64,000 bases of DNA from Parabacteroides sp. (GTDB taxonomy: Bacteria > Bacteroidota > Bacteroidia > Bacteroidales > Tannerellaceae): positions 103,683 through 167,682 of the forward strand of contig JAGBDR010000083.1 in NCBI GenBank assembly GCA_017937385.1. Reading direction: 5' to 3'. A model generated the notes under the pieces. That model saw only the letters and a program-made list of their open reading frames with translations. It was not told where the DNA came from and ran no database searches. The position numbers and the translations under genes are program-made. Positions within the stretch are counted from its first letter, which is position 1, and each line of letters starts with the position of its first letter. This document shows positions 1 to 64,000 of the stretch, one piece after another.

Positions 1-1575
1 GAGTTCCTGGTGCAATTTTTTATCAATCCCTACATAGGAGCGTTGGTTACCGCAGCTTTATTGACAGGTGTCGGGATTTGTACGGCTGGCATTGTGAAAC
101 GAGTGGCGCCATCTTCGGGATTCTTTATCCTTTATGTGTTGCCGATGCTGGCTTTGCTGTTCATGCATTTTGATTTCAATTACCGGGTACAGGGCACAGT
201 TTGTTATCTGATGATGACGGCTTTGCTTGGCGGATATATGCGGATACGGAATGATCTTTTCCGTTTGGTCGCAGGTTGTGTGCTGGCTCCGGCTCTGTTT
301 TGGTTAGCCGGCTCAATTGCCGTATTGTTTGTCGGAATGGTTTGCCTGTTCGAAGGATTGCGGAAGACACCTAAAGGGTATGTCTCGTTGATCGGGGTTG
401 TGGAAGTTTTGTTATTGGGAGTCGGAACGGTTTATTTTTCTTTGATGGGGGAATACCGATGGGTTTTGGGTCCGGATCTATATTATCATTATACGCTTCA
501 TTCGAAAGAAATCATGTATTGTTCCTGGATTTGTCTGCCTTTGGTTTTTCTTGTCGCTTTCTTTTTCCGAAATAGGAAGAGTCCGTTTGCAAAGAAATGG
601 CAAGTGGGGGGCAGCTGCATCGTTCAATTGGCTCTGATCGGTGCCTTCCTCTGGTGGGGAATCCCCAAGTATAATGATGCAAAGACATTGAAGTTGAAGA
701 AACTGGATTATTTTGCCCGTACGGAACAATGGGACAAGACGATAGAAGAGTGCAAAGGAAAACTGACGAACTTCCTGTATATGTGTCATCTGAATATGGC
801 ATTGGCCAATAAAGGGGAACTTTCGGATAAAATGTTCAACTTTGACCAACGGGGACCACAGGGATTGCTTGTCCAATGGAACAAATCTGAAAATATCTCT
901 TGCCTGCTCAGTGATATCTATTTTACGATGGGGGCGACCGCATCCTCGCAAGAGATGGCTTTTGAAGGGTATGTGAGCGCTATGGCGGATGGTAATCCAC
1001 GTATGTTGAAAAGACTGGTACAGACGAATCTGATTTATGGCGCGTATCCTATAGCTGAAAAATATATCTCGATACTTGAACAAACGTATGCCTATCGGGA
1101 TTGGGCCCAATCGCAACGCAAATTTCTTTATCATGATGAAGCTATCGAAAATGATCCCGTGTTGGGAACCCGCAGGCGGATGTTGCCGGACCGGAATGCT
1201 TTGGCCATGATAGATGGATTGGCTGGAGATTTGGAGCTTTTCTTGGAAAGGGGACCGGCCAATTCTGCCGCTTTGCAGTATTTGGGTGCGATGTATTTGT
1301 TGGCTAAAAATCTGGAAGGGTTTAAAGCGTTGGTGGAGAAATATTACGGAACAGAGTTTTTGCCGGCATTGCCGGTTCATTTCCAGGAAGCTGTTATTGT
1401 GATGTCTGAAAAAGAACCGGACTACTGGAAACGTTTCAATATCTCCGAAACGGTTGTAACCCGTTTTTCAGATTATAAAAAACAGGTACTTGCGAACCGA
1501 AACAACAGTGCCCTTGCTGGACTATTAAGCCGGTCGTACGGAAATACCTACTGGTTTTATTTTATGTTTAAATGA
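1..1575 (+). CDS. DUF6057 family membrane protein, 5' end cut by window edge
   Basis: The reading frame is open to the first base of the window, so the GTG at 10 need not be the true start; relatives carry more sequence before this point. Residues up to about 215 (counted from the GTG) form a series of hydrophobic membrane segments. The rest, about 300 residues, looks soluble and helical and may be TPR-like. The domain name is recalled from the family pattern; the function is unknown. It ends 10 bp before the PD40 lipoprotein gene, so the two are probably co-transcribed. No catalytic motif is visible. Confidence 0.75.
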   Translation, partial: EFLVQFFINPYIGALVTAALLTGVGICTAGIVKRVAPSSGFFILYVLPMLALLFMHFDFNYRVQGTVCYLMMTALLGGYMRIRNDLFRLVAGCVLAPALFWLAGSIAVLFVGMVCLFEGLRKTPKGYVSLIGVVEVLLLGVGTVYFSLMGEYRWVLGPDLYYHYTLHSKEIMYCSWICLPLVFLVAFFFRNRKSPFAKKWQVGGSCIVQLALIGAFLWWGIPKYNDAKTLKLKKLDYFARTEQWDKTIEECKGKLTNFLYMCHLNMALANKGELSDKMFNFDQRGPQGLLVQWNKSENISCLLSDIYFTMGATASSQEMAFEGYVSAMADGNPRMLKRLVQTNLIYGAYPIAEKYISILEQTYAYRDWAQSQRKFLYHDEAIENDPVLGTRRRMLPDRNALAMIDGLAGDLELFLERGPANSAALQYLGAMYLLAKNLEGFKALVEKYYGTEFLPALPVHFQEAVIVMSEKEPDYWKRFNISETVVTRFSDYKKQVLANRNNSALAGLLSRSYGNTYWFYFMFK

Positions 1576-1585
1576 TGCGAAGAAC

Positions 1586-3046
1586 ATGGAAAGAAAGAAT
1601 ATATATATAGGTCTGTTGGTCGTTTTGTTGTCTTGTTCCGACTCGGTGAAGGTGAGTCGTACGCTGGACGAGATACCTGCGATTTTTCCGGATTACAACG
1701 GTGTGGTCATTCCTCCCAATATTGCTCCCTTGAATTTTGCATTGGACAATCAGAAGGCCGAAGCGCGTGCTGTTTTTTCTTTTGAAGCGCAGCAATTTGA
1801 CGTGAAAGGGGAAAAGGGAGCTTTTATGATTCCTGTTTCCAAATGGCGGAATTTGTTGGAAATGGCGGTCGGTAAGTCCATACAGGTGACGGTTCAGGTG
1901 AAACAAGGCAATGAATGGGTAGCCTATTCTCCTTTTTCCATGCAGGTCGCTTCGGAAAAAATAGATTCTTATCTGGCTTATCGCCTGATCGATCCGGGAT
2001 ATGAGTTATGGAATAAAATGGGAATCTACCAGCGGGATCTGGAGAGTTATACGCAAACTCCTATTATAGAAAACAAGATGAGTGGGAACAACTGTGTGAA
2101 TTGCCATTCGTTTTGTATGCAGAATCCGGATAAGATGTTGTTTCATATGCGTGAGACTTTTCCGGGGACAATCTTGATCGATGGTGATAGGATTGAAAAG
2201 CTGAATACCAAAACGAAAGAGACAATTTCTTCTTTGGTATATCCTTCCTGGCATCCTTCAGGCAAGTATGTCGCTTTCTCTGTGAATACAACCAAGCAGG
2301 CATTTCATCTGAATGACAGGAATAGGGTGGAGGTGTATGACGAGGCTTCCGATGTTGTGGTGTACGATGTGGAAAAGCACGAGATTGTAACGGCTTCAAA
2401 TATCTTCTCGAAAGATGCTTTTGAAACCTTTCCGACTTTCTCTCCCGATGGTAAGACCCTCTATTTCTGTACGGCAGAGGTTCTGCCGATGCCGCAAGAA
2501 TACTTGGAAGTCAAATACAACTTGTGTTCCGTCTCTTTTGATCCGGCGACACGGGCTTTCGGGACGCAGGTCGATACGCTTTACAATGCGAAGAGTGGTG
2601 GCATGAGTGCTTCTTTCCCGCGTGTTTCGCCGGACGGGCGTTATCTTTTATATACGTTGTCCGGTTATGGAAACTTTTCGATCTGGCATAAGGATGCAGA
2701 TTTGTATTTGGCGGATCTTCAGACCGGCACAAGTCGTCCGTTGACGGAGGTGAATAGTGACGATGTGGATAGTTACCATTCTTGGAGTAGTAACAGCCGT
2801 TGGTTTGTTTTCAGTAGCCGGCGGATGGATGGGCTGTATACACGTCCGTATATTGCTTATATGGGTGAAGATGGCAAAGTGGGTAAACCGTTTCTGTTAC
2901 CTCAGAAAGAGGCGGATTTCTATCAGGATTTTATGAAATCCTTCAATATACCGGAATTTGTCACCGGAAAAGTAAAAGTGAAAGGTCGGGTTCTGGCTAT
3001 TAAAGCGAAAGAGGATAAAGGAACGGATGTAAGATTCGTGGAATGA
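1586..3046 (+). CDS. PD40/TolB-like beta-propeller lipoprotein with a CxxCH motif
   Basis: 486 residues. A signal peptide ends in a lipobox with Cys17 (LLSCSDS), so a lipid-anchored envelope protein is likely. The first ~160 residues form a beta-rich domain. Residues 170-174 read CVNCH, the classical covalent heme c attachment motif. After that come repeated PD40-type blades (YPSWHPSGKYVAFS, FPTFSPDGKTLYFC, FPRVSPDGRYLLYT), as in TolB-like propellers. Family knowledge gives the fold only; substrate and partner are unknown. Heme binding is an inference from the pentapeptide. It probably forms an operon with the upstream DUF6057 gene and ends at a bidirectional terminator shared with unit A. 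Confidence 0.75.
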   Translation: MERKNIYIGLLVVLLSCSDSVKVSRTLDEIPAIFPDYNGVVIPPNIAPLNFALDNQKAEARAVFSFEAQQFDVKGEKGAFMIPVSKWRNLLEMAVGKSIQVTVQVKQGNEWVAYSPFSMQVASEKIDSYLAYRLIDPGYELWNKMGIYQRDLESYTQTPIIENKMSGNNCVNCHSFCMQNPDKMLFHMRETFPGTILIDGDRIEKLNTKTKETISSLVYPSWHPSGKYVAFSVNTTKQAFHLNDRNRVEVYDEASDVVVYDVEKHEIVTASNIFSKDAFETFPTFSPDGKTLYFCTAEVLPMPQEYLEVKYNLCSVSFDPATRAFGTQVDTLYNAKSGGMSASFPRVSPDGRYLLYTLSGYGNFSIWHKDADLYLADLQTGTSRPLTEVNSDDVDSYHSWSSNSRWFVFSSRRMDGLYTRPYIAYMGEDGKVGKPFLLPQKEADFYQDFMKSFNIPEFVTGKVKVKGRVLAIKAKEDKGTDVRFVE

Positions 3047-3083
3047 CCTCCTGTGTTTCATTCGTTCACAAAGGAATGCAACT

Positions 3084-3126
3084 AAAAACGGGAAGTGGAA
3101 TGAATGAGTTCCTACTTCCCGTTTTC
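3084..3126. terminator. Bidirectional intrinsic terminator
   Basis: AAAACGGGAAGT and ACTTCCCGTTTT form a 12-bp stem around a 17-nt loop, with A/T runs on both sides. It lies between two convergent genes and can serve both strands. Confidence 0.8.
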
Positions 3127-3150
3127 TTTACAAATCAATTTGTTTTTCGC

Positions 3151-3948
3151 TTATTCAGGCATCTGAATGGATTCTTCAAAAGCTCCGAAAGAACCGACAC
3201 CTGGAACGAGGAACTGCAAAGTGAAGTCGTAGGTGTTTCCTGTTCTTTTTGCGTCGACGAAACTGACGAAGATCATGCCGTATGTTGGATGCACATATCC
3301 TGTCTCCTGCTCTCCGAAAGAAAGGATGTTCCCATTGTCATCGACAGAAAAAGTAATCGGATAGCCTGTTTCGTATACGTCCAGCAAGCGATAAACATTT
3401 GCCTCTTCTGCTTTTTCCACAACGATATTCATAAGAAAAGGCGTACCGTCCTCATTTCCGAAAAAACTGGTGCTGAAGATTCCGGTTCCGATTTTATTGA
3501 ATGTCAGTCTGCGTTGTGCAGAAATTTCTATTGAATTCAGTTGTGAAGGAGAAGTCTTCGATTCGTCAAAGTTCAGAGAAAACCGATAAACGTCTGTGAC
3601 TCCTAACAGGTTGAGATCTTTATATGACACAATTGCTTCCGCTGTAGATTTTCCATCTTCAAATGTAACGGTCGGAGTAGCTAAAGAAAATAGACCTTCT
3701 GCATTTTCAGAAACAGTTCCGATCGATATTTCGACCGTGCTGGTACCGGCTGTTGTGTTCCGGTAAACCGGAACGGAGATCTTATTTCCGTCAGACGGTA
3801 AGAGTTCAATTTTTTGGAGAGTGCTGGCAAAAGCGTATTCTATTTTGCCACTTTCATACAAAGTTCCTTCCGCATCTGTGTCGCAAGAGTTGAATAAACT
3901 CAGGCTCAAGGCTGTGTAAACTACTAATTTCAATATATGCTTTTTCAT
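3151..3948 (-). CDS. Surface lipoprotein of SusC/SusD unit A
   Basis: 265 residues with a lipoprotein signal peptide (LSLFNSCDTD, Cys22). The first half reads like a Calx-beta or DUF1735-type beta-sandwich (VPVYRNTTAGTSTVEISIG, then VTFEDGKSTAEAIVSY); this resemblance was judged by eye. The second half has no recognised domain but occupies the position of the lipoprotein that follows SusD in unit D. Proteins in this position are often surface glycan-binding lipoproteins, which is a guess here because no CAZyme lies nearby. It is the last gene of unit A, 14 bp after susD, and shares a terminator with the convergent PD40 gene. It is expected to be silent together with SusC-A. Confidence 0.7.
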   Translation of the reverse strand: MKKHILKLVVYTALSLSLFNSCDTDAEGTLYESGKIEYAFASTLQKIELLPSDGNKISVPVYRNTTAGTSTVEISIGTVSENAEGLFSLATPTVTFEDGKSTAEAIVSYKDLNLLGVTDVYRFSLNFDESKTSPSQLNSIEISAQRRLTFNKIGTGIFSTSFFGNEDGTPFLMNIVVEKAEEANVYRLLDVYETGYPITFSVDDNGNILSFGEQETGYVHPTYGMIFVSFVDAKRTGNTYDFTLQFLVPGVGSFGAFEESIQMPE

Positions 3949-3962
3949 GTCTTCTTTTTTTA

Positions 3963-5504
3963 TTATTGAACAATCGGATTCTGGTCTGCGTCTGTGATAT
4001 TCTCATTTCCGTCTATTTCAGACTGGGGTAATGGAAGGATGAACAGCGGAGAACCTGCTTGTGTATTTTTCGTTTGGATTGTCTGTGTATGGTTGGATCC
4101 GTTGTAAGCTCTATTGTATCCTAACCCTAAACGCTGCAGGTCGAAAATACGTCCGACTTCACCCCATAGTTCGACACGGCGCTGAAACAGGATTTCGTCC
4201 ATCAGTGTGACCAACGGAGCGTTGGTCTCTTGATTGTATGTGTTGGCATCTGTACGTCTGGCAAGTCTTTCTGTGAAATTGGAATCACGCAAATTACCTA
4301 ACTGTTTGATCGTGGTACGTGCTTCACCGTATAATCCTTGATGGCATTCGGCTTCTGCTTTGATCAGTACCATTTCTTCTGCACGCATGAAAATGTAATC
4401 ACCCGTGCGAGTTGTATAATCGGCCATCTTGAATTTGAGTTGGCAGTAACTTGTATTGGAGCTGCCTTTCTCTTCTTCTTCCAATTGTCCGCGGAACCAA
4501 GCCAAACGGCTGTCTGTTTGGGAAATCAGATTGTAGAGCCCTGTGCTAATACATTGGCGAGCCTGGCTACCATACATGCCCGGTGCATCTGCATCCATGT
4601 GGGAGAAGAAACTGGCATATTGGCTGGATTGATCGGCCGTAATGTTGACACCCCACAAGACATCACTGACCGATACGTTGTTGTTTCCACCCAAATCCTC
4701 GACAGAAGCCAGTTTTAGTCCGTTTTTGTTTAAGGCATCCGTTGCCGCTTCTGCTGCTTTGGCATAGTTGTGCTGTACCAAAGCTACCCGTGCTTGAATA
4801 CCTTTTGCTATGTAATAATCGATATGTGAGATATGAGATTGCGCCAGCCCCTGCAGCAATCCGGTCGCTTTGTCCAAATCTGTGTTGATCAGGTTATACA
4901 CGTCTTGTACGGTTCCTCTTGGTTGACCGATCGAACCGGCCATTGTCGGTTCCTGATATAGGGGAACTCCTGGTGCGTTTTCATTGCCTACGTATGTCTG
5001 CTGGTAGAGCTGGATCAAATAGAAGTAGCAATAAGCACGCAAAGCGTAGGCTTGCCCTAACAGCCCTTTGATCGCATTCGGATCGCCACCCATTGTCTCT
5101 TCCGATGCAATGATATAGTTGACATTGCTGATCAGCGTATAGTAGAAGTTCCATATCGAATAGGAACGTCCCGAAGTGCTGGCATAGTCGCCATGTACGT
5201 TCAGGCGGTAATCTTCAAAGAACCATCCTTGTCCTTGTTCTTTCATCAGATGGTCTTCCCCCATCAAGTCGCCCTGCAATTGGATGGCTGTCTGCCCGCA
5301 ATTCTCACTTCCCCAGTTTGTACTCCATCCGGCTACGTATAACATACGATATATGCCGTTGATGGCAGCTTCTGCACTGCTTGCATCCGCAAAAACTTGT
5401 GATCCCGAAATTTTATCGGTCGGTTCGGTATTCAAATCATTGGCACAGGAACCTAAAGATAGAAGGCCAGCCAATGAACATATGTATATAAGACTCTTTT
5501 TCAT
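3963..5504 (-). CDS. SusD/RagB-family nutrient-binding lipoprotein, unit A
   Basis: 513 residues. The signal peptide ends in SLGSCAND (lipobox Cys), followed by the SusD-type opening LNTEPTDKISGSQVF. TPR-like helices with ALRAYCYFYLIQLYQQTY and the C-terminal VELWGEVGRIFDLQRLG block are diagnostic of the RagB/SusD family. SusD proteins are lids that bind substrate over the SusC barrel at the outer membrane. The gene lies 21 bp downstream of SusC-A and should be co-expressed with it. The ligand cannot be deduced: no glycosidase, lyase or sulfatase is present in this region. Confidence 0.9.
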   Translation of the reverse strand: MKKSLIYICSLAGLLSLGSCANDLNTEPTDKISGSQVFADASSAEAAINGIYRMLYVAGWSTNWGSENCGQTAIQLQGDLMGEDHLMKEQGQGWFFEDYRLNVHGDYASTSGRSYSIWNFYYTLISNVNYIIASEETMGGDPNAIKGLLGQAYALRAYCYFYLIQLYQQTYVGNENAPGVPLYQEPTMAGSIGQPRGTVQDVYNLINTDLDKATGLLQGLAQSHISHIDYYIAKGIQARVALVQHNYAKAAEAATDALNKNGLKLASVEDLGGNNNVSVSDVLWGVNITADQSSQYASFFSHMDADAPGMYGSQARQCISTGLYNLISQTDSRLAWFRGQLEEEEKGSSNTSYCQLKFKMADYTTRTGDYIFMRAEEMVLIKAEAECHQGLYGEARTTIKQLGNLRDSNFTERLARRTDANTYNQETNAPLVTLMDEILFQRRVELWGEVGRIFDLQRLGLGYNRAYNGSNHTQTIQTKNTQAGSPLFILPLPQSEIDGNENITDADQNPIVQ

Positions 5505-5525
5505 GTTTTTGAACTGATATATTAG

Positions 5526-8450
5526 TTAAAATGTAATGTCGATGCCGAAAGAAACGGTTCTGACCGGTACGTATCCGAAGTTGGTTCCTCCCGTGAAGTT
5601 ATATTGCGGGTCCATCCCTTTCAGATGATTGAATAAGACAAGGTTGTCTCCTGTAGCCGTGAAACGTATATGTTCAAGTTTCAGGGGTTGTGTCAGTTTG
5701 GAGGGCAATGTATATCCCAGTGTGATATTTTTGATGGCCAAATAGGAGGCATTGATCAAGTCATTGTCTGTGTAGATGTAACTTTTACCGATTTCGATAC
5801 GTGGAATGTCGGTTATGTCACCCGGTTGTGTCCAGGCCCGTTCCAAATGTTGGCTTCTTGCATTTCCAATATAATTGCCGTAAAGTAATGTGCGATAGAC
5901 ACCATCCAGCACCTTACCGCCGATCGAATAGGTACAAAGAATGCTTAGGTCGAAATCTTTATATTTGAATTCATTATTGAAAGAACCGTAAAGAGTTGGA
6001 ATACGGCTTCCTTGAATCTCTTTGCAAGCATTGGCTTTTGCTTGGTCGTTCGTGATATAGCGTTCACCGGCTACGCCGTTTTTATCCGTATCCCAGGCCC
6101 AATACAATTGTTCGCCTGTAGCCGGATCGACACCGGCCGAATTTGCCATATAGAAAGAGTTTAAAGTTTCACCTTCTTTGATGATGCGGGTCCCGGAAAT
6201 GATTTCGGGTTTGTCGGCCAGATGAAGCACTTTGTTTTTGATGGTTGATCCCATCAATGTCAATCGCCAGTTGAAGTTTTTTTCTTTGAGGATATCGGCC
6301 GAAGCGGTGATATCCCATCCAGTGTTACGCATACTCCCGATGTTCTTGTTATACCCGTCGAAACCTAAAGAGGTAGCCATCGGATATGACATCAGCATAT
6401 CGGAAGTTTTACGGCTGTACCATTCGATACCCAAAGAGATACGATCCCAAAAACGTCCTTCCAGGCCGACATTCAAATTCCCGTTCTTTTCCCATTTCAG
6501 GTCTCTGTTTTCGAGAGAAGATAGAACTGCGCCGCTCATGTTGGCGTTGGGGTAACCCAAATCATAGAATGATTGCCATAAATAATAATCGCTGTCCCCA
6601 TTTGAGTTCAGGATGTTGTCGTTACCTTGAATGCCGTAGCTGGCTTTAACAGACAAGTTATTGATCCAAGACAAATCTTTCATGAACTCCTCTTGGGAAA
6701 TACGCCAGTTTCCACCGACGGACCAGAAGTTTCCCCAACGGCTATCTTCGTGAAAGCGCGAGCTTCCATCGGTACGGAAGCTCGCAGACAAATAATATTT
6801 GTCTGCATAATTGTATTCCAAACGGGAAAGGATCGATTCCACTGCGTAATTGTGTTGATAGGAAGAGGCTTCCGTGATATTGGTGGCTGCATCCAGTTCA
6901 TACATTCCGCCAAAAGGGAAACCTGTTTTGGTCGCACTCAGAAACTGATAGTTATATTTGTAGAACTCATGGCCGACCAATGCGGAAATGCTGTGGTCAC
7001 CGAAAGAGCGGTGGTAGCTCAGCAGCTGGTTGAATGTGTAGCTGAAGGTACGTCCGGTTTCCTTGTCAAGATTTCCTTTTACAGACACGGAATTGCCATT
7101 ATACGGGTTGTAGTAAGTCATGCGGGCGGAGTTTACCAAATCGAAACCATAATTGACCGATAATTTCAGACCTTTCAAAGGACCTTCTTCCCAGTCGCCG
7201 AACTCTGCGAACAAGCGGCCACTTAGGTTATCACTTGCGGTGGAATATCTGTCATCGTACAAAGTTGCGATTGTGTTCCAGTTGGAATTGGCACCGGCCG
7301 GGCGATTGGCTCCGTAGTCGAAAACTTGATTGCCCTGTTCATCAATGACGGTTTGTCCGTTCGCATCTTTTTTAAATACCGGATAAATAGGGGCCATTAA
7401 CTGAGCCGTGTACCAGATATTGGAAGAACCGGAAGAGTTTTCGACAGCAGTGTTGCTTTCATTGCGTGAAAAGTTTGCGTTCATACCTGCGTTTAACCAG
7501 TTTGTGACTTTCGAGTCGATATTCATACGTCCGTTGATACGTTCAAAACCGGTAGTCTTCAACAATCCTTTTTCATCCAAATAACCCAAAGAGAACATAT
7601 AATTTGTTTTTTCATGTCCTCCTGTGAATGAAACGTTGTATTCTTGACGTAACGGATTGTGGGCCATAGCTTCATCCATCCAGTCCTCCGAATATTTAAG
7701 GACTGCATCTTTACGCACTTTTCCGGTTGACGGATCAATCAGTTCCGTAATGGAATAGTTGAATGGGTTGTATTGTTCGTTTTGTCCGAAAATGGCAGTC
7801 GAACCATTTTTCATATTGTTCAGGGCTGCTACGGACGCTGCGGAAGGATGCATGCCATTATTGTAGATCAAGTCATTCTTATAGGACTGGTAGACTGTTT
7901 CCAAAAAACTTCTTTCGTCCATCGTTTCATAGCGTGGGATAGAGCGGGATGCTACACCCCAGTTGGCTTTTAGGTTTACCTTGACTTTTCCTTTATCACC
8001 TTTTTTAGTAGTGATCATCACGACACCGTTGGCTCCACGTGCTCCATACAAGGCTCCGGCAGAAGCATCTTTCAAGATTGTCATGGATTCGATATCGCTT
8101 GGATTGATGGATACGATATTACCATCGTAGGGAACACCGTCTACTACATACAAAGGGTTCATGGATGCGTTGATTGAACCAAACCCACGTATAACGACCG
8201 ACACTCCTGAACCCGGCTGTCCCGATCCGGATGTCGTTTGTACACCGGCAACTTGTCCGTCCAGTGCTTTGGTAATGTTGGCAACAGGTCTTTTTCCAAT
8301 CTTTTCCGCTTTGATAACTTCTGCCGAACCGGTAAACGATTCTTTCTTCGCCGTTCCGTAAGCCACCACCATCACTTCGTCAAGCATCTGATTATCACTA
8401 TCTAACACGATATTCAAATTAGCCTTGACACCGACTTCCTGGGTCTTCAT
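5526..8450 (-). CDS. SusC-like TonB-dependent transporter, silent 5'-truncated allele A
   Basis: 974 residues from the first ATG, and the frame continues upstream through the shared site as SSAKTLVISFVG. It contains the plug (MLDEVMVVAYGTAKKESFTG, VVDGVPYDG, ILKDASAGALYGARGANGV) and the full SusC barrel ending in SFGIDITF. It lacks a signal peptide and the CarboxypepD_reg-like domain that unit C has, so as sequenced it cannot be exported. Joining it to the unit C leader at the 20-bp site gives a full-length protein of about 1051 residues in frame. This is read as a stored allele of an inversion system rather than a decayed gene, because the 970-codon frame is intact. Its first ~120 bp after the site are almost identical to allele D. 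Confidence 0.9.
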   Translation of the reverse strand: MKTQEVGVKANLNIVLDSDNQMLDEVMVVAYGTAKKESFTGSAEVIKAEKIGKRPVANITKALDGQVAGVQTTSGSGQPGSGVSVVIRGFGSINASMNPLYVVDGVPYDGNIVSINPSDIESMTILKDASAGALYGARGANGVVMITTKKGDKGKVKVNLKANWGVASRSIPRYETMDERSFLETVYQSYKNDLIYNNGMHPSAASVAALNNMKNGSTAIFGQNEQYNPFNYSITELIDPSTGKVRKDAVLKYSEDWMDEAMAHNPLRQEYNVSFTGGHEKTNYMFSLGYLDEKGLLKTTGFERINGRMNIDSKVTNWLNAGMNANFSRNESNTAVENSSGSSNIWYTAQLMAPIYPVFKKDANGQTVIDEQGNQVFDYGANRPAGANSNWNTIATLYDDRYSTASDNLSGRLFAEFGDWEEGPLKGLKLSVNYGFDLVNSARMTYYNPYNGNSVSVKGNLDKETGRTFSYTFNQLLSYHRSFGDHSISALVGHEFYKYNYQFLSATKTGFPFGGMYELDAATNITEASSYQHNYAVESILSRLEYNYADKYYLSASFRTDGSSRFHEDSRWGNFWSVGGNWRISQEEFMKDLSWINNLSVKASYGIQGNDNILNSNGDSDYYLWQSFYDLGYPNANMSGAVLSSLENRDLKWEKNGNLNVGLEGRFWDRISLGIEWYSRKTSDMLMSYPMATSLGFDGYNKNIGSMRNTGWDITASADILKEKNFNWRLTLMGSTIKNKVLHLADKPEIISGTRIIKEGETLNSFYMANSAGVDPATGEQLYWAWDTDKNGVAGERYITNDQAKANACKEIQGSRIPTLYGSFNNEFKYKDFDLSILCTYSIGGKVLDGVYRTLLYGNYIGNARSQHLERAWTQPGDITDIPRIEIGKSYIYTDNDLINASYLAIKNITLGYTLPSKLTQPLKLEHIRFTATGDNLVLFNHLKGMDPQYNFTGGTNFGYVPVRTVSFGIDITF

Positions 8451-8466
8451 ACCGACGAAAGAGATT

Positions 8467-8486
8467 ACCAGAGTCTTTGCGGAACT
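8467..8486 (-). repeat. SusC shufflon recombination site A (20-bp core)
   Basis: On the minus strand this reads AGTTCCGCAAAGACTCTGGT, identical in all four SusC units. It encodes SSAKTL in frame with the downstream gene. Homology to the complete SusC of unit C starts here and not before. Its role as the crossover site is inferred from this boundary. Confidence 0.8.
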
Positions 8487-8670
8487 TGCTTTGTGATATA
8501 TGTACTTGATTATTAATGAATAGTATTTCTACCAACACTCTAAAAGGGCATACAAATATGTTTAATGACTAAAACGGAAAATCGTTGTTTTTCAATGATT
8601 TGCTATTAATATGCAAAAAGAGACAGAAAAAAGAGCTGTTCTCTTTCTACCCAAAAGTATCTTGCATCAA
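8467..8670 (-). repeat. Long direct repeat, copy 1 (with 14951-15154)
   Basis: 204 bp that align without gaps to 14951-15154, with about ten mismatches counted by eye. The repeat starts at the SusC site core and runs through the noncoding stretch into the last codons (LMQDTFG) of the neighbouring ATPase gene. Both copies point the same way, so homologous recombination between them would delete about 6.5 kb. Confidence 0.85.
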
Positions 8671-9864
8671 AAAGGTTCGAATAGGCAATTGTTTGATACC
8701 ATTATCTGATATGCCTTCTATTTCGTCCATAGTCACGACATATTTGGGATAATTGTCTTTTATTTGACGAAGATTACCGAATTCTCTTTCGTATGTTTGG
8801 GGGGACATGACCGAATAAGCTACTTGTACATACACTTTCTCTCCATTCCGTTCCGCAACGAAATCGATTTCACGGTCTCCATTTCGGCCAATCGATAAAG
8901 AATAGCCGGACAAAGAAAGATGATGGCAAACAATATTCTCCAATACTTGTCCGATATCCATCGGACGGAATGGACGAATTGTATTTCGTATTCCTAAATC
9001 TTCGAAATAATACTTTTCTCCGATTTGAAATTGCCGTTTACCTTGTATATCCGATGGACGTACCCGGTTAATCAGGTAGGCATTTCCTAAATAACCCAAA
9101 TATTCCAATAATGTTTTAGGAAGTATATCGACCCGTTGAGATTTCAAATATTCACTGATTTTGTTGGCAGAAAACAAATTGCCGATCGTATCAGCCAAAT
9201 AAACGGTCAAGTCTTGTAATTGACGGACATTCCGAATATTATAGCGATTTACGATGTCTTTTAACAAGATCGTATTGTAAATCCCTTTCAGGTACTCTTG
9301 AATGGCGTTTTCTTCTAATGGCAAATTCCGTAAATAGGGAAGTCCACCAAATTTGTAATATCGGGTAAATGCTTCTGGAGTATTATCTAACTGGTGAAAT
9401 TGTAAAAACTCCTTGTAGCTCAAACTATAGATTTTGAATTCAATATATCGTCCGCTTAAAAAGGTTGCCAATTCTCCGGACAATAAATTCGCATTGCTTC
9501 CTGTACAGTAAATATCATACGAACCTTCTGCCTGAAAATGTCGTAAAGCTTTTTCAAAACCTGTTATATCCTGTATTTCATCAATAAATAGGAAGCATGT
9601 CTTTTCTACATCTTTCCGACGGTCGGTCACATATCTAATTAAATCGGCATAATCCTTGATTGAATCAAATTCAAACAACTCCTTATTGATATAGAGAATA
9701 AAAGCCTCCGGGTCTGATTTCCTGATGCAGTCCATCAATTGAAACAAAATGTAGCTTTTCCCGACACGTCGTTGTCCGGTCATTACCTTGATTACTTCCG
9801 TACGAATAAAAGGAGTAATCTTTTTAATGTACATATCTCTTATCAGGTAGGTCTTCTCTTTCAT
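8647..9864 (-). CDS. AAA ATPase with DUF4143 C-terminal domain
   Basis: 405 residues. Walker A is GQRRVGKS (30-37) and Walker B FLFIDEIQD (91-99), followed by a sensor-like stretch YDIYCTGSNANLLSG. The C-terminal half has the DUF4143 layout with a PD-(D/E)XK-like core (GDREIDFVAERNGEKVYVQV). Such ATPases are numerous in Bacteroidales genomes and their roles are mostly unknown. The gene sits upstream of the silent SusC-A and reads in the same direction. Its last codons lie inside the 204-bp repeat, and the same tail without the gene is found upstream of unit B. No role in the shufflon is demonstrated. Confidence 0.85.
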   Translation of the reverse strand: MKEKTYLIRDMYIKKITPFIRTEVIKVMTGQRRVGKSYILFQLMDCIRKSDPEAFILYINKELFEFDSIKDYADLIRYVTDRRKDVEKTCFLFIDEIQDITGFEKALRHFQAEGSYDIYCTGSNANLLSGELATFLSGRYIEFKIYSLSYKEFLQFHQLDNTPEAFTRYYKFGGLPYLRNLPLEENAIQEYLKGIYNTILLKDIVNRYNIRNVRQLQDLTVYLADTIGNLFSANKISEYLKSQRVDILPKTLLEYLGYLGNAYLINRVRPSDIQGKRQFQIGEKYYFEDLGIRNTIRPFRPMDIGQVLENIVCHHLSLSGYSLSIGRNGDREIDFVAERNGEKVYVQVAYSVMSPQTYEREFGNLRQIKDNYPKYVVTMDEIEGISDNGIKQLPIRTFLMQDTFG

Positions 9865-9954
9865 TTTTATTTCTTATAGGGAATAAAACAAGACAAATAT
9901 AGGCGTTTTATTTCTTATAAGAAAAATAGTTGCAAAACAAAATCTTGTTTACAC

Positions 9955-10219
9955 AATAAAATTGCGGCAATCATGGATAGGAAGCCTTTCCGCACTTCAT
10001 TATTTGGAAAGTCCAATAGGTATACGTGCCGGTGTCAAGCACATCGAGAATCGGTTTGTCGTATTCGTCCACTAAGATTATGGCACGGCGTCCCATACGT
10101 TGATAAGCACGGCGCAGCACACCTTGAATAACGTAAATCTACTGTTTGTTCCGAATCGTCCTTTCCGTATCCGTCCTCGCGGATGCGTCGAAACTCTGTA
10201 TTCCGATGGGATATTTCAT
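9955..10219 (-). pseudogene. Remnant of an AAA-ATPase-like/PD-(D/E)XK family gene
   Basis: Starting at the ATG at 10217-10219, the minus strand gives MKYPIGIQSF, then a frameshift to RRIREDGYG. A different frame gives QGVLRRAYQRMGRRAIIL with VDEYDKPIL, and a third gives FPNNEVRKGFLSMIA. In intact members of the AAA-ATPase_like (DUF1703) family these blocks follow the same order in one frame. The Walker A region and most of the body are missing. The stretch is therefore a shrunken, frameshifted relic and explains most of the gap between the unit A ATPase and unit B. Confidence 0.75.
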
Positions 10220-10317
10220 AGGACTTGGAAACTTTTATGGATTGATACTACGGACAAAGCTACGATTTATTAGGAGAAAACAGAGAAAGGGGGTATAACA
10301 AATCGCTATCTGGAAAT

Positions 10318-10368
10318 AAAAAACTGGCTAATTGCGAAGTACCCTTCAAACTATTAGCCAGCTTTTTT
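10318..10368 (-). terminator. Terminator downstream of unit B susD
   Basis: Stem AAACTGGCTAAT / ATTAGCCAG with flanking A and T runs lies directly after the SusD-B stop. Read on the minus strand it ends in a run of T, as expected for an intrinsic terminator of this unit. Confidence 0.7.
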
Positions 10369-10380
10369 ATTATGGTTATT

Positions 10381-11976
10381 TTATTCTATATCAGGAACGG
10401 GAGAAGGAACAGGCACTGCTTCATTATTATCTTCGTTTGACAAAGCTGGATTTGCCTGGATTTCCTTTTCTGGAATACGCCACAACAAGATCGGATCGCC
10501 CGGTTGGATGTTGAATACGGAAGAAGCATTCGGATAACCGGCGCCACGACGGTCAACCCCCTTGTTCAGACGCATCACGTCGAACCAGTTCATACCTTCA
10601 CCCCAAAGTTCGATACGGCGCTGGCGGTAGATCTCTTCCTGCATGGCTTCGGGAGAAGAGGCTTTGCAAGTGTATTCCGGATCGCGGTAGTCACGCAAGA
10701 AAGATTCAAGCGTTGCTTTAGCACCCGTTACATTTCCGCTCATGGCTTCCCCTTCCGCTTTGATCAGGTACATCTCTTCAACACGCATCAAAGGAATGTC
10801 ACAGGCATTGGTGGAAGTTTCCAATTCATCATTATACGGGGCAAACTTCACCTGCGTATAAGGACCGAAATAATATTCAACCAATTCTTTCTCTTCCTCA
10901 TTCAAGTTCGGAGAGGCCACGTCTTCATTTAACCACCATCCCTTACGGACATCCGTTTCCGGAATCGATTTATATAATTCCTTGTTGATCTGACGGCCAC
11001 CACTGTACCAAGCATAACCATAGTTCAAGGAACCCATGTGGGACGGGAAATTACAGATACCCGTTGTCACCACACGATCGGATTCAGCAATCAGAATACC
11101 CCACATCCAAGCATTGTCCGTAGAAGTGTCGAAAGCCGGTCTTTTCAATTCGTTGATCGTGTAAGGAGTCGCAGAAGTGTTGTTGATTGCGTTTTCTGCA
11201 TCTTTAGCTGCATCGGACCAGTTTCCCATTGTTAAATTGATACGGGCACGCAGACCGTAAGCAACCGCGAAGTCGATATAACGTTTGTCTCTTCTCTTGA
11301 TCGTCGAGTTTTCCAAAAAGCCGATCGCCTTGTTGATGTCGTTCATAATCTGCATATAAACTTCTTCAACCGTTGAACGCGTACAACCTTCTGTCGAGAC
11401 TGTCGCAGCATTCTGTTCCGTAATGATCGGGACGCAAGGTGAGGATTTGTGGCTCGTGTAGTTGAACTGATAATTTTGAGCCAATACCCAATAGTTGAAG
11501 GCACGTGTTGCCAAAGCTTGTGCCAAATAGAATTGTAACGTCGGATCATCCGGATTTTCTCCCACCGATGTAACCACATTGTTGGCGGCATAGATCTGAT
11601 TATACATGACTCCCCACATCATACGGCATTCATAAGCCGTAAAAATACGGTCATCGAAAGTTAAACTGTTACCCATCCAGTTATAACCGTTATCATCGCT
11701 GACGAAATCCGCGCCATTGCTATCCATAAACAACATCAAGCCCGGATAGCCGATATCATTATGCCGTTCTGACTCTGTAATGATGGAAGCATAAGAACTG
11801 AATTGCGTAAAGACGGCATTAACCCCAGCCTCCGCTTTAGACGGATCATTTTCCGCCACTTCTTCTTTTTGATCAGATGTAATAATTTTATCTTCAGGGA
11901 ATGTGTCCAAATCCACACAACTGTTCAGTGTCAATGCAGAAAAAGCACAAGCTGATACTATATATTTAGTCTTCAT
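10381..11976 (-). CDS. SusD/RagB-family nutrient-binding lipoprotein, unit B
   Basis: 531 residues with a lipoprotein signal peptide (FSALTLNSCVDLD) and the typical opening LDTFPEDKIITSDQ. SusD landmarks are ALATRAFNYWVLAQNYQFNY, the LMRVEEMYLIKAEGEAM helix and the RRIELWGEGMNWFDVMRLNKG block near the C-terminus. The gene lies 27 bp downstream of SusC-B and is the only other gene in the unit; there is no third lipoprotein as in A and D. It is expected to be expressed only when SusC-B is joined to the promoter. The ligand is unknown. Confidence 0.9.
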   Translation of the reverse strand: MKTKYIVSACAFSALTLNSCVDLDTFPEDKIITSDQKEEVAENDPSKAEAGVNAVFTQFSSYASIITESERHNDIGYPGLMLFMDSNGADFVSDDNGYNWMGNSLTFDDRIFTAYECRMMWGVMYNQIYAANNVVTSVGENPDDPTLQFYLAQALATRAFNYWVLAQNYQFNYTSHKSSPCVPIITEQNAATVSTEGCTRSTVEEVYMQIMNDINKAIGFLENSTIKRRDKRYIDFAVAYGLRARINLTMGNWSDAAKDAENAINNTSATPYTINELKRPAFDTSTDNAWMWGILIAESDRVVTTGICNFPSHMGSLNYGYAWYSGGRQINKELYKSIPETDVRKGWWLNEDVASPNLNEEEKELVEYYFGPYTQVKFAPYNDELETSTNACDIPLMRVEEMYLIKAEGEAMSGNVTGAKATLESFLRDYRDPEYTCKASSPEAMQEEIYRQRRIELWGEGMNWFDVMRLNKGVDRRGAGYPNASSVFNIQPGDPILLWRIPEKEIQANPALSNEDNNEAVPVPSPVPDIE

Positions 11977-12003
11977 ATATTTATATCTTTATTCGTTTTT
12001 TTA

Positions 12004-14934
12004 TTAGAATGTAACGCTGATACCACCGGAAACCGTGCGGATCGGAGTATAAAGTGCCGTTGTTGCACTGGTATAGCTCTGACGCGGGTCAAGACCTTTA
12101 CGGGCAGAGAGCAAAGCCACATTGTCAGCAGCAAAATAAACACGCAATCGGTCTACCAGGAATTTGTTTGTCAGCACTTTCGGAAGCGTATAACCGATTG
12201 TGATGTTGTTCAAAGAAAGATAGTTTGAACTTGTCAGCCAACGGTCAGACTGAGAACTTGCATATTTATCTTCTGCGTTCAGACGCGGAACATCTGTATT
12301 GCGATTGTTTTCCGTCCAAGCATTATAGATATCCTTGTGCCAGTTCGTTCCGGCATAGCTGGAGTTACCACCATGCATGAAACGTGCATAACCGGAGTCA
12401 TAGATCTGTCCTCCCAATTGATAAGACAACTGGATGGAAGCATCAAAACCGTACAGGTTCAAAGAAGTGCCGAAACCACCATAAACTGTCGGCAATAAAT
12501 CGTCTGTTGCTTCTTTATAGTTGGATGCCAAAGAATAGTCAGCAGTCTTGATTGCATTGCCTTCCTTGTCTTTTGCCCAATACATGGCTGTACCGGTTTC
12601 AGGATCGACACCTGCATATTTAACCAAATACATGCGGTACATGGATTCGCCTTCCGTATAAATACGTGAACTGTTGATCAATTCGCCTTCCAAGTCCGGA
12701 TGCAGTTCGATAATCTTATTCTTGATGAACGAAGCGTTCAAATTCACATCCCAAGTGATGTTCTTGTTTTTGATGATCGCATAGTTCAAATCCAATTCCA
12801 AACCGGAGTTACGCATGGAACCCACGTTCATCGGGATTTCCTGATAACCGGCTGTCGGACCCACCGGTTTGTAGTACAACATATCACCGGATTGACGCAA
12901 AAAGTACTCAATGCTACCGTTAAAGCGGCTGTTAAACATACTGAAATCGAAACCGGTATTGAAAGAGGTCGATGTTTCCCAAGTCAAGTCCGGATTCCCT
13001 TTGTAGTACAATGAGCCATCCGAGAAGATTCCGTTTGCACCGGTCATCTTGAACTGGTCGATATAGGCATAATAGTTACCGATCATATCGTTACCCTGTT
13101 GTCCGAAAGAAGCTTTGAATTTCAATAAGTCAATCCATTTTGCATCTTCAAGGAAACTTTCATTTGACAAAATCCAGGCGGCACTTGCAGACCAGAAGTT
13201 ACCCCAGCGGTGATCCGGATGGAAACGGGACGAACCGTCGCGACGGAAAGAAACACTTCCATAATAAGTATTCTTATAGTCATAGTTTACACGGCCTATA
13301 TAACCTTCTGTTGCATAAGAATTCCCATAGCCGTAACCGATCAACTGGTCAATCGCGTTGTTTACGTGGAAATTTTCCGGATTATACAAATTCTGTCCGG
13401 AAGCCTCTACCACTTCTTCGCTCCATTTGTAACCGTCATAACCGATCATCACATCCAAGTTATGGTCTTCATTGAATGTTTTCCGGTATGTGGCGATATA
13501 TTGTTGGTCAAATCCCCACTTACGGGAATGCCCTTGATAAGCCGTACCGCCATAAGATGCGCTCTGTCCGGAATATACGTTTCCTAACAGGTTGTAACGC
13601 TGGCTGTCCAGGTTCATACCGTAACGGGCTGAAATCGTCAGTCCTTCAATCGGGGTGAAATCCGCATACCAATTCGCGTTTACAATATCATGTAAATATT
13701 CATCCTTGTTGTAAATCAAGTCTCCGGCAGGATTGGAGATAGACATGAACGAACGAGAAAATTTGGTGCTGACGCCATCACCATAGTCATACACTTTACG
13801 TCCGCGGTTCATCATCAAAGAGCCGTCCGCATTACGCACATACAACGGATAGATCGGAGCAATCATGTTTGCCATCAAAAAGGCGTTACCGGAAGAAGCT
13901 GTGGAAGTCTGTTCGCCCGGATAACGGCTGTTTGAATAAGTATAACCCAAGTTAGCACCGACTTTCAACCATTTTTTTACCTGGTAGTCACCTTTTGCAC
14001 GTGTTGAATAACGGGTGAAACCTGAACCTTCGATTATACCCTGGTCATCCAAATAACCGAAAGAAACATAATAGTTTGCTTTATCGGAAGAACCGGAAAC
14101 ATTCAAGTTATATTCTTGACGGGACTTATTGCTGAAGATTTCATCTGCCCAATTGTCCGGTGTATAATAATAGTTACCATCCGAATAACCTAATTTGGCG
14201 TTCGGGTTCATTTTGCCGTCCAATCCATACAAAGATTCACCTTCCGGGAGCGTATAGATCTGGTACCCCAGACCCCCCTTACTCTTAACCGGCAAATAAG
14301 AATTTGCATATTGATTTGATTTCGCATCATCGTAACCCAATGTATATTTACCTGCATTATACAGAGCTTGATAAGCGTGGTCCATATAATCCACTACATC
14401 CGTCATTACATCGTAGTTCTTGATCATTCGGGAGTTTACGCCCCATTTGGCATCAAAGTTGATGGCCGCTTTACCGCTTGTACCTTTTTTTGTTGTAATC
14501 ATGATCACACCGTTCGCACCACGTGCGCCATACAAAGCTGTAGAAGCAGCATCCTTCAAAACCGTCAGCGATTCGATATCCTGTGAATTGATGGAAGAGA
14601 TGTCTCCATCATAAGGAATACCGTCCACTACATACAACGGATCAGAACTTGCATTGATAGAACCGACACCCCGGATCTTTACCTTTGCCGAAGTACCCGG
14701 CTGCCCGTTTGAACTTTGAATCTGCACACCAGCAACGGCACCCGCCAAAGCATTCGTCACATCCGATACTTGACGTTTTTCAATTTGTTCAGTCTTCACA
14801 ACTCCAGCCGATCCAGTGAATGCACCTTTCTTAGCCGTACCATAAGCCACAACAACAACCTCGTCAAGCATTTTGTTGTCAACCTCCAAAATCACGTTCA
14901 TTTTGGGTTTGATAGCCAACTCTTGGGTCTTCAT
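12004..14934 (-). CDS. SusC-like TonB-dependent transporter, silent 5'-truncated allele B
   Basis: 976 residues from the first ATG; upstream the frame continues through SSAKTLVVYFVG at the shared site. Plug motifs (MLDEVVVVAYGTAKKGAFTG, VVDGIPYDGD, TALYGARGANGVIMITTKKG) and the complete barrel with terminal aromatic residue (SGGISVTF) are present. No signal peptide and no N-terminal carboxypeptidase-like domain are encoded. Its first ~130 bp are almost identical to the complete unit C gene (one difference seen) and then diverge fully. A fusion to the unit C leader would give about 1053 residues. The intact frame argues for a reserve allele. Confidence 0.9.
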   Translation of the reverse strand: MKTQELAIKPKMNVILEVDNKMLDEVVVVAYGTAKKGAFTGSAGVVKTEQIEKRQVSDVTNALAGAVAGVQIQSSNGQPGTSAKVKIRGVGSINASSDPLYVVDGIPYDGDISSINSQDIESLTVLKDAASTALYGARGANGVIMITTKKGTSGKAAINFDAKWGVNSRMIKNYDVMTDVVDYMDHAYQALYNAGKYTLGYDDAKSNQYANSYLPVKSKGGLGYQIYTLPEGESLYGLDGKMNPNAKLGYSDGNYYYTPDNWADEIFSNKSRQEYNLNVSGSSDKANYYVSFGYLDDQGIIEGSGFTRYSTRAKGDYQVKKWLKVGANLGYTYSNSRYPGEQTSTASSGNAFLMANMIAPIYPLYVRNADGSLMMNRGRKVYDYGDGVSTKFSRSFMSISNPAGDLIYNKDEYLHDIVNANWYADFTPIEGLTISARYGMNLDSQRYNLLGNVYSGQSASYGGTAYQGHSRKWGFDQQYIATYRKTFNEDHNLDVMIGYDGYKWSEEVVEASGQNLYNPENFHVNNAIDQLIGYGYGNSYATEGYIGRVNYDYKNTYYGSVSFRRDGSSRFHPDHRWGNFWSASAAWILSNESFLEDAKWIDLLKFKASFGQQGNDMIGNYYAYIDQFKMTGANGIFSDGSLYYKGNPDLTWETSTSFNTGFDFSMFNSRFNGSIEYFLRQSGDMLYYKPVGPTAGYQEIPMNVGSMRNSGLELDLNYAIIKNKNITWDVNLNASFIKNKIIELHPDLEGELINSSRIYTEGESMYRMYLVKYAGVDPETGTAMYWAKDKEGNAIKTADYSLASNYKEATDDLLPTVYGGFGTSLNLYGFDASIQLSYQLGGQIYDSGYARFMHGGNSSYAGTNWHKDIYNAWTENNRNTDVPRLNAEDKYASSQSDRWLTSSNYLSLNNITIGYTLPKVLTNKFLVDRLRVYFAADNVALLSARKGLDPRQSYTSATTALYTPIRTVSGGISVTF

Positions 14935-14950
14935 CCCGACAAAATAAACG

Positions 14951-14970
14951 ACCAGAGTCTTTGCGGAACT
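14951..14970 (-). repeat. SusC shufflon recombination site B (20-bp core)
   Basis: Minus strand AGTTCCGCAAAGACTCTGGT, the same 20 bp as at sites A, C and D and in the same reading frame. It has the same orientation as A and C, so in the present arrangement it can invert only with site D. Confidence 0.8.
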
Positions 14971-15154
14971 TGCTTTGTGATATATATGCTTGATTATTAA
15001 TGAATAGTATTTCTACCAACACTCTAAAAGGGCATACAAATATGTTTGATGACTAAAACAGCAAATCGTTGTTTTTCAATGATTTGCTATTAATATGCAA
15101 AAAGAGACAGAAAAAATATTTGTTCTTTTTCTACTCAAAAGTATCTTGCATCAA
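14951..15154 (-). repeat. Long direct repeat, copy 2, ending in an ATPase gene tail
   Basis: Ungapped partner of 8467-8670. Its distal end still encodes LMQDTFE and a stop, the C-terminus of the DUF4143 ATPase found intact next to unit A, but the rest of that gene is absent. The sequence then continues with CAAAATC...TTTACACAA, which next to unit A lies on the far side of the ATPase gene. Confidence 0.85.
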
Positions 15155-15194
15155 CAAAATCCTATTTACACAACAAAATTACGGCAACCGCACA

Positions 15195-15266
15195 ACCAAC
15201 AGGCCTTTACCAAATCGATGAGGGCGGCTGAGAAAATAAATCTTTCCGTTGGTCACAAGGTCATAT
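15195..15266 (-). pseudogene. Walker-A fragment of an AAA-ATPase-like gene
   Basis: The minus strand gives YDLVTNGKIYFLSRPHRFGK followed by GLLV and a stop a few codons later. In intact AAA-ATPase_like (DUF1703) proteins the matching block reads roughly LVTxGKYYFLSRPRRFGKS. This is a different part of the same gene family whose other blocks survive at 9955-10219. It is a short relic with no start and fills most of the gap between SusC-B and the next ATPase. Confidence 0.7.
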
Positions 15267-15280
15267 TTGTGTGATGACTA

Positions 15281-16426
15281 CTATTTTACAGGATTCTGAT
15301 ATACATTTTTAAGCCAGTATTCAAAAGCCGGATCTTGAATTTCTATTGTATTACCAGGTAATAGATCAATCAAATCTTTTTCAAGTGTCGCTTTTTTCAG
15401 GTTCTTGATATTGGCAGAGGTTCCCAGTTGATATTGTTTCAAAACGTCTTTAGAAGAGAAATTGGTTACACCATCAGCAACCGCTATCAAAAAGCTAATT
15501 TGACGGGGGGTTAAAGTATCTATTATATTGGTGAAAAGCAGACTCAATTGCCCAATTAAGCCGTTGAACGCCTCATTGACAATTTCCTCTGAACAATCTT
15601 TCAATGTACGCAACCAGGTTTGCTGACTTAATTGCTGAGTATAATAAGGATGATTTTTCATTTTATCGGCAATCATACCGGATAGTTCGTCAGAAATATG
15701 TTTCCCTGTATCCGTAAATCGTTGGGATATAAATGTAACCCAGTCTTCCCGTTTGATTTTTTGTAAAAATAGGATATCGCCAAACTTATAAAAAGGCATA
15801 CTGTAATCATTGAAAATACTCAGTAGCATGTGTCGTTTGCTCCCGTACAAACAATAGCAAACGGACGTATGTGTTTGCCAATGGGCACGGAGTTTACGTT
15901 GAAAGGCAAGTGAATCCTCATACTCGTTGATATTTTGAAATTCATCGATACAGACGATAATCTTTTTACCTTTGTCTTGAGCGATTTTTTGTGGCAGGTC
16001 TAATATCTCATCGTATGATAATCGGTTTTCTTTAAAGCTAATACCAAAAGATAATTCATAACTTTGACTGCCTTCAGATAAAGTAACAGCAGGTGCCATA
16101 CGGCTTAAGTACTTTTTCACTCCGGCGACAAATTCTTCCCATGCGGAAGTGGATACCCGCATTAATGCATTGGCATAGGCCGTATAAAATTGTTCTTCCG
16201 TCCTACAATTAAAGATATCGACTTGGCAGACCCATATATTATCATTCTCTTCGGATAATATCTTGCTACATTTGTTCACCAAAGAAGTCTTTCCCCAGCG
16301 ACGAGGGGAAATAATTACAGTGTTGATGAGATTCGTGAAATTTTGTGTCAAAACAGTCACTTCATTCTCCCTGTCTGTAAAATTCCGGTCATCGGCTATA
16401 CGCCCGTAAACAAATGGTGCATCCAT
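15281..16426 (-). CDS. AAA-family ATPase (archaeal-type ATPase fold), function unknown
   Basis: 381 residues. Walker A is SPRRWGKTS (40-48), and Walker B is IIVCIDEFQN near residue 155. The C-terminal part contains a winged-helix-like stretch (LTPRQISFLIAVADGV...KDVLKQYQLGTSANIKNLKKA). This layout matches the ATPase_2-type STAND-like ATPases common in Bacteroidales. It is not closely similar to the DUF4143 ATPase next to unit A. It sits between units B and C on the same strand, with no obvious promoter seen, and its role is unknown. Confidence 0.8.
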   Translation of the reverse strand: MDAPFVYGRIADDRNFTDRENEVTVLTQNFTNLINTVIISPRRWGKTSLVNKCSKILSEENDNIWVCQVDIFNCRTEEQFYTAYANALMRVSTSAWEEFVAGVKKYLSRMAPAVTLSEGSQSYELSFGISFKENRLSYDEILDLPQKIAQDKGKKIIVCIDEFQNINEYEDSLAFQRKLRAHWQTHTSVCYCLYGSKRHMLLSIFNDYSMPFYKFGDILFLQKIKREDWVTFISQRFTDTGKHISDELSGMIADKMKNHPYYTQQLSQQTWLRTLKDCSEEIVNEAFNGLIGQLSLLFTNIIDTLTPRQISFLIAVADGVTNFSSKDVLKQYQLGTSANIKNLKKATLEKDLIDLLPGNTIEIQDPAFEYWLKNVYQNPVK

Positions 16427-16582
16427 AGAACAATCTTTTATTTATAAGGGCAAATGTAAAGACAATTATTGAAAAAGCAAAAAGGTGAAACTGTTTAATT
16501 TGAAATCAACTTATTTCAAACCGAATGATTTCACAAATCGAAATTTTATCCTAATAATTCAATCTGAATGTACAGAAAACAG

Positions 16583-16618
16583 AAAAAGGGTACAACATAA
16601 TCGCCATACCCCTTTTTG
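16583..16618 (-). terminator. Terminator downstream of unit C susD
   Basis: AAAAAGGGTA pairs with TACCCCTTTTT around a 14-nt loop just beyond the SusD-C stop. The minus-strand reading ends in a T run. Confidence 0.65.
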
Positions 16619-16638
16619 CTCATATCAGAAATTTGAGA

Positions 16639-18291
16639 TTAATTGCCCGATGTTCCCGGTTTCAAATCGTCATTATAATCTGTTTCAGCCAAAGGAACAT
16701 CCCAAGTCCACTTGTTAGCACCACTGGCCGGAATTGTTTTTGCAATAGAGATATGTGCGTTTCCTCCTTCGGCAAAACCATGACGGACTACATCACGATT
16801 CCAACGTTTATAGTCGCTCCAGGCAAAACCTTCACCCCACAATTCCACTTCACGATAATCCATAATCTCGTTCCACAAGGCATCCCCCGATTTTGTACAA
16901 GTATATTCCGGATTACGTCCAGACTCTTTGTTCAGTGTCATTAATGAAGCGATAGCTGCCGATTCATTACCTAATTGATAATTGGCTTCAGCTTCAATCA
17001 ATACCATTTCAGAAGAACGGATAAATGGCAGATAGCTTACTCCCGGAGTATCAAATACATAAAACTTCAATTGACCACCCAAATACATATAACCCGCTTG
17101 GTAGGGAGCAGCCAGCCCGCTCACCGCCATTTTTGCACAATAAGAGGCTGCATCTTCCCACAAAGCATCGGCAGCATTTTCATCGTCACCCATACCTAAA
17201 ATACCATAACCCAAATCCATTGCGGATCCATCATTGAAATCATATCCGGGGAATTTGTCTTCTGTCAAGAAAAGTGCTTTACGGACATCGTTATTCGGTA
17301 TTCGATTGATCAACTCACGGCCGATTGCACCAGCTCCGGTATTTGATGCGGAAGCATAGTAACCATTACAAGAGAACTGGACTCCGTAACTCCAATACCA
17401 GTTATTTTCCTGAGCACTTCCGTAGCTTCCGAAAATCCATTCAGAAGTAGGATTGCAGAAGCCGGACCGATAGGCCGCATTGTCCATCAGCGGAAAATCC
17501 TGACGGGCCAATTGGGCTTCAGACAACGCTTTGGAATAATCTTGTTTGGCAAGTGCGGCACGGGCATAAACAGCATGAGCGACATTCACATTAGGAATCC
17601 AAATATCTGATTCGCTTCGAGTCGTTTCCGTATTGGAGAAGAGCGAGATGGCTTCATCCAGGTCTTTATAAATTTGAGTGTATGTTTCTGCCAAAGTCGA
17701 ATAAGGCATACCATCGGTAGACTCGTCCAAACGGAGGATCAAGCCTTGAGAAGCCCCATTGCTGGAGTCTTGCCAACGCCAGCAATAATAGTGAGTCAAT
17801 TTCTCAAATGCATAAGCCCTGAAAGTTAAAGCTGCAGCTTTGATGAAATTCTTTTCATTGTCTGCACCTGTGGCAGCATCAATGTTGCAAATGATGGTAT
17901 TGGCATTACCGATAATCGTATAATAGTAATACCAGGCATAGGCGTCATAAATAGAGTTCGTACGGGAATGGAACTCCTGATTATGTATGGGCGACCATCC
18001 TGATGCATACATATTATACAGGTAATTTTCGCTTGGATAGTTCTCATAATGAGCCATTATGTTGTTCTCTCCAGCAAAACCTTGCCCGAAATAATAATGT
18101 TGGGTAGTCATTAACTTGGAAATACCATTCAATGCTTTCATTGCGTTGTCAGTCGTACCTACGGCATCCGAAGCACCTGTTGAATCCGTAGGAACCGTAT
18201 CCAGAAAATCACTCGCACAAGAGGAGATAGTCATTACTCCGAACACCAAACTGCCCACGAGCAGTTTATTTATTATATTTTTCATATACAT
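16639..18291 (-). CDS. SusD/RagB-family nutrient-binding lipoprotein, unit C (expressed unit)
   Basis: 550 residues; translation may begin at 18291 (MYMKN) or at the ATG six bases later. The lipobox is MTISSCASD, followed by FLDTVPTDSTGASDAV. Family landmarks are ALTFRAYAFEKLTHYYCWRW, the RSSEMVLIEAEANYQL helix and EVELWGEGFAWSDYKRWNRD. It lies 15 bp after SusC-C, the only SusC of this region with a complete 5' end, so this SusD is the partner predicted to be made in the sequenced cell population. A terminator follows directly. The substrate is unknown. Confidence 0.9.
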   Translation of the reverse strand: MYMKNIINKLLVGSLVFGVMTISSCASDFLDTVPTDSTGASDAVGTTDNAMKALNGISKLMTTQHYYFGQGFAGENNIMAHYENYPSENYLYNMYASGWSPIHNQEFHSRTNSIYDAYAWYYYYTIIGNANTIICNIDAATGADNEKNFIKAAALTFRAYAFEKLTHYYCWRWQDSSNGASQGLILRLDESTDGMPYSTLAETYTQIYKDLDEAISLFSNTETTRSESDIWIPNVNVAHAVYARAALAKQDYSKALSEAQLARQDFPLMDNAAYRSGFCNPTSEWIFGSYGSAQENNWYWSYGVQFSCNGYYASASNTGAGAIGRELINRIPNNDVRKALFLTEDKFPGYDFNDGSAMDLGYGILGMGDDENAADALWEDAASYCAKMAVSGLAAPYQAGYMYLGGQLKFYVFDTPGVSYLPFIRSSEMVLIEAEANYQLGNESAAIASLMTLNKESGRNPEYTCTKSGDALWNEIMDYREVELWGEGFAWSDYKRWNRDVVRHGFAEGGNAHISIAKTIPASGANKWTWDVPLAETDYNDDLKPGTSGN

Positions 18292-18306
18292 GCTATTATT
18301 ATATCA

Positions 18307-21300
18307 TTAGAAATTGACTGTAAGACCGAGATTGTAAACTCGTGCCGTAACATAGGTGTCATCCGATCCGCCGTTGAATGAATATTGAGGATTCAACCCC
18401 TTACGAGATGTCAGCGTAAAGAGATTTTCGATACCGGCATTCAAAGACAAACCTTCTACCCCCAAATTGTTCAACCAGCGTTTTGGCAGGCTGTATGAAA
18501 GATTCAGGTTCTTAAATACCAAATAGGAAGCACTGGTCAACCAACGGTCGCTTTGTGCATTCAAATCGGACGATTTATGGAAATCGGCTCTTGGTGTTCC
18601 ATTCGGATCGATGCGGTTGGCAGAGGTTTCTGTCATGCCGGCTGGAGCACCGTCCCAAGAATTCAAGATGTCTTTGTGGTATGCGCTACCGGAAGCACCT
18701 GATTCAGAAACGCCCATCAAGCTTGCATACGAACCATCATACGTTTTGCCACCCAAAGAATAGGTGAATAACAGGTTTAAATTCCAGTTTTTCCAAGACA
18801 GAGCAGAGTTGATGGAACCATATACAGTGGGAAGAGCTGATCCGGCCCAATCCCGTTTGGCGTATGAAGTAGCCGTTGCATAATCCACTCCGTTGATGGT
18901 TGTCAAAGCCCCACTTTCTTCGGCTGCTGCTTTCTTTTCCGGATCCAACGTATAAAGAGTTGTACCAGTCAACTGGTCTACACCCTCATAATGGTAGGTA
19001 TAGAATTCATAAATGGAGTGTCCTTCCGAATAATTCTGCATACCGTGCAAGATGTCTTTTCCATCAGGCAATTTGACAATCTTGTTCTTCAAGAAAGTAG
19101 CGTCCACGCCGATGTTCCAGTTCCAATCCTTATTGCGGAAAACGTCTGCATTCAAAGAGATTTCAACCCCACGGTTGGATATTGTACCGATATTTTTGTA
19201 CTGGCTCAAGTTCATCATGTTGTCTTGCCACGGATAAGAACCGGCAGACAGAGGCAGACGTACTTCAAACAACAAATCTTTGGAACGTTTGTCGAAATAA
19301 CCTAACTGGAAGTTCAAACGATCGAACAAGCGACCTTCAAAAGCCACGTCGACAGTCTGGGTTGTTTCCCACTTGATATCCGGAGCTTTCAGCGATTGTT
19401 TGACCAGAGCAGGATTTCCCGCATTTTTGTCGATGGTATAAAGAGCCATGTGGGCATACCAACTGACTCCCATGTTATTACCGACTTCACCATAGGAAGC
19501 ACGCATCTTCAACTGGTCTACCCAGTCTACGTTTTCTAAGAAAGCTTCTTTCTTCATGTTCCAACTTGCACCTAAAGAGAAGAAGTTACCCCAACGATTG
19601 TCTTTATAGAAACGGGAAGAGCCATCGCGACGGAATGAACCTTCAACAAAATAGCGTTCGTCGAAATTGTATTTTACCCGTGCTAAATAGGACTCCAATT
19701 TATCTTCATCATCAGAACCGTTGAAATAAGAGTTGTTCAGGAAGTTGCCCATGGTCAGATTACCGTCGACAGCCATGCCTGTATTCATTCCGGAAGTATA
19801 TTTACGTATCCAGCTATAGCTTTCATGACCGACCATCGCTTCTACATTGTGGTGTTCGTTGAACGTATAGTTCCAGTTGATGAACTGCTGGAAAGTAGCT
19901 GTCTTGTATTGGTAAGCATACGATGTTAAGCGTCCATTGTTGGTAGCACCGTCACCAATCAAAGGGTTGTCGTACTTTTGATTATTCGTTGTGCTGAAAT
20001 TAATATCGCCTTTGGCCGTTACCGAAAGTCCATAAGGTAATGAAACAGTAGCAAATGCCTGTCCACCCAGCACATTACGGGTACTCAATTGCTTGTCATA
20101 CTGCATTTCATAAACGATGTTACGGTTACTCAAATAAGGAGACGTGACATCATACACCTTGTTCCCGTTTTCGTCAAGTGCGTAAGAACCATCAGCATTG
20201 TGCATATACAACGGATAAATCGGAGCCATATAACGGGCAATGTAAAATGGGTTGGAATAATAGTTGCCGTTTGCATTGCTGTTATAATTCCGTTTGGTAG
20301 AAGAACCATTCAGGTTAAGACCGCTTTTGAACCATTTGTTCGGTGTGAAAGTTGTGTTCACACGTGCGGAATAACGTTCGAAACTTGTCGTTTTCACATA
20401 CCCTTTTTCGTTCAGATAACCAACGGAAGCATACGTGTTGTATTTTTCGCCTGCTTTAGAACCGGAAAGGTTGTATTCTTGGCGATGACCGTTGCGTTCG
20501 ATGGCATCTTGCCAATCCAGGTCATCATATCCCGGCAACATATTGGCGATTAATTTACCATTCGCATCGAACAACTTATCGTTGGCCGCATCAAAAATAT
20601 TGCGCCCGATAGATTCCGAGATAAGTTTGGATGTCGCATAAGCACCTGCCTCTTCCGCACTCATCCCTTTATTGGACATCATTGCATACTTTTTGGCTTT
20701 CCAGCTCATCTCCATCCAATCATTTGCACTCAAACGGTCATATTCGGCTATACCACGATTGTAGATACCTTGATTGATTTGCAAAGTTACACTCGGTTTA
20801 TCCGAATTACCGCGTCCGCGTTTTGTTGTGATCAACACGACACCATTGGCGGCACGATTACCATACAGAGCAGAAGAGGCCGCATCTTTCAGAATAGACA
20901 TACTTTCGATATCATTGGAATTCAATTCTGCGATATTGCCATCGAAAGGAACACCATCGACAACATATAGCGGGTCAGTCGCACCACTTACCAAAGATCC
21001 GAAACCACGAATACGGATAGAAGGAGCTGCTCCAGGTTCTCCATACGTATTATTTACTTGTACGCCTGGTGCAGAACCTTCTAACGCACCAGTCACACTG
21101 GTAGTCAAACGTTTTTCAATCTTTTTCGAATCGACTACCGAAACAGAACCCGTCAATGATTCCTTCTTAGCCGTACCATAAGCCACAACGACAACCTCGT
21201 CAAGCATTTTGTTGTCAACCTCCAAAATCACGTTCATTTTGGGTTTGATAGCCAACTCTTGGGTCTTCATCCCGACAAAATAAACGACCAGAGTCTTTGC

Positions 21301-21501
21301 GGAACTTGGTACATCCAGAGAAAATGCACCGTTAAAATCTGTTACCACACCTGTAGTCGTACCTTTAACAACTACAGATGCACCAATGATGGGCTCGTTG
21401 TCCTCCGCCGAAATAACAGTACCTGTTACTTTCGTCGTCTGAGCATTGGCCATCCCGATACCTAATAATAGGCAGAATAAAAGGAAAGTTAACCTTTTCA
21501 T
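18307..21501 (-). CDS. SusC-like TonB-dependent transporter, complete allele C at the expression position
   Basis: 1064 residues from the ATG at 21499-21501; a GTG two codons upstream is possible but less likely, as MKRLTFLLFCLLLGIG is a good signal peptide. After cleavage near ANAQ comes a CarboxypepD_reg-like domain (about 24-100: VTGTVISAEDNEPIIGASVV), then the plug (MLDEVVVVAYGTAKKESLTG, VVDGVPFDG, SALYGNRAANGVV) and the 22-strand-type barrel ending in LGLTVNF. It transports an unknown nutrient with SusD-C in a TonB-dependent way. A promoter lies about 90 bp upstream. Codons 66-71 (SSAKTL) are the 20-bp shuffling site, so everything downstream of this point can be exchanged. Confidence 0.92.
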   Translation of the reverse strand: MKRLTFLLFCLLLGIGMANAQTTKVTGTVISAEDNEPIIGASVVVKGTTTGVVTDFNGAFSLDVPSSAKTLVVYFVGMKTQELAIKPKMNVILEVDNKMLDEVVVVAYGTAKKESLTGSVSVVDSKKIEKRLTTSVTGALEGSAPGVQVNNTYGEPGAAPSIRIRGFGSLVSGATDPLYVVDGVPFDGNIAELNSNDIESMSILKDAASSALYGNRAANGVVLITTKRGRGNSDKPSVTLQINQGIYNRGIAEYDRLSANDWMEMSWKAKKYAMMSNKGMSAEEAGAYATSKLISESIGRNIFDAANDKLFDANGKLIANMLPGYDDLDWQDAIERNGHRQEYNLSGSKAGEKYNTYASVGYLNEKGYVKTTSFERYSARVNTTFTPNKWFKSGLNLNGSSTKRNYNSNANGNYYSNPFYIARYMAPIYPLYMHNADGSYALDENGNKVYDVTSPYLSNRNIVYEMQYDKQLSTRNVLGGQAFATVSLPYGLSVTAKGDINFSTTNNQKYDNPLIGDGATNNGRLTSYAYQYKTATFQQFINWNYTFNEHHNVEAMVGHESYSWIRKYTSGMNTGMAVDGNLTMGNFLNNSYFNGSDDEDKLESYLARVKYNFDERYFVEGSFRRDGSSRFYKDNRWGNFFSLGASWNMKKEAFLENVDWVDQLKMRASYGEVGNNMGVSWYAHMALYTIDKNAGNPALVKQSLKAPDIKWETTQTVDVAFEGRLFDRLNFQLGYFDKRSKDLLFEVRLPLSAGSYPWQDNMMNLSQYKNIGTISNRGVEISLNADVFRNKDWNWNIGVDATFLKNKIVKLPDGKDILHGMQNYSEGHSIYEFYTYHYEGVDQLTGTTLYTLDPEKKAAAEESGALTTINGVDYATATSYAKRDWAGSALPTVYGSINSALSWKNWNLNLLFTYSLGGKTYDGSYASLMGVSESGASGSAYHKDILNSWDGAPAGMTETSANRIDPNGTPRADFHKSSDLNAQSDRWLTSASYLVFKNLNLSYSLPKRWLNNLGVEGLSLNAGIENLFTLTSRKGLNPQYSFNGGSDDTYVTARVYNLGLTVNF
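21287..21306 (-). repeat. SusC shufflon recombination site C (inside the expressed gene)
   Basis: Minus strand AGTTCCGCAAAGACTCTGGT within the expressed gene, encoding SSAKTL. It is inverted relative to site D at 22807-22826. Inversion between the two would flip about 1.5 kb carrying promoter, signal peptide and N-terminal domain. Confidence 0.85.
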
Positions 21502-21593
21502 AGACACACTTTTTTTGTTAAACTTATAATAACTAATTTACACTATCTGTTTTTTACACTTAAAAGCAATGCATAAAGATTCCTAAGAGGCGA

Positions 21594-21623
21594 CAAATGT
21601 AACAATAAATTTATTATAACAAC
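21594..21623 (-). promoter_or_regulatory. Promoter of the SusC expression locus
   Basis: On the minus strand GTTG, an 18-bp spacer and TACATTTG match the Bacteroidales consensus TTG-N19-21-TAnnTTTG closely. The predicted start of transcription is near 21587, giving a leader of roughly 85 nt before the ATG at 21501. It lies inside the invertible segment, so it would travel with the signal peptide. Confidence 0.7.
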
Positions 21624-22088
21624 TAAAATCTTATCCGATTTTTCAAAAAAGAGGATGATTATTAACAAAAGAATAAGTAAAACTGATATTTTCGCTTGTT
21701 TTTGCTCAAAGAAACTTCATTTTGGGCTACTTCAAATTTTTCCTATTTTTAACTTCGAGGTAACGATCTGTTTTTCCCCCTTTTCAAAAAGGAGAAAAGC
21801 ACTTCGGGTTTATATGGGTAGAAAATCATCATATTTCGTCAATGCAAACTTCAAAAGTCTTCTAAAAAGAAAAGTGCGATGCATTTGCAAGTGCAATGGG
21901 ACATCCGGAGTATCTCAATTTTAGATTTAGATATCCCAAAGATAGTTCCAGAACATAACTCTTCAAACAGGCCTTATTGTACATTTTTACTTCTTTAGTA
22001 AGAATATACAGTTTTTGCAAATAACGAAAAAATCCGCTTCTTATTGACGAAAAAAGGAAAAACTGCCGTGAAGTGCTTCGTTTTTTAC

Positions 22089-22195
22089 CATGAAGTCCGT
22101 CTTCATTACCTATGAAGTCCGAGTTCATATACCACGATGACCGTCCTCATGGCAACGAAGACGGTCCTCATGACGATGAAGACGGTCGTCGCCGC
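22089..22195. repeat. Intergenic array of five 21-22 bp units
   Basis: Units such as ATGAAGTCCGTCTTCATTAC and ACGAAGACGGTCCTCATGAC repeat with a period of 21-22 bp and drift gradually. Each unit is partly self-complementary (GAAG...CTTC or GAAGACGGTCGTC). The array lies in the noncoding part of the invertible segment. There are no unique spacers, so this is not a CRISPR array. Confidence 0.7.
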
Positions 22196-22806
22196 GAAAA
22201 AACAGTAATTTCCTTTTTGAATATTCGAAATCTCATTCGTATGTATTTGCTACAAGCGATTCTCCGAGGGTTTAACTTTTTCACTATGTCAGGATTTTCA
22301 GCTTTTCACTGATAAAAAAGTTGCTTTTTCCAATTTCCTGCCGTTCTTATTTTACCGAAAGTTCATCTATACCCGTTTAAAGGAGAAAAAAGTCAGACAT
22401 TGTTTGTTCAAAATTTTATCCAAAATAGAAAAACACCCAAATAGGGGATATTGTCACTTTTAACAATTTGCTTTTTAATAAAAAACGAACGATTTCCTAC
22501 GAACTCTAAAACATAAGATAAGCCATCGCAAAACATAGTTTGAGTACACACAAATCAGAGCTTTCTTTGGCATCAAACATACTCCTTTGCCTGAATCACA
22601 AAAAAAAACCGGACCACAAAAGAAAAAACAGGTACCATTATCAACTTTCCCTATAAACCAAATGGAACAAATAGATAAAGCAACCGATTAATATGCAAAT
22701 TCTTGCATTTAGTCTATAAAAAGCAAAAACGATCTTCATTTTCTCCCCAAAAGTATTATATATCCATATAAGATACTGTGAATAAATGTATTAAAGATAG
22801 AAACGC

Positions 22807-22826
22807 AGTTCCGCAAAGACTCTGGT
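22807..22826 (+). repeat. SusC shufflon recombination site D
   Basis: Plus strand AGTTCCGCAAAGACTCTGGT, the only one of the four copies in this orientation. A stop codon (TAG at 22798-22800) precedes it in frame, so unit D has no leader of its own. Downstream the frame reads SSAKTLVISFVG and runs into SusC-D. Confidence 0.85.
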
Positions 22827-22842
22827 AATCTCTTTCGTCGGT

Positions 22843-25740
22843 ATGAAAACCCAGGAAGTCGGTGTCAAGGCTAATTTGAATATCGTGTTAGATAGTGATA
22901 ATCAGATGCTTGACGAAGTGATGGTGGTGGCTTACGGAACGGCGAAGAAGTCATCGTTTACCGGAGCTGCTTCTACTGTAAAGGGGGAAAAGATCCAGAA
23001 GATGCAGGTGTCTGACATCTCCAAGTCTTTGGAAGGTTCTATTGCTGGTGTGCAGACATCATCTTCCAGTGGTACTCCGGGTTCTTCATCTTCAATCATC
23101 ATCCGTGGTTTGGGGTCTATCTCTTCCAGTCAGGAACCGTTGATTGTTGTGGACGGTGTGCCTTACGAAGGCTCCCTGAATTCTATTTCAACGCAGGACA
23201 TCGAGTCTTTGACTGTTTTGAAAGATGCGGCTGCGAACTCTATGTACGGTGCGCGTGGTTCGAATGGTGTCATCATCATTACGACTAAGGGCAGCAAATC
23301 CGGAAAAGCAAAGATTAATTTCGAAGCCCGTTATGGTTTCAACGCGCGTGGCGTGGGTAACTATGACATCATCTCGGATGCAGGAGAATATTATGAAATG
23401 ATGTATGAGGCCATACGCAACAGCTTGGTTTCGGATATGGGACAGGCCGGTGCAAATTTATACGCTTCTCAACACCTGATCGACGGCTACTTGAAATATA
23501 ATAAATTCAAAGGTGTCGCCGACAATGCGTTGATCGACCCGTTGACCGGAAAACTGAACCCGGCAGCCAAAGCATACAAGTGGAATGACAATTGGGCAGA
23601 AGACCCGTTTGAAAACGGTTCGCGTCAGGAATATAACATCAATATCTCCGGTGGTACGGAGCAGACACAGGCGTATGCATCGTTGGGCTATCTGAAAGAT
23701 GAAGGTTATATGGTCGGATCCGGATTTGACCGTATCTCAGCCCGTGTGAAAGTGGACCAGATGATCGGGAAATACTTCAAAGTCGGTGGAAACATCGCGT
23801 ATGCCAATACCGAGATGTCTAAGTTCGGAGATACGAACAGCAACTATTCGAACATTTTTATGTTCTCGCAGAATATCGGTCCGATCTATCCTATATATAT
23901 GTATGACAAAGAGGGGAATTTGATGTACGACGAAAAAGGGAACGTGCGTTATGATTTCAATAGCCCGTATGCCGCACCTCAGAATCCGCTGGCTGTTGCC
24001 AAAGAGAACATCAACAAGACAACAAAAGACAATCTTAGCTCACGTGGTTATATCGAAGCCCGGTTTTTGGATCATTTCAAATTCTCTTTGAATATCGCGT
24101 ATGACGTCTTCAATACGCATCAGACTAATTTTGCGACTCCAATCGGTGGGGATGCCGAAAATGTCGGAGGACGTGGATATAAGTATGCTACACGATATGG
24201 CGCGTTGAACGTTAACCAGTTGTTGAACTGGAACCGTTCGTTTGGTAATCATAACGTATCGGTCTTGTTAGGTCATGAAACCAAAAACGACCACTATAAT
24301 TATTTGTACGGTCACATGACCAATTTCGCTGATCCTTCGAACCCCGAATTCAGCAATGCCGCACAGTATCAAGGTTTGAGCAGCTATACCTCCGAATATG
24401 CTTTGGAAGGTTATTTCGTGAAAGGCGAATATAATTATGCCGACCGCTATTATTTCACGGCAAGTTATCGTCGTGACGGTTCTTCCAAGTTCCACAAAGA
24501 CAACCGTTGGGGTAGCTTCTGGGCTGTCGGTGGATCCTGGCGTTTGAAAGAGGAAGCATTCCTGAAAGATGTGGACTGGTTGAACAATCTGAAATTGAAA
24601 GCAAGTTTCGGTACGCAGGGTAATGATAATATCTTGGATTCGAACGGTTATACAATCTGGAAGGCTTATTCCGATTTATATGGTGTGGACCGCGTGGATG
24701 GCGATGCCGCTTTTAGTAAGATCTTGCGTGGTAATCCTGATTTGACTTGGGAAAAGAGTAATAACTTCAACGTGGGGGTAGAAGTGGGAGCTTTGGATCG
24801 TATCACGTTCAACGCCGATTTCTTCATCAAAGAAACAAAAGACATGCTTTATGCCAGCCCGTTGGCTTCTTCTGAAGGTAGTCCGTCCTACATCTATCGC
24901 AATGAAATGGATATGAAAAACACCGGCGTCGAATTTGAATTGTCTGCCGATGTGATTAAAAACAATCGCTTCAAATGGAATGTATCTTTGAATGCTACTC
25001 ACTACAAAAACAAATTGACCAAGTTGCCTGCGTCTAAACCTGCGGATGAGTTCCCTGATGGTTACCAGGCCGGTTCATATTGGAGAAAGATAGGCGGTTC
25101 GTTGTACGACTGGTACACGTATGAATATGTAGGTGTCGATCCTGAAAACGGGAAACCGATGTATAATAAGTATGTGAAAGATGAAAACGGCAATGAAACC
25201 ATTGAGATCGTAAACCGTACATCGGATGCATCCTTGCGCCAGACAGGCAAATCGGCTATTCCGAAGTTGACAGGCGGTCTCTCTACTACGTTCGACGCTT
25301 TCGGTTTCGACTTGGGCATCCAGACGGCTTTCCAGTTGGGCGGCTATGTTTGGGATAGCTTCTATACAAGTTTGATGAACTCCGGGAGCCGCGGTCAGAA
25401 TATGCACAAGGATATGTTCAACCGTTGGACTCCGACCCATACGAACACGAATATTCCGGCATTGGGATATGACTTGCAGGATCAGTCGGCTGGCGGTGAT
25501 TTCGCTTTGATCAAAGCCTCTTATTTCAGCATCCGTAACCTGACTTTGGGGTATACATTGCCTTCCGCTTGGATGAAAAAGGCGAATATCGAAAAACTTC
25601 GCGTTTATTTGACGGGTGACAATATCTGGTTGAAATCAAAACGCAAAGGTTTGGATCCGCGTCAGAGCTTCTCCGGTAGCACGGGTTATGCCTACTCTGC
25701 ATTGAGTACATATTCCATCGGTTTGAATTTGACTTTCTAA
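22843..25740 (+). CDS. SusC-like TonB-dependent transporter, silent 5'-truncated allele D
   Basis: 965 residues from the first ATG, with the frame open upstream only to the shuffling site and a stop just before it. Plug motifs (MLDEVMVVAYGTAKKSSFTG, VVDGVPYEG, NSMYGARGSNGVIIITTKG) and the intact barrel ending in SIGLNLTF are present. There is no signal peptide or N-terminal domain. A flip of the 1.5-kb leader segment would create a protein of about 1042 residues in frame. The first ~120 bp match allele A with one difference seen, then diverge. It heads a three-gene unit with susD and a lipoprotein, followed by the recombinase gene. Confidence 0.9.
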   Translation: MKTQEVGVKANLNIVLDSDNQMLDEVMVVAYGTAKKSSFTGAASTVKGEKIQKMQVSDISKSLEGSIAGVQTSSSSGTPGSSSSIIIRGLGSISSSQEPLIVVDGVPYEGSLNSISTQDIESLTVLKDAAANSMYGARGSNGVIIITTKGSKSGKAKINFEARYGFNARGVGNYDIISDAGEYYEMMYEAIRNSLVSDMGQAGANLYASQHLIDGYLKYNKFKGVADNALIDPLTGKLNPAAKAYKWNDNWAEDPFENGSRQEYNINISGGTEQTQAYASLGYLKDEGYMVGSGFDRISARVKVDQMIGKYFKVGGNIAYANTEMSKFGDTNSNYSNIFMFSQNIGPIYPIYMYDKEGNLMYDEKGNVRYDFNSPYAAPQNPLAVAKENINKTTKDNLSSRGYIEARFLDHFKFSLNIAYDVFNTHQTNFATPIGGDAENVGGRGYKYATRYGALNVNQLLNWNRSFGNHNVSVLLGHETKNDHYNYLYGHMTNFADPSNPEFSNAAQYQGLSSYTSEYALEGYFVKGEYNYADRYYFTASYRRDGSSKFHKDNRWGSFWAVGGSWRLKEEAFLKDVDWLNNLKLKASFGTQGNDNILDSNGYTIWKAYSDLYGVDRVDGDAAFSKILRGNPDLTWEKSNNFNVGVEVGALDRITFNADFFIKETKDMLYASPLASSEGSPSYIYRNEMDMKNTGVEFELSADVIKNNRFKWNVSLNATHYKNKLTKLPASKPADEFPDGYQAGSYWRKIGGSLYDWYTYEYVGVDPENGKPMYNKYVKDENGNETIEIVNRTSDASLRQTGKSAIPKLTGGLSTTFDAFGFDLGIQTAFQLGGYVWDSFYTSLMNSGSRGQNMHKDMFNRWTPTHTNTNIPALGYDLQDQSAGGDFALIKASYFSIRNLTLGYTLPSAWMKKANIEKLRVYLTGDNIWLKSKRKGLDPRQSFSGSTGYAYSALSTYSIGLNLTF

Positions 25741-25771
25741 AAAAATTGATAACGAATTAATAACGAATAAT

Positions 25772-27268
25772 ATGAAATTTCTAAAATATATAGCAGCAGG
25801 TATGGTCGCAATAGCAGGATTGGCGTCTTGCAGCGATTCATTTCTCGATACGGAGTACACGGAGTACTTGGATGAAGAGTCGGCTGGTGAAGCAGCCGGC
25901 AAGAATCCGGATGTGTTCTTGAACGGTATGTGGTCGTGGATGGTTACTTACGGCCAGGGCAGCAGCAACCATGATGATTTCGGTTATATGTGTTCACTCC
26001 ATGCGACCGACATGATGGGGCAGGATATTTGTATGGGGGCTTCCCACTGGTTCAACTATGACTATCAGTTGGATAACCGTATGTTCAACTACCGTCGTAC
26101 ATTGGCTCATTGGATCAACTATTACACCATGATCGCCAAGGCAAACGAAGTGATCAGTTTGTATCCGGAAGGGGGAGAAACCGTAGACCAGAAAGGGCTG
26201 TTGGGACAGGCAAAGGCCATCCGCGGTCTGGCTTATCTGCACTTGATCCAATTATACCAGTTTCCGACCGATGCTTCCGGCAATATCAATGCAACGGCTC
26301 CGGGCGTGCCTTTGATGTACACGGCTGCCGATGGCAAAACGGAAGAAGAGATTGCAGCAGCCAAAGGACGTAACACCGTGGCTGATATCTTGGCACAGAT
26401 TGAGAAAGACTTGGAAGAGGCCGTTCAGAATCTGGAAGCCGGCTATACTCGTCCGAGCAAGAATTATATCGATGCAAGCGTGGCCAATGGTATCCTGGCC
26501 CGTTATTATTTGTTGAGCCAACAATGGGAAAAAGCGGCAGCGGCTGCCAATAAAGCACGTTCCGGCTATACGCTGATGGATGCAAACGAATCAGGCTTGT
26601 ATGATGGTTTTGTTACGGTGAACAATGTGGAATGGATGTGGGGTTTTGCCCATACGACAGAAACACAGACAACGTATGCCTCTTTCTTCTCCATGATTTC
26701 AAACTTGGCCCCGGGATATGCCGGTATGGGCTTGGCTCCCCGTTTGGTTGATGCGAAACTGTATAGCCAGATTCCGGATACGGACGCCCGTAAGAAATGG
26801 TTCAACGGCCCGGATGGCGACAAGTCGCAACCGACTGAAGCCGCCCAGTTGCCATACGCGAATGTTAAATTCGGACACTTGAGCGACTGGACAGACAACT
26901 ATATGTATATGCGTGCTTCCGAAATGGTTTTGATCGAAGCGGAAGCGTATGCCCATCTGAACCAGGGAGCGAAAGCAGCCGAAGTGCTGAAAGTGCTGAT
27001 GAGCAAACGCCAGCCGGATTGGAACAAGGCTTCCGTGACGGTAGAGGACGTTTATTTGCAGCGCCGTATCGAGTTGTGGGGCGAAGGTTTTGCCTTCTAT
27101 GACCTGAAACGTCTGAACAAGGGCATCGACCGTAATTATGAAGGCAGCAACCACTTGCCGGGTTATAAATTAGTGGTCGAACCGCAGGATGTCAGATGGA
27201 CGTATCAGCTTCCTCAAAGAGAGTTACAGGAAAACAAGCTGATCAGTGAGGATGAACAGAATCCGTAA
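25772..27268 (+). CDS. SusD/RagB-family nutrient-binding lipoprotein, unit D
   Basis: 498 residues with lipobox GLASCSDS (Cys20) followed by FLDTEYTEYLDEESAGEAA. SusD landmarks are KAIRGLAYLHLIQLYQF, YMRASEMVLIEAEAYAHL and RRIELWGEGFAFYDLKRLNKG. It lies 31 bp after SusC-D and 40 bp before the unit's lipoprotein gene, so the three should be co-transcribed when a promoter is supplied. Codon use is richer in G and C than in units A-C, judging by eye, which may point to a different origin of this unit. The ligand is unknown. Confidence 0.9.
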   Translation: MKFLKYIAAGMVAIAGLASCSDSFLDTEYTEYLDEESAGEAAGKNPDVFLNGMWSWMVTYGQGSSNHDDFGYMCSLHATDMMGQDICMGASHWFNYDYQLDNRMFNYRRTLAHWINYYTMIAKANEVISLYPEGGETVDQKGLLGQAKAIRGLAYLHLIQLYQFPTDASGNINATAPGVPLMYTAADGKTEEEIAAAKGRNTVADILAQIEKDLEEAVQNLEAGYTRPSKNYIDASVANGILARYYLLSQQWEKAAAAANKARSGYTLMDANESGLYDGFVTVNNVEWMWGFAHTTETQTTYASFFSMISNLAPGYAGMGLAPRLVDAKLYSQIPDTDARKKWFNGPDGDKSQPTEAAQLPYANVKFGHLSDWTDNYMYMRASEMVLIEAEAYAHLNQGAKAAEVLKVLMSKRQPDWNKASVTVEDVYLQRRIELWGEGFAFYDLKRLNKGIDRNYEGSNHLPGYKLVVEPQDVRWTYQLPQRELQENKLISEDEQNP

Positions 27269-27308
27269 TGTGAAATTCTCTGGATATAAATTTAAAGGAT
27301 AAAAGAAG

Positions 27309-28148
27309 ATGAAAAATATAGTTAGAATTTTTGTTTCTTGTTTGGCTTTGGCTACGGGCTTATCCGGTTGTTATGATGAGATGGATGACAAGGCGGTCGT
27401 TGATGCCAAATATGAGAATGCGAATAAACCGACGGTAACACTTTCAAACGTAAAGGTTATAGATTTCTCTAATGTAGAAGTAAGCGGCTCTGTCAGCACA
27501 ATTGAAAATATCCTTGAATCGGGATTCATGTATGCGGTTGACGAATCTTTCAATAATGCGGTTTGTGTGGCAAATGAGGAGATAACGGAAAGCTTCAATG
27601 CGACTTTGTCCGGTTTGTCGGAGAACACGACTTATTATATTCGTAGTTATGCCGTGACAGCAGGAGCGGGAATAGCAGTCAGCGAACATCAGGCGGTTAC
27701 GACTCCTGAAGCACCGATATTTACGGCTGGAGTATTGGATGGAAAACGCTATACGGCGAATGTGACAAGTTATTTTGATAAGGCTTCGGCGTTTGACTTT
27801 ACATTGTCGCTTGATCCGGAAGATCCGAATAAGATCTGGTTTAATAACCTGTCTAATTACTTCTTCACAAACGGAGTTACAGCCGAAAAAGGTTGCAATA
27901 AGTTTTATGGAATGTTGGATGTTGAATCAATGACTATCACGATTCCTCAGGAACAGCCGATGGGTTACAATTCCGTAGTGCTTTTAGGATTCAGTGATGC
28001 GGATCCTGATGCAGCAGAGGACTATTCCGATGTAACGGTTTCGATTGTTAACTTTGGAAGCCAGTTGGTATTCAAGAACGCTTTCGGGTTTTATGAAGGT
28101 GGTTTTTATGAATTGTTCTACGGCGATTTGACTGTTTCAAGCAAGTAA
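27309..28148 (+). CDS. Surface lipoprotein of SusC/SusD unit D, FN3-like domain
   Basis: 279 residues; lipobox GLSGCYDE (Cys21). Residues ~40-135 look like a fibronectin type III or DUF1735-like beta-sandwich (VTLSNVKVIDFSNVEVSGSV, then LSGLSENTTYYIRSYAVT). The second half (GKRYTANVTSYFDKASAFDF onward) is unassigned. It holds the same position relative to susD as the lipoprotein of unit A but shows no clear sequence match. It may be an accessory ligand-binding protein of the transporter; that role is inferred from position only. A strong terminator follows. Confidence 0.7.
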   Translation: MKNIVRIFVSCLALATGLSGCYDEMDDKAVVDAKYENANKPTVTLSNVKVIDFSNVEVSGSVSTIENILESGFMYAVDESFNNAVCVANEEITESFNATLSGLSENTTYYIRSYAVTAGAGIAVSEHQAVTTPEAPIFTAGVLDGKRYTANVTSYFDKASAFDFTLSLDPEDPNKIWFNNLSNYFFTNGVTAEKGCNKFYGMLDVESMTITIPQEQPMGYNSVVLLGFSDADPDAAEDYSDVTVSIVNFGSQLVFKNAFGFYEGGFYELFYGDLTVSSK

Positions 28149-28165
28149 TAATAAGAGTGCTTAAT

Positions 28166-28206
28166 AAAAGGCTGTCCGTAATAAATTTGCGAGACAGCCT
28201 TTTTTA
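28166..28206 (+). terminator. Terminator between unit D and the recombinase gene
   Basis: AAAAGGCTGTC and GACAGCCTTTTTT form an 11-bp stem with a terminal T run, just after the unit D lipoprotein. It should insulate the recombinase gene from read-through. Confidence 0.85.
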
Positions 28207-28312
28207 TAGCTGATAAACCAGCCGTTTTTTTTGTATTTGTTCCTTCCTGGAATAATCTTGCATGGATAGATTGTTGTTTCTTCGTGCTTTTGTTTTAGAA
28301 ATAAAGTATATC

Positions 28313-29482
28313 ATGAAAAAGGTTATTTACAATTTGGTATTCAATCGGAAGAAGCGGTTGAATGCGGAGGGAAAAGCGTTGATTCAGGTAGAGGCTTACC
28401 TGAATAGGCAAAAGAGGTATTTCTCAACGAAAATCTATGTTAAACCAACGCAGTGGGATAACAAGAGGAAGGCCGTGAAGAATCATCCAAACATGGATGA
28501 ACTCAACCGCTACATTAAGGATTATGTCACTTATTTGGAGCGGATTGAGTTGGACATTCTTCAGAGCGGACGTCCGTTTTCCTTGCGGTATTTGAGAGAA
28601 AGGGGGGATTTTGAGTCAGACTCTTCATCGTTTGTCTCCTTTATGAAAGAGGAAATTGAACATAGTAATTTGAGACTTTCCACATTGAAAAACCACTTGT
28701 CAACTTTGCAGATCTTGTGCCAATATCGTCCCCAAATCTCTTTTGACGATCTTACCTTTAATTTCCTTTGCGGTTTTGAACATTTTCTTCTTGAGCAAAA
28801 GTATCATCGGAATACGGTTGCCAAACACATGAAGCATCTGAAACGATATGTCAACCTGGCAATAAATAAAGATCTGTTCGAATTGCAGAAATATCCTTTC
28901 CGCAAGTATAAGATCAAATATATGGAGAGCAAGCGTGGCCATCTGACACCGGAAGAATTGGGGAAGTTGGAGAGCGTCGCTCCCAAATTGCAGCGGACGC
29001 TCAAACGGACGCTCGATATGTTTCTTTTCAGTTGCTATACCGGGCTTCGTTTTTCCGATATTGTCAGCATACGGCCGGATAATTTCCACTTGATCGATGA
29101 TAAGCTATGGCTGATCTATTCGTCGGTTAAGACAGACGTGAGCGTCCGGCTTCCTCTCTTCCTGCTGTTCGACGGGAAAGCCCTCGCGGTCTATGAACGC
29201 TATTGCAAGCGTTATTCAAGGACCCTGTTCGGTGTCTCTGTCTCGGCAAACTCAAATGTGAATAAACAGTTGAAAAGGATTTGCCTACTGGCGGAAATAG
29301 ACAAGAAACTCTCTTTCCACATGGCCCGCCATACCAATGCTACCTTATTATTATATAACGGGGCGAGTATCACGACTGTCCAGAAACTCTTGGGGCATAA
29401 AAGCGTGCGGACAACGGAAATCTATGGTGATATTATGGATATGACCGTTTTGCGTGATCTGGAAAATATCACGCTGAAATAA
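28313..29482 (+). CDS. Tyrosine recombinase, probable SusC shufflon invertase
   Basis: 389 residues starting at MKKVIYNLVFNRKKRLN; an ATG 51 bp upstream is possible but adds residues unlike the family. Residues 1-85 form the arm-binding domain, ~105-200 the SAM-like core-binding domain, ~205-389 the catalytic domain. All catalytic residues are visible: Arg246 (CYTGLRFSD), Lys273 (SSVKTD), His336 and Arg339 (HMARH), His362 (LLGHKS) and Tyr371 (TEIYGD). Tyrosine recombinases placed beside SusC/SusD paralogues are known to invert them in Bacteroides fragilis. Here the gene closes unit D of a four-allele locus with identical 20-bp sites, so the same role is inferred. No integrative-element genes or att sites are nearby. 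Confidence 0.85.
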   Translation: MKKVIYNLVFNRKKRLNAEGKALIQVEAYLNRQKRYFSTKIYVKPTQWDNKRKAVKNHPNMDELNRYIKDYVTYLERIELDILQSGRPFSLRYLRERGDFESDSSSFVSFMKEEIEHSNLRLSTLKNHLSTLQILCQYRPQISFDDLTFNFLCGFEHFLLEQKYHRNTVAKHMKHLKRYVNLAINKDLFELQKYPFRKYKIKYMESKRGHLTPEELGKLESVAPKLQRTLKRTLDMFLFSCYTGLRFSDIVSIRPDNFHLIDDKLWLIYSSVKTDVSVRLPLFLLFDGKALAVYERYCKRYSRTLFGVSVSANSNVNKQLKRICLLAEIDKKLSFHMARHTNATLLLYNGASITTVQKLLGHKSVRTTEIYGDIMDMTVLRDLENITLK

Positions 29483-29569
29483 TGGAAGGTAATGGATGAT
29501 TGGAATAGCCCCGGATTTTTACGGCGTTTATGCTTTGAAAAGTAAATAAAATGTACGACTTTTGTCCAC

Positions 29570-30844
29570 ATGATGAGTCAACCGTTAGCAGAGAGATTAC
29601 GTCCGAAAACGTTGGACGATTATATCGGGCAGAAACACCTGGTCGGTCCGGGGGCTGTTCTTCGAAAGATGATTGATGCGGGCCGTGTCCCTTCTTTTAT
29701 CTTGTGGGGACCTCCGGGAGTCGGAAAGACTACGCTGGCGCAGATTATTTCCAATAAACTGGAAGCTCCGTTCTATACGTTGAGCGCGATCAGTTCAGGC
29801 GTGAAAGAGGTGCGGGAGGTGATAGAAAAGGCAAAAAGCAATCGCTTTTTCAATACCGTTTCGCCGATTTTGTTTATTGACGAAATACATCGCTTCAGCA
29901 AGTCGCAACAGGATTCCCTGCTCAATGCCGTGGAGACCGGTGTGGTAACCTTGATTGGGGCCACTACGGAGAATCCCTCGTTCGAGGTGATCCGTCCGTT
30001 GCTTTCCCGTTGTCAGGTATATGTCTTGAAGTCGTTGGAGAAAGCGGATCTGCTGACCTTGTTGAATAAGGCGGTTACGGAAGATGTCGTGTTGAAGGAG
30101 CGGCCTATCGTGCTGGCCGAGACGGACGCCATGTTGCGTTATTCCGGTGGCGACGCGCGGAAACTGCTGAACATCCTGGAGCTTGTAGTAGCTGCCGAAG
30201 AGGGAAATGAAAAGATTGAGATAACCGATGAAAAGGTGGTGGAACGCTTGCAGGAAAATCCGGCGGCGTATGATAAAGGAGGGGAGATGCATTATGACAT
30301 TATATCCGCTTTCATCAAATCCATCCGCGGGAGCGATCCGGATGCCGCGATCTACTGGCTGGCCCGTATGGTGGCCGGTGGTGAAGATCCGGAATTCATA
30401 GCCCGCCGTCTGGTCATTTCAGCTTCGGAAGATATCGGATTGGCGAATCCGAATGCCCTCTTGTTGGCGAATGCCTGTTTTGATGCCTTGAAGAAAATCG
30501 GCTGGCCGGAAGGACGGATCATTTTGGCTGAAACAACCGTCTATCTGGCATGCAGTCCTAAAAGCAATTCGGCTTATCTGGCGATTGATGATGCGTTGGA
30601 GCTGGTGAACCGCACAGGCAACCTGCCTGTTCCCCTTCATTTGCGAAACGCACCGACAAAATTGATGGCGGAGTTGGATTACGGGAAAGGTTACAAATAT
30701 GCGCATGATTATGAGAATCATTTTGTCAAACAAGAGTTTCTTCCCAAAGAGATATTGAACGAGCGGCTGTGGAAAGGACAGGAGAATCCGGCCGAACACA
30801 AACTGATCGAGCAGATGAGGCGTTTGTGGGGGAACAGGTTTTGA
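29570..30844 (+). CDS. rarA: Replication-associated recombination protein A (RarA/MgsA AAA ATPase)
   Basis: 424 residues; translation may start at either of the tandem ATGs at 29570 and 29573. The clamp-loader-like AAA domain has Walker A GPPGVGKTT (47-55) and Walker B LFIDEIHRF (101-109). The RarA signature IGATTENPSFEV and the tetramerisation/lid region (SASEDIGLANPNAL, CSPKSNSAY) follow. RarA acts at stalled forks and ssDNA gaps with SSB. Length and order match the family. It stands alone between the recombinase and serC and shows no link with the shufflon. Confidence 0.95.
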   Translation: MMSQPLAERLRPKTLDDYIGQKHLVGPGAVLRKMIDAGRVPSFILWGPPGVGKTTLAQIISNKLEAPFYTLSAISSGVKEVREVIEKAKSNRFFNTVSPILFIDEIHRFSKSQQDSLLNAVETGVVTLIGATTENPSFEVIRPLLSRCQVYVLKSLEKADLLTLLNKAVTEDVVLKERPIVLAETDAMLRYSGGDARKLLNILELVVAAEEGNEKIEITDEKVVERLQENPAAYDKGGEMHYDIISAFIKSIRGSDPDAAIYWLARMVAGGEDPEFIARRLVISASEDIGLANPNALLLANACFDALKKIGWPEGRIILAETTVYLACSPKSNSAYLAIDDALELVNRTGNLPVPLHLRNAPTKLMAELDYGKGYKYAHDYENHFVKQEFLPKEILNERLWKGQENPAEHKLIEQMRRLWGNRF

Positions 30845-30880
30845 CAATGGACAATTGACAATGGACAATTGACAATTAGG
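30841..30880 (+). repeat. Heptamer-based tandem repeat after rarA
   Basis: TTGACAATGGACAA occurs twice in tandem and is followed by TTGACAATT. The 14-bp unit is two related heptamers, the same TTGACAA heptamer that makes the arrays at 63222-63371. Confidence 0.8.
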
Positions 30881-30952
30881 GTTGTACATGGGCTGTCGGT
30901 TTTGAGGAATTAGTTATTTGAATTATATATTAACATTAAAAAGAAATTGGGT

Positions 30953-32020
30953 ATGAAGAAGCACAATTTTTATGCAGGTCCCTCTATTTTGAGCGAGTAT
31001 ACAATCAAGAATACGGCTGCTGCAGTAGAGAATTTTGCAGGTATGGGTTTATCTCTTCTTGAGGTTTCCCACAGAAGTAAAGAGTTCGTCGCCGTAAACG
31101 ATGAAGCGCGTGCATTGATTAAGGAATTGCTGGATGTTCCTGCCGGCTATGAGGTCGTTTTCCTGGGCGGGGGTGCAAGTATGCAGTTCTGTATGGTACC
31201 TTACAATCTCTTGAATAAGAAAGCTTCTTATTTAGATACCGGTACATGGTCCTCCAAAGCGATTAAAGAAGCGAAACTGTTCGGGGAAGTCGAGGTTGTG
31301 GCCTCTTCCAAAGATAAGAACTATACCTATATTCCGAAAGATTATACGATTGCCGACGATGCGGATTATTTCCACATCACGACCAATAATACGATTTACG
31401 GAACGGAAATCCGCAAGGATTTGGATGTGAAACAGCGTCTGGTCGCCGATATGTCGTCCGATATTTTCTCCCGTCCGGTCGATGTGTCCAAATATGACAT
31501 TATCTATGCCGGAGCGCAGAAGAACCTGGCCCCTGCCGGTGTGACATTGGCGATCGTGCGCGTTGATGCTTTGGGCCATGTGGAACGCCCGATCCCGACC
31601 ATGTTGAACTATAAGACGCATATCGACAAGGACTCCATGTTCAACACGCCTCCCGTACTGCCTATCTATGCGGCTTTACAGACTTTGAAATGGTATAAGG
31701 AACAAGGAGGAGTTGCCGCGATGGAAAAGAAAGATAAGGAAAATGCCGCTATCCTGTATGACGAAATCGACCGCAACAAGTTGTTTAGAGGAACTGTCGT
31801 GGCTGAAGACCGTTCTATCATGAATGTATGTTTCGTGATGAATGACGAATATAAGGAATTGGAAGATGAATTCAGCAAATTTGCAGCCGCCGCAGGTATG
31901 GTCGGCATCAAAGGGCATCGTTCAGTCGGCGGTTTCCGTGCTTCCCTGTACAACGCAATGCCTAAGAGCAGTGTGGAAGCGTTGGTTGCATGTATGAAGG
32001 AGTTTGAGAAGAAACATTGA
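30953..32020 (+). CDS. serC: Phosphoserine aminotransferase
   Basis: 355 residues from the ATG at 30953. A TTG two codons upstream is in frame, but [13 protein letters not shown] is the conserved start of the family. SerC converts 3-phosphohydroxypyruvate and glutamate to phosphoserine in serine synthesis. Class V aminotransferase landmarks are [20 protein letters not shown] and the PLP lysine in [13 protein letters not shown] (Lys190). The C-terminal arginine region [18 protein letters not shown] is intact. It heads a serC-serA-DUF1015 cluster, the usual arrangement in Bacteroidales. The 157 bp between serC and serA hold an intergenic repeat element. Confidence 0.96.
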
Positions 32021-32023
32021 TTT

Positions 32024-32166
32024 GATTTATGAATTATGATTTATGAATTATGATTTATGAATTGTTTCTTGCTTATGGAACTATGTTTTCGTGCCCATGA
32101 AATTATATTTCCATGCCCATGAAACTATATTCCCATAATTTCATAAATCATAAATCATAAATCTTA
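32024..32166. repeat. Heptamer hairpin element with a 22-bp period array in its loop
   Basis: TGATTTATGAATTATGATTT-like heptamers at 32024-32060 are repeated in inverted form (CATAAATCATAAATC) at 32142-32165, so the ends can pair. Between them lie three units with a 22-bp period starting at 32070, 32092 and 32114 (for example TGCCCATGAAATTATATT). It separates serC from serA. Confidence 0.75.
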
Positions 32167-32177
32167 GTTAGATTATT

Positions 32178-33104
32178 ATGGCAAAGATATTAGTAGCAAC
32201 AGATAAACCTTTTGCCGCGATAGCCGTGAAAGGTATCCGCGAGGTAGTGGAAAATGCAGGTGACGAACTGGTTTTGCTGGAGAAATATGGTGAAAAGGCG
32301 AAACTGCTGGAGGCTGTCAAGGATGTGGATGCAATGATTATCCGCAGTGACATTGTAGATGCAGAAGTGTTGGATGCAGCTAAACAGTTGAAGATTGTGG
32401 TTCGTGCCGGAGCCGGTTACGACAACGTTGACTTGGCGGCTGCGACAGCGCACGATGTTTGTGTGATGAACACACCGGGACAGAACTCCAATGCCGTTGC
32501 CGAACTGGCGTTCGGTATGATGGTGATGGCTGTCCGGAACTTCTATAACGGAACTTCCGGTACGGAATTGAAGGGTAAGAAATTGGGTATCCATGCATAC
32601 GGCAACGTCGGCCGCAATGTGGCCCGTATCGCGAAAGGCTTCGGTATGGAAATCTATGCATTCGACGCTTTCTGTCCGGCTTCGGTTATTGAAGCGGATG
32701 GCGTGAAACCGGTGGCTTCACAGGAAGAACTCTATGCGACCTGTGATGTGGTCTCTTTGCATATCCCGGCAACAGCCGAAACAAAGAACTCCATCGATCA
32801 TGCGCTGGTAGGCAAGATGCCGAAAGGCGGCCTGTTAGTCAATACCGCCCGCAAGGAGGTGATCAACGAAGCCGAACTGATCAAGTTGATGGAAGAGCGT
32901 ACAGACCTGAAATATGTAACCGACATCATGCCGGTATCTCACGAAGAGTTTGCCGCCAAATTTGCCGGCCGCTATTTCTCCACCCCCAAAAAGATGGGTG
33001 CCCAGACAGCCGAAGCCAACATCAACGCCGGCATTGCCGCCGCCAAGCAGATCGAGGGTTTCTTGAAAGAGGGATGCGAAAAATATAGAGTCAATAAATC
33101 ATAA
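32178..33104 (+). CDS. serA: D-3-phosphoglycerate dehydrogenase, short form
   Basis: 308 residues, the short form without a C-terminal ACT domain. It oxidises 3-phosphoglycerate to 3-phosphohydroxypyruvate, the first step of serine synthesis. The Rossmann core GIHAYGNVGRNVA (137-149) binds NAD, and NTARKEVI carries the catalytic Arg225. At the place where 2-hydroxyacid dehydrogenases have the catalytic His (TPHxG), this protein reads STPKKMGAQTAEA (268-280), so the His is absent. The serC neighbour supports the SerA call despite this. A further gene (DUF1015) starts 12 bp after the stop. Confidence 0.88.
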   Translation: MAKILVATDKPFAAIAVKGIREVVENAGDELVLLEKYGEKAKLLEAVKDVDAMIIRSDIVDAEVLDAAKQLKIVVRAGAGYDNVDLAAATAHDVCVMNTPGQNSNAVAELAFGMMVMAVRNFYNGTSGTELKGKKLGIHAYGNVGRNVARIAKGFGMEIYAFDAFCPASVIEADGVKPVASQEELYATCDVVSLHIPATAETKNSIDHALVGKMPKGGLLVNTARKEVINEAELIKLMEERTDLKYVTDIMPVSHEEFAAKFAGRYFSTPKKMGAQTAEANINAGIAAAKQIEGFLKEGCEKYRVNKS

Positions 33105-33116
33105 ATCACAAGTATC

Positions 33117-34364
33117 ATGGCTATTATAAAACCATTTAAAGGAATTCGTCCTCCAAAAGACTTGATTGAACAGGTGGCTTCTCGTCCGTATGATGTGTTG
33201 AACTCAGAGGAAGCGCGTGCCGAAGCGGCAGGGAATGAAAAGTCGCTTTACCATATCATTAAGCCGGAAATCGACTTCCCGGTCGGCACGGACGAACATG
33301 ATCCTGCCGTTTACCTGAAAGCTGCCGCCAATTTCCGGCTGTTCCAGGAAAAAGGCTGGTTGGTGCAGGATAAAGAAGAGTGCTATTACGTTTATGCCCA
33401 GACGATGAACGGCAAGACGCAATATGGTCTGGTGGTCGGTGCATACGTGCCCGATTATATGAATGGCATCATCAAGAAGCATGAGCTGACGCGCCGCGAC
33501 AAGGAAGAAGACCGCATGAAACATGTCCGGGTGAACAATGCCAACATCGAACCGGTGTTCTTTGCCTATCCCGATAATGCCGAGTTGGATCGGATTGTCG
33601 CCAAATATACTTCCCGCACTCCGGAATATGACTTCGTGGCCAAAGACGATGGTTTCGGCCATACGTTCTGGATCATTGACGAGCCGGCAGACATTGCGCG
33701 TATCACGGAATTGTTCGGCGAAATGCCTTCCCTCTATATCGCCGACGGTCATCACCGTTCTGCTGCCGCTGCCTTGGTCGGTGCCGAGAAAGCCGGGCAG
33801 AATGCGGCCCACAAAGGGGATGAGGAGTATAACTATTTCATGGCTGTCTGTTTCCCTGCCAACCAATTGACGATTATCGACTACAACCGCGTGGTGAAAG
33901 ATCTGAACGGCTTGTCGGAAGAGGAGTTCCTCTGTAAATTGGAAAAGAACTTCATCGTGGAGGTGAAGGGGGCGGAGTTGTATAAACCGGCAGCTTTGCA
34001 TAATTTCTCTCTCTATTTGGGTGGAAAATGGTATTCGCTGACGGCTAAGCAAGGCACGTACAACGACAACGACCCGATCGGTGTTCTGGATGTGACGATC
34101 TCTTCCAACTTGATTTTGGATGAAATATTGGGTATAAAGGACCTCCGTTCGGATAAACGTATCGATTTCGTCGGCGGTATCCGGGGATTAGGCGAATTGA
34201 AACGCCGTGTGGACAGTGGCGAGATGAAGGTGGCTTTGGCTCTTTATCCCGTTACCATGAAGCAACTGATGGACATCGCCGACACCGGCAACATCATGCC
34301 TCCCAAGACCACCTGGTTCGAACCGAAACTGCGTTCCGGCTTGGTTGTCCATAAGCTTGAATAA
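33117..34364 (+). CDS. DUF1015 family protein in the serine biosynthesis cluster
   Basis: 415 residues starting MAIIKPFKGIRPP. Family landmarks are SRPYDVLNSEEAR, HELTRRDKEEDRMKHV and the metal-site-like YIADGHHRSAAAA. DUF1015 proteins lie downstream of serA in many bacteria; their biochemical role is not established here and I assign none. No signal peptide or membrane segment is visible, so it is probably cytoplasmic. The last ~70 bp of the gene are found again in damaged form at 36641-36706. Confidence 0.85.
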   Translation: MAIIKPFKGIRPPKDLIEQVASRPYDVLNSEEARAEAAGNEKSLYHIIKPEIDFPVGTDEHDPAVYLKAAANFRLFQEKGWLVQDKEECYYVYAQTMNGKTQYGLVVGAYVPDYMNGIIKKHELTRRDKEEDRMKHVRVNNANIEPVFFAYPDNAELDRIVAKYTSRTPEYDFVAKDDGFGHTFWIIDEPADIARITELFGEMPSLYIADGHHRSAAAALVGAEKAGQNAAHKGDEEYNYFMAVCFPANQLTIIDYNRVVKDLNGLSEEEFLCKLEKNFIVEVKGAELYKPAALHNFSLYLGGKWYSLTAKQGTYNDNDPIGVLDVTISSNLILDEILGIKDLRSDKRIDFVGGIRGLGELKRRVDSGEMKVALALYPVTMKQLMDIADTGNIMPPKTTWFEPKLRSGLVVHKLE

Positions 34365-34396
34365 GCGGTTTTGTCGTGGCCTATTCTTAGGGGTTT

Positions 34397-34494
34397 AGAA
34401 TGGGCATTGTAAGCGTATAAGAATGGGCATCGTAACGACCTTACAATGCCCATTCTTAGTATTGGCAAATAATAAGTTCAAGTAAGGTCGTTAA
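34397..34494. repeat. Nested inverted repeats after the DUF1015 gene
   Basis: AGAATGGGCATTGTAAG (34397-34413) is inverted at 34440-34456. A second pair, TAACGACCTTAC (34433-34444) and GTAAGGTCGTTA (34482-34493), interlocks with the first. There is no T run on either side, so it is not a standard terminator. Confidence 0.7.
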
Positions 34495-35459
34495 TTCAGA
34501 GTCGCTATCTCCGCCGCTGTGAGACCGGTGCATTGGGAGATTACATCTGAAGTGAGACCTTCTTTGAGCATTTGGATAGCTACTTTTCGAATTCCTTCTT
34601 CCATACCTTCCTTTCGACCTTCTTCCATACCTTCCTTTCGGCCTTTTTCCAAACCTTCTTTTCGCCCTTTAGCCAGAGTTTCCTCCATATCTTTCTTGGC
34701 TTTCTCGGCTCTCATATACTCGTCGTAGCGGACGGTTTCGTCTATGTAATAATAGTCGAGGGCCTTGTCGTAGGCGATCCGGTTATCTTCGGATAGGTTC
34801 GCAACCTCTGCTAATTGTGCCAGGCGCTGGAAAACCTGCTCTTTCAGTGCGTCCGGCATTCTGTTCCATTTGTCCATATTCTTCAATGTATATAACCATT
34901 TCTCAAATAACGTACCACACTCGTGAAGTTCCTTCGTGAAAAAGGGAAATTGCAGATAGATCTGCCGGAAATGCGTGTTTATCGCCTTCCCTGTGTCCCG
35001 GTCGATAATCGTCGTATCGGAACGGAACTTGGGCTCCAGCCCCTCTTCCTTGAAGTTCATCAAGAAGATACCGTAGACCGCCGACAGATCGTAACGTTTG
35101 CCATAGTCCCTGCATCTGTCATCGCCGAGGCTTTTCGGATAGGCATTTTGCCCGTTCTGCCGGCTGATGCCCCTGCAGACGTAGTAAAGCGTCCGGTCCA
35201 GAAAATGGCTGTGCCAACGGTTCTGCATCTCCACGATGATGTATTTCCCATCCGAGGTACGGCAATAGATGTCGTATACGATTCCCCGGTCATTCACGTT
35301 CCCTCCATGATCCTCCTTGTCCAAGAAAGTCAGGTCGGTTACCTCATATTCTCCCTCCAACAATCCGTTGAGAAAGAATATCAACATGTCTTTACTGGGT
35401 TCCGAGCCGAAAATAACTTTGAACCCAATGTCCGTAAACGGATTAACGAATTTCCCCAT
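34491..35459 (-). CDS. Rpn family PD-(D/E)XK nuclease/transposase-like protein, copy 1
   Basis: 322 residues. The N-terminal domain has the Rpn/PDDEXK pattern: MGKFVNPFTDIGFKVIFGSE, then Asp63 (IVYDIYC) and Glu77-x-Gln79 (YIIVEMQN) as putative metal ligands. The C-terminal part contains a charged coiled region with tandem KGRKEGLE/EGRKEGME octapeptides, then KVAIQMLKEGLTSDVISQCTG and a short helix. Proteins of this family in E. coli promote recombination and act as DNases; here that is family knowledge only. A second copy lies directly upstream. The gene has its own TATCTTTG promoter. Confidence 0.85.
   Translation of the reverse strand: MGKFVNPFTDIGFKVIFGSEPSKDMLIFFLNGLLEGEYEVTDLTFLDKEDHGGNVNDRGIVYDIYCRTSDGKYIIVEMQNRWHSHFLDRTLYYVCRGISRQNGQNAYPKSLGDDRCRDYGKRYDLSAVYGIFLMNFKEEGLEPKFRSDTTIIDRDTGKAINTHFRQIYLQFPFFTKELHECGTLFEKWLYTLKNMDKWNRMPDALKEQVFQRLAQLAEVANLSEDNRIAYDKALDYYYIDETVRYDEYMRAEKAKKDMEETLAKGRKEGLEKGRKEGMEEGRKEGMEEGIRKVAIQMLKEGLTSDVISQCTGLTAAEIATLN
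34596..34667 (-). repeat. Three 24-bp tandem units coding for KGRKEGLE-type octapeptides
   Basis: Three consecutive 24-bp units (for example TTCTTCCATACCTTCCTTTC on the plus strand) lie inside Rpn copy 1. Their length is a multiple of three, so gain or loss of units keeps the frame. The second copy of the gene lacks the array. Confidence 0.8.
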
Positions 35460-35517
35460 AGTCGTATGGTTTTTAGTTGAACAATAAGTATATAGCCTCC
35501 TTTCGGGGGGCTTGTGG

Positions 35518-35547
35518 CAAAGATACGGTTTCTCCCGATAAATACAA
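35518..35547 (-). promoter_or_regulatory. Promoter of Rpn copy 1
   Basis: On the minus strand TTG, a 19-bp spacer and TATCTTTG match the Bacteroidales sigma consensus. The leader that follows contains a GC-rich hairpin (GCCCCCCGAAAGGAGGC). The same box and leader recur upstream of copy 2 at 36505-36569. Confidence 0.75.
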
Positions 35548-35641
35548 GGAGAATCCTTTTGTAAAAGCCCGAAATCGTTGATGACTCCGGACTTTCTCGC
35601 TTATATTCTTTCGCCGTAATAACGAATATCGGGCGAAGAGG

Positions 35642-36505
35642 TCAATTCAGAGTCGCTATCTCCGCTGCTGTGAGGCCGGTGCATTGGACGATGGTGTCGA
35701 CGGGGATCCCTTTTTGCCGCATTTGGATAGCCACTTTCTGAATGCCTTTTTCCATGCCTTCCATGTACTCATCATGGCGTACGGTCTGTTCCACGTAATA
35801 TCGGTCGAGTGCCTTGTCGTAGGCGATTTGATCGGCCTCGGAGAGGTGGGCAACCGATGCCAACTGCGCCAGACGCTGGAATACTTGATCCTTCAATGCA
35901 TCCGGCATTCTATCCCATTTATCCATATGTTTTAATGTATAAATCATTCTTTCAAACAATGTCTCACAATCTTTCAGTTCCTTCGTGAAAAGAGGGAACT
36001 GGAGGTAAATCTGGCGGAAGTTGGTGTTGATAACCAACCCTGTTTCTCGGTCCGTGATGACGGTATCTGTCCGAAACTTATCCTCCAAGCCCTTTTCCTT
36101 GAAGTTCATCAAGAAGATGCCGTAAACGGCTGACAGCTTGTACCTGTCGCCATAGTTCCCGGACGAATGAACGTCCGCTTCATTCAAGAACGGGCGACCG
36201 GCTTGCCGGCCGATGCTCCGGCAGACATAGTAGAGCGTCCTGTTCAAGAAGTTGCTGTGCTTACGGTTTTGCATCTCCACAATGATGTATTTTCCATCCG
36301 TTGTACGGCAGTAGATGTCGTAAATGATCCCTTTGTCTCTCATGTTGTCACCCTGGTCTTCCTTGTCAAGGAAAGTCAGGTCCTCGATTTCCTGCTCCCC
36401 TCGTAGCAACTCGTTAAGGAAGATGATGAGCATGTCCTTACTTAACTCGGATCCGAAGATGATCTTGAATCCCATGTCCGTAAACGGATTCACGAAATTT
36501 CCCAT
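35642..36505 (-). CDS. Rpn family PD-(D/E)XK nuclease/transposase-like protein, copy 2
   Basis: 287 residues, clearly paralogous to the gene just downstream: MGNFVNPFTDMGFKIIFGSE, putative ligands in IIYDIYC and YIIVEMQN, and the same tail VQCTGLTAAEIATLN. The difference is the lost octapeptide array: here the linker is only EYMEGMEKGIQKVAIQM. The last ~60 bp of both genes and the ~60 bp in front of both ATGs are almost the same, which shows a recent tandem duplication including the promoter. Function as for copy 1, not demonstrated. Confidence 0.85.
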   Translation of the reverse strand: MGNFVNPFTDMGFKIIFGSELSKDMLIIFLNELLRGEQEIEDLTFLDKEDQGDNMRDKGIIYDIYCRTTDGKYIIVEMQNRKHSNFLNRTLYYVCRSIGRQAGRPFLNEADVHSSGNYGDRYKLSAVYGIFLMNFKEKGLEDKFRTDTVITDRETGLVINTNFRQIYLQFPLFTKELKDCETLFERMIYTLKHMDKWDRMPDALKDQVFQRLAQLASVAHLSEADQIAYDKALDRYYVEQTVRHDEYMEGMEKGIQKVAIQMRQKGIPVDTIVQCTGLTAAEIATLN

Positions 36506-36561
36506 AGTCGATGGTTTTTAGTTGAACAATAAGTATATAGCCTCCTTTCGGGGGTTTGTGG

Positions 36562-36569
36562 CAAAGATA
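36562..36569 (-). promoter_or_regulatory. -7 box of Rpn copy 2
   Basis: The minus strand reads TATCTTTG in the same position relative to the gene as in copy 1. The -33 element is not conserved because similarity to copy 1 ends a few bases upstream of this box. Confidence 0.6.
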
Positions 36570-36640
36570 CGATTTTTATCAAAGAAACGAAGAGGTTGTA
36601 TATAAAAATATCGGTATAGGCATCGGAAGATACCCATACA

Positions 36641-36706
36641 TCGCCGGCACCGGCAACCTCATGCCTCCCAAGACACCTGGTTCGAACCGAAACTGCGTTC
36701 CGGTTT
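36641..36706 (+). pseudogene. Fragment of the DUF1015 gene 3' end
   Basis: ATCGCCGGCACCGGCAACCT and the following bases match 34274-34339 of the DUF1015 gene, including the stretch for CCTGGTTCGAACCGAAACTG. One base is missing (AAGACACC for AAGACCACC), which breaks the frame. There is no start and no rest of the gene, so it is a duplication scar, 2.4 kb from the original. Confidence 0.85.
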
Positions 36707-36734
36707 GGGGTGTTTTGATGGGCAGGCAGAGGGG

Positions 36735-39700
36735 CTAAGGAGTGGAGGGCATCCCATGATTACCGTTGCGGACCGGGCGCACAGGGAATCCGTCACAGGG
36801 ATAGAAGGTGTTTTTCGGACGGATATATGATGGATCTATATCGTTTGTATTCTTATCGTCGCGCGAAAACTCGAAGTTGTAAGAACTATTGTCGTTATTT
36901 TTCACGTTTCCCGCTGCCCAGACATAGCCGATCACATTGAAATGATACGTGTTAGCCTTGTCGTCCCAGTCCCTATAACCAGATTGGGGGAATATAATCG
37001 ACTGGTACTTGTCGGGATTTGTATAAAACTCGTACAGGTTATCCGAATATACCCCGCACGACTTGGTCGCCTCATTGTAGTCCGCGATGTTTTCAACCCG
37101 TACATCATACCATTCCGGAGGATAATTAGTGTTGTCTCCAGTAGTAGTAAAGCCGGTAAAGGCATTATAGTGGGATACCTGATAACCTACGGGGCACGGG
37201 TCGTACACCGTCTTGAGGATAGTGGCGTTGGGGTCTGTTCCGGGACGCCCTTCCCACAGATTGGCGTAAGTTTCGTTGTTACTTGCCCACGGGTAAACAT
37301 TATCTCCCGGTCTGGGTTTGCGTGGTGGGTTGTGCCATGTGTCAGGTTTCCGGATCAGCTCATATAGGGCCTTACGTGTGGTTTGGCGATTGACATCGTT
37401 TTCATCATTGGAGTCATCGGTGAGTCTGGGGGGATTTCGGCCATCGAAAATACCTAAGTCATTCCACCATTGCTTGTTTTGATCAACATTCCCTATCGCA
37501 GGAGTAAACGGGTCTTTGCGCCCCCATTGGTAGTAGGGATTGTTGCCACGTGTGAAAGCCATGTGCGATTTCTTGACAATCGTTATGGTATCTCTCTTCG
37601 AGCCTGAAATGAATTCTACCTCACACGTGCGTTCTTTGTAGTACTTTATTTCCTCTCCGTCTTCGGAACACCAGCCAAGATTCATCGGCATGAATTCAAA
37701 CTTGCGGTTGGTATCATGGGCGGTGACCTTGATGGTCTTGTCTCTGTCCTCGACATCGAGACGAGTTACCCAGATGTGCCAGCTCCACATCACGAGGCCA
37801 TCCTCGTCTTTTATGGCTATCACGGCGTTTCCCTGCTTGATCTTTGTCGGATTAACATAGAATCTGATTCCTCCTTTACCTCCGTAAGCATTCGGTAAAT
37901 ATGTCGGGGATTCTTGCATAGCGCCCTCAGTATCCCAGTCCCAGCCATAATGTGGACGCAGAAGTTCTTTCACGTCCTGCCATACCAGCACCGTACTTGC
38001 AGGTTTGCAGCCGGCGTTGTCTTTGATGTAAGGGTTTGTAATTCCATTGTCGAGATGGTTCTTGAACACTGGCAGGATATTGCTGCCTGCGCTTTCGCCG
38101 GAATATTTATAGGAGTTTTCATTAATTTTTGTGTCATGGATTGCGTTGCCATATACCAAAGGCAGGATATACCATCCCGGGGCATCGACCATGTAGCAGT
38201 TGGCCGTGCAGACGATGTTGTCCGAACCGTTCAAGCCCGCGAGATTATAAGGGTTGGTTTTCGAGCCTTTCGAGGGAGCGGATTGCAGTTTGGCATTTAT
38301 GTTTATTTTTTCATCGGGTTGCAGCCGCTCTTCTTTGACTTTGAACCCGACCTTTTTCTCGTACGGGACATCGCCGTCTTCAATATCGCATTCGAGCCAA
38401 TCGGAAGTATCGGAAAATTCCGTCTTACCGGAGTCACGGTACTTTATCGAGAAGTCTATATGTATTTTTTGGTCCTCCTCTATATAGCTCGTGACTGTGA
38501 CCGGGTTCTTGTCACTGAACTTATGTCCCCGGTTGGGCCATGAATTGTCTGGGACGAAGACCTTTCCCTGATAATTCATCACTTTAGGCTCCGTCACTTC
38601 AAGAACCTGCTCTTTGTATTCGATGTGCCAGTCATAATCGTTGGCGAAATTGTTGAACCTTAGGGTCAGTTTGTAGTGATGGTTACGCTGTGCATCGTAG
38701 TTGGTCGTTATGTTTTTGCCGAGCATGAAACGATAGATTATGATTCCGTTTCCGGGCCGTTCGGGATTTTCAGAGCGGTATATCGCTTTGACCTCGATGT
38801 ATGTGCCGTTCGGTTTGTCATCTTTCAGCCTGTCTGCATGATCGGGTTTGCCATCATGGTCTTCATCCTTCTGGCGTTTGTCCTCGCCTTCTCCCTGCAT
38901 ATTCTCGTAGAAGAAGAGGGCGTCGGCTATTTCCGAATGATCCGATCCGTATGTTTGCTTCGGCGCTTTGTTGGTGACGACGGCCTTATAGTTGTCGAAG
39001 AAACTGTCTGCACCGGGTTGTACATCCTCCTCGAAATATTTTATCATCCCCCCATCATGTATTAGCGAATCAACGTGGGTCGGTGTGTTAGGCATTCCTA
39101 ACGGGCACGATTTGGGTATGTCCTTGATGGAGGCGGCCATGATGTAGATGGAGACATCATCTTTGAGGTTCGTCCCGTCGTATGCGATGGTCACTTTGGA
39201 AGCTGCCCGTCGTAGCCAAGCATGGAGTTTCGTATTGCTTGCATTCAATGTGAGGGACTCGTCGCTTGCTGATGGGGCGGGGGAAGTAGAGCTGTCTGTG
39301 AAAAAGCCTATCATCTGGCCATTGTTTGCCACGTTTTCGGGATCCCATGCCAAGGAGATGTTTTTAAGCCCCTCCACTGTTTGTATGGCTTCGGAATAAT
39401 GCTTGTCTATAAGTGTGTCGGCGATGTTCGCCACGGCATACATGTAATACGTGCCGAAGTCGATTTCTTCCGGCAGGTTGAAAGTGGCGCGTTTGGTGCT
39501 GGTTTCCGCGCTACTTCCGTTTTCCGCATTACTATTATCACGGTTTTCATCTGTTACGGTATAGTCTTTTATTTTCCACTTCTTTATTAATTCGCTTTCC
39601 TCGTTATACAACAACACATGCAGGCTGCGAATATCCTTCAGGGCATCTCCTGCCGCCTTTGTCCGGGTAAGCGCGGCGGACATGGGCTTGAAGTCTATTG

Positions 39701-39818
39701 TGGCGGAGACCTTCGCTTTGCCTTCGCCTATGATTTCCTGCTTCATGAAGTCATCCTGGCAACCGGTTGCTGTCAAGGCTGTCAGAGTGGCAATGATATA
39801 TTGTATAAAACGTTTCAT
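36735..39818 (-). CDS. DUF4906-type fimbrial lipoprotein, possible tip component
   Basis: About 1027 residues from the ATG at 39816-39818. An upstream ATG would add 15 residues that spoil the signal peptide and overlap the previous gene. The lipobox is TLTALTATGCQDD. The N-terminal third resembles DUF4906 fimbrial proteins (VSATIDFKPMSAALTRTKAAG, then LHVLLYN and YYMYAVANIADTL). The last ~150 residues resemble the Fib_succ_major domain (YDPCPVGYQVSHYNAF, FPQSGYRDW, DGFPVRPVRN). It is the final gene of the fimbrial operon, 22 bp after the preceding one. Placement and size suggest a tip or accessory role, which is inference. Confidence 0.75.
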   Translation of the reverse strand: MKRFIQYIIATLTALTATGCQDDFMKQEIIGEGKAKVSATIDFKPMSAALTRTKAAGDALKDIRSLHVLLYNEESELIKKWKIKDYTVTDENRDNSNAENGSSAETSTKRATFNLPEEIDFGTYYMYAVANIADTLIDKHYSEAIQTVEGLKNISLAWDPENVANNGQMIGFFTDSSTSPAPSASDESLTLNASNTKLHAWLRRAASKVTIAYDGTNLKDDVSIYIMAASIKDIPKSCPLGMPNTPTHVDSLIHDGGMIKYFEEDVQPGADSFFDNYKAVVTNKAPKQTYGSDHSEIADALFFYENMQGEGEDKRQKDEDHDGKPDHADRLKDDKPNGTYIEVKAIYRSENPERPGNGIIIYRFMLGKNITTNYDAQRNHHYKLTLRFNNFANDYDWHIEYKEQVLEVTEPKVMNYQGKVFVPDNSWPNRGHKFSDKNPVTVTSYIEEDQKIHIDFSIKYRDSGKTEFSDTSDWLECDIEDGDVPYEKKVGFKVKEERLQPDEKININAKLQSAPSKGSKTNPYNLAGLNGSDNIVCTANCYMVDAPGWYILPLVYGNAIHDTKINENSYKYSGESAGSNILPVFKNHLDNGITNPYIKDNAGCKPASTVLVWQDVKELLRPHYGWDWDTEGAMQESPTYLPNAYGGKGGIRFYVNPTKIKQGNAVIAIKDEDGLVMWSWHIWVTRLDVEDRDKTIKVTAHDTNRKFEFMPMNLGWCSEDGEEIKYYKERTCEVEFISGSKRDTITIVKKSHMAFTRGNNPYYQWGRKDPFTPAIGNVDQNKQWWNDLGIFDGRNPPRLTDDSNDENDVNRQTTRKALYELIRKPDTWHNPPRKPRPGDNVYPWASNNETYANLWEGRPGTDPNATILKTVYDPCPVGYQVSHYNAFTGFTTTGDNTNYPPEWYDVRVENIADYNEATKSCGVYSDNLYEFYTNPDKYQSIIFPQSGYRDWDDKANTYHFNVIGYVWAAGNVKNNDNSSYNFEFSRDDKNTNDIDPSYIRPKNTFYPCDGFPVRPVRNGNHGMPSTP

Positions 39819-39840
39819 ATTCTTCTTTCCTTTTATTGTT

Positions 39841-41133
39841 TTACAATCCGAATTCCGGATCAAGGATTACTTCGCTGTAGGGGATTACATCCACTTCGCA
39901 TGCAATGTCATGATCCGTAAAGACAATCCCCACCATGACATGCGTATTGCGGAAGAGCGAAGCTAAGTGGGGCAAGGTTTGGGGAGAATATGTTTTCTCC
40001 TTTTCTTCCGTTCCGTCTGTGGCTTGCTCTTTCGTGTGGACGGTTATGCTGTATTCCTGTAGTTGCAAATCCTTCAAAGATGGATCGTTTTCGTCTTTCA
40101 CCGTCTTGCTTTCAGGCAGGTAGATGGCATCGGGGACTTTGACCGACGGGGAAAGCTCAGCGTCTGTAGCTGCCGGTATTTCCGCTGAGGTGAAAGGGAC
40201 CGTGGCGGTTCTTGGCGTGGCATTATCCGGCACCTCATAGTCGGTCAGCCATTGATGATCATTGCCTGTTTCTGAGGCTGTGGCTTCCTGTCCCATCCAC
40301 TCGACCCAGTCTGCTATGTATGATTTCGGATCATCTGTTTCCGTTTTTGTATCATCGAATACCCAATATTTGCCTTTATGCTCGCCCTCGGAGGTGATCT
40401 TGTTCACATGAGGCATCAGGTACATCCGGTCGGTTATCACCCGGTCGATGTCGATGCCGGTCACGGTGACTGCTTTCCGGGTCGAGCGGTTGGTGAACTC
40501 GAAAGAGAATTTGGTGGCGGCCCGTACCAAGTAGAGCGGGTTGGGCCATGCAAACCCGCCGTTTTCGATTTCCTTGAGGGGCGGTACATTGATCTCATAC
40601 AAGGCGGTCATCGGCAGGGCGGAAGGGTTGTATGCCTGTTTGGATACATCAAACACGTAATCATCCACCGGCGCTCTACCTGTCCCCTCTGCCGGGATGA
40701 ACTGCCTGTCGGAGAAATCAAGCGATTGTCCGTTGATGCCTTTCAAGCCGCTTTCGTTTGCAATCAAATAGACTCTTTTCAGGCTGTTCGCTGCTACCTG
40801 GAAGGTGTATTCGAGCGGTCGTTGCGGTCCCACGGAGGTGATAGGCTTGTTATGCTCCACCTTCCACTCCGCATCGGCGGGATTGCTTCCTGTTCCTCCT
40901 TCCGTAGCCTTCGAGACAATGACGATGCGCAGCGTCTCGACACGATCGTCTTCGACCGGCTCTTCACCCGCACGGGTGGAAGCTCCTGCCACGTCTGCTT
41001 GGAACGTGAGGGATATAGGGGCGCCCTCTTCTTCGCGGGGGAATTCGGGCGATTCGTCCGTACAGGCGATGAACCCCGACAGGCCGCAAAGGAGGAGGCA
41101 TATACCGATGATATGTCGATGTTTCCAATTCAT
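39841..41133 (-). CDS. Fimbrial accessory subunit (Mfa/FimB-like lipoprotein)
   Basis: 430 residues; lipobox GLSGFIACTDE. Features are an early VAGASTRAGEE segment as in fimbrillin precursors, two beta-rich domains (LRIVIVSK, VYLIANESGL, YLVRAATKFSFEFTN) and a C-terminal VIPYSEVILDPEFG strand typical of accessory fimbrillins. The Thr-Arg-Ala-Gly stretch after the signal peptide could be a site of proteolytic maturation, as in Mfa/Fim subunits of Porphyromonas. Its place between the Mfa2-like and DUF4906 genes fits a minor pilin. The exact subunit name cannot be assigned from sequence alone. Confidence 0.75.
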   Translation of the reverse strand: MNWKHRHIIGICLLLCGLSGFIACTDESPEFPREEEGAPISLTFQADVAGASTRAGEEPVEDDRVETLRIVIVSKATEGGTGSNPADAEWKVEHNKPITSVGPQRPLEYTFQVAANSLKRVYLIANESGLKGINGQSLDFSDRQFIPAEGTGRAPVDDYVFDVSKQAYNPSALPMTALYEINVPPLKEIENGGFAWPNPLYLVRAATKFSFEFTNRSTRKAVTVTGIDIDRVITDRMYLMPHVNKITSEGEHKGKYWVFDDTKTETDDPKSYIADWVEWMGQEATASETGNDHQWLTDYEVPDNATPRTATVPFTSAEIPAATDAELSPSVKVPDAIYLPESKTVKDENDPSLKDLQLQEYSITVHTKEQATDGTEEKEKTYSPQTLPHLASLFRNTHVMVGIVFTDHDIACEVDVIPYSEVILDPEFGL

Positions 41134-41144
41134 TTGTTATCGTT

Positions 41145-42293
41145 TTACAAGTCGAAATCGTTCAGCCGGATCACCCAGTCTTTGACCTGGATGACATAGC
41201 ATCTGTAACCGATGATGGGATCAGGATCAGGATCGGGGTCGGGATCAGGATCGGGATCAGGATCGGGGTCCGGATCGGGATCAGGATCGGGGTCCGGGTC
41301 TGGATCGGGATCAGGGTCTGGGTCCGGATCCGGGTCGGGGCCTGGACCGGGGTCCGGGCAATCGGGGCAGTAGGTCGGGGTCAGGAAGAAGATGATGGAG
41401 TATTCGTCCTGGCGGTCGAGGTATTCCTGCGCCGAGATATGGTGTCCTTCCATCTGTGTGAGGAGGAGGTAGTTGTTGAGGTTGACGTTGATCACGTCGT
41501 CTTTCCATTTCTTGTGGCGCACGATGAGGCGGTAGTTCCGGCGGGCCATCAGGCGCATGGTGTTCATTTCGGCGACGGCGACGGTCTGCGCCACCGGTTT
41601 GCCCATGAGGCTGTCGCCGGCGACGATGTCGATGTTTTCCGTCAGGTAGGGCAGGTAGGTGATGGCGGGGGCGGCGAGCAGCTGGTTGTCATAGTCCATA
41701 TAGCCGTTGTCGGCCACGATGCGGAACGTGAAGTCGCGCACGTCCATGCAGTTGCCGTCGGTGTCTTGCAGCACGAGGCGCACTTTGTTGGTGTTCTTGG
41801 CGAGCGAGATGGTGTCGGCTTCCGGGGCGTCGCGGGTGACGGTGAGCGTGTCGAGGCTGTGCCACAGGGGCGTCAGCTCGTCGGGCTGCGTCGCGTCGTC
41901 GTGCCGGCGGGTCTTCACGCGGCAGTCTTTGTCGGCCGAGGTTTCCTGCGGTGCGGGCCACTCGTAGCACTTGTCGTCCAGCCCGGCCCAGGTGACCACC
42001 CGGTAGGTGCCCGGTTCGAGGTCGAGGGCGATGGAGTTGCGGCTGTCCAAGGCGCTTTTCTCGATGCGCTGCTGGAAGAGGAAGCGGCCGTCGGCGTCGT
42101 GGAAGAAGAGCGTCAGGTAGTCCACTTCGTGCTGCAAGGCGTCGGCAAACTTCATGTTGTAGTCATATTTGAAATGTAGCCGGTATTCGCATTCGGGCAG
42201 CGAATCGTCGTGGATATAGTTGCACGCCGAGAAGCCTGCCATCCAGACGGCTGCCGCGACCAGCCCTTTACAAGTATGAAATATACGGTCCAT
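41145..42293 (-). CDS. FimB/Mfa2-family fimbrial subunit with a Pro-Asp stalk
   Basis: 382 residues; lipobox WMAGFSACNYI. The core (EYRLHFKYDYNMKFADAL, LTLFFHDADGRFLFQQ, PGTYRVVTWAG) is typical of FimB/Mfa2 proteins, which anchor or cap Mfa1 fibres at the outer membrane. After CPDCPDPGPG comes a run of about twenty Asp-Pro dipeptides, then YVIQVKDWVIRLNDFDL. This last segment resembles the C-terminus of the Mfa1-type subunit two genes... one gene upstream (YVKDWVKRRNDNIVL) and is unexpected in an anchor protein. It lies between the major subunit and the accessory subunit. Confidence 0.82.
   Translation of the reverse strand: MDRIFHTCKGLVAAAVWMAGFSACNYIHDDSLPECEYRLHFKYDYNMKFADALQHEVDYLTLFFHDADGRFLFQQRIEKSALDSRNSIALDLEPGTYRVVTWAGLDDKCYEWPAPQETSADKDCRVKTRRHDDATQPDELTPLWHSLDTLTVTRDAPEADTISLAKNTNKVRLVLQDTDGNCMDVRDFTFRIVADNGYMDYDNQLLAAPAITYLPYLTENIDIVAGDSLMGKPVAQTVAVAEMNTMRLMARRNYRLIVRHKKWKDDVINVNLNNYLLLTQMEGHHISAQEYLDRQDEYSIIFFLTPTYCPDCPDPGPGPDPDPDPDPDPDPDPDPDPDPDPDPDPDPDPDPDPDPDPDPIIGYRCYVIQVKDWVIRLNDFDL
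41217..41340 (-). repeat. Hexanucleotide repeat coding for (Asp-Pro)n
   Basis: About twenty degenerate 6-bp units (GATCAG/GATCCG/GATCGG on the plus strand) encode alternating Asp and Pro in the Mfa2-like protein. Length changes by whole units would keep the frame and only alter stalk length. Confidence 0.85.
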
Positions 42294-42426
42294 AATCTTG
42301 AATCTTTTTGTTGTTTCTTATTCGTTCCTCCTCCCGGTATCTCTCCGGCGGGGAGGTGAGGGCCGAAGCCCTCCAAAGAGGAAGAGTGCCGGATGGGGCA
42401 CAACTCCCTCTTGAGTGATGTTTTTG

Positions 42427-44529
42427 TTACAGGACGATATTGTCATTCCTACGTTTTACCCAGTCCTTCACGTAGATGGTTACGTCGATGGTCACCTCGT
42501 TGCTCTCATCCGGTGTGTCGGGTTTATCCTTGCCCGGTGTGTAAGGTAGCGGGTCGCCTAAGCCGCGTACGCCTGTCACGTTTAACTGATAGACGTTGTT
42601 GCGCACAATTGCGAACTCCATTACGCCCATCTTATAGTTATCGTTATTGTCATCGTGGCGGATCCAGAATTTATGGTAGCTCTCCCCGTTGCTGAAGAAG
42701 TAGATGCCGTAAATCTCTGCCAGATTGGCGATGTCTGTGGCATCGTACTTACTTAAGTCCGTCTTATTTAAAAGCTTTTTGTAAGTATCTTCTTGGACAT
42801 CGACAAAAGCATCGTATGTTAGCGCTGCTTTGTTATCCCAATTAGCTACTTGCTGAGTACCATCATTTACACTCTCTAGTTGTGTTGATAAGTATTTTTT
42901 GAACTTCTCTGATAGCAAGTTTCTCTGTGACATGCCGTTGACTGCGGTTTTTGCTTCATCCAATGTTATAGTAGTACCATCCCAACCTTCCATGAATCCC
43001 TTCAATAAGTTAGGTTTGCCACCTTCATTTGGAATGTTAAACGCTCTTGCTGCTACAGATTTCACGTCTGCATAGACCAATTTTTGCACCTTACCTGTAC
43101 TTGCATTAAAGTGTTCCGCAGTGAAGAAGTAGAAGTTAGTGTTGTCAGTTAATGTTACTTCATTGATATGATCATTATCGTATTTCATCATCTTGAATTC
43201 TGTTAAATCCGGAGAGAACTTTGTCCGGAAGATCACACCGGTTGAATAGCCATTCAGCTGTTCGGTCGCGTTCATTGTGTTTTCCCGAACGTAGGCAATG
43301 GGGAAGTATGTCCGTGTATTATCTGTATATGAAAGGTTATCATTGGTATTGGGAAGATCCTTTATCTCTTCTTCATTCAGTGTAGTTCCGAAGAAATGGT
43401 TGTCATAATATGCTGGAGCAGTTGTAGATTTATCTTCAGCCTCCCATCTCCCGTTCTTGATTTTGTTGCGAATCTTGTCATAAAAAAACTCAGACAACAC
43501 AAAGTTATATTTCCCATTGTTATTATCGTTCCATATTTCATCACCCAAATAAGGTCTATCTGAGTCGTTGTACGATGCAGTAGATGCTATGTCCTTCGTA
43601 GGAGAATCCACCATAGGCGAAACTTTTTTGAGTATTTTCGTTCCACCTTTCCACTGGTTTACGACCATATACCCGGTCAAACTAAATGACCCCATTTCAT
43701 TTACCGGAGAGTTTTCATTTTTTAAAGGTAAGACTCCATCTGTAGGATACATCAGGTCGATACGTGCCGCCAGACGTTCCAGATAGACAGAGGTCGAAGC
43801 CGGATTATCAGCCGTGTTTTGAACAGAAAGGTTGACGATTGACTGACCGCCTTTGGTACCATACATCTTGTGTGTAGACATGACGAATTTATCGGCCTTC
43901 TTTACATCTCCTTCATTATCAGTGATTACTTGATAATGGACATAGTCCTGTAGTTCCTGTAAAGTAGTAATCTTATTAGTTAAATCGCCTGCGTTCACAA
44001 TGGTGAACACCTGGTATGGGTTAGAGGTTGTACCCAAATTTTGAGTCATGGTGACTGTTACAGTTCTACTGCCGTGATTTGCTTCTCCATCGGGTTGATT
44101 GGTACTGGCATCCAAGACGGGATCGAGCTCTTTATAAGCGAATCCGGCAAACTTGGCTGTTAATTTATCATTATCTTCTGTGTTAAGAAGATCTAAATGA
44201 TTGGTGCTATTCAAAGTATTTACATCAGACTTAATTAAGAACACGTTGATGTTATGCACCTTACCCTCGTTCATCTTATCCAACTCACCTAACCAGCCGT
44301 TGCCATCTTCGCCCCAGCCGGCATTATTTTGATCGTTAGGGTTTGACGGATTCGTATCCGCCTTTGTTGTCACACCATCCGATACGGTCGATATGTTGAT
44401 TGTCATGTAGGCTTTCTTGCCGTTTCCATCATCTGTTCCGTTTTTGCCCGAATTCTCTAAATCGTCCGAGCAGGACACCGCCGCGAATGCGAGGGCGAGT
44501 GCCCATAGTGAATAATGTTTAAGTTTCAT
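42427..44529 (-). CDS. Mfa1-family major fimbrial subunit
   Basis: 700 residues. The lipoprotein signal peptide ends LAFAAVSCSDD (Cys20), followed by a Gly/Asp/Asn-rich linker and AYMTINISTVSDGVTTKAD, where processing of the precursor may occur after Lys. The middle contains fimbrillin beta strands (HNINVFLIKSD, VFTIVNAGDL, LERLAARIDLMYP). The C-terminus has NVYQLNVTGVRGLGDPLP and IDVTIYVKDWVKRRND, the Mfa1 C-terminal domain pattern. It is probably the main shaft protein of the pilus. Internal sequence is more AT-rich than the flanking operon genes, as expected for a variable surface protein. Confidence 0.88.
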   Translation of the reverse strand: MKLKHYSLWALALAFAAVSCSDDLENSGKNGTDDGNGKKAYMTINISTVSDGVTTKADTNPSNPNDQNNAGWGEDGNGWLGELDKMNEGKVHNINVFLIKSDVNTLNSTNHLDLLNTEDNDKLTAKFAGFAYKELDPVLDASTNQPDGEANHGSRTVTVTMTQNLGTTSNPYQVFTIVNAGDLTNKITTLQELQDYVHYQVITDNEGDVKKADKFVMSTHKMYGTKGGQSIVNLSVQNTADNPASTSVYLERLAARIDLMYPTDGVLPLKNENSPVNEMGSFSLTGYMVVNQWKGGTKILKKVSPMVDSPTKDIASTASYNDSDRPYLGDEIWNDNNNGKYNFVLSEFFYDKIRNKIKNGRWEAEDKSTTAPAYYDNHFFGTTLNEEEIKDLPNTNDNLSYTDNTRTYFPIAYVRENTMNATEQLNGYSTGVIFRTKFSPDLTEFKMMKYDNDHINEVTLTDNTNFYFFTAEHFNASTGKVQKLVYADVKSVAARAFNIPNEGGKPNLLKGFMEGWDGTTITLDEAKTAVNGMSQRNLLSEKFKKYLSTQLESVNDGTQQVANWDNKAALTYDAFVDVQEDTYKKLLNKTDLSKYDATDIANLAEIYGIYFFSNGESYHKFWIRHDDNNDNYKMGVMEFAIVRNNVYQLNVTGVRGLGDPLPYTPGKDKPDTPDESNEVTIDVTIYVKDWVKRRNDNIVL

Positions 44530-44613
44530 ATACGTTGTTTTTATGAATTAATATTTTTAATATCTCTGTAAATCAGCTATTTGAATATCTTGAAAACCCT
44601 CCCTTGAATCACT

Positions 44614-44728
44614 GCCGGAGTGGTCTCTTGACCACTGCCGGAGTGCCCTTCCGACCACTGCCGGAGTGGTTCCCTGACGACTGCCGGAGTGGTCGGAGGA
44701 CGACTGCTGCAGTCGTCAGGGGAGGGGA
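44614..44728. repeat. Array of five 23-bp hairpin units between HU and mfa1
   Basis: Units GCCGGAGTGGTCTCTTGACC + ACT start at 44614, 44637, 44660 and 44683, with a degenerate fifth from 44706. The ends ACCACT and AGTGGT pair across each unit boundary, so the transcript could form a chain of short hairpins. The array lies within the operon, upstream of the major-subunit start. Confidence 0.8.
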
Positions 44729-44737
44729 GCGGGAGGG

Positions 44738-45193
44738 CTATAATTCGCCCGGCCGTTCCTCTTCGCCACCGCCGTTGCCGCCGCTTGTTTTCTCCTCTTC
44801 GTCCTTGACGCGGGTGAAGGTCATCGAGGTGCGGACGTTTTGCAACACCTTGCCGGGGATGAACGAGATGGAGGGGCGCTTCATCATCGTGGTGGCGTCG
44901 AATGTCTTTTCCGTGTCGGCGCCTTTGCTGCCGACGACAGGGCGGAACGTACCCAACTCGCCTGCCTGCACGGTACGTCCCTCTTTCAAGTGGCGGGCGA
45001 TGATGCGGGGCAAGCGGTCGAAGCACGATTTGACATCTGCGCTGGTCAGCGCGGTTTCTTCGGCGATGCTTTCACACAGTTCGTCGAAACTGGCGGTCCC
45101 GTTGTTTACCAACTGGGCGTAAAATTTGTAAGAATCTTCCGGGGCATCTTTCGTGAAGTCCCGGCGTTTGATGAGTTTGTACTTTGCTGGCAT
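44738..45193 (-). CDS. HU-like DNA-binding protein within the fimbrial operon
   Basis: 151 residues starting MPAKYKLIKRRDF. The pattern of the HU/IHF-like (HU-HIG) family is present: YKFYAQLVNNGTASFDELCE, a helical segment, then VQAGELGTFRPVVGSKGA and FIPGKVLQ. The tail is Gly/Glu-rich (EEKTSGGNGGGEEERPGEL) and probably disordered. It may act on nucleoid structure or at the nearby inversion sites, since HU-type proteins assist many site-specific recombinases; this is inferred from context only. It lies between the OmpA-like gene and mfa1. Confidence 0.8.
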   Translation of the reverse strand: MPAKYKLIKRRDFTKDAPEDSYKFYAQLVNNGTASFDELCESIAEETALTSADVKSCFDRLPRIIARHLKEGRTVQAGELGTFRPVVGSKGADTEKTFDATTMMKRPSISFIPGKVLQNVRTSMTFTRVKDEEEKTSGGNGGGEEERPGEL

Positions 45194-45225
45194 AATGCTT
45201 GTTTTTTAGATGTGAGTATATTCCG

Positions 45226-46659
45226 TTATTCTTCTCGTTTCTGTTTGATCTGCGCGAGGTTGGCACGTGCTGCCTTCCCTGCCGACGGGCTCTCCTGCAA
45301 GGGCAGGAGAAGGGCTTCCGCGCCGTCTAGGTCGCCGCGCAGCATCCGGATGGCGGCGAGTGCCAACTGCTTCTCGTCGCCTTCCAAGGCTTTCCGGAGG
45401 TAGCTTTCCGCCTGCTCCAACTGTCCGTTCTGGATGGCGGTGTTGGCGGCGTTGAGGTTCGAGACGGGGTCGTCGGGGTACAGGCGGACGGCGATTTCGA
45501 ATACTTCGCTGAACGGGCGGCTGCCCGGCTCGCAGGTCTGCGCTACCTGGAACATTTCGTTCAGGCTCAGCTTCTTCGGGTCGGTGTAGAGCAACGTCTT
45601 GGCCTCTTCGACGGTGAAGTTGCGGATGGTGTAGCGCACGGCGTAGTCCGAATGGCGCAGGGCGGGATAGACGTCGCGCAACAGTATCTTATAGGAGGCG
45701 CCTCCGTTGAGGCTTTTGAGTTTCCCTTCCTTCTTGTCGAGGTCGGCGGGTTCCGGGGCGCGGACGATGGCGAGGAGTTCCGCCTTGTCGGCGAGGTCGC
45801 TCTCCGCGATCCGTTTCTCCAATCCCTGCCAGTCTTCCGGCTCGAAGTCGATGGTGAAGGCGGTGGCGGGGTCGAAGCGGTAAAGCCCCTTCACGTAGTC
45901 GCTGAGGGCCTTGGCGCGGTTTTCCGCCAAGTAGGCGTTGGCCGTGTAGCGTCCTTCGGGTGAGGCGAAACCTTTGATCCAGACTTCGGTGATGGTGGCG
46001 TAGGGGTCGTCCTTGACCGAGGCGATGGTGGCGCGGATGGCGGCCAGCTCGCGCGGGTTGTTGCGGTAGTCGGGGTGGATCTCCGTACGGTTGACCGGGA
46101 AGTCGAGGAACGCCTTGCCTTCGACGGCGCGTGCCTTGACGGCTTCGGCCGCCGGGGTGCGGTAGGCGAGCTGCGGTTTCAACACGACCGGCTCGGTGAA
46201 GTTGATCGGGAAGAGCGTCGAACGTTCGTTCAGCAGCGTTTCCCAGCCGCATCCGCATAGGTCGGTGACGAGGGCGATTTCGGCGCGTTTCATCCAGGGG
46301 GCCATCGGGGTGCGGGCGGTGTAGCCGAAGGTCTGCTCGTGGCCGTTCGTGCGGCGCAGGGCGTATTCGCCGTGGGTGGCGTAGGTGCGCCCCGTGCGTT
46401 CATACAGGATCTGGCGGTCGCGCCCGTTGAGGAGGACCGGGGGGAGCGGGCGGATGCTGTCGCCCGAGGCGACGACCGGGGTGCAGACGACGCTACGGTC
46501 CGCCGGCACCTCCACTTCGCTGAAGTCGAGCGTCATGCCGACGAGCAGCGTGCCCCCCGATTGCTCGACGTTCCGGTCCTTGACTTTGATTTCCTGTGCC
46601 TGCAGGGCGGTTGCCGCCAACAGGCTTGTTGCTATGAGTAAAGATTTGTTCATTTTCAT
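45226..46659 (-). CDS. DUF3868/OmpA-like protein with TPR tail of the fimbrial operon
   Basis: 477 residues with a cleavable signal peptide (LLAATALQAQ). The first ~150 residues match DUF3868. Residues ~205-290 carry an OmpA-like peptidoglycan-binding core (VWIKGFASPEGRYTANAYLA, ENRAKALSDYV). The last ~110 residues contain TPR-like helices (NLNAANTAIQNGQLEQAESY). This domain set accompanies DUF3575 barrels in Bacteroidales fimbrial operons. An anchor of the assembly apparatus to the cell wall is a reasonable guess. The gene starts 14 bp after the DUF3575 stop. Confidence 0.82.
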   Translation of the reverse strand: MKMNKSLLIATSLLAATALQAQEIKVKDRNVEQSGGTLLVGMTLDFSEVEVPADRSVVCTPVVASGDSIRPLPPVLLNGRDRQILYERTGRTYATHGEYALRRTNGHEQTFGYTARTPMAPWMKRAEIALVTDLCGCGWETLLNERSTLFPINFTEPVVLKPQLAYRTPAAEAVKARAVEGKAFLDFPVNRTEIHPDYRNNPRELAAIRATIASVKDDPYATITEVWIKGFASPEGRYTANAYLAENRAKALSDYVKGLYRFDPATAFTIDFEPEDWQGLEKRIAESDLADKAELLAIVRAPEPADLDKKEGKLKSLNGGASYKILLRDVYPALRHSDYAVRYTIRNFTVEEAKTLLYTDPKKLSLNEMFQVAQTCEPGSRPFSEVFEIAVRLYPDDPVSNLNAANTAIQNGQLEQAESYLRKALEGDEKQLALAAIRMLRGDLDGAEALLLPLQESPSAGKAARANLAQIKQKREE

Positions 46660-46672
46660 AAGGCGGCGACGA

Positions 46673-47287
46673 TTAGAATTGGTAAATCAGGTTGACGGCC
46701 GCCTGGGTGGGGCCGACGTAGTGCTTCTTTTCGTACCCTTGCCGGCGTCCGCAGTTGGCGCAGGGGTATTTCTCCGATTCGAGGTAGAGGTAACCCACGC
46801 CGACGGTCGCTTCCAAGTTCCAGTGTTTTGAGAGCAGGAACGAGTAGCCGTAGCTCAGCCCCACGCCCGCGCCCCAACCCTGGCGGCGTTTGCTTTCGAG
46901 GCCGAACATCCGGATGTCCGATACATTATATAATAGGTAGGGGACGTGCAGCCCGATGAAATGTTTATAGCCCGTTTCGCAGAACCAGTAGCGCAGTTCG
47001 GGATGCAGGCGCAGGTGTTTGAGCGATTTGCCGTAGCTGCCGTCGCCGTTCTTCCCGTCGAACGGGTTGAGGCCCGCTTCGAGGTCGAGGCTCCAGCGGC
47101 GTGCCAAGCGGAACTCCGCGCCGGCATTGAATGTTCCCATCGCTCCCCAGTAAGGGAGGTTGGTCTTGATTCCGACGGCGGAGCCTTTTTGTCCGGCCAG
47201 CCTGTTTTCCTGGGCGTGGAACAGCAGGGGGAACGTCGACAGCCATACTATCATGATGATCAGTTTTCGTGTCATGCCTTCTATCAT
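46673..47287 (-). CDS. DUF3575 outer-membrane beta-barrel of the fimbrial operon
   Basis: 204 residues from 47287; the ATG at 47273-47275 (MTRKLIIMIVWLS) gives a neater signal peptide. The mature part has the DUF3575 start GIKTNLPYWGAMGTFNAGAE followed by alternating strands and a terminal aromatic residue (AAVNLIYQF), typical of an 8-strand barrel. A CANCGRR stretch near residue 170 could be a loop disulfide. It is always found with DUF3868 proteins in Mfa-type operons in my recollection. The function is not established; it may help assembly or anchoring. Confidence 0.82.
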   Translation of the reverse strand: MIEGMTRKLIIMIVWLSTFPLLFHAQENRLAGQKGSAVGIKTNLPYWGAMGTFNAGAEFRLARRWSLDLEAGLNPFDGKNGDGSYGKSLKHLRLHPELRYWFCETGYKHFIGLHVPYLLYNVSDIRMFGLESKRRQGWGAGVGLSYGYSFLLSKHWNLEATVGVGYLYLESEKYPCANCGRRQGYEKKHYVGPTQAAVNLIYQF

Positions 47288-47294
47288 TTGGTTG

Positions 47295-48392
47295 TTATTG
47301 GATTTTCTTTCTCTTGCCTAACCGCTCCGCCAGTTCCGGTTCGTGCATCCGCAGGTAACGGCGGAAGTTGTCGGGGTCCACGCCGAACTCGGCGGCGGCG
47401 TGGGCGACCGGGCGCGGATAGGCTTTGAGGCTTTTGATGGCGGGGGCGTATTTGGCGGCGGTCGCCTTGAAGTAGCGCTTGGTCTGGCTCAGGTCGAGTT
47501 CGCACCGGTTGCATCCGGCTTCGGGCGTGCCGCCCCGCCGTTCGAGCATCAGGTCGCGATGCCATTTGCGCAGGTGGTTGTGGAAACCTTCGAGCGTGAC
47601 GCCGGTGCGGGCGACGACCTCTTTGGCGGTCAGGCTGGTCGTGCGGTACAGCCAGATCGACTCCCGGTATTTCTCATACGCGCCGAGGGTTGGTTCGGAG
47701 GCGCGTCCGTTGCCGGCCGGCTTGCCCGGCTGGCGGCTACCCGACGCTTGTCTGAGCTGGTCGCTTTTCTGTTTCACCAAGTCTTTGTGGTAGAAACGCA
47801 GGTACTGGCTGAGGCCGCCGAGCGAGACGTTGCAGGCTTCGGCGATGGCGGGCAGGTTGCGGTCGGTGGTACGGTAGAGTTCGACGGCAGCGGCATACGC
47901 TTTTACGCTTTCGGGCTTGACGCCCCGTGCGAAATTGTCGTTGATGCCAAGCCGTTTCCTTGCCTTTTCGCGCCGTTCGAGGATTTCCGGGTAGTGCAGC
48001 TTCAACTGGTTGCGCAGGGCGGTCCCGTCATGTCCGAACATGCGGGCGATCTGCGAGACGTTGTATTCGATGTAGTCGAAGTTGTCGCAGGCTTCGATGG
48101 CCTCTTTGTATTTTTGGTAGGCGGCGGGTGTCTGTCCCCGCTTGTCGCGCAGTTTGCCGTCCTTCGTGAAGCAGGTGCTTTCCTCCGGTCCGGCATTGTT
48201 CCGTTTAAGTACCAACTCGCGGTAGTGCCGCCTCAAATAGATCCTGAATCCGGACAGGCTGACGCTGCATTGCTCGGCAATCTGTTTGGCGGTCAGGTCG
48301 GTGGTGGCATACAACAGGACCGCTTGCGAATATTTTCCGTAAGAAATGTCAATGGAGACGTGCTGCTGTTCTATGTTTTTTTTCTCTTCCAT
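47295..48392 (-). CDS. Putative regulator with five tandem HTH-like repeats
   Basis: 365 residues with no signal peptide. Five related units of 50-70 residues are visible, each with Y-x-x-A/S-x-x-L/W-Y followed by a helix-turn-helix-like pattern: LTAKQIAEQCSVSLSGF, VSQIARMFGHDGTALRN, LPAIAEACNVSLGGLSQ, LTAKEVVARTGVTLEGF and VAHAAAEFGVDPDNFRR. Each unit ends in a basic helix (YLRRHYREL-like). It is the first gene of the fimbrial operon, and its start codon lies 19 bp from the inversion site. It may autoregulate the operon or bind the many short repeats in the invertible segment; neither is shown. I know no gene symbol for it. Confidence 0.75.
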   Translation of the reverse strand: MEEKKNIEQQHVSIDISYGKYSQAVLLYATTDLTAKQIAEQCSVSLSGFRIYLRRHYRELVLKRNNAGPEESTCFTKDGKLRDKRGQTPAAYQKYKEAIEACDNFDYIEYNVSQIARMFGHDGTALRNQLKLHYPEILERREKARKRLGINDNFARGVKPESVKAYAAAVELYRTTDRNLPAIAEACNVSLGGLSQYLRFYHKDLVKQKSDQLRQASGSRQPGKPAGNGRASEPTLGAYEKYRESIWLYRTTSLTAKEVVARTGVTLEGFHNHLRKWHRDLMLERRGGTPEAGCNRCELDLSQTKRYFKATAAKYAPAIKSLKAYPRPVAHAAAEFGVDPDNFRRYLRMHEPELAERLGKRKKIQ

Positions 48393-48410
48393 CCGATACT
48401 TTGGGTAGTA

Positions 48411-48429
48411 ACTTATTTATGAAATAAGG
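48411..48429 (+). repeat. Fimbrial inversion site, outer left copy
   Basis: ACTTATTTATGAAATAAGG, one base different from the inner left copy at 48445. It is 19 bp upstream of the operon's first start codon. Confidence 0.75.
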
Positions 48430-48444
48430 CTGGGTTACGATAAT

Positions 48445-48463
48445 CCTTATTTATGAAATAAGG
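48445..48463 (+). repeat. Fimbrial inversion site, inner left copy
   Basis: CCTTATTTATGAAATAAGG is the exact reverse complement of the right-hand copy at 48852-48870. It is itself almost palindromic, as recombinase half-sites usually are. Confidence 0.85.
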
Positions 48464-48475
48464 TGTGACGGGGTT

Positions 48476-48503
48476 GTAGAGACGCATGGCCATGCGTCTC
48501 TAC
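48476..48503. repeat. 28-bp perfect palindrome, GTAGAGACGC family
   Basis: GTAGAGACGCATGG followed by its exact reverse complement. The same outer arms with another centre occur at 58543-58570. In transcripts it forms a 14-bp hairpin with no loop and could block read-through. Confidence 0.9.
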
Positions 48504-48573
48504 GTGGCACATAAATGTCGATAGGCATTAAAAAAAGGACGGACGATTGGAAAATAGGACGTCCTCAATACAG

Positions 48574-48601
48574 ATAGAGACGCAGCAGGTTGCGTCTCTA
48601 T
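48574..48601. repeat. Imperfect palindrome, GTAGAGACGC family
   Basis: ATAGAGACGCA and TGCGTCTCTAT separated by 6 bp (GCAGGT). It is a relative of the two perfect copies and lies within the fimbrial invertible segment. Confidence 0.85.
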
Positions 48602-48759
48602 AAAGGCGTGTTACCTTTTTGCAAAAGACGTATGGCCGGGTCCTATTCCTTGTTTCAGGAACAGCCCTGTTTTATATAAATAATGTAAGGCTTCTGGTAA
48701 TAAAGGGATGGAAAGGTCTTTTTTTCATTAAAAAAGTATCCATCCTTTTCTTTTTTTCC

Positions 48760-48767
48760 TATATTTG
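48760..48767 (+). promoter_or_regulatory. -7 box in the invertible segment, facing away from the fimbrial operon
   Basis: TATATTTG fits TAnnTTTG. The expected -33 TTG at 19-21 bp upstream is not recognisable in the A- and T-rich sequence, which lowers confidence. Confidence 0.5.
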
Positions 48768-48851
48768 CTTCCCGATATAAGGAAATATATCCATTATTTC
48801 AAATTTGAATCAATCTAATATGATGATAACAAGTTTGTTATAATCTATATA

Positions 48852-48870
48852 CCTTATTTCATAAATAAGG
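48852..48870 (-). repeat. Fimbrial inversion site, right copy
   Basis: CCTTATTTCATAAATAAGG, the exact inverse of the copy at 48445-48463. It ends 13 bp from the stop codon of the recombinase gene. Confidence 0.85.
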
Positions 48871-48883
48871 GACGAATCCCGTC

Positions 48884-49822
48884 CTATCCTCCTCCCAACA
48901 GGCAATTGATCGGGGCCGAAATGATCCGGTTCGCTTTCGTCAATTCCGAGACATCCAATTCGCTTAGATAATAACGGGTCGTCTTTTCCGAACTATGTCC
49001 CAATCCCTGGCTGATGATGGCGACGGATACGCCCGATTGCAGGGCGGCGGATGCCCAGCTGTGGCGCATCACGTAGGAGGTGAAGGGAACGGGAAGGTGC
49101 AGTTTGTCGCCGACCGCCTTCAGCTCCCGGTTGTGCATGGCCAAGCGGTGTTTGTATTGCGAGTGGGTGGGCGAACCGGACGGGAGGATGGGAAAAAGGA
49201 ACTCCCGTTCGCCATCCCGGGGCGTGTATTTGCGGATGATCTGCCACATGGCGGCGGTGATTTCCATGCGGATTTGGGCGCCCGTCTTCCGCCGGTTATA
49301 GACCAGTTCGCCGTTGCGGATGTTGCCTGCCGTCAGGTAGGCCATGTCGACAAACGGCATTCCGCAGGCCAAGAAGCTGAACAGGCACAGGTCGATTGCC
49401 AATTCCCGGCTTTGTGAACCGTCGGCCTTGAGGCTTGTCAGTTCGCGGATATGCGTGACGGATATGGCCCGTTTGACGGTCGGCTCGCGTTTGAGCTTCA
49501 GCCCCTGGAAAGGATGTTCGGCCGGTCGCAACAGCCCGTCATGGCAGGCGGCGTTGTAGATGGCGCGGAGGCTGCTCTGGTAGGAGTTGATTGTGTTTGT
49601 CGCCAATCCCTTGTATTGCAGATAGGCGGCAAAGTCAGAAATGAGGGTCCGGTTCAGGTTCTCCATGCGGAACGCTGTATTTCCCGTAAACCGCAGGAAA
49701 TGGTTGACGGCGACTAAGTAAAGTTCAGCGGTGCTTGCCTTGTTCAACTTTTTCTTCAGTCCGATACGCTCGCGGGCGTATTCGAGAAGCGATAGGGAGG
49801 GGGAAGTTTTCTTTCGTGCCAT
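48884..49822 (-). CDS. Tyrosine recombinase, fimbrial-switch type, with altered box I
   Basis: 312 residues. It has a SAM-like core-binding domain (about 10-110) and a catalytic domain. Visible catalytic residues are Lys179 (NRRKTG), Arg253 and His254 (SYVMRHSWA), His276 (GLGHSS) and Tyr284/285 (TTRYYLSE). Box I reads FLACGMPFVDMAYL (150-163); in relatives I recall Arg directly before Gly-Met, so Cys153 replaces it, and the next usual position holds Pro. The codon is TGC, one change from CGC. Relatives of this kind invert promoters of fimbrial and capsule operons in Bacteroidales. Its stop lies 13 bp from an inversion site and the operon it would control follows. Activity is uncertain because of Cys153. 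Confidence 0.85.
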   Translation of the reverse strand: MARKKTSPSLSLLEYARERIGLKKKLNKASTAELYLVAVNHFLRFTGNTAFRMENLNRTLISDFAAYLQYKGLATNTINSYQSSLRAIYNAACHDGLLRPAEHPFQGLKLKREPTVKRAISVTHIRELTSLKADGSQSRELAIDLCLFSFLACGMPFVDMAYLTAGNIRNGELVYNRRKTGAQIRMEITAAMWQIIRKYTPRDGEREFLFPILPSGSPTHSQYKHRLAMHNRELKAVGDKLHLPVPFTSYVMRHSWASAALQSGVSVAIISQGLGHSSEKTTRYYLSELDVSELTKANRIISAPINCLLGGG

Positions 49823-49977
49823 AGCTGTATCTTGTTAAAATGATTATCAAAGTAAGCAAAATACAGTTGTATCTCCGGTTGGTTACCTAAAACAAACCGG
49901 ACGCAGATGTCGCGGATTTCTGTGTATCTCTGCGACCTCTGCGTCCGGTGAATAGCTAAAAGGTGAATGATTCCGGA

Positions 49978-51018
49978 TTACATGATACCGCGTTCGCGCA
50001 GTCTTTCCTGCCATTTCCAGGCGGAAGCCAGCGTGTCGGCCAATGTTTCGATGGCTTTCCAGCCCAATACGTTGTTGGCACGTTCGGGGTTTGCCCAGAC
50101 CTTCTCGATGTCACCTTCGCGGCGGCCTACGATCTTGTGCGGCACTTTGACGCCCGTTGCCGCTTCGAACGTGTTGATCAGTTCCAGTACGGAAACACCG
50201 TTGCCGGTTCCGAGGTTGAAGATTTCGACATTGTCCAAAGACTTTCCGCCCAACATGCGGTCCATGGCGATTACGTGCGCCTTGGCCAAATCCACGACGT
50301 TGATGTAGTCGCGGATGCAAGAACCGTCAGGCGTATCATAATCATCGCCGAACACGCTCAACTCCTTGCGGATTCCCATCGCCGTCTGTGTCAGATACGG
50401 GATCAGGTTCTGGGGAACGCCGTTAGGCAACTCGCCGATCTCGGCTGTCGGATGTGCGCCGATCGGGTTGAAGTAACGCAAGATAATGCTCTTGAACGGA
50501 GCACCGGCGTGGATGGTATCGCGGATGATCTCTTCGTTGATCTGCTTGGTGTTGCCGTACGGAGAAGTTGCCGGTTTGATCGGTGCGTTCTCGGTGACAG
50601 GCAAGTTTTCGGGGTCAGGCTGCCCGTAGACGGTGCAGGAAGAGGAGAATACGATCCCTTCGATTCCGAATTCAGGCATCAGCTCCAACAGGTTCACCAG
50701 CGTCACCACATTGTTGCGGTAATATTTCAGCGGTTGTTGTACCGATTCGCCTACTGCTTTGCTGGCAGCGAACAGGATGATGCCCTTGATTCCCGGATGG
50801 GCTTTCAGGGCTTCGCGGGTTCCTTCCTTATCTTTCAAATCCAGCTTGATAAATTCAGGACGGATCCCTGTGATACGTTCGATACCGTCCAATACTTCGA
50901 TATTGGAGTTGGAGAGGTCGTCGATGATGACAACTTCATACCCTGCATTTTGCAGCTCTACCGTGGTGTGTGATCCGATATAACCGGTTCCACCTGCTAC
51001 TAAAATCTTTTGTTTCAT
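49978..51018 (-). CDS. galE: UDP-glucose 4-epimerase
   Basis: 346 residues. It interconverts UDP-glucose and UDP-galactose with tightly bound NAD. The Rossmann start is ILVAGGTGYIGSH (5-17). Catalytic residues Ser125-127 (FSSSCTVYG) and Tyr154-x3-Lys158 (SPYGNTK) are present, and HPTAEIGELPNGVPQNL matches the substrate-binding region. Length fits the family. It follows rnfA on the same strand after a 123-bp gap filled with a hairpin element, so co-transcription is possible but not obvious. Confidence 0.96.
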   Translation of the reverse strand: MKQKILVAGGTGYIGSHTTVELQNAGYEVVIIDDLSNSNIEVLDGIERITGIRPEFIKLDLKDKEGTREALKAHPGIKGIILFAASKAVGESVQQPLKYYRNNVVTLVNLLELMPEFGIEGIVFSSSCTVYGQPDPENLPVTENAPIKPATSPYGNTKQINEEIIRDTIHAGAPFKSIILRYFNPIGAHPTAEIGELPNGVPQNLIPYLTQTAMGIRKELSVFGDDYDTPDGSCIRDYINVVDLAKAHVIAMDRMLGGKSLDNVEIFNLGTGNGVSVLELINTFEAATGVKVPHKIVGRREGDIEKVWANPERANNVLGWKAIETLADTLASAWKWQERLRERGIM

Positions 51019-51021
51019 GAG

Positions 51022-51141
51022 GAGATTTATGGATTTATGATTTCAGATTTATGATTTATAATTTATGATTTAAGATTTATGATTTATGATTACGGGCAAT
51101 ACTGCTTGTCGCCATAAATCATAAATCTTAAATCATAAATC
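51022..51141. repeat. Heptamer hairpin element with a conserved loop core, between rnfA and galE
   Basis: ATTTATGATTTAAGATTTAT-type heptamers on the left pair with CATAAATCATAAATCTTAAA on the right. The loop holds GGGCAATACTGCTTGTCGC, whose reverse complement recurs at 51785 and 63978 in similar elements. Confidence 0.8.
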
Positions 51142-51714
51142 TTAAACGATCCCCGAGAATCCCATAAACGCCATCGCCAGCAAACCTGCCGTGATGAGGG
51201 CGATCGGGGTTCCTTTCATGCCATTGGGAACATTTGTCATGGCCAATTGTTCTCTGACACCTGCAAAGATAATCAAAGCCAATGCAAATCCGATCGCTGT
51301 CGAGATTGCATATACAACGGATTCCAATAAGTTATATTCTTTTTGGATCACGAGGATGGCTACACCCAAGATACAACAGTTTGTCGTGATCAAAGGCAGG
51401 AACACGCCCAACGCCTGATAAAGCGCGGGAGATACTTTCTTCAGGATGATTTCCACCATCTGTACCAGTGCGGCGATGATCAGGATGAAGCTGATGGTCT
51501 GCATAAAGCCCAGGCCAAAAGCATCCAGGACATATTTTTGCACAAGGAACGTTACGATGGTAGCGATCGTCAATACAAATGTCACGGCTGCACCCATACC
51601 GGCTGCCGTTTCCACTTTCTTGGATACGCCGAGGAACGGGCAGATGCCTAAGAACTGTGCCAGTACAACGTTGTTTACGAATACAGCGGCAATAAATATC
51701 AATATATATTCCAT
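51142..51714 (-). CDS. rnfA: Rnf complex subunit A (integral membrane)
   Basis: 190 residues, six predicted membrane segments, starting MEYILIFIAAVFVNNVVLAQ. The motif FLGICPFLGVSKKVETAAGM and the second-half ITTNCCILGVAI mark the RnfA/RsxA/NqrE family; the Cys residues in these motifs bind the membrane-embedded Fe-S cluster in related complexes. Rnf oxidises ferredoxin, reduces NAD and pumps Na+ or H+. It is the last subunit gene of the operon, separated from rnfE by 141 bp with a repeat element. Confidence 0.94.
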   Translation of the reverse strand: MEYILIFIAAVFVNNVVLAQFLGICPFLGVSKKVETAAGMGAAVTFVLTIATIVTFLVQKYVLDAFGLGFMQTISFILIIAALVQMVEIILKKVSPALYQALGVFLPLITTNCCILGVAILVIQKEYNLLESVVYAISTAIGFALALIIFAGVREQLAMTNVPNGMKGTPIALITAGLLAMAFMGFSGIV

Positions 51715-51721
51715 GTTCTTG

Positions 51722-51842
51722 ATTTATGATTTTTCAGATTTATGATTTCAGATTTATGATTTCAGATTTATGATTTATGGCTATAAGCGATATTGCTTGT
51801 GTTTTGTGTATATAAATTATAAATCATAAATCATAAATCTGA
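51722..51842. repeat. Heptamer hairpin element between rnfE and rnfA
   Basis: TTATGATTT-type heptamers on the left are inverted on the right (AAATCATAAATCATAAATCT). The centre reads GGCTATAAGCGATATTGCTT, similar to the loop core of the elements at 51022 and 63961. It sits inside the operon, so it is probably transcribed. Confidence 0.75.
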
Positions 51843-51855
51843 ATTTATCGCTTTT

Positions 51856-52440
51856 CTACGCTTTACGCAGTTTGTTTACAATAGCGACCAAATATCCCAG
51901 CACGATGAATGCACCCGGAGCCAATACGAAAATCAATGAACCGTATTGTTCGGGCATCAATGTCAGGTTGAACAGTTTGCCTGTGCCCAACAATTCGCGG
52001 ACGGCGCCCAGCAGTGTCAGTGCTAGTGTGAATCCCAATCCGATTCCGATTCCGTCGAACGCAGAAGGGATGATCCCGTTCTTGGCGGCGAATGCTTCGG
52101 CGCGTCCCAACACGATACAGTTTACAACGATCAGCGGGATGAACAGCCCCAAGCTGGCATACAACGCCGGCACGAAAGCCTCCATACACATCTGCACGAC
52201 CGTTACGAACGTAGCGATCACGACAATGTAGGCCGGGATACGCACCATGTCGGGAATCAGGTTCTTTAATGCGGAAATCACGATATTGGAACAAATCAAT
52301 ACAAACATGGTGGCAAGTCCCATACTCATACCGTTCAGGGCGGAAGAGGTCGTACCCAACGTCGGGCACATACCTAACAACAATACGAATGTCGGGTTCT
52401 CCTTTATGACACCATTTATCAATATTTTCAGATTACTCAT
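51856..52440 (-). CDS. rnfE: Rnf complex subunit E (integral membrane)
   Basis: 194 residues, six membrane segments. NPTFVLLLGMCPTLGTTSSA and VVNCIVLGRAEAFAAKN are typical of RnfE/NqrD, which is homologous to RnfA in inverted topology and shares the bound Fe-S centre. Its start overlaps the rnfG stop by 8 bp, so translation is probably coupled. Order in this operon (B-C-D-G-E-A) is the usual one for the family. Confidence 0.94.
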   Translation of the reverse strand: MSNLKILINGVIKENPTFVLLLGMCPTLGTTSSALNGMSMGLATMFVLICSNIVISALKNLIPDMVRIPAYIVVIATFVTVVQMCMEAFVPALYASLGLFIPLIVVNCIVLGRAEAFAAKNGIIPSAFDGIGIGLGFTLALTLLGAVRELLGTGKLFNLTLMPEQYGSLIFVLAPGAFIVLGYLVAIVNKLRKA

Positions 52441-53077
52441 TGTCGTTTCCTCCCTCTTTAGTTGTGTTATCGGATGATTGGGTTGCTCCGGTCAGTCCGT
52501 CGGCACCGGAGAATGCGCTGTAAGCACGGTTCACGGCGTTCAGGAATGCACGGCTGGAGATGGTGGCAGCCGTGATGGCGTCCACGTCGCCCCCGTCTTT
52601 GGATACTTTCAGTTCGCCGTCCGCCAGCTTGCGACCCAGTACGCTCTGTCTGTTTTTGTCCGTGCGGAACCATTCCTGCATCTTGGCACCCAAGCCCGGA
52701 GTCTCGGCATGTTGCAGCACGGAGTAATTCAAAAGTTTGCCTTCCGTGTCGAAACCGACAATCACCCGGATTTCGCCGCTGAAACCTTTTTTGGTGTTGC
52801 TTTCTACGGCAGCACCGACAATTGCGCCGTCTTTCTTCGCCGGGTAGATCTTCAGCGAGTCGCCGTCTGCTGTGGCAGCCATATAGGCTTCGTCGGTCGG
52901 CTTGTTGTCGAAATCCGGTGTGACCGCTTTGATGGCCGCTTCCAAGGCTGCGGCTTTGGTGGCGGCGATCGGGCCGGTCGTATACATATTCACGCCTGCT
53001 AATATGGCTCCTGCCACTACACAGATGATCGTGAGTGAAAGGAACATATTGGGTAATGTTGATTTTAGTTTTGCCAT
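52433..53077 (-). CDS. rnfG: Rnf complex subunit G (covalent FMN)
   Basis: 214 residues. One N-terminal membrane helix is followed by a periplasmic FMN-binding domain (GEIRVIVGFDTEGKLLNYSV, AETPGLGAKMQEW). The flavinylation site is probably Thr172 in AITAATISS, a variant of the usual S/TGAT. The tail from about 188 contains another SGADG/TGAT-like stretch (GLTGATQSS), which is hydrophilic and less likely to be used. It lies 2 bp from rnfD and overlaps rnfE. Confidence 0.93.
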   Translation of the reverse strand: MAKLKSTLPNMFLSLTIICVVAGAILAGVNMYTTGPIAATKAAALEAAIKAVTPDFDNKPTDEAYMAATADGDSLKIYPAKKDGAIVGAAVESNTKKGFSGEIRVIVGFDTEGKLLNYSVLQHAETPGLGAKMQEWFRTDKNRQSVLGRKLADGELKVSKDGGDVDAITAATISSRAFLNAVNRAYSAFSGADGLTGATQSSDNTTKEGGNDNE

Positions 53078-53079
53078 GT

Positions 53080-54039
53080 TTATTTCCCTCCGAAATGTTT
53101 AGGTTTCATATAACTGTTGATCAGCGGAGTCACTCCATTCATGATGAAGATGGCAAATGACATACCTTCGGGATAGGAACCGAACAGACGGATAACCGTT
53201 GTCAGGATTCCGATGCCGACACCGTAGACAATCATACCGCTCTTGCTCATCGGCGAAGTCACATAGTCGGTCGCCATGAAGATGGCTCCCAACATCAGAC
53301 CACCGGATAACAGATGGACGCACGGGCACGCATATTGGACCGGATTCACCAGATGCATGATACCGGTAAAGACAAATACCGTGACGAAGATGGATACCGG
53401 GATATGCCAGGTAATGATCTTCTTCCATAACATATAGAACAGGCCCAGCAACAGGGCGAGCGCGCTGACTTCACCGAGGCTTCCGCCCATGTTGCCGACC
53501 AGCATGTCGCTGAGCGACGGCAGCTTGTCGAGTGCACCCTCGTTCATCAGGGAAAGGACCGTTGCGCCTGTCGTCGCATCCGTATAGGAGGTCAACTGTC
53601 CGGCAACAGGCCAGGTGGTCATTTGCGCCGGGAAAGAGATCAACAGGAAGATACGGCCCGTCAGTGCCGGGTTGAAGATGTTGTTGCCTAAGCCGCCGAA
53701 CGACATCTTGCCGATGCCGATCGCAGCCAGCGCGCCGATGGCGATGATCCATACCGGCAGGTTCGACGGCAGGTTGAACGCCAACAGCACACCGGTCAGG
53801 ATGGCCGAACCGTCGCAGAGGGTCGGTTCCTTTTTCATCAGGAACTTCTGAATCAGATATTCGAACAGGGCACAGAAGAAAACCGAAGCGACGGTTACGA
53901 TCAGTGCACCCAGTCCGAAAAAGTAGAGTGATACCAAGAAAGCCGGAACAAGGGCAATCAGTACACCGTACATATTTTTGCTTATGCTGTCGCCACCATG
54001 AATGTGGGGCGAGGGAGATACATATAATTTGTTTTCCAT
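53080..54039 (-). CDS. rnfD: Rnf complex subunit D (membrane, covalent FMN)
   Basis: 319 residues with 8-10 membrane segments. Family landmarks are DGSAILTGVLLAFNLPSNLP, FGGLGNNIFNPALTGR and the FMN attachment motif TTGATVLS with Thr160. RnfD passes electrons across the membrane together with RnfG and is the likely ion channel part. It lies 12 bp after rnfC and 2 bp before rnfG. Confidence 0.94.
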   Translation of the reverse strand: MENKLYVSPSPHIHGGDSISKNMYGVLIALVPAFLVSLYFFGLGALIVTVASVFFCALFEYLIQKFLMKKEPTLCDGSAILTGVLLAFNLPSNLPVWIIAIGALAAIGIGKMSFGGLGNNIFNPALTGRIFLLISFPAQMTTWPVAGQLTSYTDATTGATVLSLMNEGALDKLPSLSDMLVGNMGGSLGEVSALALLLGLFYMLWKKIITWHIPVSIFVTVFVFTGIMHLVNPVQYACPCVHLLSGGLMLGAIFMATDYVTSPMSKSGMIVYGVGIGILTTVIRLFGSYPEGMSFAIFIMNGVTPLINSYMKPKHFGGK

Positions 54040-54051
54040 ATAGCTCTTGTT

Positions 54052-55383
54052 TTATGACTTTCTTGCACGAATAATACCCATTACTTTCCCTTTGCCCAAC
54101 CGGATCTGATCCAGCAGCGGGCGGTTGGCAGGACACGTATAGCTGCATGAACCGCATTCGATGCAATCCTGAATGTAGTTGGCTTCTGCTTTTTCCCAGT
54201 CTTTATAGACGGTGAACTTCATCAGGAAAGCCGGGTTCAGCCCCATCGGACATGCGTTTACGCACTTGGCGCAACGGATACAGTCCTGCATCGGCTTGCG
54301 GACCGATTCTTCCTTCGTCAGGAGCAATACGCCGGAGCTGCCCTTCGTTACCGGGACTTCGGCACTTACCAGCGCTTTACCCATCATCGGGCCGCCGCCG
54401 ATAATCTTGCCCGTGTTTTCGGGAATGCCACCGGCCGCTTCGATCAGCGTGTTGATCGGTGTCCCCATGCGGACCAGGAAGTTCGACGGGTTGGCTACCG
54501 CCTTGCCGGTTACGGTTACGACACGCTCGAACAACGGTTTGTTCTTCTGGACCGCTTCGTAGACTGCGTATGCAGTTCCCACGTTCTGTACGACGGCACC
54601 GGCCGAAATCGGCAGGGCACCGCTCTTGACCTGGCGGCGGATGACGGCGTCGATCAGTTGCTTTTCACCCCCTTGTGGATATTGCACCTTCAACGGCATG
54701 ATCTCGATACCGGGATAAGCGGTTGCCAACTTGGTCAAATGGGCGATTGCGTCGGGCTTGTTATTCTCAATGCCGATTACGGCTTTGTTTACGTTGACGG
54801 CTTTCATCAGCAAGGTGACACCCACTAAAATCTGTTCCCCCTTCTCCATCATTAAGGAGTGGTCGGAAGTCAGATAGGGTTCACACTCGACCGCATTGAT
54901 AATGATGATCTCGGCTTTGCTTCCGGGAGGCGGCAGCAGCTTTACCTGTGTCGGGAAGGTGGCGCCACCTAAACCGACGATACCGGCAGCCGCGATCTTG
55001 TCGACGATCTCCTTGGACGACAGCGTGCAGTCTTTGACCAATGCATCGCTGCGGTCGATCGTCTCTTCCCATTCGTCGCCTTCCACATCGATGTAGATCG
55101 CGGGACGTTTGTAGCCGCTTGCGTCAAGGGCGTTATCTATTTTGTTTACTTTACCGGATACCGACGAGTGGATGTTGGCGGAAACGAAACCGCCAGCTTT
55201 GGCGACAAGGGTCCCTACTTTAACCGGATCACCTTTCTTGACCACAGCCTGGGCCGGGGCCCCGATGTGCTGACTGAGCGGTATGATTACCTGCTTAGGT
55301 GCAGCTAACGCGGTAATCTTCTTACCGGCAGACAGTTTATTCTCGGGCGGATGGATACCTCCGATTCGAAATGTCCTTAGCAT
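54052..55383 (-). CDS. rnfC: Rnf complex subunit C (NADH/FMN-binding, two 4Fe-4S clusters)
   Basis: 443 residues. The N-terminal domain is RnfC/NqrF-like with GIHPPENKLSAGKKI. The FMN/NAD-binding part has GLGGATFPTQVKL and INAVECEPYLTSDH. Two ferredoxin motifs follow: Cys368-x2-Cys-x2-Cys-x3-Cys (CIRCAKCVNACP) and Cys407 onward (CIECGSCSYTCP). It is the peripheral NAD-facing subunit. It lies 11 bp after rnfB. Confidence 0.95.
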   Translation of the reverse strand: MLRTFRIGGIHPPENKLSAGKKITALAAPKQVIIPLSQHIGAPAQAVVKKGDPVKVGTLVAKAGGFVSANIHSSVSGKVNKIDNALDASGYKRPAIYIDVEGDEWEETIDRSDALVKDCTLSSKEIVDKIAAAGIVGLGGATFPTQVKLLPPPGSKAEIIIINAVECEPYLTSDHSLMMEKGEQILVGVTLLMKAVNVNKAVIGIENNKPDAIAHLTKLATAYPGIEIMPLKVQYPQGGEKQLIDAVIRRQVKSGALPISAGAVVQNVGTAYAVYEAVQKNKPLFERVVTVTGKAVANPSNFLVRMGTPINTLIEAAGGIPENTGKIIGGGPMMGKALVSAEVPVTKGSSGVLLLTKEESVRKPMQDCIRCAKCVNACPMGLNPAFLMKFTVYKDWEKAEANYIQDCIECGSCSYTCPANRPLLDQIRLGKGKVMGIIRARKS

Positions 55384-55394
55384 ACTGTTAGATT

Positions 55395-56339
55395 TTATTT
55401 TTGATTTGTTTCTTCTTTTGTTTCAACTTGGGAAGCTGCGGTTTGGGGCGCTTCCGGTTTGGCTTCAGCCTTGGGGGCAACGGCCGGTTTTACTGGGGCG
55501 GCGCTGACAGCGGGAGCTGCCTCTTTGCGCGGCGGGAAGTTCAACTCGTGAATGGCGCCGGTCGGACATACGGCCACGCACTTGCGGCACATGCGGCATT
55601 TGGTGTAGTCGATGTAGGCGACGTTGTTTTCCACGGTGATGGCTCCGAACGGGCATTCCTTGGCGCATTTGCCACAACCGATACAAGCGTTGGCACACGC
55701 TTTACGCGCCACCGCGCCTTTGTCCTTGTTTACACAGCTGACGAAGATACGGCGCGACTTGGGGCCTTTCTTACGCAACTCGATGATGTTTTTCGGGCAA
55801 GCTTTTACGCAAGCACCGCAAGAAGTACATTTGTCTTCGTCCACTTCCGGCAGCCCGGTGTCGGGGTTGACGTGGATGGCGTCGAAGTTACAAGCCGCCA
55901 CGCAGTCGCCATAACCTAAGCAACCGAATGAACAACCGGTCTCTCCGCCATACAGGGTGGAAGCGATCGCACAGCTCTTCACACCGTCGTACCGGTTGGT
56001 ACGCGGACGGGCGGCGCAGGTCCCGTTGCAACGGACAACGGCTACCATCGGTTCTGCGCTGGCAGCCTCTTTCCCGAGGATGGCGGCTACTTTCCCCATG
56101 ACCGGTGCTCCACCTACGGGGCACAACAAGCCATCCAACGTGTCAGCCTTTACGCAGGCCGTAGCAAAACCACCGCATCCGGGATATCCGCAACCGCCGC
56201 AATTGGCGCCGGGCAATACTTCCTGGACTTGTGCGATACGAGGATCTTCGTATACTTCAAACTTCTTGGAGGCGGCGTATAGGAAAACCGCGCCGATCGC
56301 TCCAATCGCTCCTAATGAAATAACGGCAATTAAAATCAT
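55395..56339 (-). CDS. rnfB: Rnf complex subunit B (ferredoxin-accepting, polyferredoxin)
   Basis: 314 residues. One N-terminal membrane helix (residues 2-22) is followed by the Fe-S domain with CGGCGYPGCGG (Cys47, 50, 55) and Cys73. A Cys-rich region contains SFGCLGYGDCVAAC. At least three further 4Fe-4S motifs follow (CTSCGACVKACP, CIGCGKCAKECP, CRMCRKCVAVCP). The last ~45 residues are Pro/Ala/Lys-rich and probably disordered. RnfB receives electrons from reduced ferredoxin. It follows rseC by 10 bp. Confidence 0.95.
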   Translation of the reverse strand: MILIAVISLGAIGAIGAVFLYAASKKFEVYEDPRIAQVQEVLPGANCGGCGYPGCGGFATACVKADTLDGLLCPVGGAPVMGKVAAILGKEAASAEPMVAVVRCNGTCAARPRTNRYDGVKSCAIASTLYGGETGCSFGCLGYGDCVAACNFDAIHVNPDTGLPEVDEDKCTSCGACVKACPKNIIELRKKGPKSRRIFVSCVNKDKGAVARKACANACIGCGKCAKECPFGAITVENNVAYIDYTKCRMCRKCVAVCPTGAIHELNFPPRKEAAPAVSAAPVKPAVAPKAEAKPEAPQTAASQVETKEETNQK

Positions 56340-56349
56340 GATATGTTTG

Positions 56350-56766
56350 TCAATTAAGTTTTCGTAAAGTAAAAATAAATCGCCTTTTTAGTCTGTCGCG
56401 TAAACTATATAATATGCAATAATAAGGGACCAAGAGCAATAATCCGGTTAAGCCGCTTGTGGTTTCTTCCCATTGCAGATTGGTTCCCGCTACGATAGCC
56501 GCCAAAACGATTATAAGCGGAAATACAAAGGCGAGAAGCACGGCTTGCAACCCCAATGAGCTTCGTCCGCAAAGCAGGACTTCCTCATTGACATGGAACT
56601 TTCCGGAGTTGTCGGGAACCTCGATAATCTTTTCCTTGCTCTCGGATGCCGCACATAGACTTTTGGCGTGGCAGCCGGAACAGGCCGATTGCTGGATGAT
56701 CCTGACGTAGACCGTACTGTTGTCGATCTTTTCTATAATCCCGTTGTGACTGATATCTTCACTCAT
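56350..56766 (-). CDS. RseC/SoxR-reducing system family protein
   Basis: 138 residues from the ATG at 56764-56766. A TTG 33 bp upstream would overlap the promoter. The Cys motif QQSACSGCHAKSLCAASE near residue 30 and two membrane helices (LGLQAVLLAFVFPLIIVLAA and TGLLLLVPYYCILY) match the RseC/MucC family. These proteins often precede rnf genes and are linked to control of the SoxR reducing system; here Rnf is the only nearby partner. It is the first gene of the rnf operon. Confidence 0.9.
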   Translation of the reverse strand: MSEDISHNGIIEKIDNSTVYVRIIQQSACSGCHAKSLCAASESKEKIIEVPDNSGKFHVNEEVLLCGRSSLGLQAVLLAFVFPLIIVLAAIVAGTNLQWEETTSGLTGLLLLVPYYCILYSLRDRLKRRFIFTLRKLN

Positions 56767-56796
56767 AGTTGTAATCTCGACATTGCAAAATCGAGG

Positions 56797-56804
56797 CAAA
56801 AGTA
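56797..56804 (-). promoter_or_regulatory. -7 box of the rnf operon
   Basis: The minus strand reads TACTTTTG, a fit to TAnnTTTG, about 30 bp before the rseC start codon. The -33 element is weak. Confidence 0.55.
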
Positions 56805-56866
56805 CGTATAATTTGGAAATTATGTCACTATTAACAAAGTTTATTATGGAAATAATCGACTTTGCC

Positions 56867-58417
56867 TTACCATTTGTAATTAAACCCGAAGCTCAACAGT
56901 TCGTTGACCTGGATGTGGCTGTCGAAGTCCTCCTTCTTGACCACCGAGTCGTCGTATCGTAATTGCAGCGATATGGTGGTGGAGAAGAAACGGCTGATCG
57001 CCATCGTCAGGCGGTTCTCGAATTCTCCCAGTATGTTTTCGTAGCTGGTGAAATAGTAGAAGCGGGAATACCAACTGATGTTCCGGTTGAACTGGAAGTT
57101 CAGGGTCGCATTGATGGTCGAACCGAACTTGTGCAATTTGTAATCATACACGTCCGACCCTTCCGGTTTCTTGAAACCGTGCCGCCCCAGATCTATGTTT
57201 TTGTTGATACTGTATTTCAAGTCGTATGACAGGGGAGCCAAGTTGACGGAAAGCCCTACTTTTTTATGGCGCCGGTCAGGAAATGTCTTGTTCAGCTCAT
57301 ATTTCATACCGACACCGATATTGACATTGAACGGGGCGAGGAAACTTGCCAGCTTGTTGTCTGTGTTTTCTGCGAAGTTCGAAAACAATTGGGTCTGGAA
57401 TGTCGCGTCGAACGTGTAAAACCATTTGCTGAACGCCCGGTAACCGAGGTTGCTATGCAGGCGTAACACGTCATCTCCGATCTTGTAGTCGCGCAAGGTG
57501 TCTTTGGGGGCGGTGAGGACGTTGGTTTTCCATTCCAATTCGTTTTTGAATTGTACCCTGTCTTTGTTATAGTTATACACGAAATACTGCCGGTTGGTCA
57601 AGTTGAGGGCGCTTACGCCGCCTTTGTGCCAGTTCGGGGAAATATAGTTTTGGGCGAACTGGATGGCACTTTCGAAATGGGAAGTCCAATAGCGTCGTTC
57701 GGGTATGAATTTGACCGGAGCGTCGACATCGTTGAAAGCGTTCGGATCACTTTCGATCCGGATGAGTTCCGGTTCGTATGCGACTTTCTTTATTTCGTTT
57801 ATTTTGACCACGTCTGTCGGCAGGTCGCGTTCCGAATAGCGGAAATACTCCGGATAATTTTCGCGTACATAATTATAGGCTGTATTTTGCAACTTGTTTC
57901 TGAGCACTTCGTCTTGAAACAACGTCGTGTCCGGTTTGAAGAGTGGAAAATCCGGATACTGTTTGGCAATGAAGTCCTTGTCATACAGTTGCAGGTCTTC
58001 CGGGATAAGCCCACCCTTGAACAGGATCGGCGTGAACAGCGGATTGACGATAGCCGTGTCGCGCAAGGTCATCCACGGGCTGATGATGGTAGCCGGATCG
58101 CGTACCCAATCTACCCAGTATTGGGCTTCCGGAGATAATTCGATCTCGTCTTTCTTCAAAAGGCGAAGCAAGTTTTCATTCGGCGTGGCGGGAGAAGAGT
58201 AGCTACTGTTGAGCTTTTCAAACTGTGACCTGAGGTCCGGAATCTTGTCCAGCTCCGTTTCATCCAGTTCTAATAGAGGGAATGTGTCGGGAACAGCCGT
58301 CTGAACCGATTGCTCCAACCGGTTCCCGCTGATTATATTGACATCTTGTGCTTCAACCAAATGACTATTACTGAATAACAATACAATAAATAACGCTAAA
58401 ACAGACCTCTTTACCAT
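56867..58417 (-). CDS. DUF3078 outer-membrane beta-barrel protein
   Basis: 516 residues with a signal peptide (LFSNSHLVEAQ). The first ~230 residues are soluble. The C-terminal ~270 residues show alternating strands and the DUF3078 signature WHKGGVSALNLTNRQYFVYN and FKNELEWKTNV, with a terminal LSFGFNYKW typical of barrel insertion. It is probably an integral outer-membrane protein. The role is unknown and the gene stands alone between rnf and the permease. Confidence 0.8.
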   Translation of the reverse strand: MVKRSVLALFIVLLFSNSHLVEAQDVNIISGNRLEQSVQTAVPDTFPLLELDETELDKIPDLRSQFEKLNSSYSSPATPNENLLRLLKKDEIELSPEAQYWVDWVRDPATIISPWMTLRDTAIVNPLFTPILFKGGLIPEDLQLYDKDFIAKQYPDFPLFKPDTTLFQDEVLRNKLQNTAYNYVRENYPEYFRYSERDLPTDVVKINEIKKVAYEPELIRIESDPNAFNDVDAPVKFIPERRYWTSHFESAIQFAQNYISPNWHKGGVSALNLTNRQYFVYNYNKDRVQFKNELEWKTNVLTAPKDTLRDYKIGDDVLRLHSNLGYRAFSKWFYTFDATFQTQLFSNFAENTDNKLASFLAPFNVNIGVGMKYELNKTFPDRRHKKVGLSVNLAPLSYDLKYSINKNIDLGRHGFKKPEGSDVYDYKLHKFGSTINATLNFQFNRNISWYSRFYYFTSYENILGEFENRLTMAISRFFSTTISLQLRYDDSVVKKEDFDSHIQVNELLSFGFNYKW

Positions 58418-58542
58418 TGTCGTATCTTTTTACATTCATTTAAAATATAGGTGCGAAATTAGTGAAAAGTTCTGAGATAGGCTAAGAAGCGGTTTAAATT
58501 TTCTAAGCCTATCTTTTATTAATAATATTCATGCGTGGGTGG

Positions 58543-58570
58543 GTAGAGACGCACGGCCGTGCGTCTCTAC
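58543..58570. repeat. 28-bp perfect palindrome, GTAGAGACGC family
   Basis: GTAGAGACGCACGG followed by its exact reverse complement. The arms equal those at 48476-48503, and only two central positions per arm differ (ATGG against ACGG), changed in a compensating way. Confidence 0.9.
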
Positions 58571-58647
58571 GTGATTATATGAAACAAACATTCATACGAA
58601 AACAAGAAAAAAGACATAAAAAATCCCATGCCCATGCCTTTTTGATT

Positions 58648-58733
58648 GCACCGGCATGAAATTACAAATGCACCGGCATGGAATTACAAATGCACTGGCA
58701 TGGAATTGCGGATGCACTGGCATGGAATTTGGA
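58648..58733. repeat. Array of four 22-bp tandem units
   Basis: Units start at 58648, 58670, 58692 and 58714 (GCACCGGCATGGAATTACAA and variants). The CATGGAATTA core resembles that of the array at 32070-32135, which has the same 22-bp period. Confidence 0.85.
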
Positions 58734-58920
58734 CCTCCAGTTATGAAAAAAACATCCTGTGGGTACGGTATGCCAGGCTTATGTGCGTTTTGGCACACAC
58801 AGTGTACGGAAACGCACAATGGATTTGAATGCTGTTTTTGTTACTATGGTAATAATGAATAAATTATAAAAGTGGCATGATCTTTGCTGCCTCTTGTGTA
58901 ATTTATAAAATGTATTGGAT

Positions 58921-61317
58921 ATGTTGAAGCATTATGTGAAAGTCGCACTCCGGTTGATCGAGCGGAGTTTTCTGTTTTCGTCCATCAATATGCTGGGCTT
59001 TGTGGTCGGGATGACGGCTGCATTCTTGATTTATCTCTGGATTGTCGATGAGTTGACGTTCGAGGATTTCAATAAGGACAGGAATGAGATTTACCGGGTG
59101 ATCCGGGAAGTTGAACATGCGGATGGGCAAGTCCCGTCTACGGTTACGCCACTGAGCGGGATGTTCCGGAAAGATTTTCCGAAGGTGGAGAACGCGACAT
59201 TCATTAAATATAGTGGTACCGGCAGTTATTATTTCGGGGATGATTTTGTGGTGGCAAAGGAGGCGTATGTCGATTCCACATTTTTTGATGTGTTTGATTT
59301 TCCGATTCTTGCCGGTGATCCTATGTTGATGAAAAAAGATCCGCAACAGGTTGTTATTTCGGAAGGATTGGCTAAGAAAATGTTTGGGAATACTTCGGCT
59401 ATCGGGAAAGAAATTGTCGATAGATCCTGGGGAGGGTATCGGCCTTATAAAGTGGCTGCGGTATTGAAAGTTCCTCGCAAGAGCCATATCCAGTTTGAAG
59501 TATTGCTGAATTGGATCTCTTATCCTTTGTATAAAGAATATGGAAATAGTTGGGAGTTTTCGGAACGTATGCACGTCTACATCCAATTGAAGAAAGGGCA
59601 GACACTGACCGATGCGGATCGGCGGGCGATGCGTAATCTGTGGGTCGATCGCTCACAATGGGGGAAGCCGTTGGATTTTCAGCCACTGACCGACATTCAT
59701 TTGCATACGACTTTTAAGGAACCGGATGATGTCTACAATCATGGCAGTATGCAACAGGTTTATTTATTTGCGATTTTGGCTTCCTTGATCATCTTTATGG
59801 GCGCATTTAATTTTACGACTTTGTCAACGGCACGTGCTTCCCAGCGGTTTAAGGAAATCGGAGTGCGGAAGGTGACGGGAGCAAAGCGGAGAATGCTGGT
59901 CGGACAATTCCTGTCGGAAAGTCTTATACAGGCTTTCTTGGCGTTATTGTTGGCACTTGCCTTAACCGAATTGTTGTTGCCGCTTTTCAATCGGTTTGTC
60001 GGGAAAGACATCGCGTTGGTGTTTGGTTGGGAGACTTCGTTGTTTATCCTGTTCGGCATTCTGGGAGTCGGTTGTTTGGCTGGTGCATTTCCGGCTTTTT
60101 ATATGTCGTCGGTTAATCCGTTACTGGCTTTTAAAGGGGGAAAAGCGACCGGTAAGAAAGGGACGTTGGTGAAAGGATTGGTCTGTGTTCAATTTGGAAT
60201 CGCGATCGCAATGATTATCGGCACGATGGTGGTATTCAAGCAACTCTATTATTTGCAAAATGCAGATGTCGGGTTGGACCTGAAGAACCTGGTGGTCGTT
60301 GATGTGGAAGACTGGCGGGAAGGAGTAAATCCGTATAAACAGGAGGTGTTGAAGAACCCGAACGTGGAACGTATCGCCGCAGGTGTCGATCTTTCCGATT
60401 TCATACAGGGATATCGTTGGGAAACAAAGAAGTTTTGTTGGCAGGATGGAGCCGGTAGGGTTGATTCGTTGGTGATGGTCGGGCTGGTCGGTGATAAAGA
60501 TTTCATCCCGACATTGGGCATGGAATTGTTGAAAGGGGAGGCGCTTGAAGCCGATCCTGCCAAATTCTGGAGCGGGGCTTATAAGGTAACGCCGATAGTC
60601 ATTAATGAAACGGCTTGGAAAATGTTGAAAGTAGAAAACCCCGTAGGCATGGTCTTGAATGGAGGTTCTGATTTTACCGGTGGCGGGACTTCGCGCATTA
60701 TCGGGGTTGTGAAAGATTTCAATTACCAGCCGTTACGGGAAAAGATCCGTCCTATGTTTCTCTATTATACCAACCAGTTGCTTGATAAAATGTATGTCAA
60801 GATAACTCCAGGAACGCAGGCGGAGACCTTGGCGTTTCTGAAAAAGAAGTATGAGGAGATGAGGCCGAACAGCGTGTTTGTTCCCCAGGCTTTCAAAGAT
60901 GTTCTGAAGAGCAAGTATGCCCGTGAGCGGCAACTGAGCCAGATCTTCCTGATCTTTACCCTCTTGGCTATTATTGTCGCCATGTTAGGTGTTTTCGGAC
61001 TGGTCGCCCTTTCGACGGCACAGCGGACCAAGGAGATCGGGATTCGTAAAGTGAATGGTGCGCAATCGAAACGGATTGTCGGAATGTTCTGTCTTGAGTA
61101 TGCGCGTTGGGTCGGAATTGCGTTTGTGGTCGCTTGTCCGGTCGGGTATCTTTTGATGGATCGCTGGTTGAGTGGTTTCGCCTACCGGGTGACAATCGGC
61201 TGGTGGTTGTTCCCGTTGGCTGGATTGATTATTTTGTCGATTACGATCCTGACGGTTGTTCTCCAGACTTGGCGGGCCGCCTCCCGGAATCCGGTAACAT
61301 CACTGCGCTACGAGTAA
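58921..61317 (+). CDS. ABC transporter permease of the MacB/FtsX type
   Basis: 798 residues from the ATG at 58921; a TTG two codons upstream is possible. It has an N-terminal membrane helix (SINMLGFVVGMTAAFLIYLW), a periplasmic MacB_PCD-type domain, a three-helix FtsX domain (about 275-400: FKEIGVRKVTGAKRRMLVGQ), a second periplasmic domain and a second FtsX domain at the end (TKEIGIRKVNGAQSKRIVGM). The duplicated architecture is common in Bacteroidales efflux or lipoprotein permeases. No ATPase gene is adjacent, so the partner is encoded elsewhere. Confidence 0.88.
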   Translation: MLKHYVKVALRLIERSFLFSSINMLGFVVGMTAAFLIYLWIVDELTFEDFNKDRNEIYRVIREVEHADGQVPSTVTPLSGMFRKDFPKVENATFIKYSGTGSYYFGDDFVVAKEAYVDSTFFDVFDFPILAGDPMLMKKDPQQVVISEGLAKKMFGNTSAIGKEIVDRSWGGYRPYKVAAVLKVPRKSHIQFEVLLNWISYPLYKEYGNSWEFSERMHVYIQLKKGQTLTDADRRAMRNLWVDRSQWGKPLDFQPLTDIHLHTTFKEPDDVYNHGSMQQVYLFAILASLIIFMGAFNFTTLSTARASQRFKEIGVRKVTGAKRRMLVGQFLSESLIQAFLALLLALALTELLLPLFNRFVGKDIALVFGWETSLFILFGILGVGCLAGAFPAFYMSSVNPLLAFKGGKATGKKGTLVKGLVCVQFGIAIAMIIGTMVVFKQLYYLQNADVGLDLKNLVVVDVEDWREGVNPYKQEVLKNPNVERIAAGVDLSDFIQGYRWETKKFCWQDGAGRVDSLVMVGLVGDKDFIPTLGMELLKGEALEADPAKFWSGAYKVTPIVINETAWKMLKVENPVGMVLNGGSDFTGGGTSRIIGVVKDFNYQPLREKIRPMFLYYTNQLLDKMYVKITPGTQAETLAFLKKKYEEMRPNSVFVPQAFKDVLKSKYARERQLSQIFLIFTLLAIIVAMLGVFGLVALSTAQRTKEIGIRKVNGAQSKRIVGMFCLEYARWVGIAFVVACPVGYLLMDRWLSGFAYRVTIGWWLFPLAGLIILSITILTVVLQTWRAASRNPVTSLRYE

Positions 61318-61427
61318 AATTCTGACGGATAAATTCACTAAAGAATTCCTGATTCTCTTGTCCCTTTGGATTTAATAAGTACCTTTATCCCAATTTATGT
61401 AGTGTAGGATTTAAATTTGATAATGTG

Positions 61428-62627
61428 ATGAAGAAGCTAAGTGTAAGTTGGGTGCTTTTGGGGCTGATTGCCTGTAATTCACCGAAGTCCGAGCTTCCGG
61501 AATGTCCGGTGGCGGATATAAGGGCCGGGATCGAGAATCCGGAAAGTTTGAAATTGGATGAGGAAATAGAACGGGTTGATTATGTCCCGCTGGAAGTGAC
61601 TTCTGACGATGCCTCATTGATAGATGGGGTGGCGAATTATGCCGTTACGGATCACTATATCTATGTTCTTCCGGTAAAGGAACAGCGGATTGTTTTGTTT
61701 GACAGGCAGGGACATTTTGTGAAAACCTTGATCCCGTTCGGGCAAGGCCCCGGAGAGTTCAGCGGTTTTGTTGCCAGCATGCAGGCGGATGAAAAGAACA
61801 ACCGTCTTTATTTGTTCAGTACGGACCGTGCTGAGGTCTATACGCTGGATGGGGAACCGGTCGGACATTGGACCCACGATTACCAGATCATCTCCCAATA
61901 CCAGCTCAAACCGGACTGCCTGGCGGCCATAGCCATGCCATACGTGCCTTTCCGGGATGGAAGTTTCGGTATCGGCCTTTTTACGGAAAAGGGGGACACG
62001 ATTGCGATGAAGCATGATTTTTCTTCTCCTTTGGTTCCTGCCGATAAGGCCGGTTTGACGATCCGGATGGCGGCGGGTTATTCCGATCGGCTGCAGTCTG
62101 TGCTGTTTAAAACCGGTAGCAACGATACGGTGTTCCGGTTGTCGGGCAATACGATTTCACCCGCTTGTGTCCTGAGTTTGCGCAATTCGGACGAAGAGGT
62201 GGCCCATTCGCTTGATGCGACGGACTTCAGTAGTCTGAGGAATTTGGGGAGTGGAAAAGATTATTTTGTCTCCGATCTGTTTGAAACACCCCGGCGATAT
62301 TATTTCCGTCTGAGAAACAACGACGGGCATTATGTCGCTTCGGTAGATAAGAAAAACGGTGAAGTGCTGGTCGAGAAATGCGAACAACCGGCTCCGATCA
62401 GGGATTTGGCGGCTACGACTTTGCAACACGGCCTTTTGGGAACAAGGTGCTATCGGGCTTTTCCGATCTGGGGAAACCGGGTCGGGGATGAACTGGTGCA
62501 GGTCATAACACCGGCTGAACTTGACTATTATAAAGAGAGCCGTTCCTTTTCAATGCCTGAGCAATTGAAAGGGGTGGGAGAAGAGAGCAACCCTGTCTTT
62601 GTATTTTACAAATTAAAGAACTCCTGA
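61428..62627 (+). CDS. 6-bladed beta-propeller lipoprotein
   Basis: 399 residues starting at the ATG at 61428, after a GTG one codon upstream. The lipobox is VLLGLIACNSP (Cys16). The sequence has the pattern of the Bacteroidales 6-bladed propeller family: LKLDEEIERVDYVPLE, HYIYVLPVKEQRIVLFDRQG, FVKTLIPFGQGPGEF and VYTLDGEPVGHW. The last part (LDYYKESRSFSMPEQLKGVG) is also typical. Function is unknown. It stands 110 bp after the permease and is probably separately transcribed. Confidence 0.82.
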   Translation: MKKLSVSWVLLGLIACNSPKSELPECPVADIRAGIENPESLKLDEEIERVDYVPLEVTSDDASLIDGVANYAVTDHYIYVLPVKEQRIVLFDRQGHFVKTLIPFGQGPGEFSGFVASMQADEKNNRLYLFSTDRAEVYTLDGEPVGHWTHDYQIISQYQLKPDCLAAIAMPYVPFRDGSFGIGLFTEKGDTIAMKHDFSSPLVPADKAGLTIRMAAGYSDRLQSVLFKTGSNDTVFRLSGNTISPACVLSLRNSDEEVAHSLDATDFSSLRNLGSGKDYFVSDLFETPRRYYFRLRNNDGHYVASVDKKNGEVLVEKCEQPAPIRDLAATTLQHGLLGTRCYRAFPIWGNRVGDELVQVITPAELDYYKESRSFSMPEQLKGVGEESNPVFVFYKLKNS

Positions 62628-62639
62628 TCGATCGCATTG

Positions 62640-62670
62640 TTTGTGCTTACCCGAAAAAGTTGTACCTTTG
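62640..62670 (+). promoter_or_regulatory. Promoter of hpt
   Basis: TTTG, a spacer of exactly 19 bp and TACCTTTG match the Bacteroidales consensus fully. The predicted transcript starts near 62677, about 18 nt before the start codon at 62695. This also decides against the longer reading frame that begins at 62641. Confidence 0.8.
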
Positions 62671-62694
62671 TCCCCTCGAAAATCGAACGGAGTG

Positions 62695-63234
62695 ATGGAT
62701 AGAATCCGATTAAAAGACAAAGAATTTGCCCGCTTTATTCCGGAAGAGGAGATAAAGGCGGCAATCGCTCGGGTGGCGGAATGCATCCGGGCAGATGTGA
62801 AAGGCACGAATCCGTTGTTTGTAGGGATTCTCAATGGGGCTTTCATGTTCACGGCGGAGTTGATGCGCCAGTTGGACGAGCCGTATGAAGTCACTTTTGC
62901 CCGTTATTCTTCCTACAAGGGTACCTGTACGACCGGAGTGGTCCGTGAACTCATGCCGGTACAGGCTGATATAAAGGGGAGGACTTTGGTCTTGGTCGAG
63001 GATATCATCGATACCGGGTTCACGATGCGGTATGTGATGGATAAGCTTCGCAAGGAGGGGGCGGCCGATGTCAGGCTGGCGACCTTGTTGTTCAAACCCG
63101 CTTCGTTGAAGTGCGATTTGAAACCCGATTATGTCGGCATCCGGATCCCAAGCGATTTCATTGTCGGTTATGGGCTGGATTATGATGGGATGGGACGGGG
63201 GTATCGGGACATCTATAAGGTAATTGACAATTGA
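62695..63234 (+). CDS. hpt: Hypoxanthine phosphoribosyltransferase
   Basis: 179 residues from the ATG at 62695, chosen because the promoter overlaps the longer frame and MDRIRLKDKEFARFIPEEEI is a typical start. It converts hypoxanthine (and guanine) with PRPP to the nucleotide in purine salvage. The PRPP-binding motif LVLVEDIIDTGFTM spans 98-111, PPi loop GILNGAF lies at 44-50 and the base-specificity region VGIRIPSDFIVGYGLDY near the end. Length fits. Confidence 0.95.
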   Translation: MDRIRLKDKEFARFIPEEEIKAAIARVAECIRADVKGTNPLFVGILNGAFMFTAELMRQLDEPYEVTFARYSSYKGTCTTGVVRELMPVQADIKGRTLVLVEDIIDTGFTMRYVMDKLRKEGAADVRLATLLFKPASLKCDLKPDYVGIRIPSDFIVGYGLDYDGMGRGYRDIYKVIDN

Positions 63235-63371
63235 CAATTGACAATTGACAATTAAAAGCGAGAAAAAGGGAAAAAAGGGTTACATTAATATATTAATATA
63301 GATAAAAAGAGAGACGAGGGGCGGTTGGGATTGACTGGTAATTGTCAATTGTCAATTGTCAATTGTCAATT
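63222..63371. repeat. Inverted TTGACAA heptamer arrays between hpt and adk
   Basis: Four to five copies of TTGACAA at 63222-63254 face four to five copies of the inverse TTGTCAA at 63341-63371. The ~85 bp between them is A- and G-rich with no gene. The two arms could pair over about 30 bp in a transcript. The left arm overlaps the last codons of hpt (VIDN). Confidence 0.85.
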
Positions 63372-63388
63372 TAAAAAGTTTACTTTTT

Positions 63389-63958
63389 ATGTTGAATATT
63401 GTTATTTTTGGTGCTCCCGGTTCAGGTAAGGGGACACAGAGTGAATTGATTATTAAAGAGTATGGATTGGACCATATCTCTACGGGTGATGTTTTGCGTT
63501 CTGAAATGAAGAACGAAACGGAGCTGGGCAAAATTGCGAAAGATTACATTGAAAAAGGACAGTTGGTTCCGGATGCGCTGATCGTGGATATGCTGGCTAA
63601 GGTGTTGGACAGCAAGGAGAACTCCAAAGGCGTCATTTTCGACGGTTTCCCCCGCACAATCCCGCAGGCAAAGGCCTTGAAAGAGATGCTGAACAAACGG
63701 GGAACGGATGTTTCCGTTATGCTGAATCTCCAGGTTGAGGAAGAGGAGCTGATCAAACGTCTGTTGGAACGAGGCAAGGTTTCAGGCCGCTCGGACGACA
63801 ATTTGGAAACCTTCAAATCCAGACTGGAAGTTTACCACAACCAGACGGCTCCTTTGGCTGATTACTATATCGGCGAAGGCAAACACGTCGCCATCAAGGG
63901 CATGGGAACGATCGAGGAAATCTTCGGCCGTATTAAGGAAGCGGTAAATAAGTTGTAA
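63389..63958 (+). CDS. adk: Adenylate kinase
   Basis: 189 residues from the ATG at 63389 (MLNIVIFGAPGSGKG); an upstream in-frame start would lie in the repeat arm. The P-loop is GAPGSGKGT (8-16). The NMP-binding part HISTGDVLRSEM and the FDGFPRTIPQA motif are intact. The LID is the short type without zinc cysteines (ERGKVSGRSDDN). It balances ATP, ADP and AMP. It follows hpt, as often in this group. Confidence 0.95.
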   Translation: MLNIVIFGAPGSGKGTQSELIIKEYGLDHISTGDVLRSEMKNETELGKIAKDYIEKGQLVPDALIVDMLAKVLDSKENSKGVIFDGFPRTIPQAKALKEMLNKRGTDVSVMLNLQVEEEELIKRLLERGKVSGRSDDNLETFKSRLEVYHNQTAPLADYYIGEGKHVAIKGMGTIEEIFGRIKEAVNKL

Positions 63959-64000
63959 ATAAGATTTATGATTTATAGCGACAAGCGGTATTGGCTGTTG
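63959..64000. repeat. Left part of a heptamer hairpin element, cut by window edge
   Basis: GATTTATGATTTATA followed by GCGACAAGCGGTATTGGC. The second part matches the loop core of the element at 51022-51141 in inverse orientation. Confidence 0.7.

Follow-up and report, generated by a model that had tools for sequence, protein, structure and literature searches.

A probable SusC/SusD shufflon of the Bacteroides fragilis kind in a Parabacteroides genome

Shufflons of SusC/SusD genes have been described in Bacteroides fragilis, where several units are rearranged by multiple inversions under the tyrosine recombinase Tsr0667, which is reported to act genome-wide on 12 regions (excerpts of PMC4747536). 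According to the excerpted text of PMC5729914, which also treats these shufflons, the 5′ ends of ragA/susC genes in the intergenic shufflon region EE are covered by inverted repeats, through which different pairs come to follow a single invertible promoter. Nutrient-receptor shufflons of B. thetaiotaomicron and the R64 pilV shufflon with its recombinase Rci are mentioned in the parts consulted of PMC12548429 and PMC11852207, respectively. Inversions were reported for P. distasonis in PMC5903667, the consulted part of which does not contain the word SusC. A literature search for Parabacteroides SusC together with shufflon, DNA inversion, inverton or invertible/tyrosine recombinase yielded no title naming the locus described here.

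This locus lies in the window, i.e., the whole analyzed stretch of 64,000 nucleotides from Parabacteroides sp. It is very probably a SusC/SusD shufflon of the B. fragilis kind, with a single promoter and leader on a 1.5-kb segment and a neighboring tyrosine recombinase that would recombine the sites. An initial annotation had proposed that four SusC genes share an identical 20-bp sequence in one codon phase, and both statements held. The 20-mer was found at site A (8467..8486, minus strand), site B (14951..14970, minus), site C (21287..21306, minus) and site D (22807..22826, plus), the codon phase is identical over all four, and the frame reads SSAKTLV in each of them. No match was found in 100 shuffles, and a scan of the window with up to three mismatches gave no place beyond these four. 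In the 3.73-Mb assembly (90.5% complete), the 15-bp core of the site occurs exactly at the same four places only. The exact 20-mer was absent from collections of genome contigs and viral contigs, in which the source genome of the window and genomes very close to it may be missing.

Each of the four SusC genes is followed by its own SusD gene. Unit A consists of a leaderless SusC gene (5526..8486, minus), SusD (3963..5504, minus) and a third ORF (3151..3948, minus). The SusD and the third ORF of this unit lie beyond the range 5526..29482 of the initial annotation. Unit B comprises a leaderless SusC gene (12004..14970, minus) and SusD (10381..11976, minus), and unit C a complete SusC gene (18307..21501, minus) and SusD (16639..18291, minus). 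Unit D is encoded on the plus strand and comprises a leaderless SusC gene (22807..25740), SusD (25772..27268) and a third ORF (27309..28148). Both third ORFs have a lipobox-like start, as judged by eye, and no Pfam match. Counted from the site, 986, 988, 999 and 977 codons are open in A, B, C and D. The ORFs from the first ATG past the site encode 974 (A), 976 (B) and 965 (D) amino acids, in agreement with the annotated frames of 965–976 codons beginning at the site, and the frame 5′ of the site is open for only 14, 14 and 2 codons, without a signal peptide.

Site C, in contrast, had been placed inside a complete gene, and this was borne out, since the frame of unit C extends back from the site to MKRLTFLLFCLLLGIGMANAQ and a CarbopepD_reg_2 domain. 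The leader (21307..21501, minus) contains the signal peptide and most of this domain. It is preceded by a promoter-like motif TTG-N18-TAnnTTTG (21594..21622, minus), predicted against what we take to be the Bacteroides consensus. The motif, the signal peptide and the CarbopepD domain were found only in unit C among the four units. Site C is the presumed expressed position in this assembly. Sites C and D form an inverted pair 1.5 kb apart, and the segment between them, which carries the only leader, is the presumed invertible promoter-leader segment (21287..22826, no strand assigned). The plan of one inverted pair with one leader is the same in all 10 resolved Parabacteroides loci, and the motif, with spacers of N18-23, precedes 18 of 21 leaders, being missing in G028, G025 and G091.

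As the sites share one codon phase, any inversion can join the leader, in frame, to another SusC body. Inversion would also bring the SusD of the chosen unit under the single promoter, in A and D together with the third lipoprotein-like ORF. In the assembled state C would be on; in a label model, D is one inversion and A and B are two inversions away, and 12 arrangements can be reached by inversion alone. Each switch had been expected to exchange receptor and lid, and for A and D a third lipoprotein, but only the exchange of C and D is a one-step switch in this model. Switching probably takes place in the strain of the window, which is known from one assembly, and may alter nutrient uptake or the recognition by phages or antibodies.

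The presumed invertase is a tyrosine recombinase (28262..29482, plus) with Arm-DNA-bind_5, SAM_5 and Phage_integrase domain matches. Its gene lies after unit D in the same direction. An ortholog is present in 8 of 12 other fetched Parabacteroides locus sets. Outside this genus, strong matches were found in 11 of the 12 genomes, from Bacteroidaceae or related groups, that had been chosen for carrying the site. Among the 119 genomes searched in the B. muris genus group, 73 gave a strong match, with stops in several of these, and 46 gave none. The recombinase of the window probably makes the inversions. Another recombinase of the genome could act instead, with the neighboring gene not being the invertase; the genome has 13 matches to the window recombinase, and no match was found near the sites in 4 of the 12 other Parabacteroides sets of loci (G028, G025, G006 and the second G037 stretch, some of them short or cut). 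We regard this as unlikely, as the site is accompanied by the ortholog in nine Parabacteroides loci and, in all 11 resolved Bacteroidaceae loci that were fetched, the ortholog is found between the two inverted sites, within the flipping segment. A recombinase at the end, as initially described, is typical of Parabacteroides, where it is outside the segment in 9/9 loci in which it was found, but not of Bacteroidaceae.

Between unit D and the recombinase gene, a terminator-like hairpin with an 11-bp perfect stem, a 16-nt loop and a T run was found (28166..28205, plus). With D on, transcription from the leader promoter could continue into the recombinase gene and couple it to the switch, but this is held less likely because of the hairpin. 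The standard scan, which covers loops of up to 8 nt, does not list this hairpin and gave 3 terminator-like sites against 1.5 expected. Hairpins of uneven quality were reported in 7 of 8 other loci scanned, with a scanned stretch of more than 2 kb in G014, and none was found in G004.

The comparison with sister genomes, which the initial annotation had suggested, revealed alternative states. The site (up to two mismatches) is carried by 13 of 38 same-genus genomes, and exactly one of its copies is linked to a leader in 10 of these, the other three being unresolved assemblies. Leader-like DNA was detected in unresolved assemblies, namely in G001 (68%), in G006 (76%, not on the contig that carries its site) and in G037 (80 and 74%). 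In the sister genomes G012 and G015, which have the same alleles at 96–97% identity, the states are opposite. Of the three alignments of shared alleles, two break exactly at the upstream edge of the site. In addition, six contig ends in three genomes fall precisely at a site. These states and breakpoints support a working shufflon, and a shufflon with one expression position, as initially proposed, is the best explanation.

They also bear on general homologous recombination or gene conversion among the SusC paralogues, which would not be site-specific. Such exchange could draw on the nucleotide similarity around the site, which covers 257 nt at 82% between A and D and about 200 nt at 89% between B and C. 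However, the identity shared by all four is limited to 20 bp, the upstream similarity within genomes ends at the site (0.34–0.41), and the breakpoints of the sister genomes lie at its edge, which leaves this explanation with a very low probability, somewhat below that of another recombinase.

The codons show that the site is constrained at the level of the DNA. Among the window alleles, codons for the same residue are identical in 36/36 comparisons within the site, but in 134/231 in the following 54 codons, so that protein constraint alone is not enough for the identity of the site. Within the 18 nt compared, the sites differ by 0.36 mismatches within genomes vs. 1.65 between genomes, and none of 2000 shuffles was as low; same-residue codons of the site are identical between genomes in 8785/12941 comparisons. 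Conservation of the protein among non-recombining SusC paralogues as the only cause of the shared 20-mer is scarcely credible: the SSAKTL residues are conserved among the alleles, but the identity of same-residue codons within genomes falls from 440/462 in the site over 303/418 in codons 7–12 to 1219/2283 in codons 13–60, the leaderless copies start at the site, and the sister genomes rearranged at it largely contradict this explanation. A degenerate form of the site matched 60 stretches in sequence collections, with about 7.5 chance hits expected by arithmetic, and the 7 stretches in records named for groups outside Bacteroidota were therefore treated as background.

A close counterpart of the locus was identified in G128, which we take to be the genome of B. 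fragilis NCTC 9343. It has four sites, one leader and a recombinase that is 52.7% identical to that of the window. The site agrees in 14 of 15 core bases and in 16 of all 20. Among ten of the 13 matches of the window's own genome, the G128 recombinase has its best match in the window recombinase (5.7e-140, next 7e-33). The reverse complement of the site fits AGTYYYN4GDACT, presumably the motif of Tsr0667, and the G128 recombinase is probably Tsr0667 itself. With an orthologous recombinase and nearly the same site in this genome, the window locus is not independent of B. fragilis. Thus, the initial view of a further example in another genome was confirmed, whereas the claim of a site of its own was not, as many Bacteroidales, among them this probable NCTC 9343 strain, have close counterparts of both site and recombinase.

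In Bacteroidaceae, 15 loci were fetched, 14 from the 73 recombinase-positive genomes, mostly picked for long contigs, and G038 from the site-bearing set. A single leader was found in 12 of these, in 11 by motif and in G120 by eye with SSANTL; in G156 the leader is present but leaves the frame, and in G152 and G077 no leader was found within the 20 kb fetched.

Closely related systems are thus already present in B. fragilis and many relatives, and the Parabacteroides locus adds another. This suggests that the B. fragilis SusC/SusD shufflon belongs to a system that is conserved across Bacteroides, Phocaeicola and Parabacteroides. We somewhat favor the reading that one ancestral receptor-expression shufflon was kept across two Bacteroidales families. 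Its constant parts would be the recombinase, as a rule a single ortholog in each genome, the site within the SSAKTL codons and the well-conserved promoter-leader, whereas the receptor bodies, the SusDs and the number of alleles, from about two to six, would change. The locus would represent a standing site of receptor exchange and not a collection of local shufflons without common descent, with the Parabacteroides recombinase on a fixed flank outside the flipping segment. SusC-like proteins are receptors that abound at the cell surface and also serve as T-cell antigens (excerpts of PMC10939037), and their exchange would therefore matter for diet and for recognition by phages and the host in common gut bacteria. 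The constancy of leader and site makes it possible to count switching in each species from public reads and metagenomes.

In R64, a constant N-terminal part is joined to alternative C-terminal parts by Rci, which acts at several asymmetric sfx sites. By description only, the window locus is an analogue of this pilV shufflon in combining one constant N-terminal part with alternative C-terminal parts; unlike there, promoter and leader ride on the invertible segment and whole operons would be exchanged. Likewise by description only, it resembles region EE of B. fragilis in its repeats over the susC 5′ end and one invertible promoter (excerpts of PMC5729914) and the B. thetaiotaomicron shufflons in the phase-variable exchange of nutrient receptors (excerpts of PMC12548429). 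With the B. fragilis type under Tsr0667 (excerpts of PMC4747536), the locus shares several SusC/SusD pairs, a tyrosine recombinase and repeats of either orientation that overlie the 5′ part of SusC. Tsr0667 is reported there to act on 12 regions, whereas the window genome shows no sign of distant sites: at up to two mismatches, 20 core matches were found vs. 15 in the control, four of the 20 being the shufflon sites, which is no clear excess of the kind that genome-wide action might leave. The recombinase of the window also lies outside the inverted pair, unlike that of G128, which lies inside, a position that, on the reading of one ancestral shufflon, would make the expression of the window recombinase independent of the state of the switch. 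With the B. fragilis type, the locus also shares a single predicted promoter and gene start able to face alternative units.

Four exact copies of a 20-bp site, AGTTCCGCAAAGACTCTGGT, were identified in the window, one in each of the SusC/SusD units A to D. Site A (8467-8486), site B (14951-14970) and site C (21287-21306) are located on the minus strand and site D (22807-22826) on the plus strand; a fifth copy was not found in the window with up to three mismatches allowed, and no copy occurred in 100 shuffles. The single codon phase over all four sites, noted in the initial annotation, is the frame SSAKTLV, which is followed by 977-999 codons of SusC body with a TonB plug, and each SusC gene is followed by its own SusD gene. 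A long open frame upstream of the site, encoding a signal peptide and a CarbopepD_reg_2 domain (the leader), is present only in unit C, whereas 14, 14 and 2 open codons precede sites A, B and D, so that C alone is a complete gene and the other three are leaderless from the site, as had been described. Units A and D additionally contain a third ORF, which has no Pfam match and whose start resembles a lipobox (by eye). The recombinase expected at the end of the set is a tyrosine recombinase gene downstream of unit D (28262-29482, +).

The four alleles share a mutual identity of 35-41%; of the proteins with solved structures, SusC homologs and RagA come closest to them. Among codons for the same residue, 36 of 36 are identical in the site vs. 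134 of 231 across the next 54 codons. Judged from these sequences, the identity of the sites is due neither to chance nor to protein constraint alone. Between the units lie two ATPase-like genes (8647-9864 and 15281-16426), one matching AAA_14/DUF4143 and the other with matches below the Pfam cut-offs. Since the stretches separating them from sites A and B resemble each other, a duplication of these units is suggested.

An inversion of the 1.5 kb between sites C and D would redirect the promoter and leader from C to D, and larger inversions between oppositely oriented sites would then deliver A or B to them. In a label model 12 arrangements are reachable, with one inversion needed for D and two each for A and B. 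The fused protein would keep its constant N-terminal domain, while TonB-box region, plug, barrel and lid would be replaced. Sites in the same direction could also recombine with loss of units, and such deletions may explain the variable allele number. As a terminator-like hairpin, absent from the list of the standard hairpin scan, separates unit D from the recombinase gene, the latter is probably expressed independently of the switch state.

Further repeats were found elsewhere in the window. A perfect 20-bp inverted repeat, CCTTATTTATGAAATAAGGT (48445-48464 and 48851-48870), encloses 386 bp that look like an invertible promoter for fimbriae; it adjoins a second tyrosine recombinase gene (48884-49822, -), and a fimbrillin/Mfa-like cluster follows downstream, likewise encoded on the minus strand. 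The region 34491-36505 contains a PDDEXK_2 nuclease-family transposase gene and an adjoining copy 73-79% alike (the domain scan covered the first copy), each adjoined by an identical 44-bp stretch. Similar AT-rich inverted repeats with GATTTATGATTTATGA-like units are located at 32024-32169 and 51032-51146.

Within the genus, the site was present in 13 of 38 genomes (window genome included, up to two mismatches allowed) and a control pattern in none. Exactly one leader-joined site was found in 10 of these 13, and in all 10, window included, it is a member of the closest inverted pair. The count leaves three genomes undecided, all with leader-like DNA at 68-80%: three of the four sites in G001 coincide with contig ends, the one site of G006 has a 26-codon frame, and the leader pieces of G037 carry single N bases. 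A promoter-like TTG-N(18-23)-TAnnTTTG lies upstream of 18 of the 21 leaders examined. In G014 (stretch L090) the leader-linked site is paired with an inverted site at 7624 that is followed by a mere 54-codon SusC stub, for which reason this orientation would be an OFF state.

A comparison with sister genomes, as proposed initially, revealed the same alleles in different states in G012 and G015. One allele, 96.8% identical between the two, is joined to the leader in G015 and silent in G012; for a second one (96.1%) the reverse applies. Two of the three DNA alignments of shared alleles break at the upstream edge of the site (G012 9270 / G015 15142; G012 20979 / G015 8052), and that of the third allele, silent in both, continues 37 bp beyond it. 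A full counterpart of the fourth G012 allele was not found in the fetched G015 stretch. By our reading of the alignment table, the flanks enclose blocks in inverted orientation and changed order, a result that requires more than one inversion. An allele shared by G004 and G009 (91.7%) is likewise silent in one and leader-carrying in the other, and the silent window allele A has a leader-carrying relative (81%) in G025. Together with the single leader-joined site, the differing G012/G015 states support the proposed shufflon with one expression position. Six contig ends coincide exactly with a site (three belong to G001, two to G042 and one to G040), and in G040 the final 55 bases of the leader contig are the first 55 of an allele contig, an indirect hint at mixed junctions in the sequenced cultures.

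When 68 sites from 24 fetched loci were compared within their genomes, identity was 0.97 in the site itself; in the preceding 60 bp it was 0.34-0.41, and downstream it fell from 0.87 to 0.52. The mean site difference within a locus set is 0.36 bases per 18, vs. 1.65 after shuffling labels within families (66 sites); none of 2000 such shuffles, in which relatedness is retained, gave a value as low. Because wobble bases that vary between genomes are mostly the same within one genome, the pattern fits repeated exchange through the site.

Among the other 12 Parabacteroides locus sets fetched, 8 contain a recombinase ortholog (70-91% identity); the search found none in G028, G025, G006 or the second stretch of G037. 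The gene lies outside the closest inverted pair in all nine Parabacteroides loci having it, window included. Twelve genomes picked for site presence, most of them Bacteroidaceae by name, all gave a recombinase match (E < 1e-110 in 11, 2.6e-45 in one). Of 119 genomes drawn from the G040 genus group (B. muris, judged from coordinates), 73 gave a match at least as good as 1e-70, the sole one in 71 of them, with stops in several matches. In Bacteroidaceae the gene is inside the inverted pair wherever a fetched locus has a resolved pair (11 of 11) and, judged from coordinates, in five further genomes (G040, G041, G042, G047, G048); in G129 one site but no second was found. It is oriented away from the leader in all of the 12 fetched Bacteroidaceae loci that have a leader. 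The largest array among the loci compared is that of Phocaeicola vulgatus ATCC 8482 (L147-L148), with six identical sites across ~25 kb, one leader and six SusC bodies.

G128, which we take to be B. fragilis NCTC 9343, carries four sites AGTTCTGCAAAGACTTTGCA, one leader and four alleles. Its recombinase is 52.7% identical to that of the window, which is its best match among ten of the 13 recombinase matches in the window genome. The reverse complement of the 15-bp core of the site fits a motif associated with Tsr0667, the B. fragilis shufflon recombinase, and with this help we infer that the G128 gene is Tsr0667. According to one study, Tsr0667 drives shufflon-type inversions in 12 regions, three of them SusC/SusD clusters (PMC4747536), and another describes region EE, in which inversions place one or another ragA/susC gene downstream of an invertible promoter (PMC5729914). 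On the sequence evidence, both the observation and its interpretation as a shufflon hold. The locus is a further example beyond B. fragilis, as supposed, but its sites are not its own, since related sites and recombinases are spread through G128 and other Bacteroidaceae. It belongs with the known B. fragilis-type shufflons as a new member, with a spread wider than supposed and a consistent difference in layout, the recombinase lying outside the inverted pair in Parabacteroides and inside it in Bacteroidaceae.
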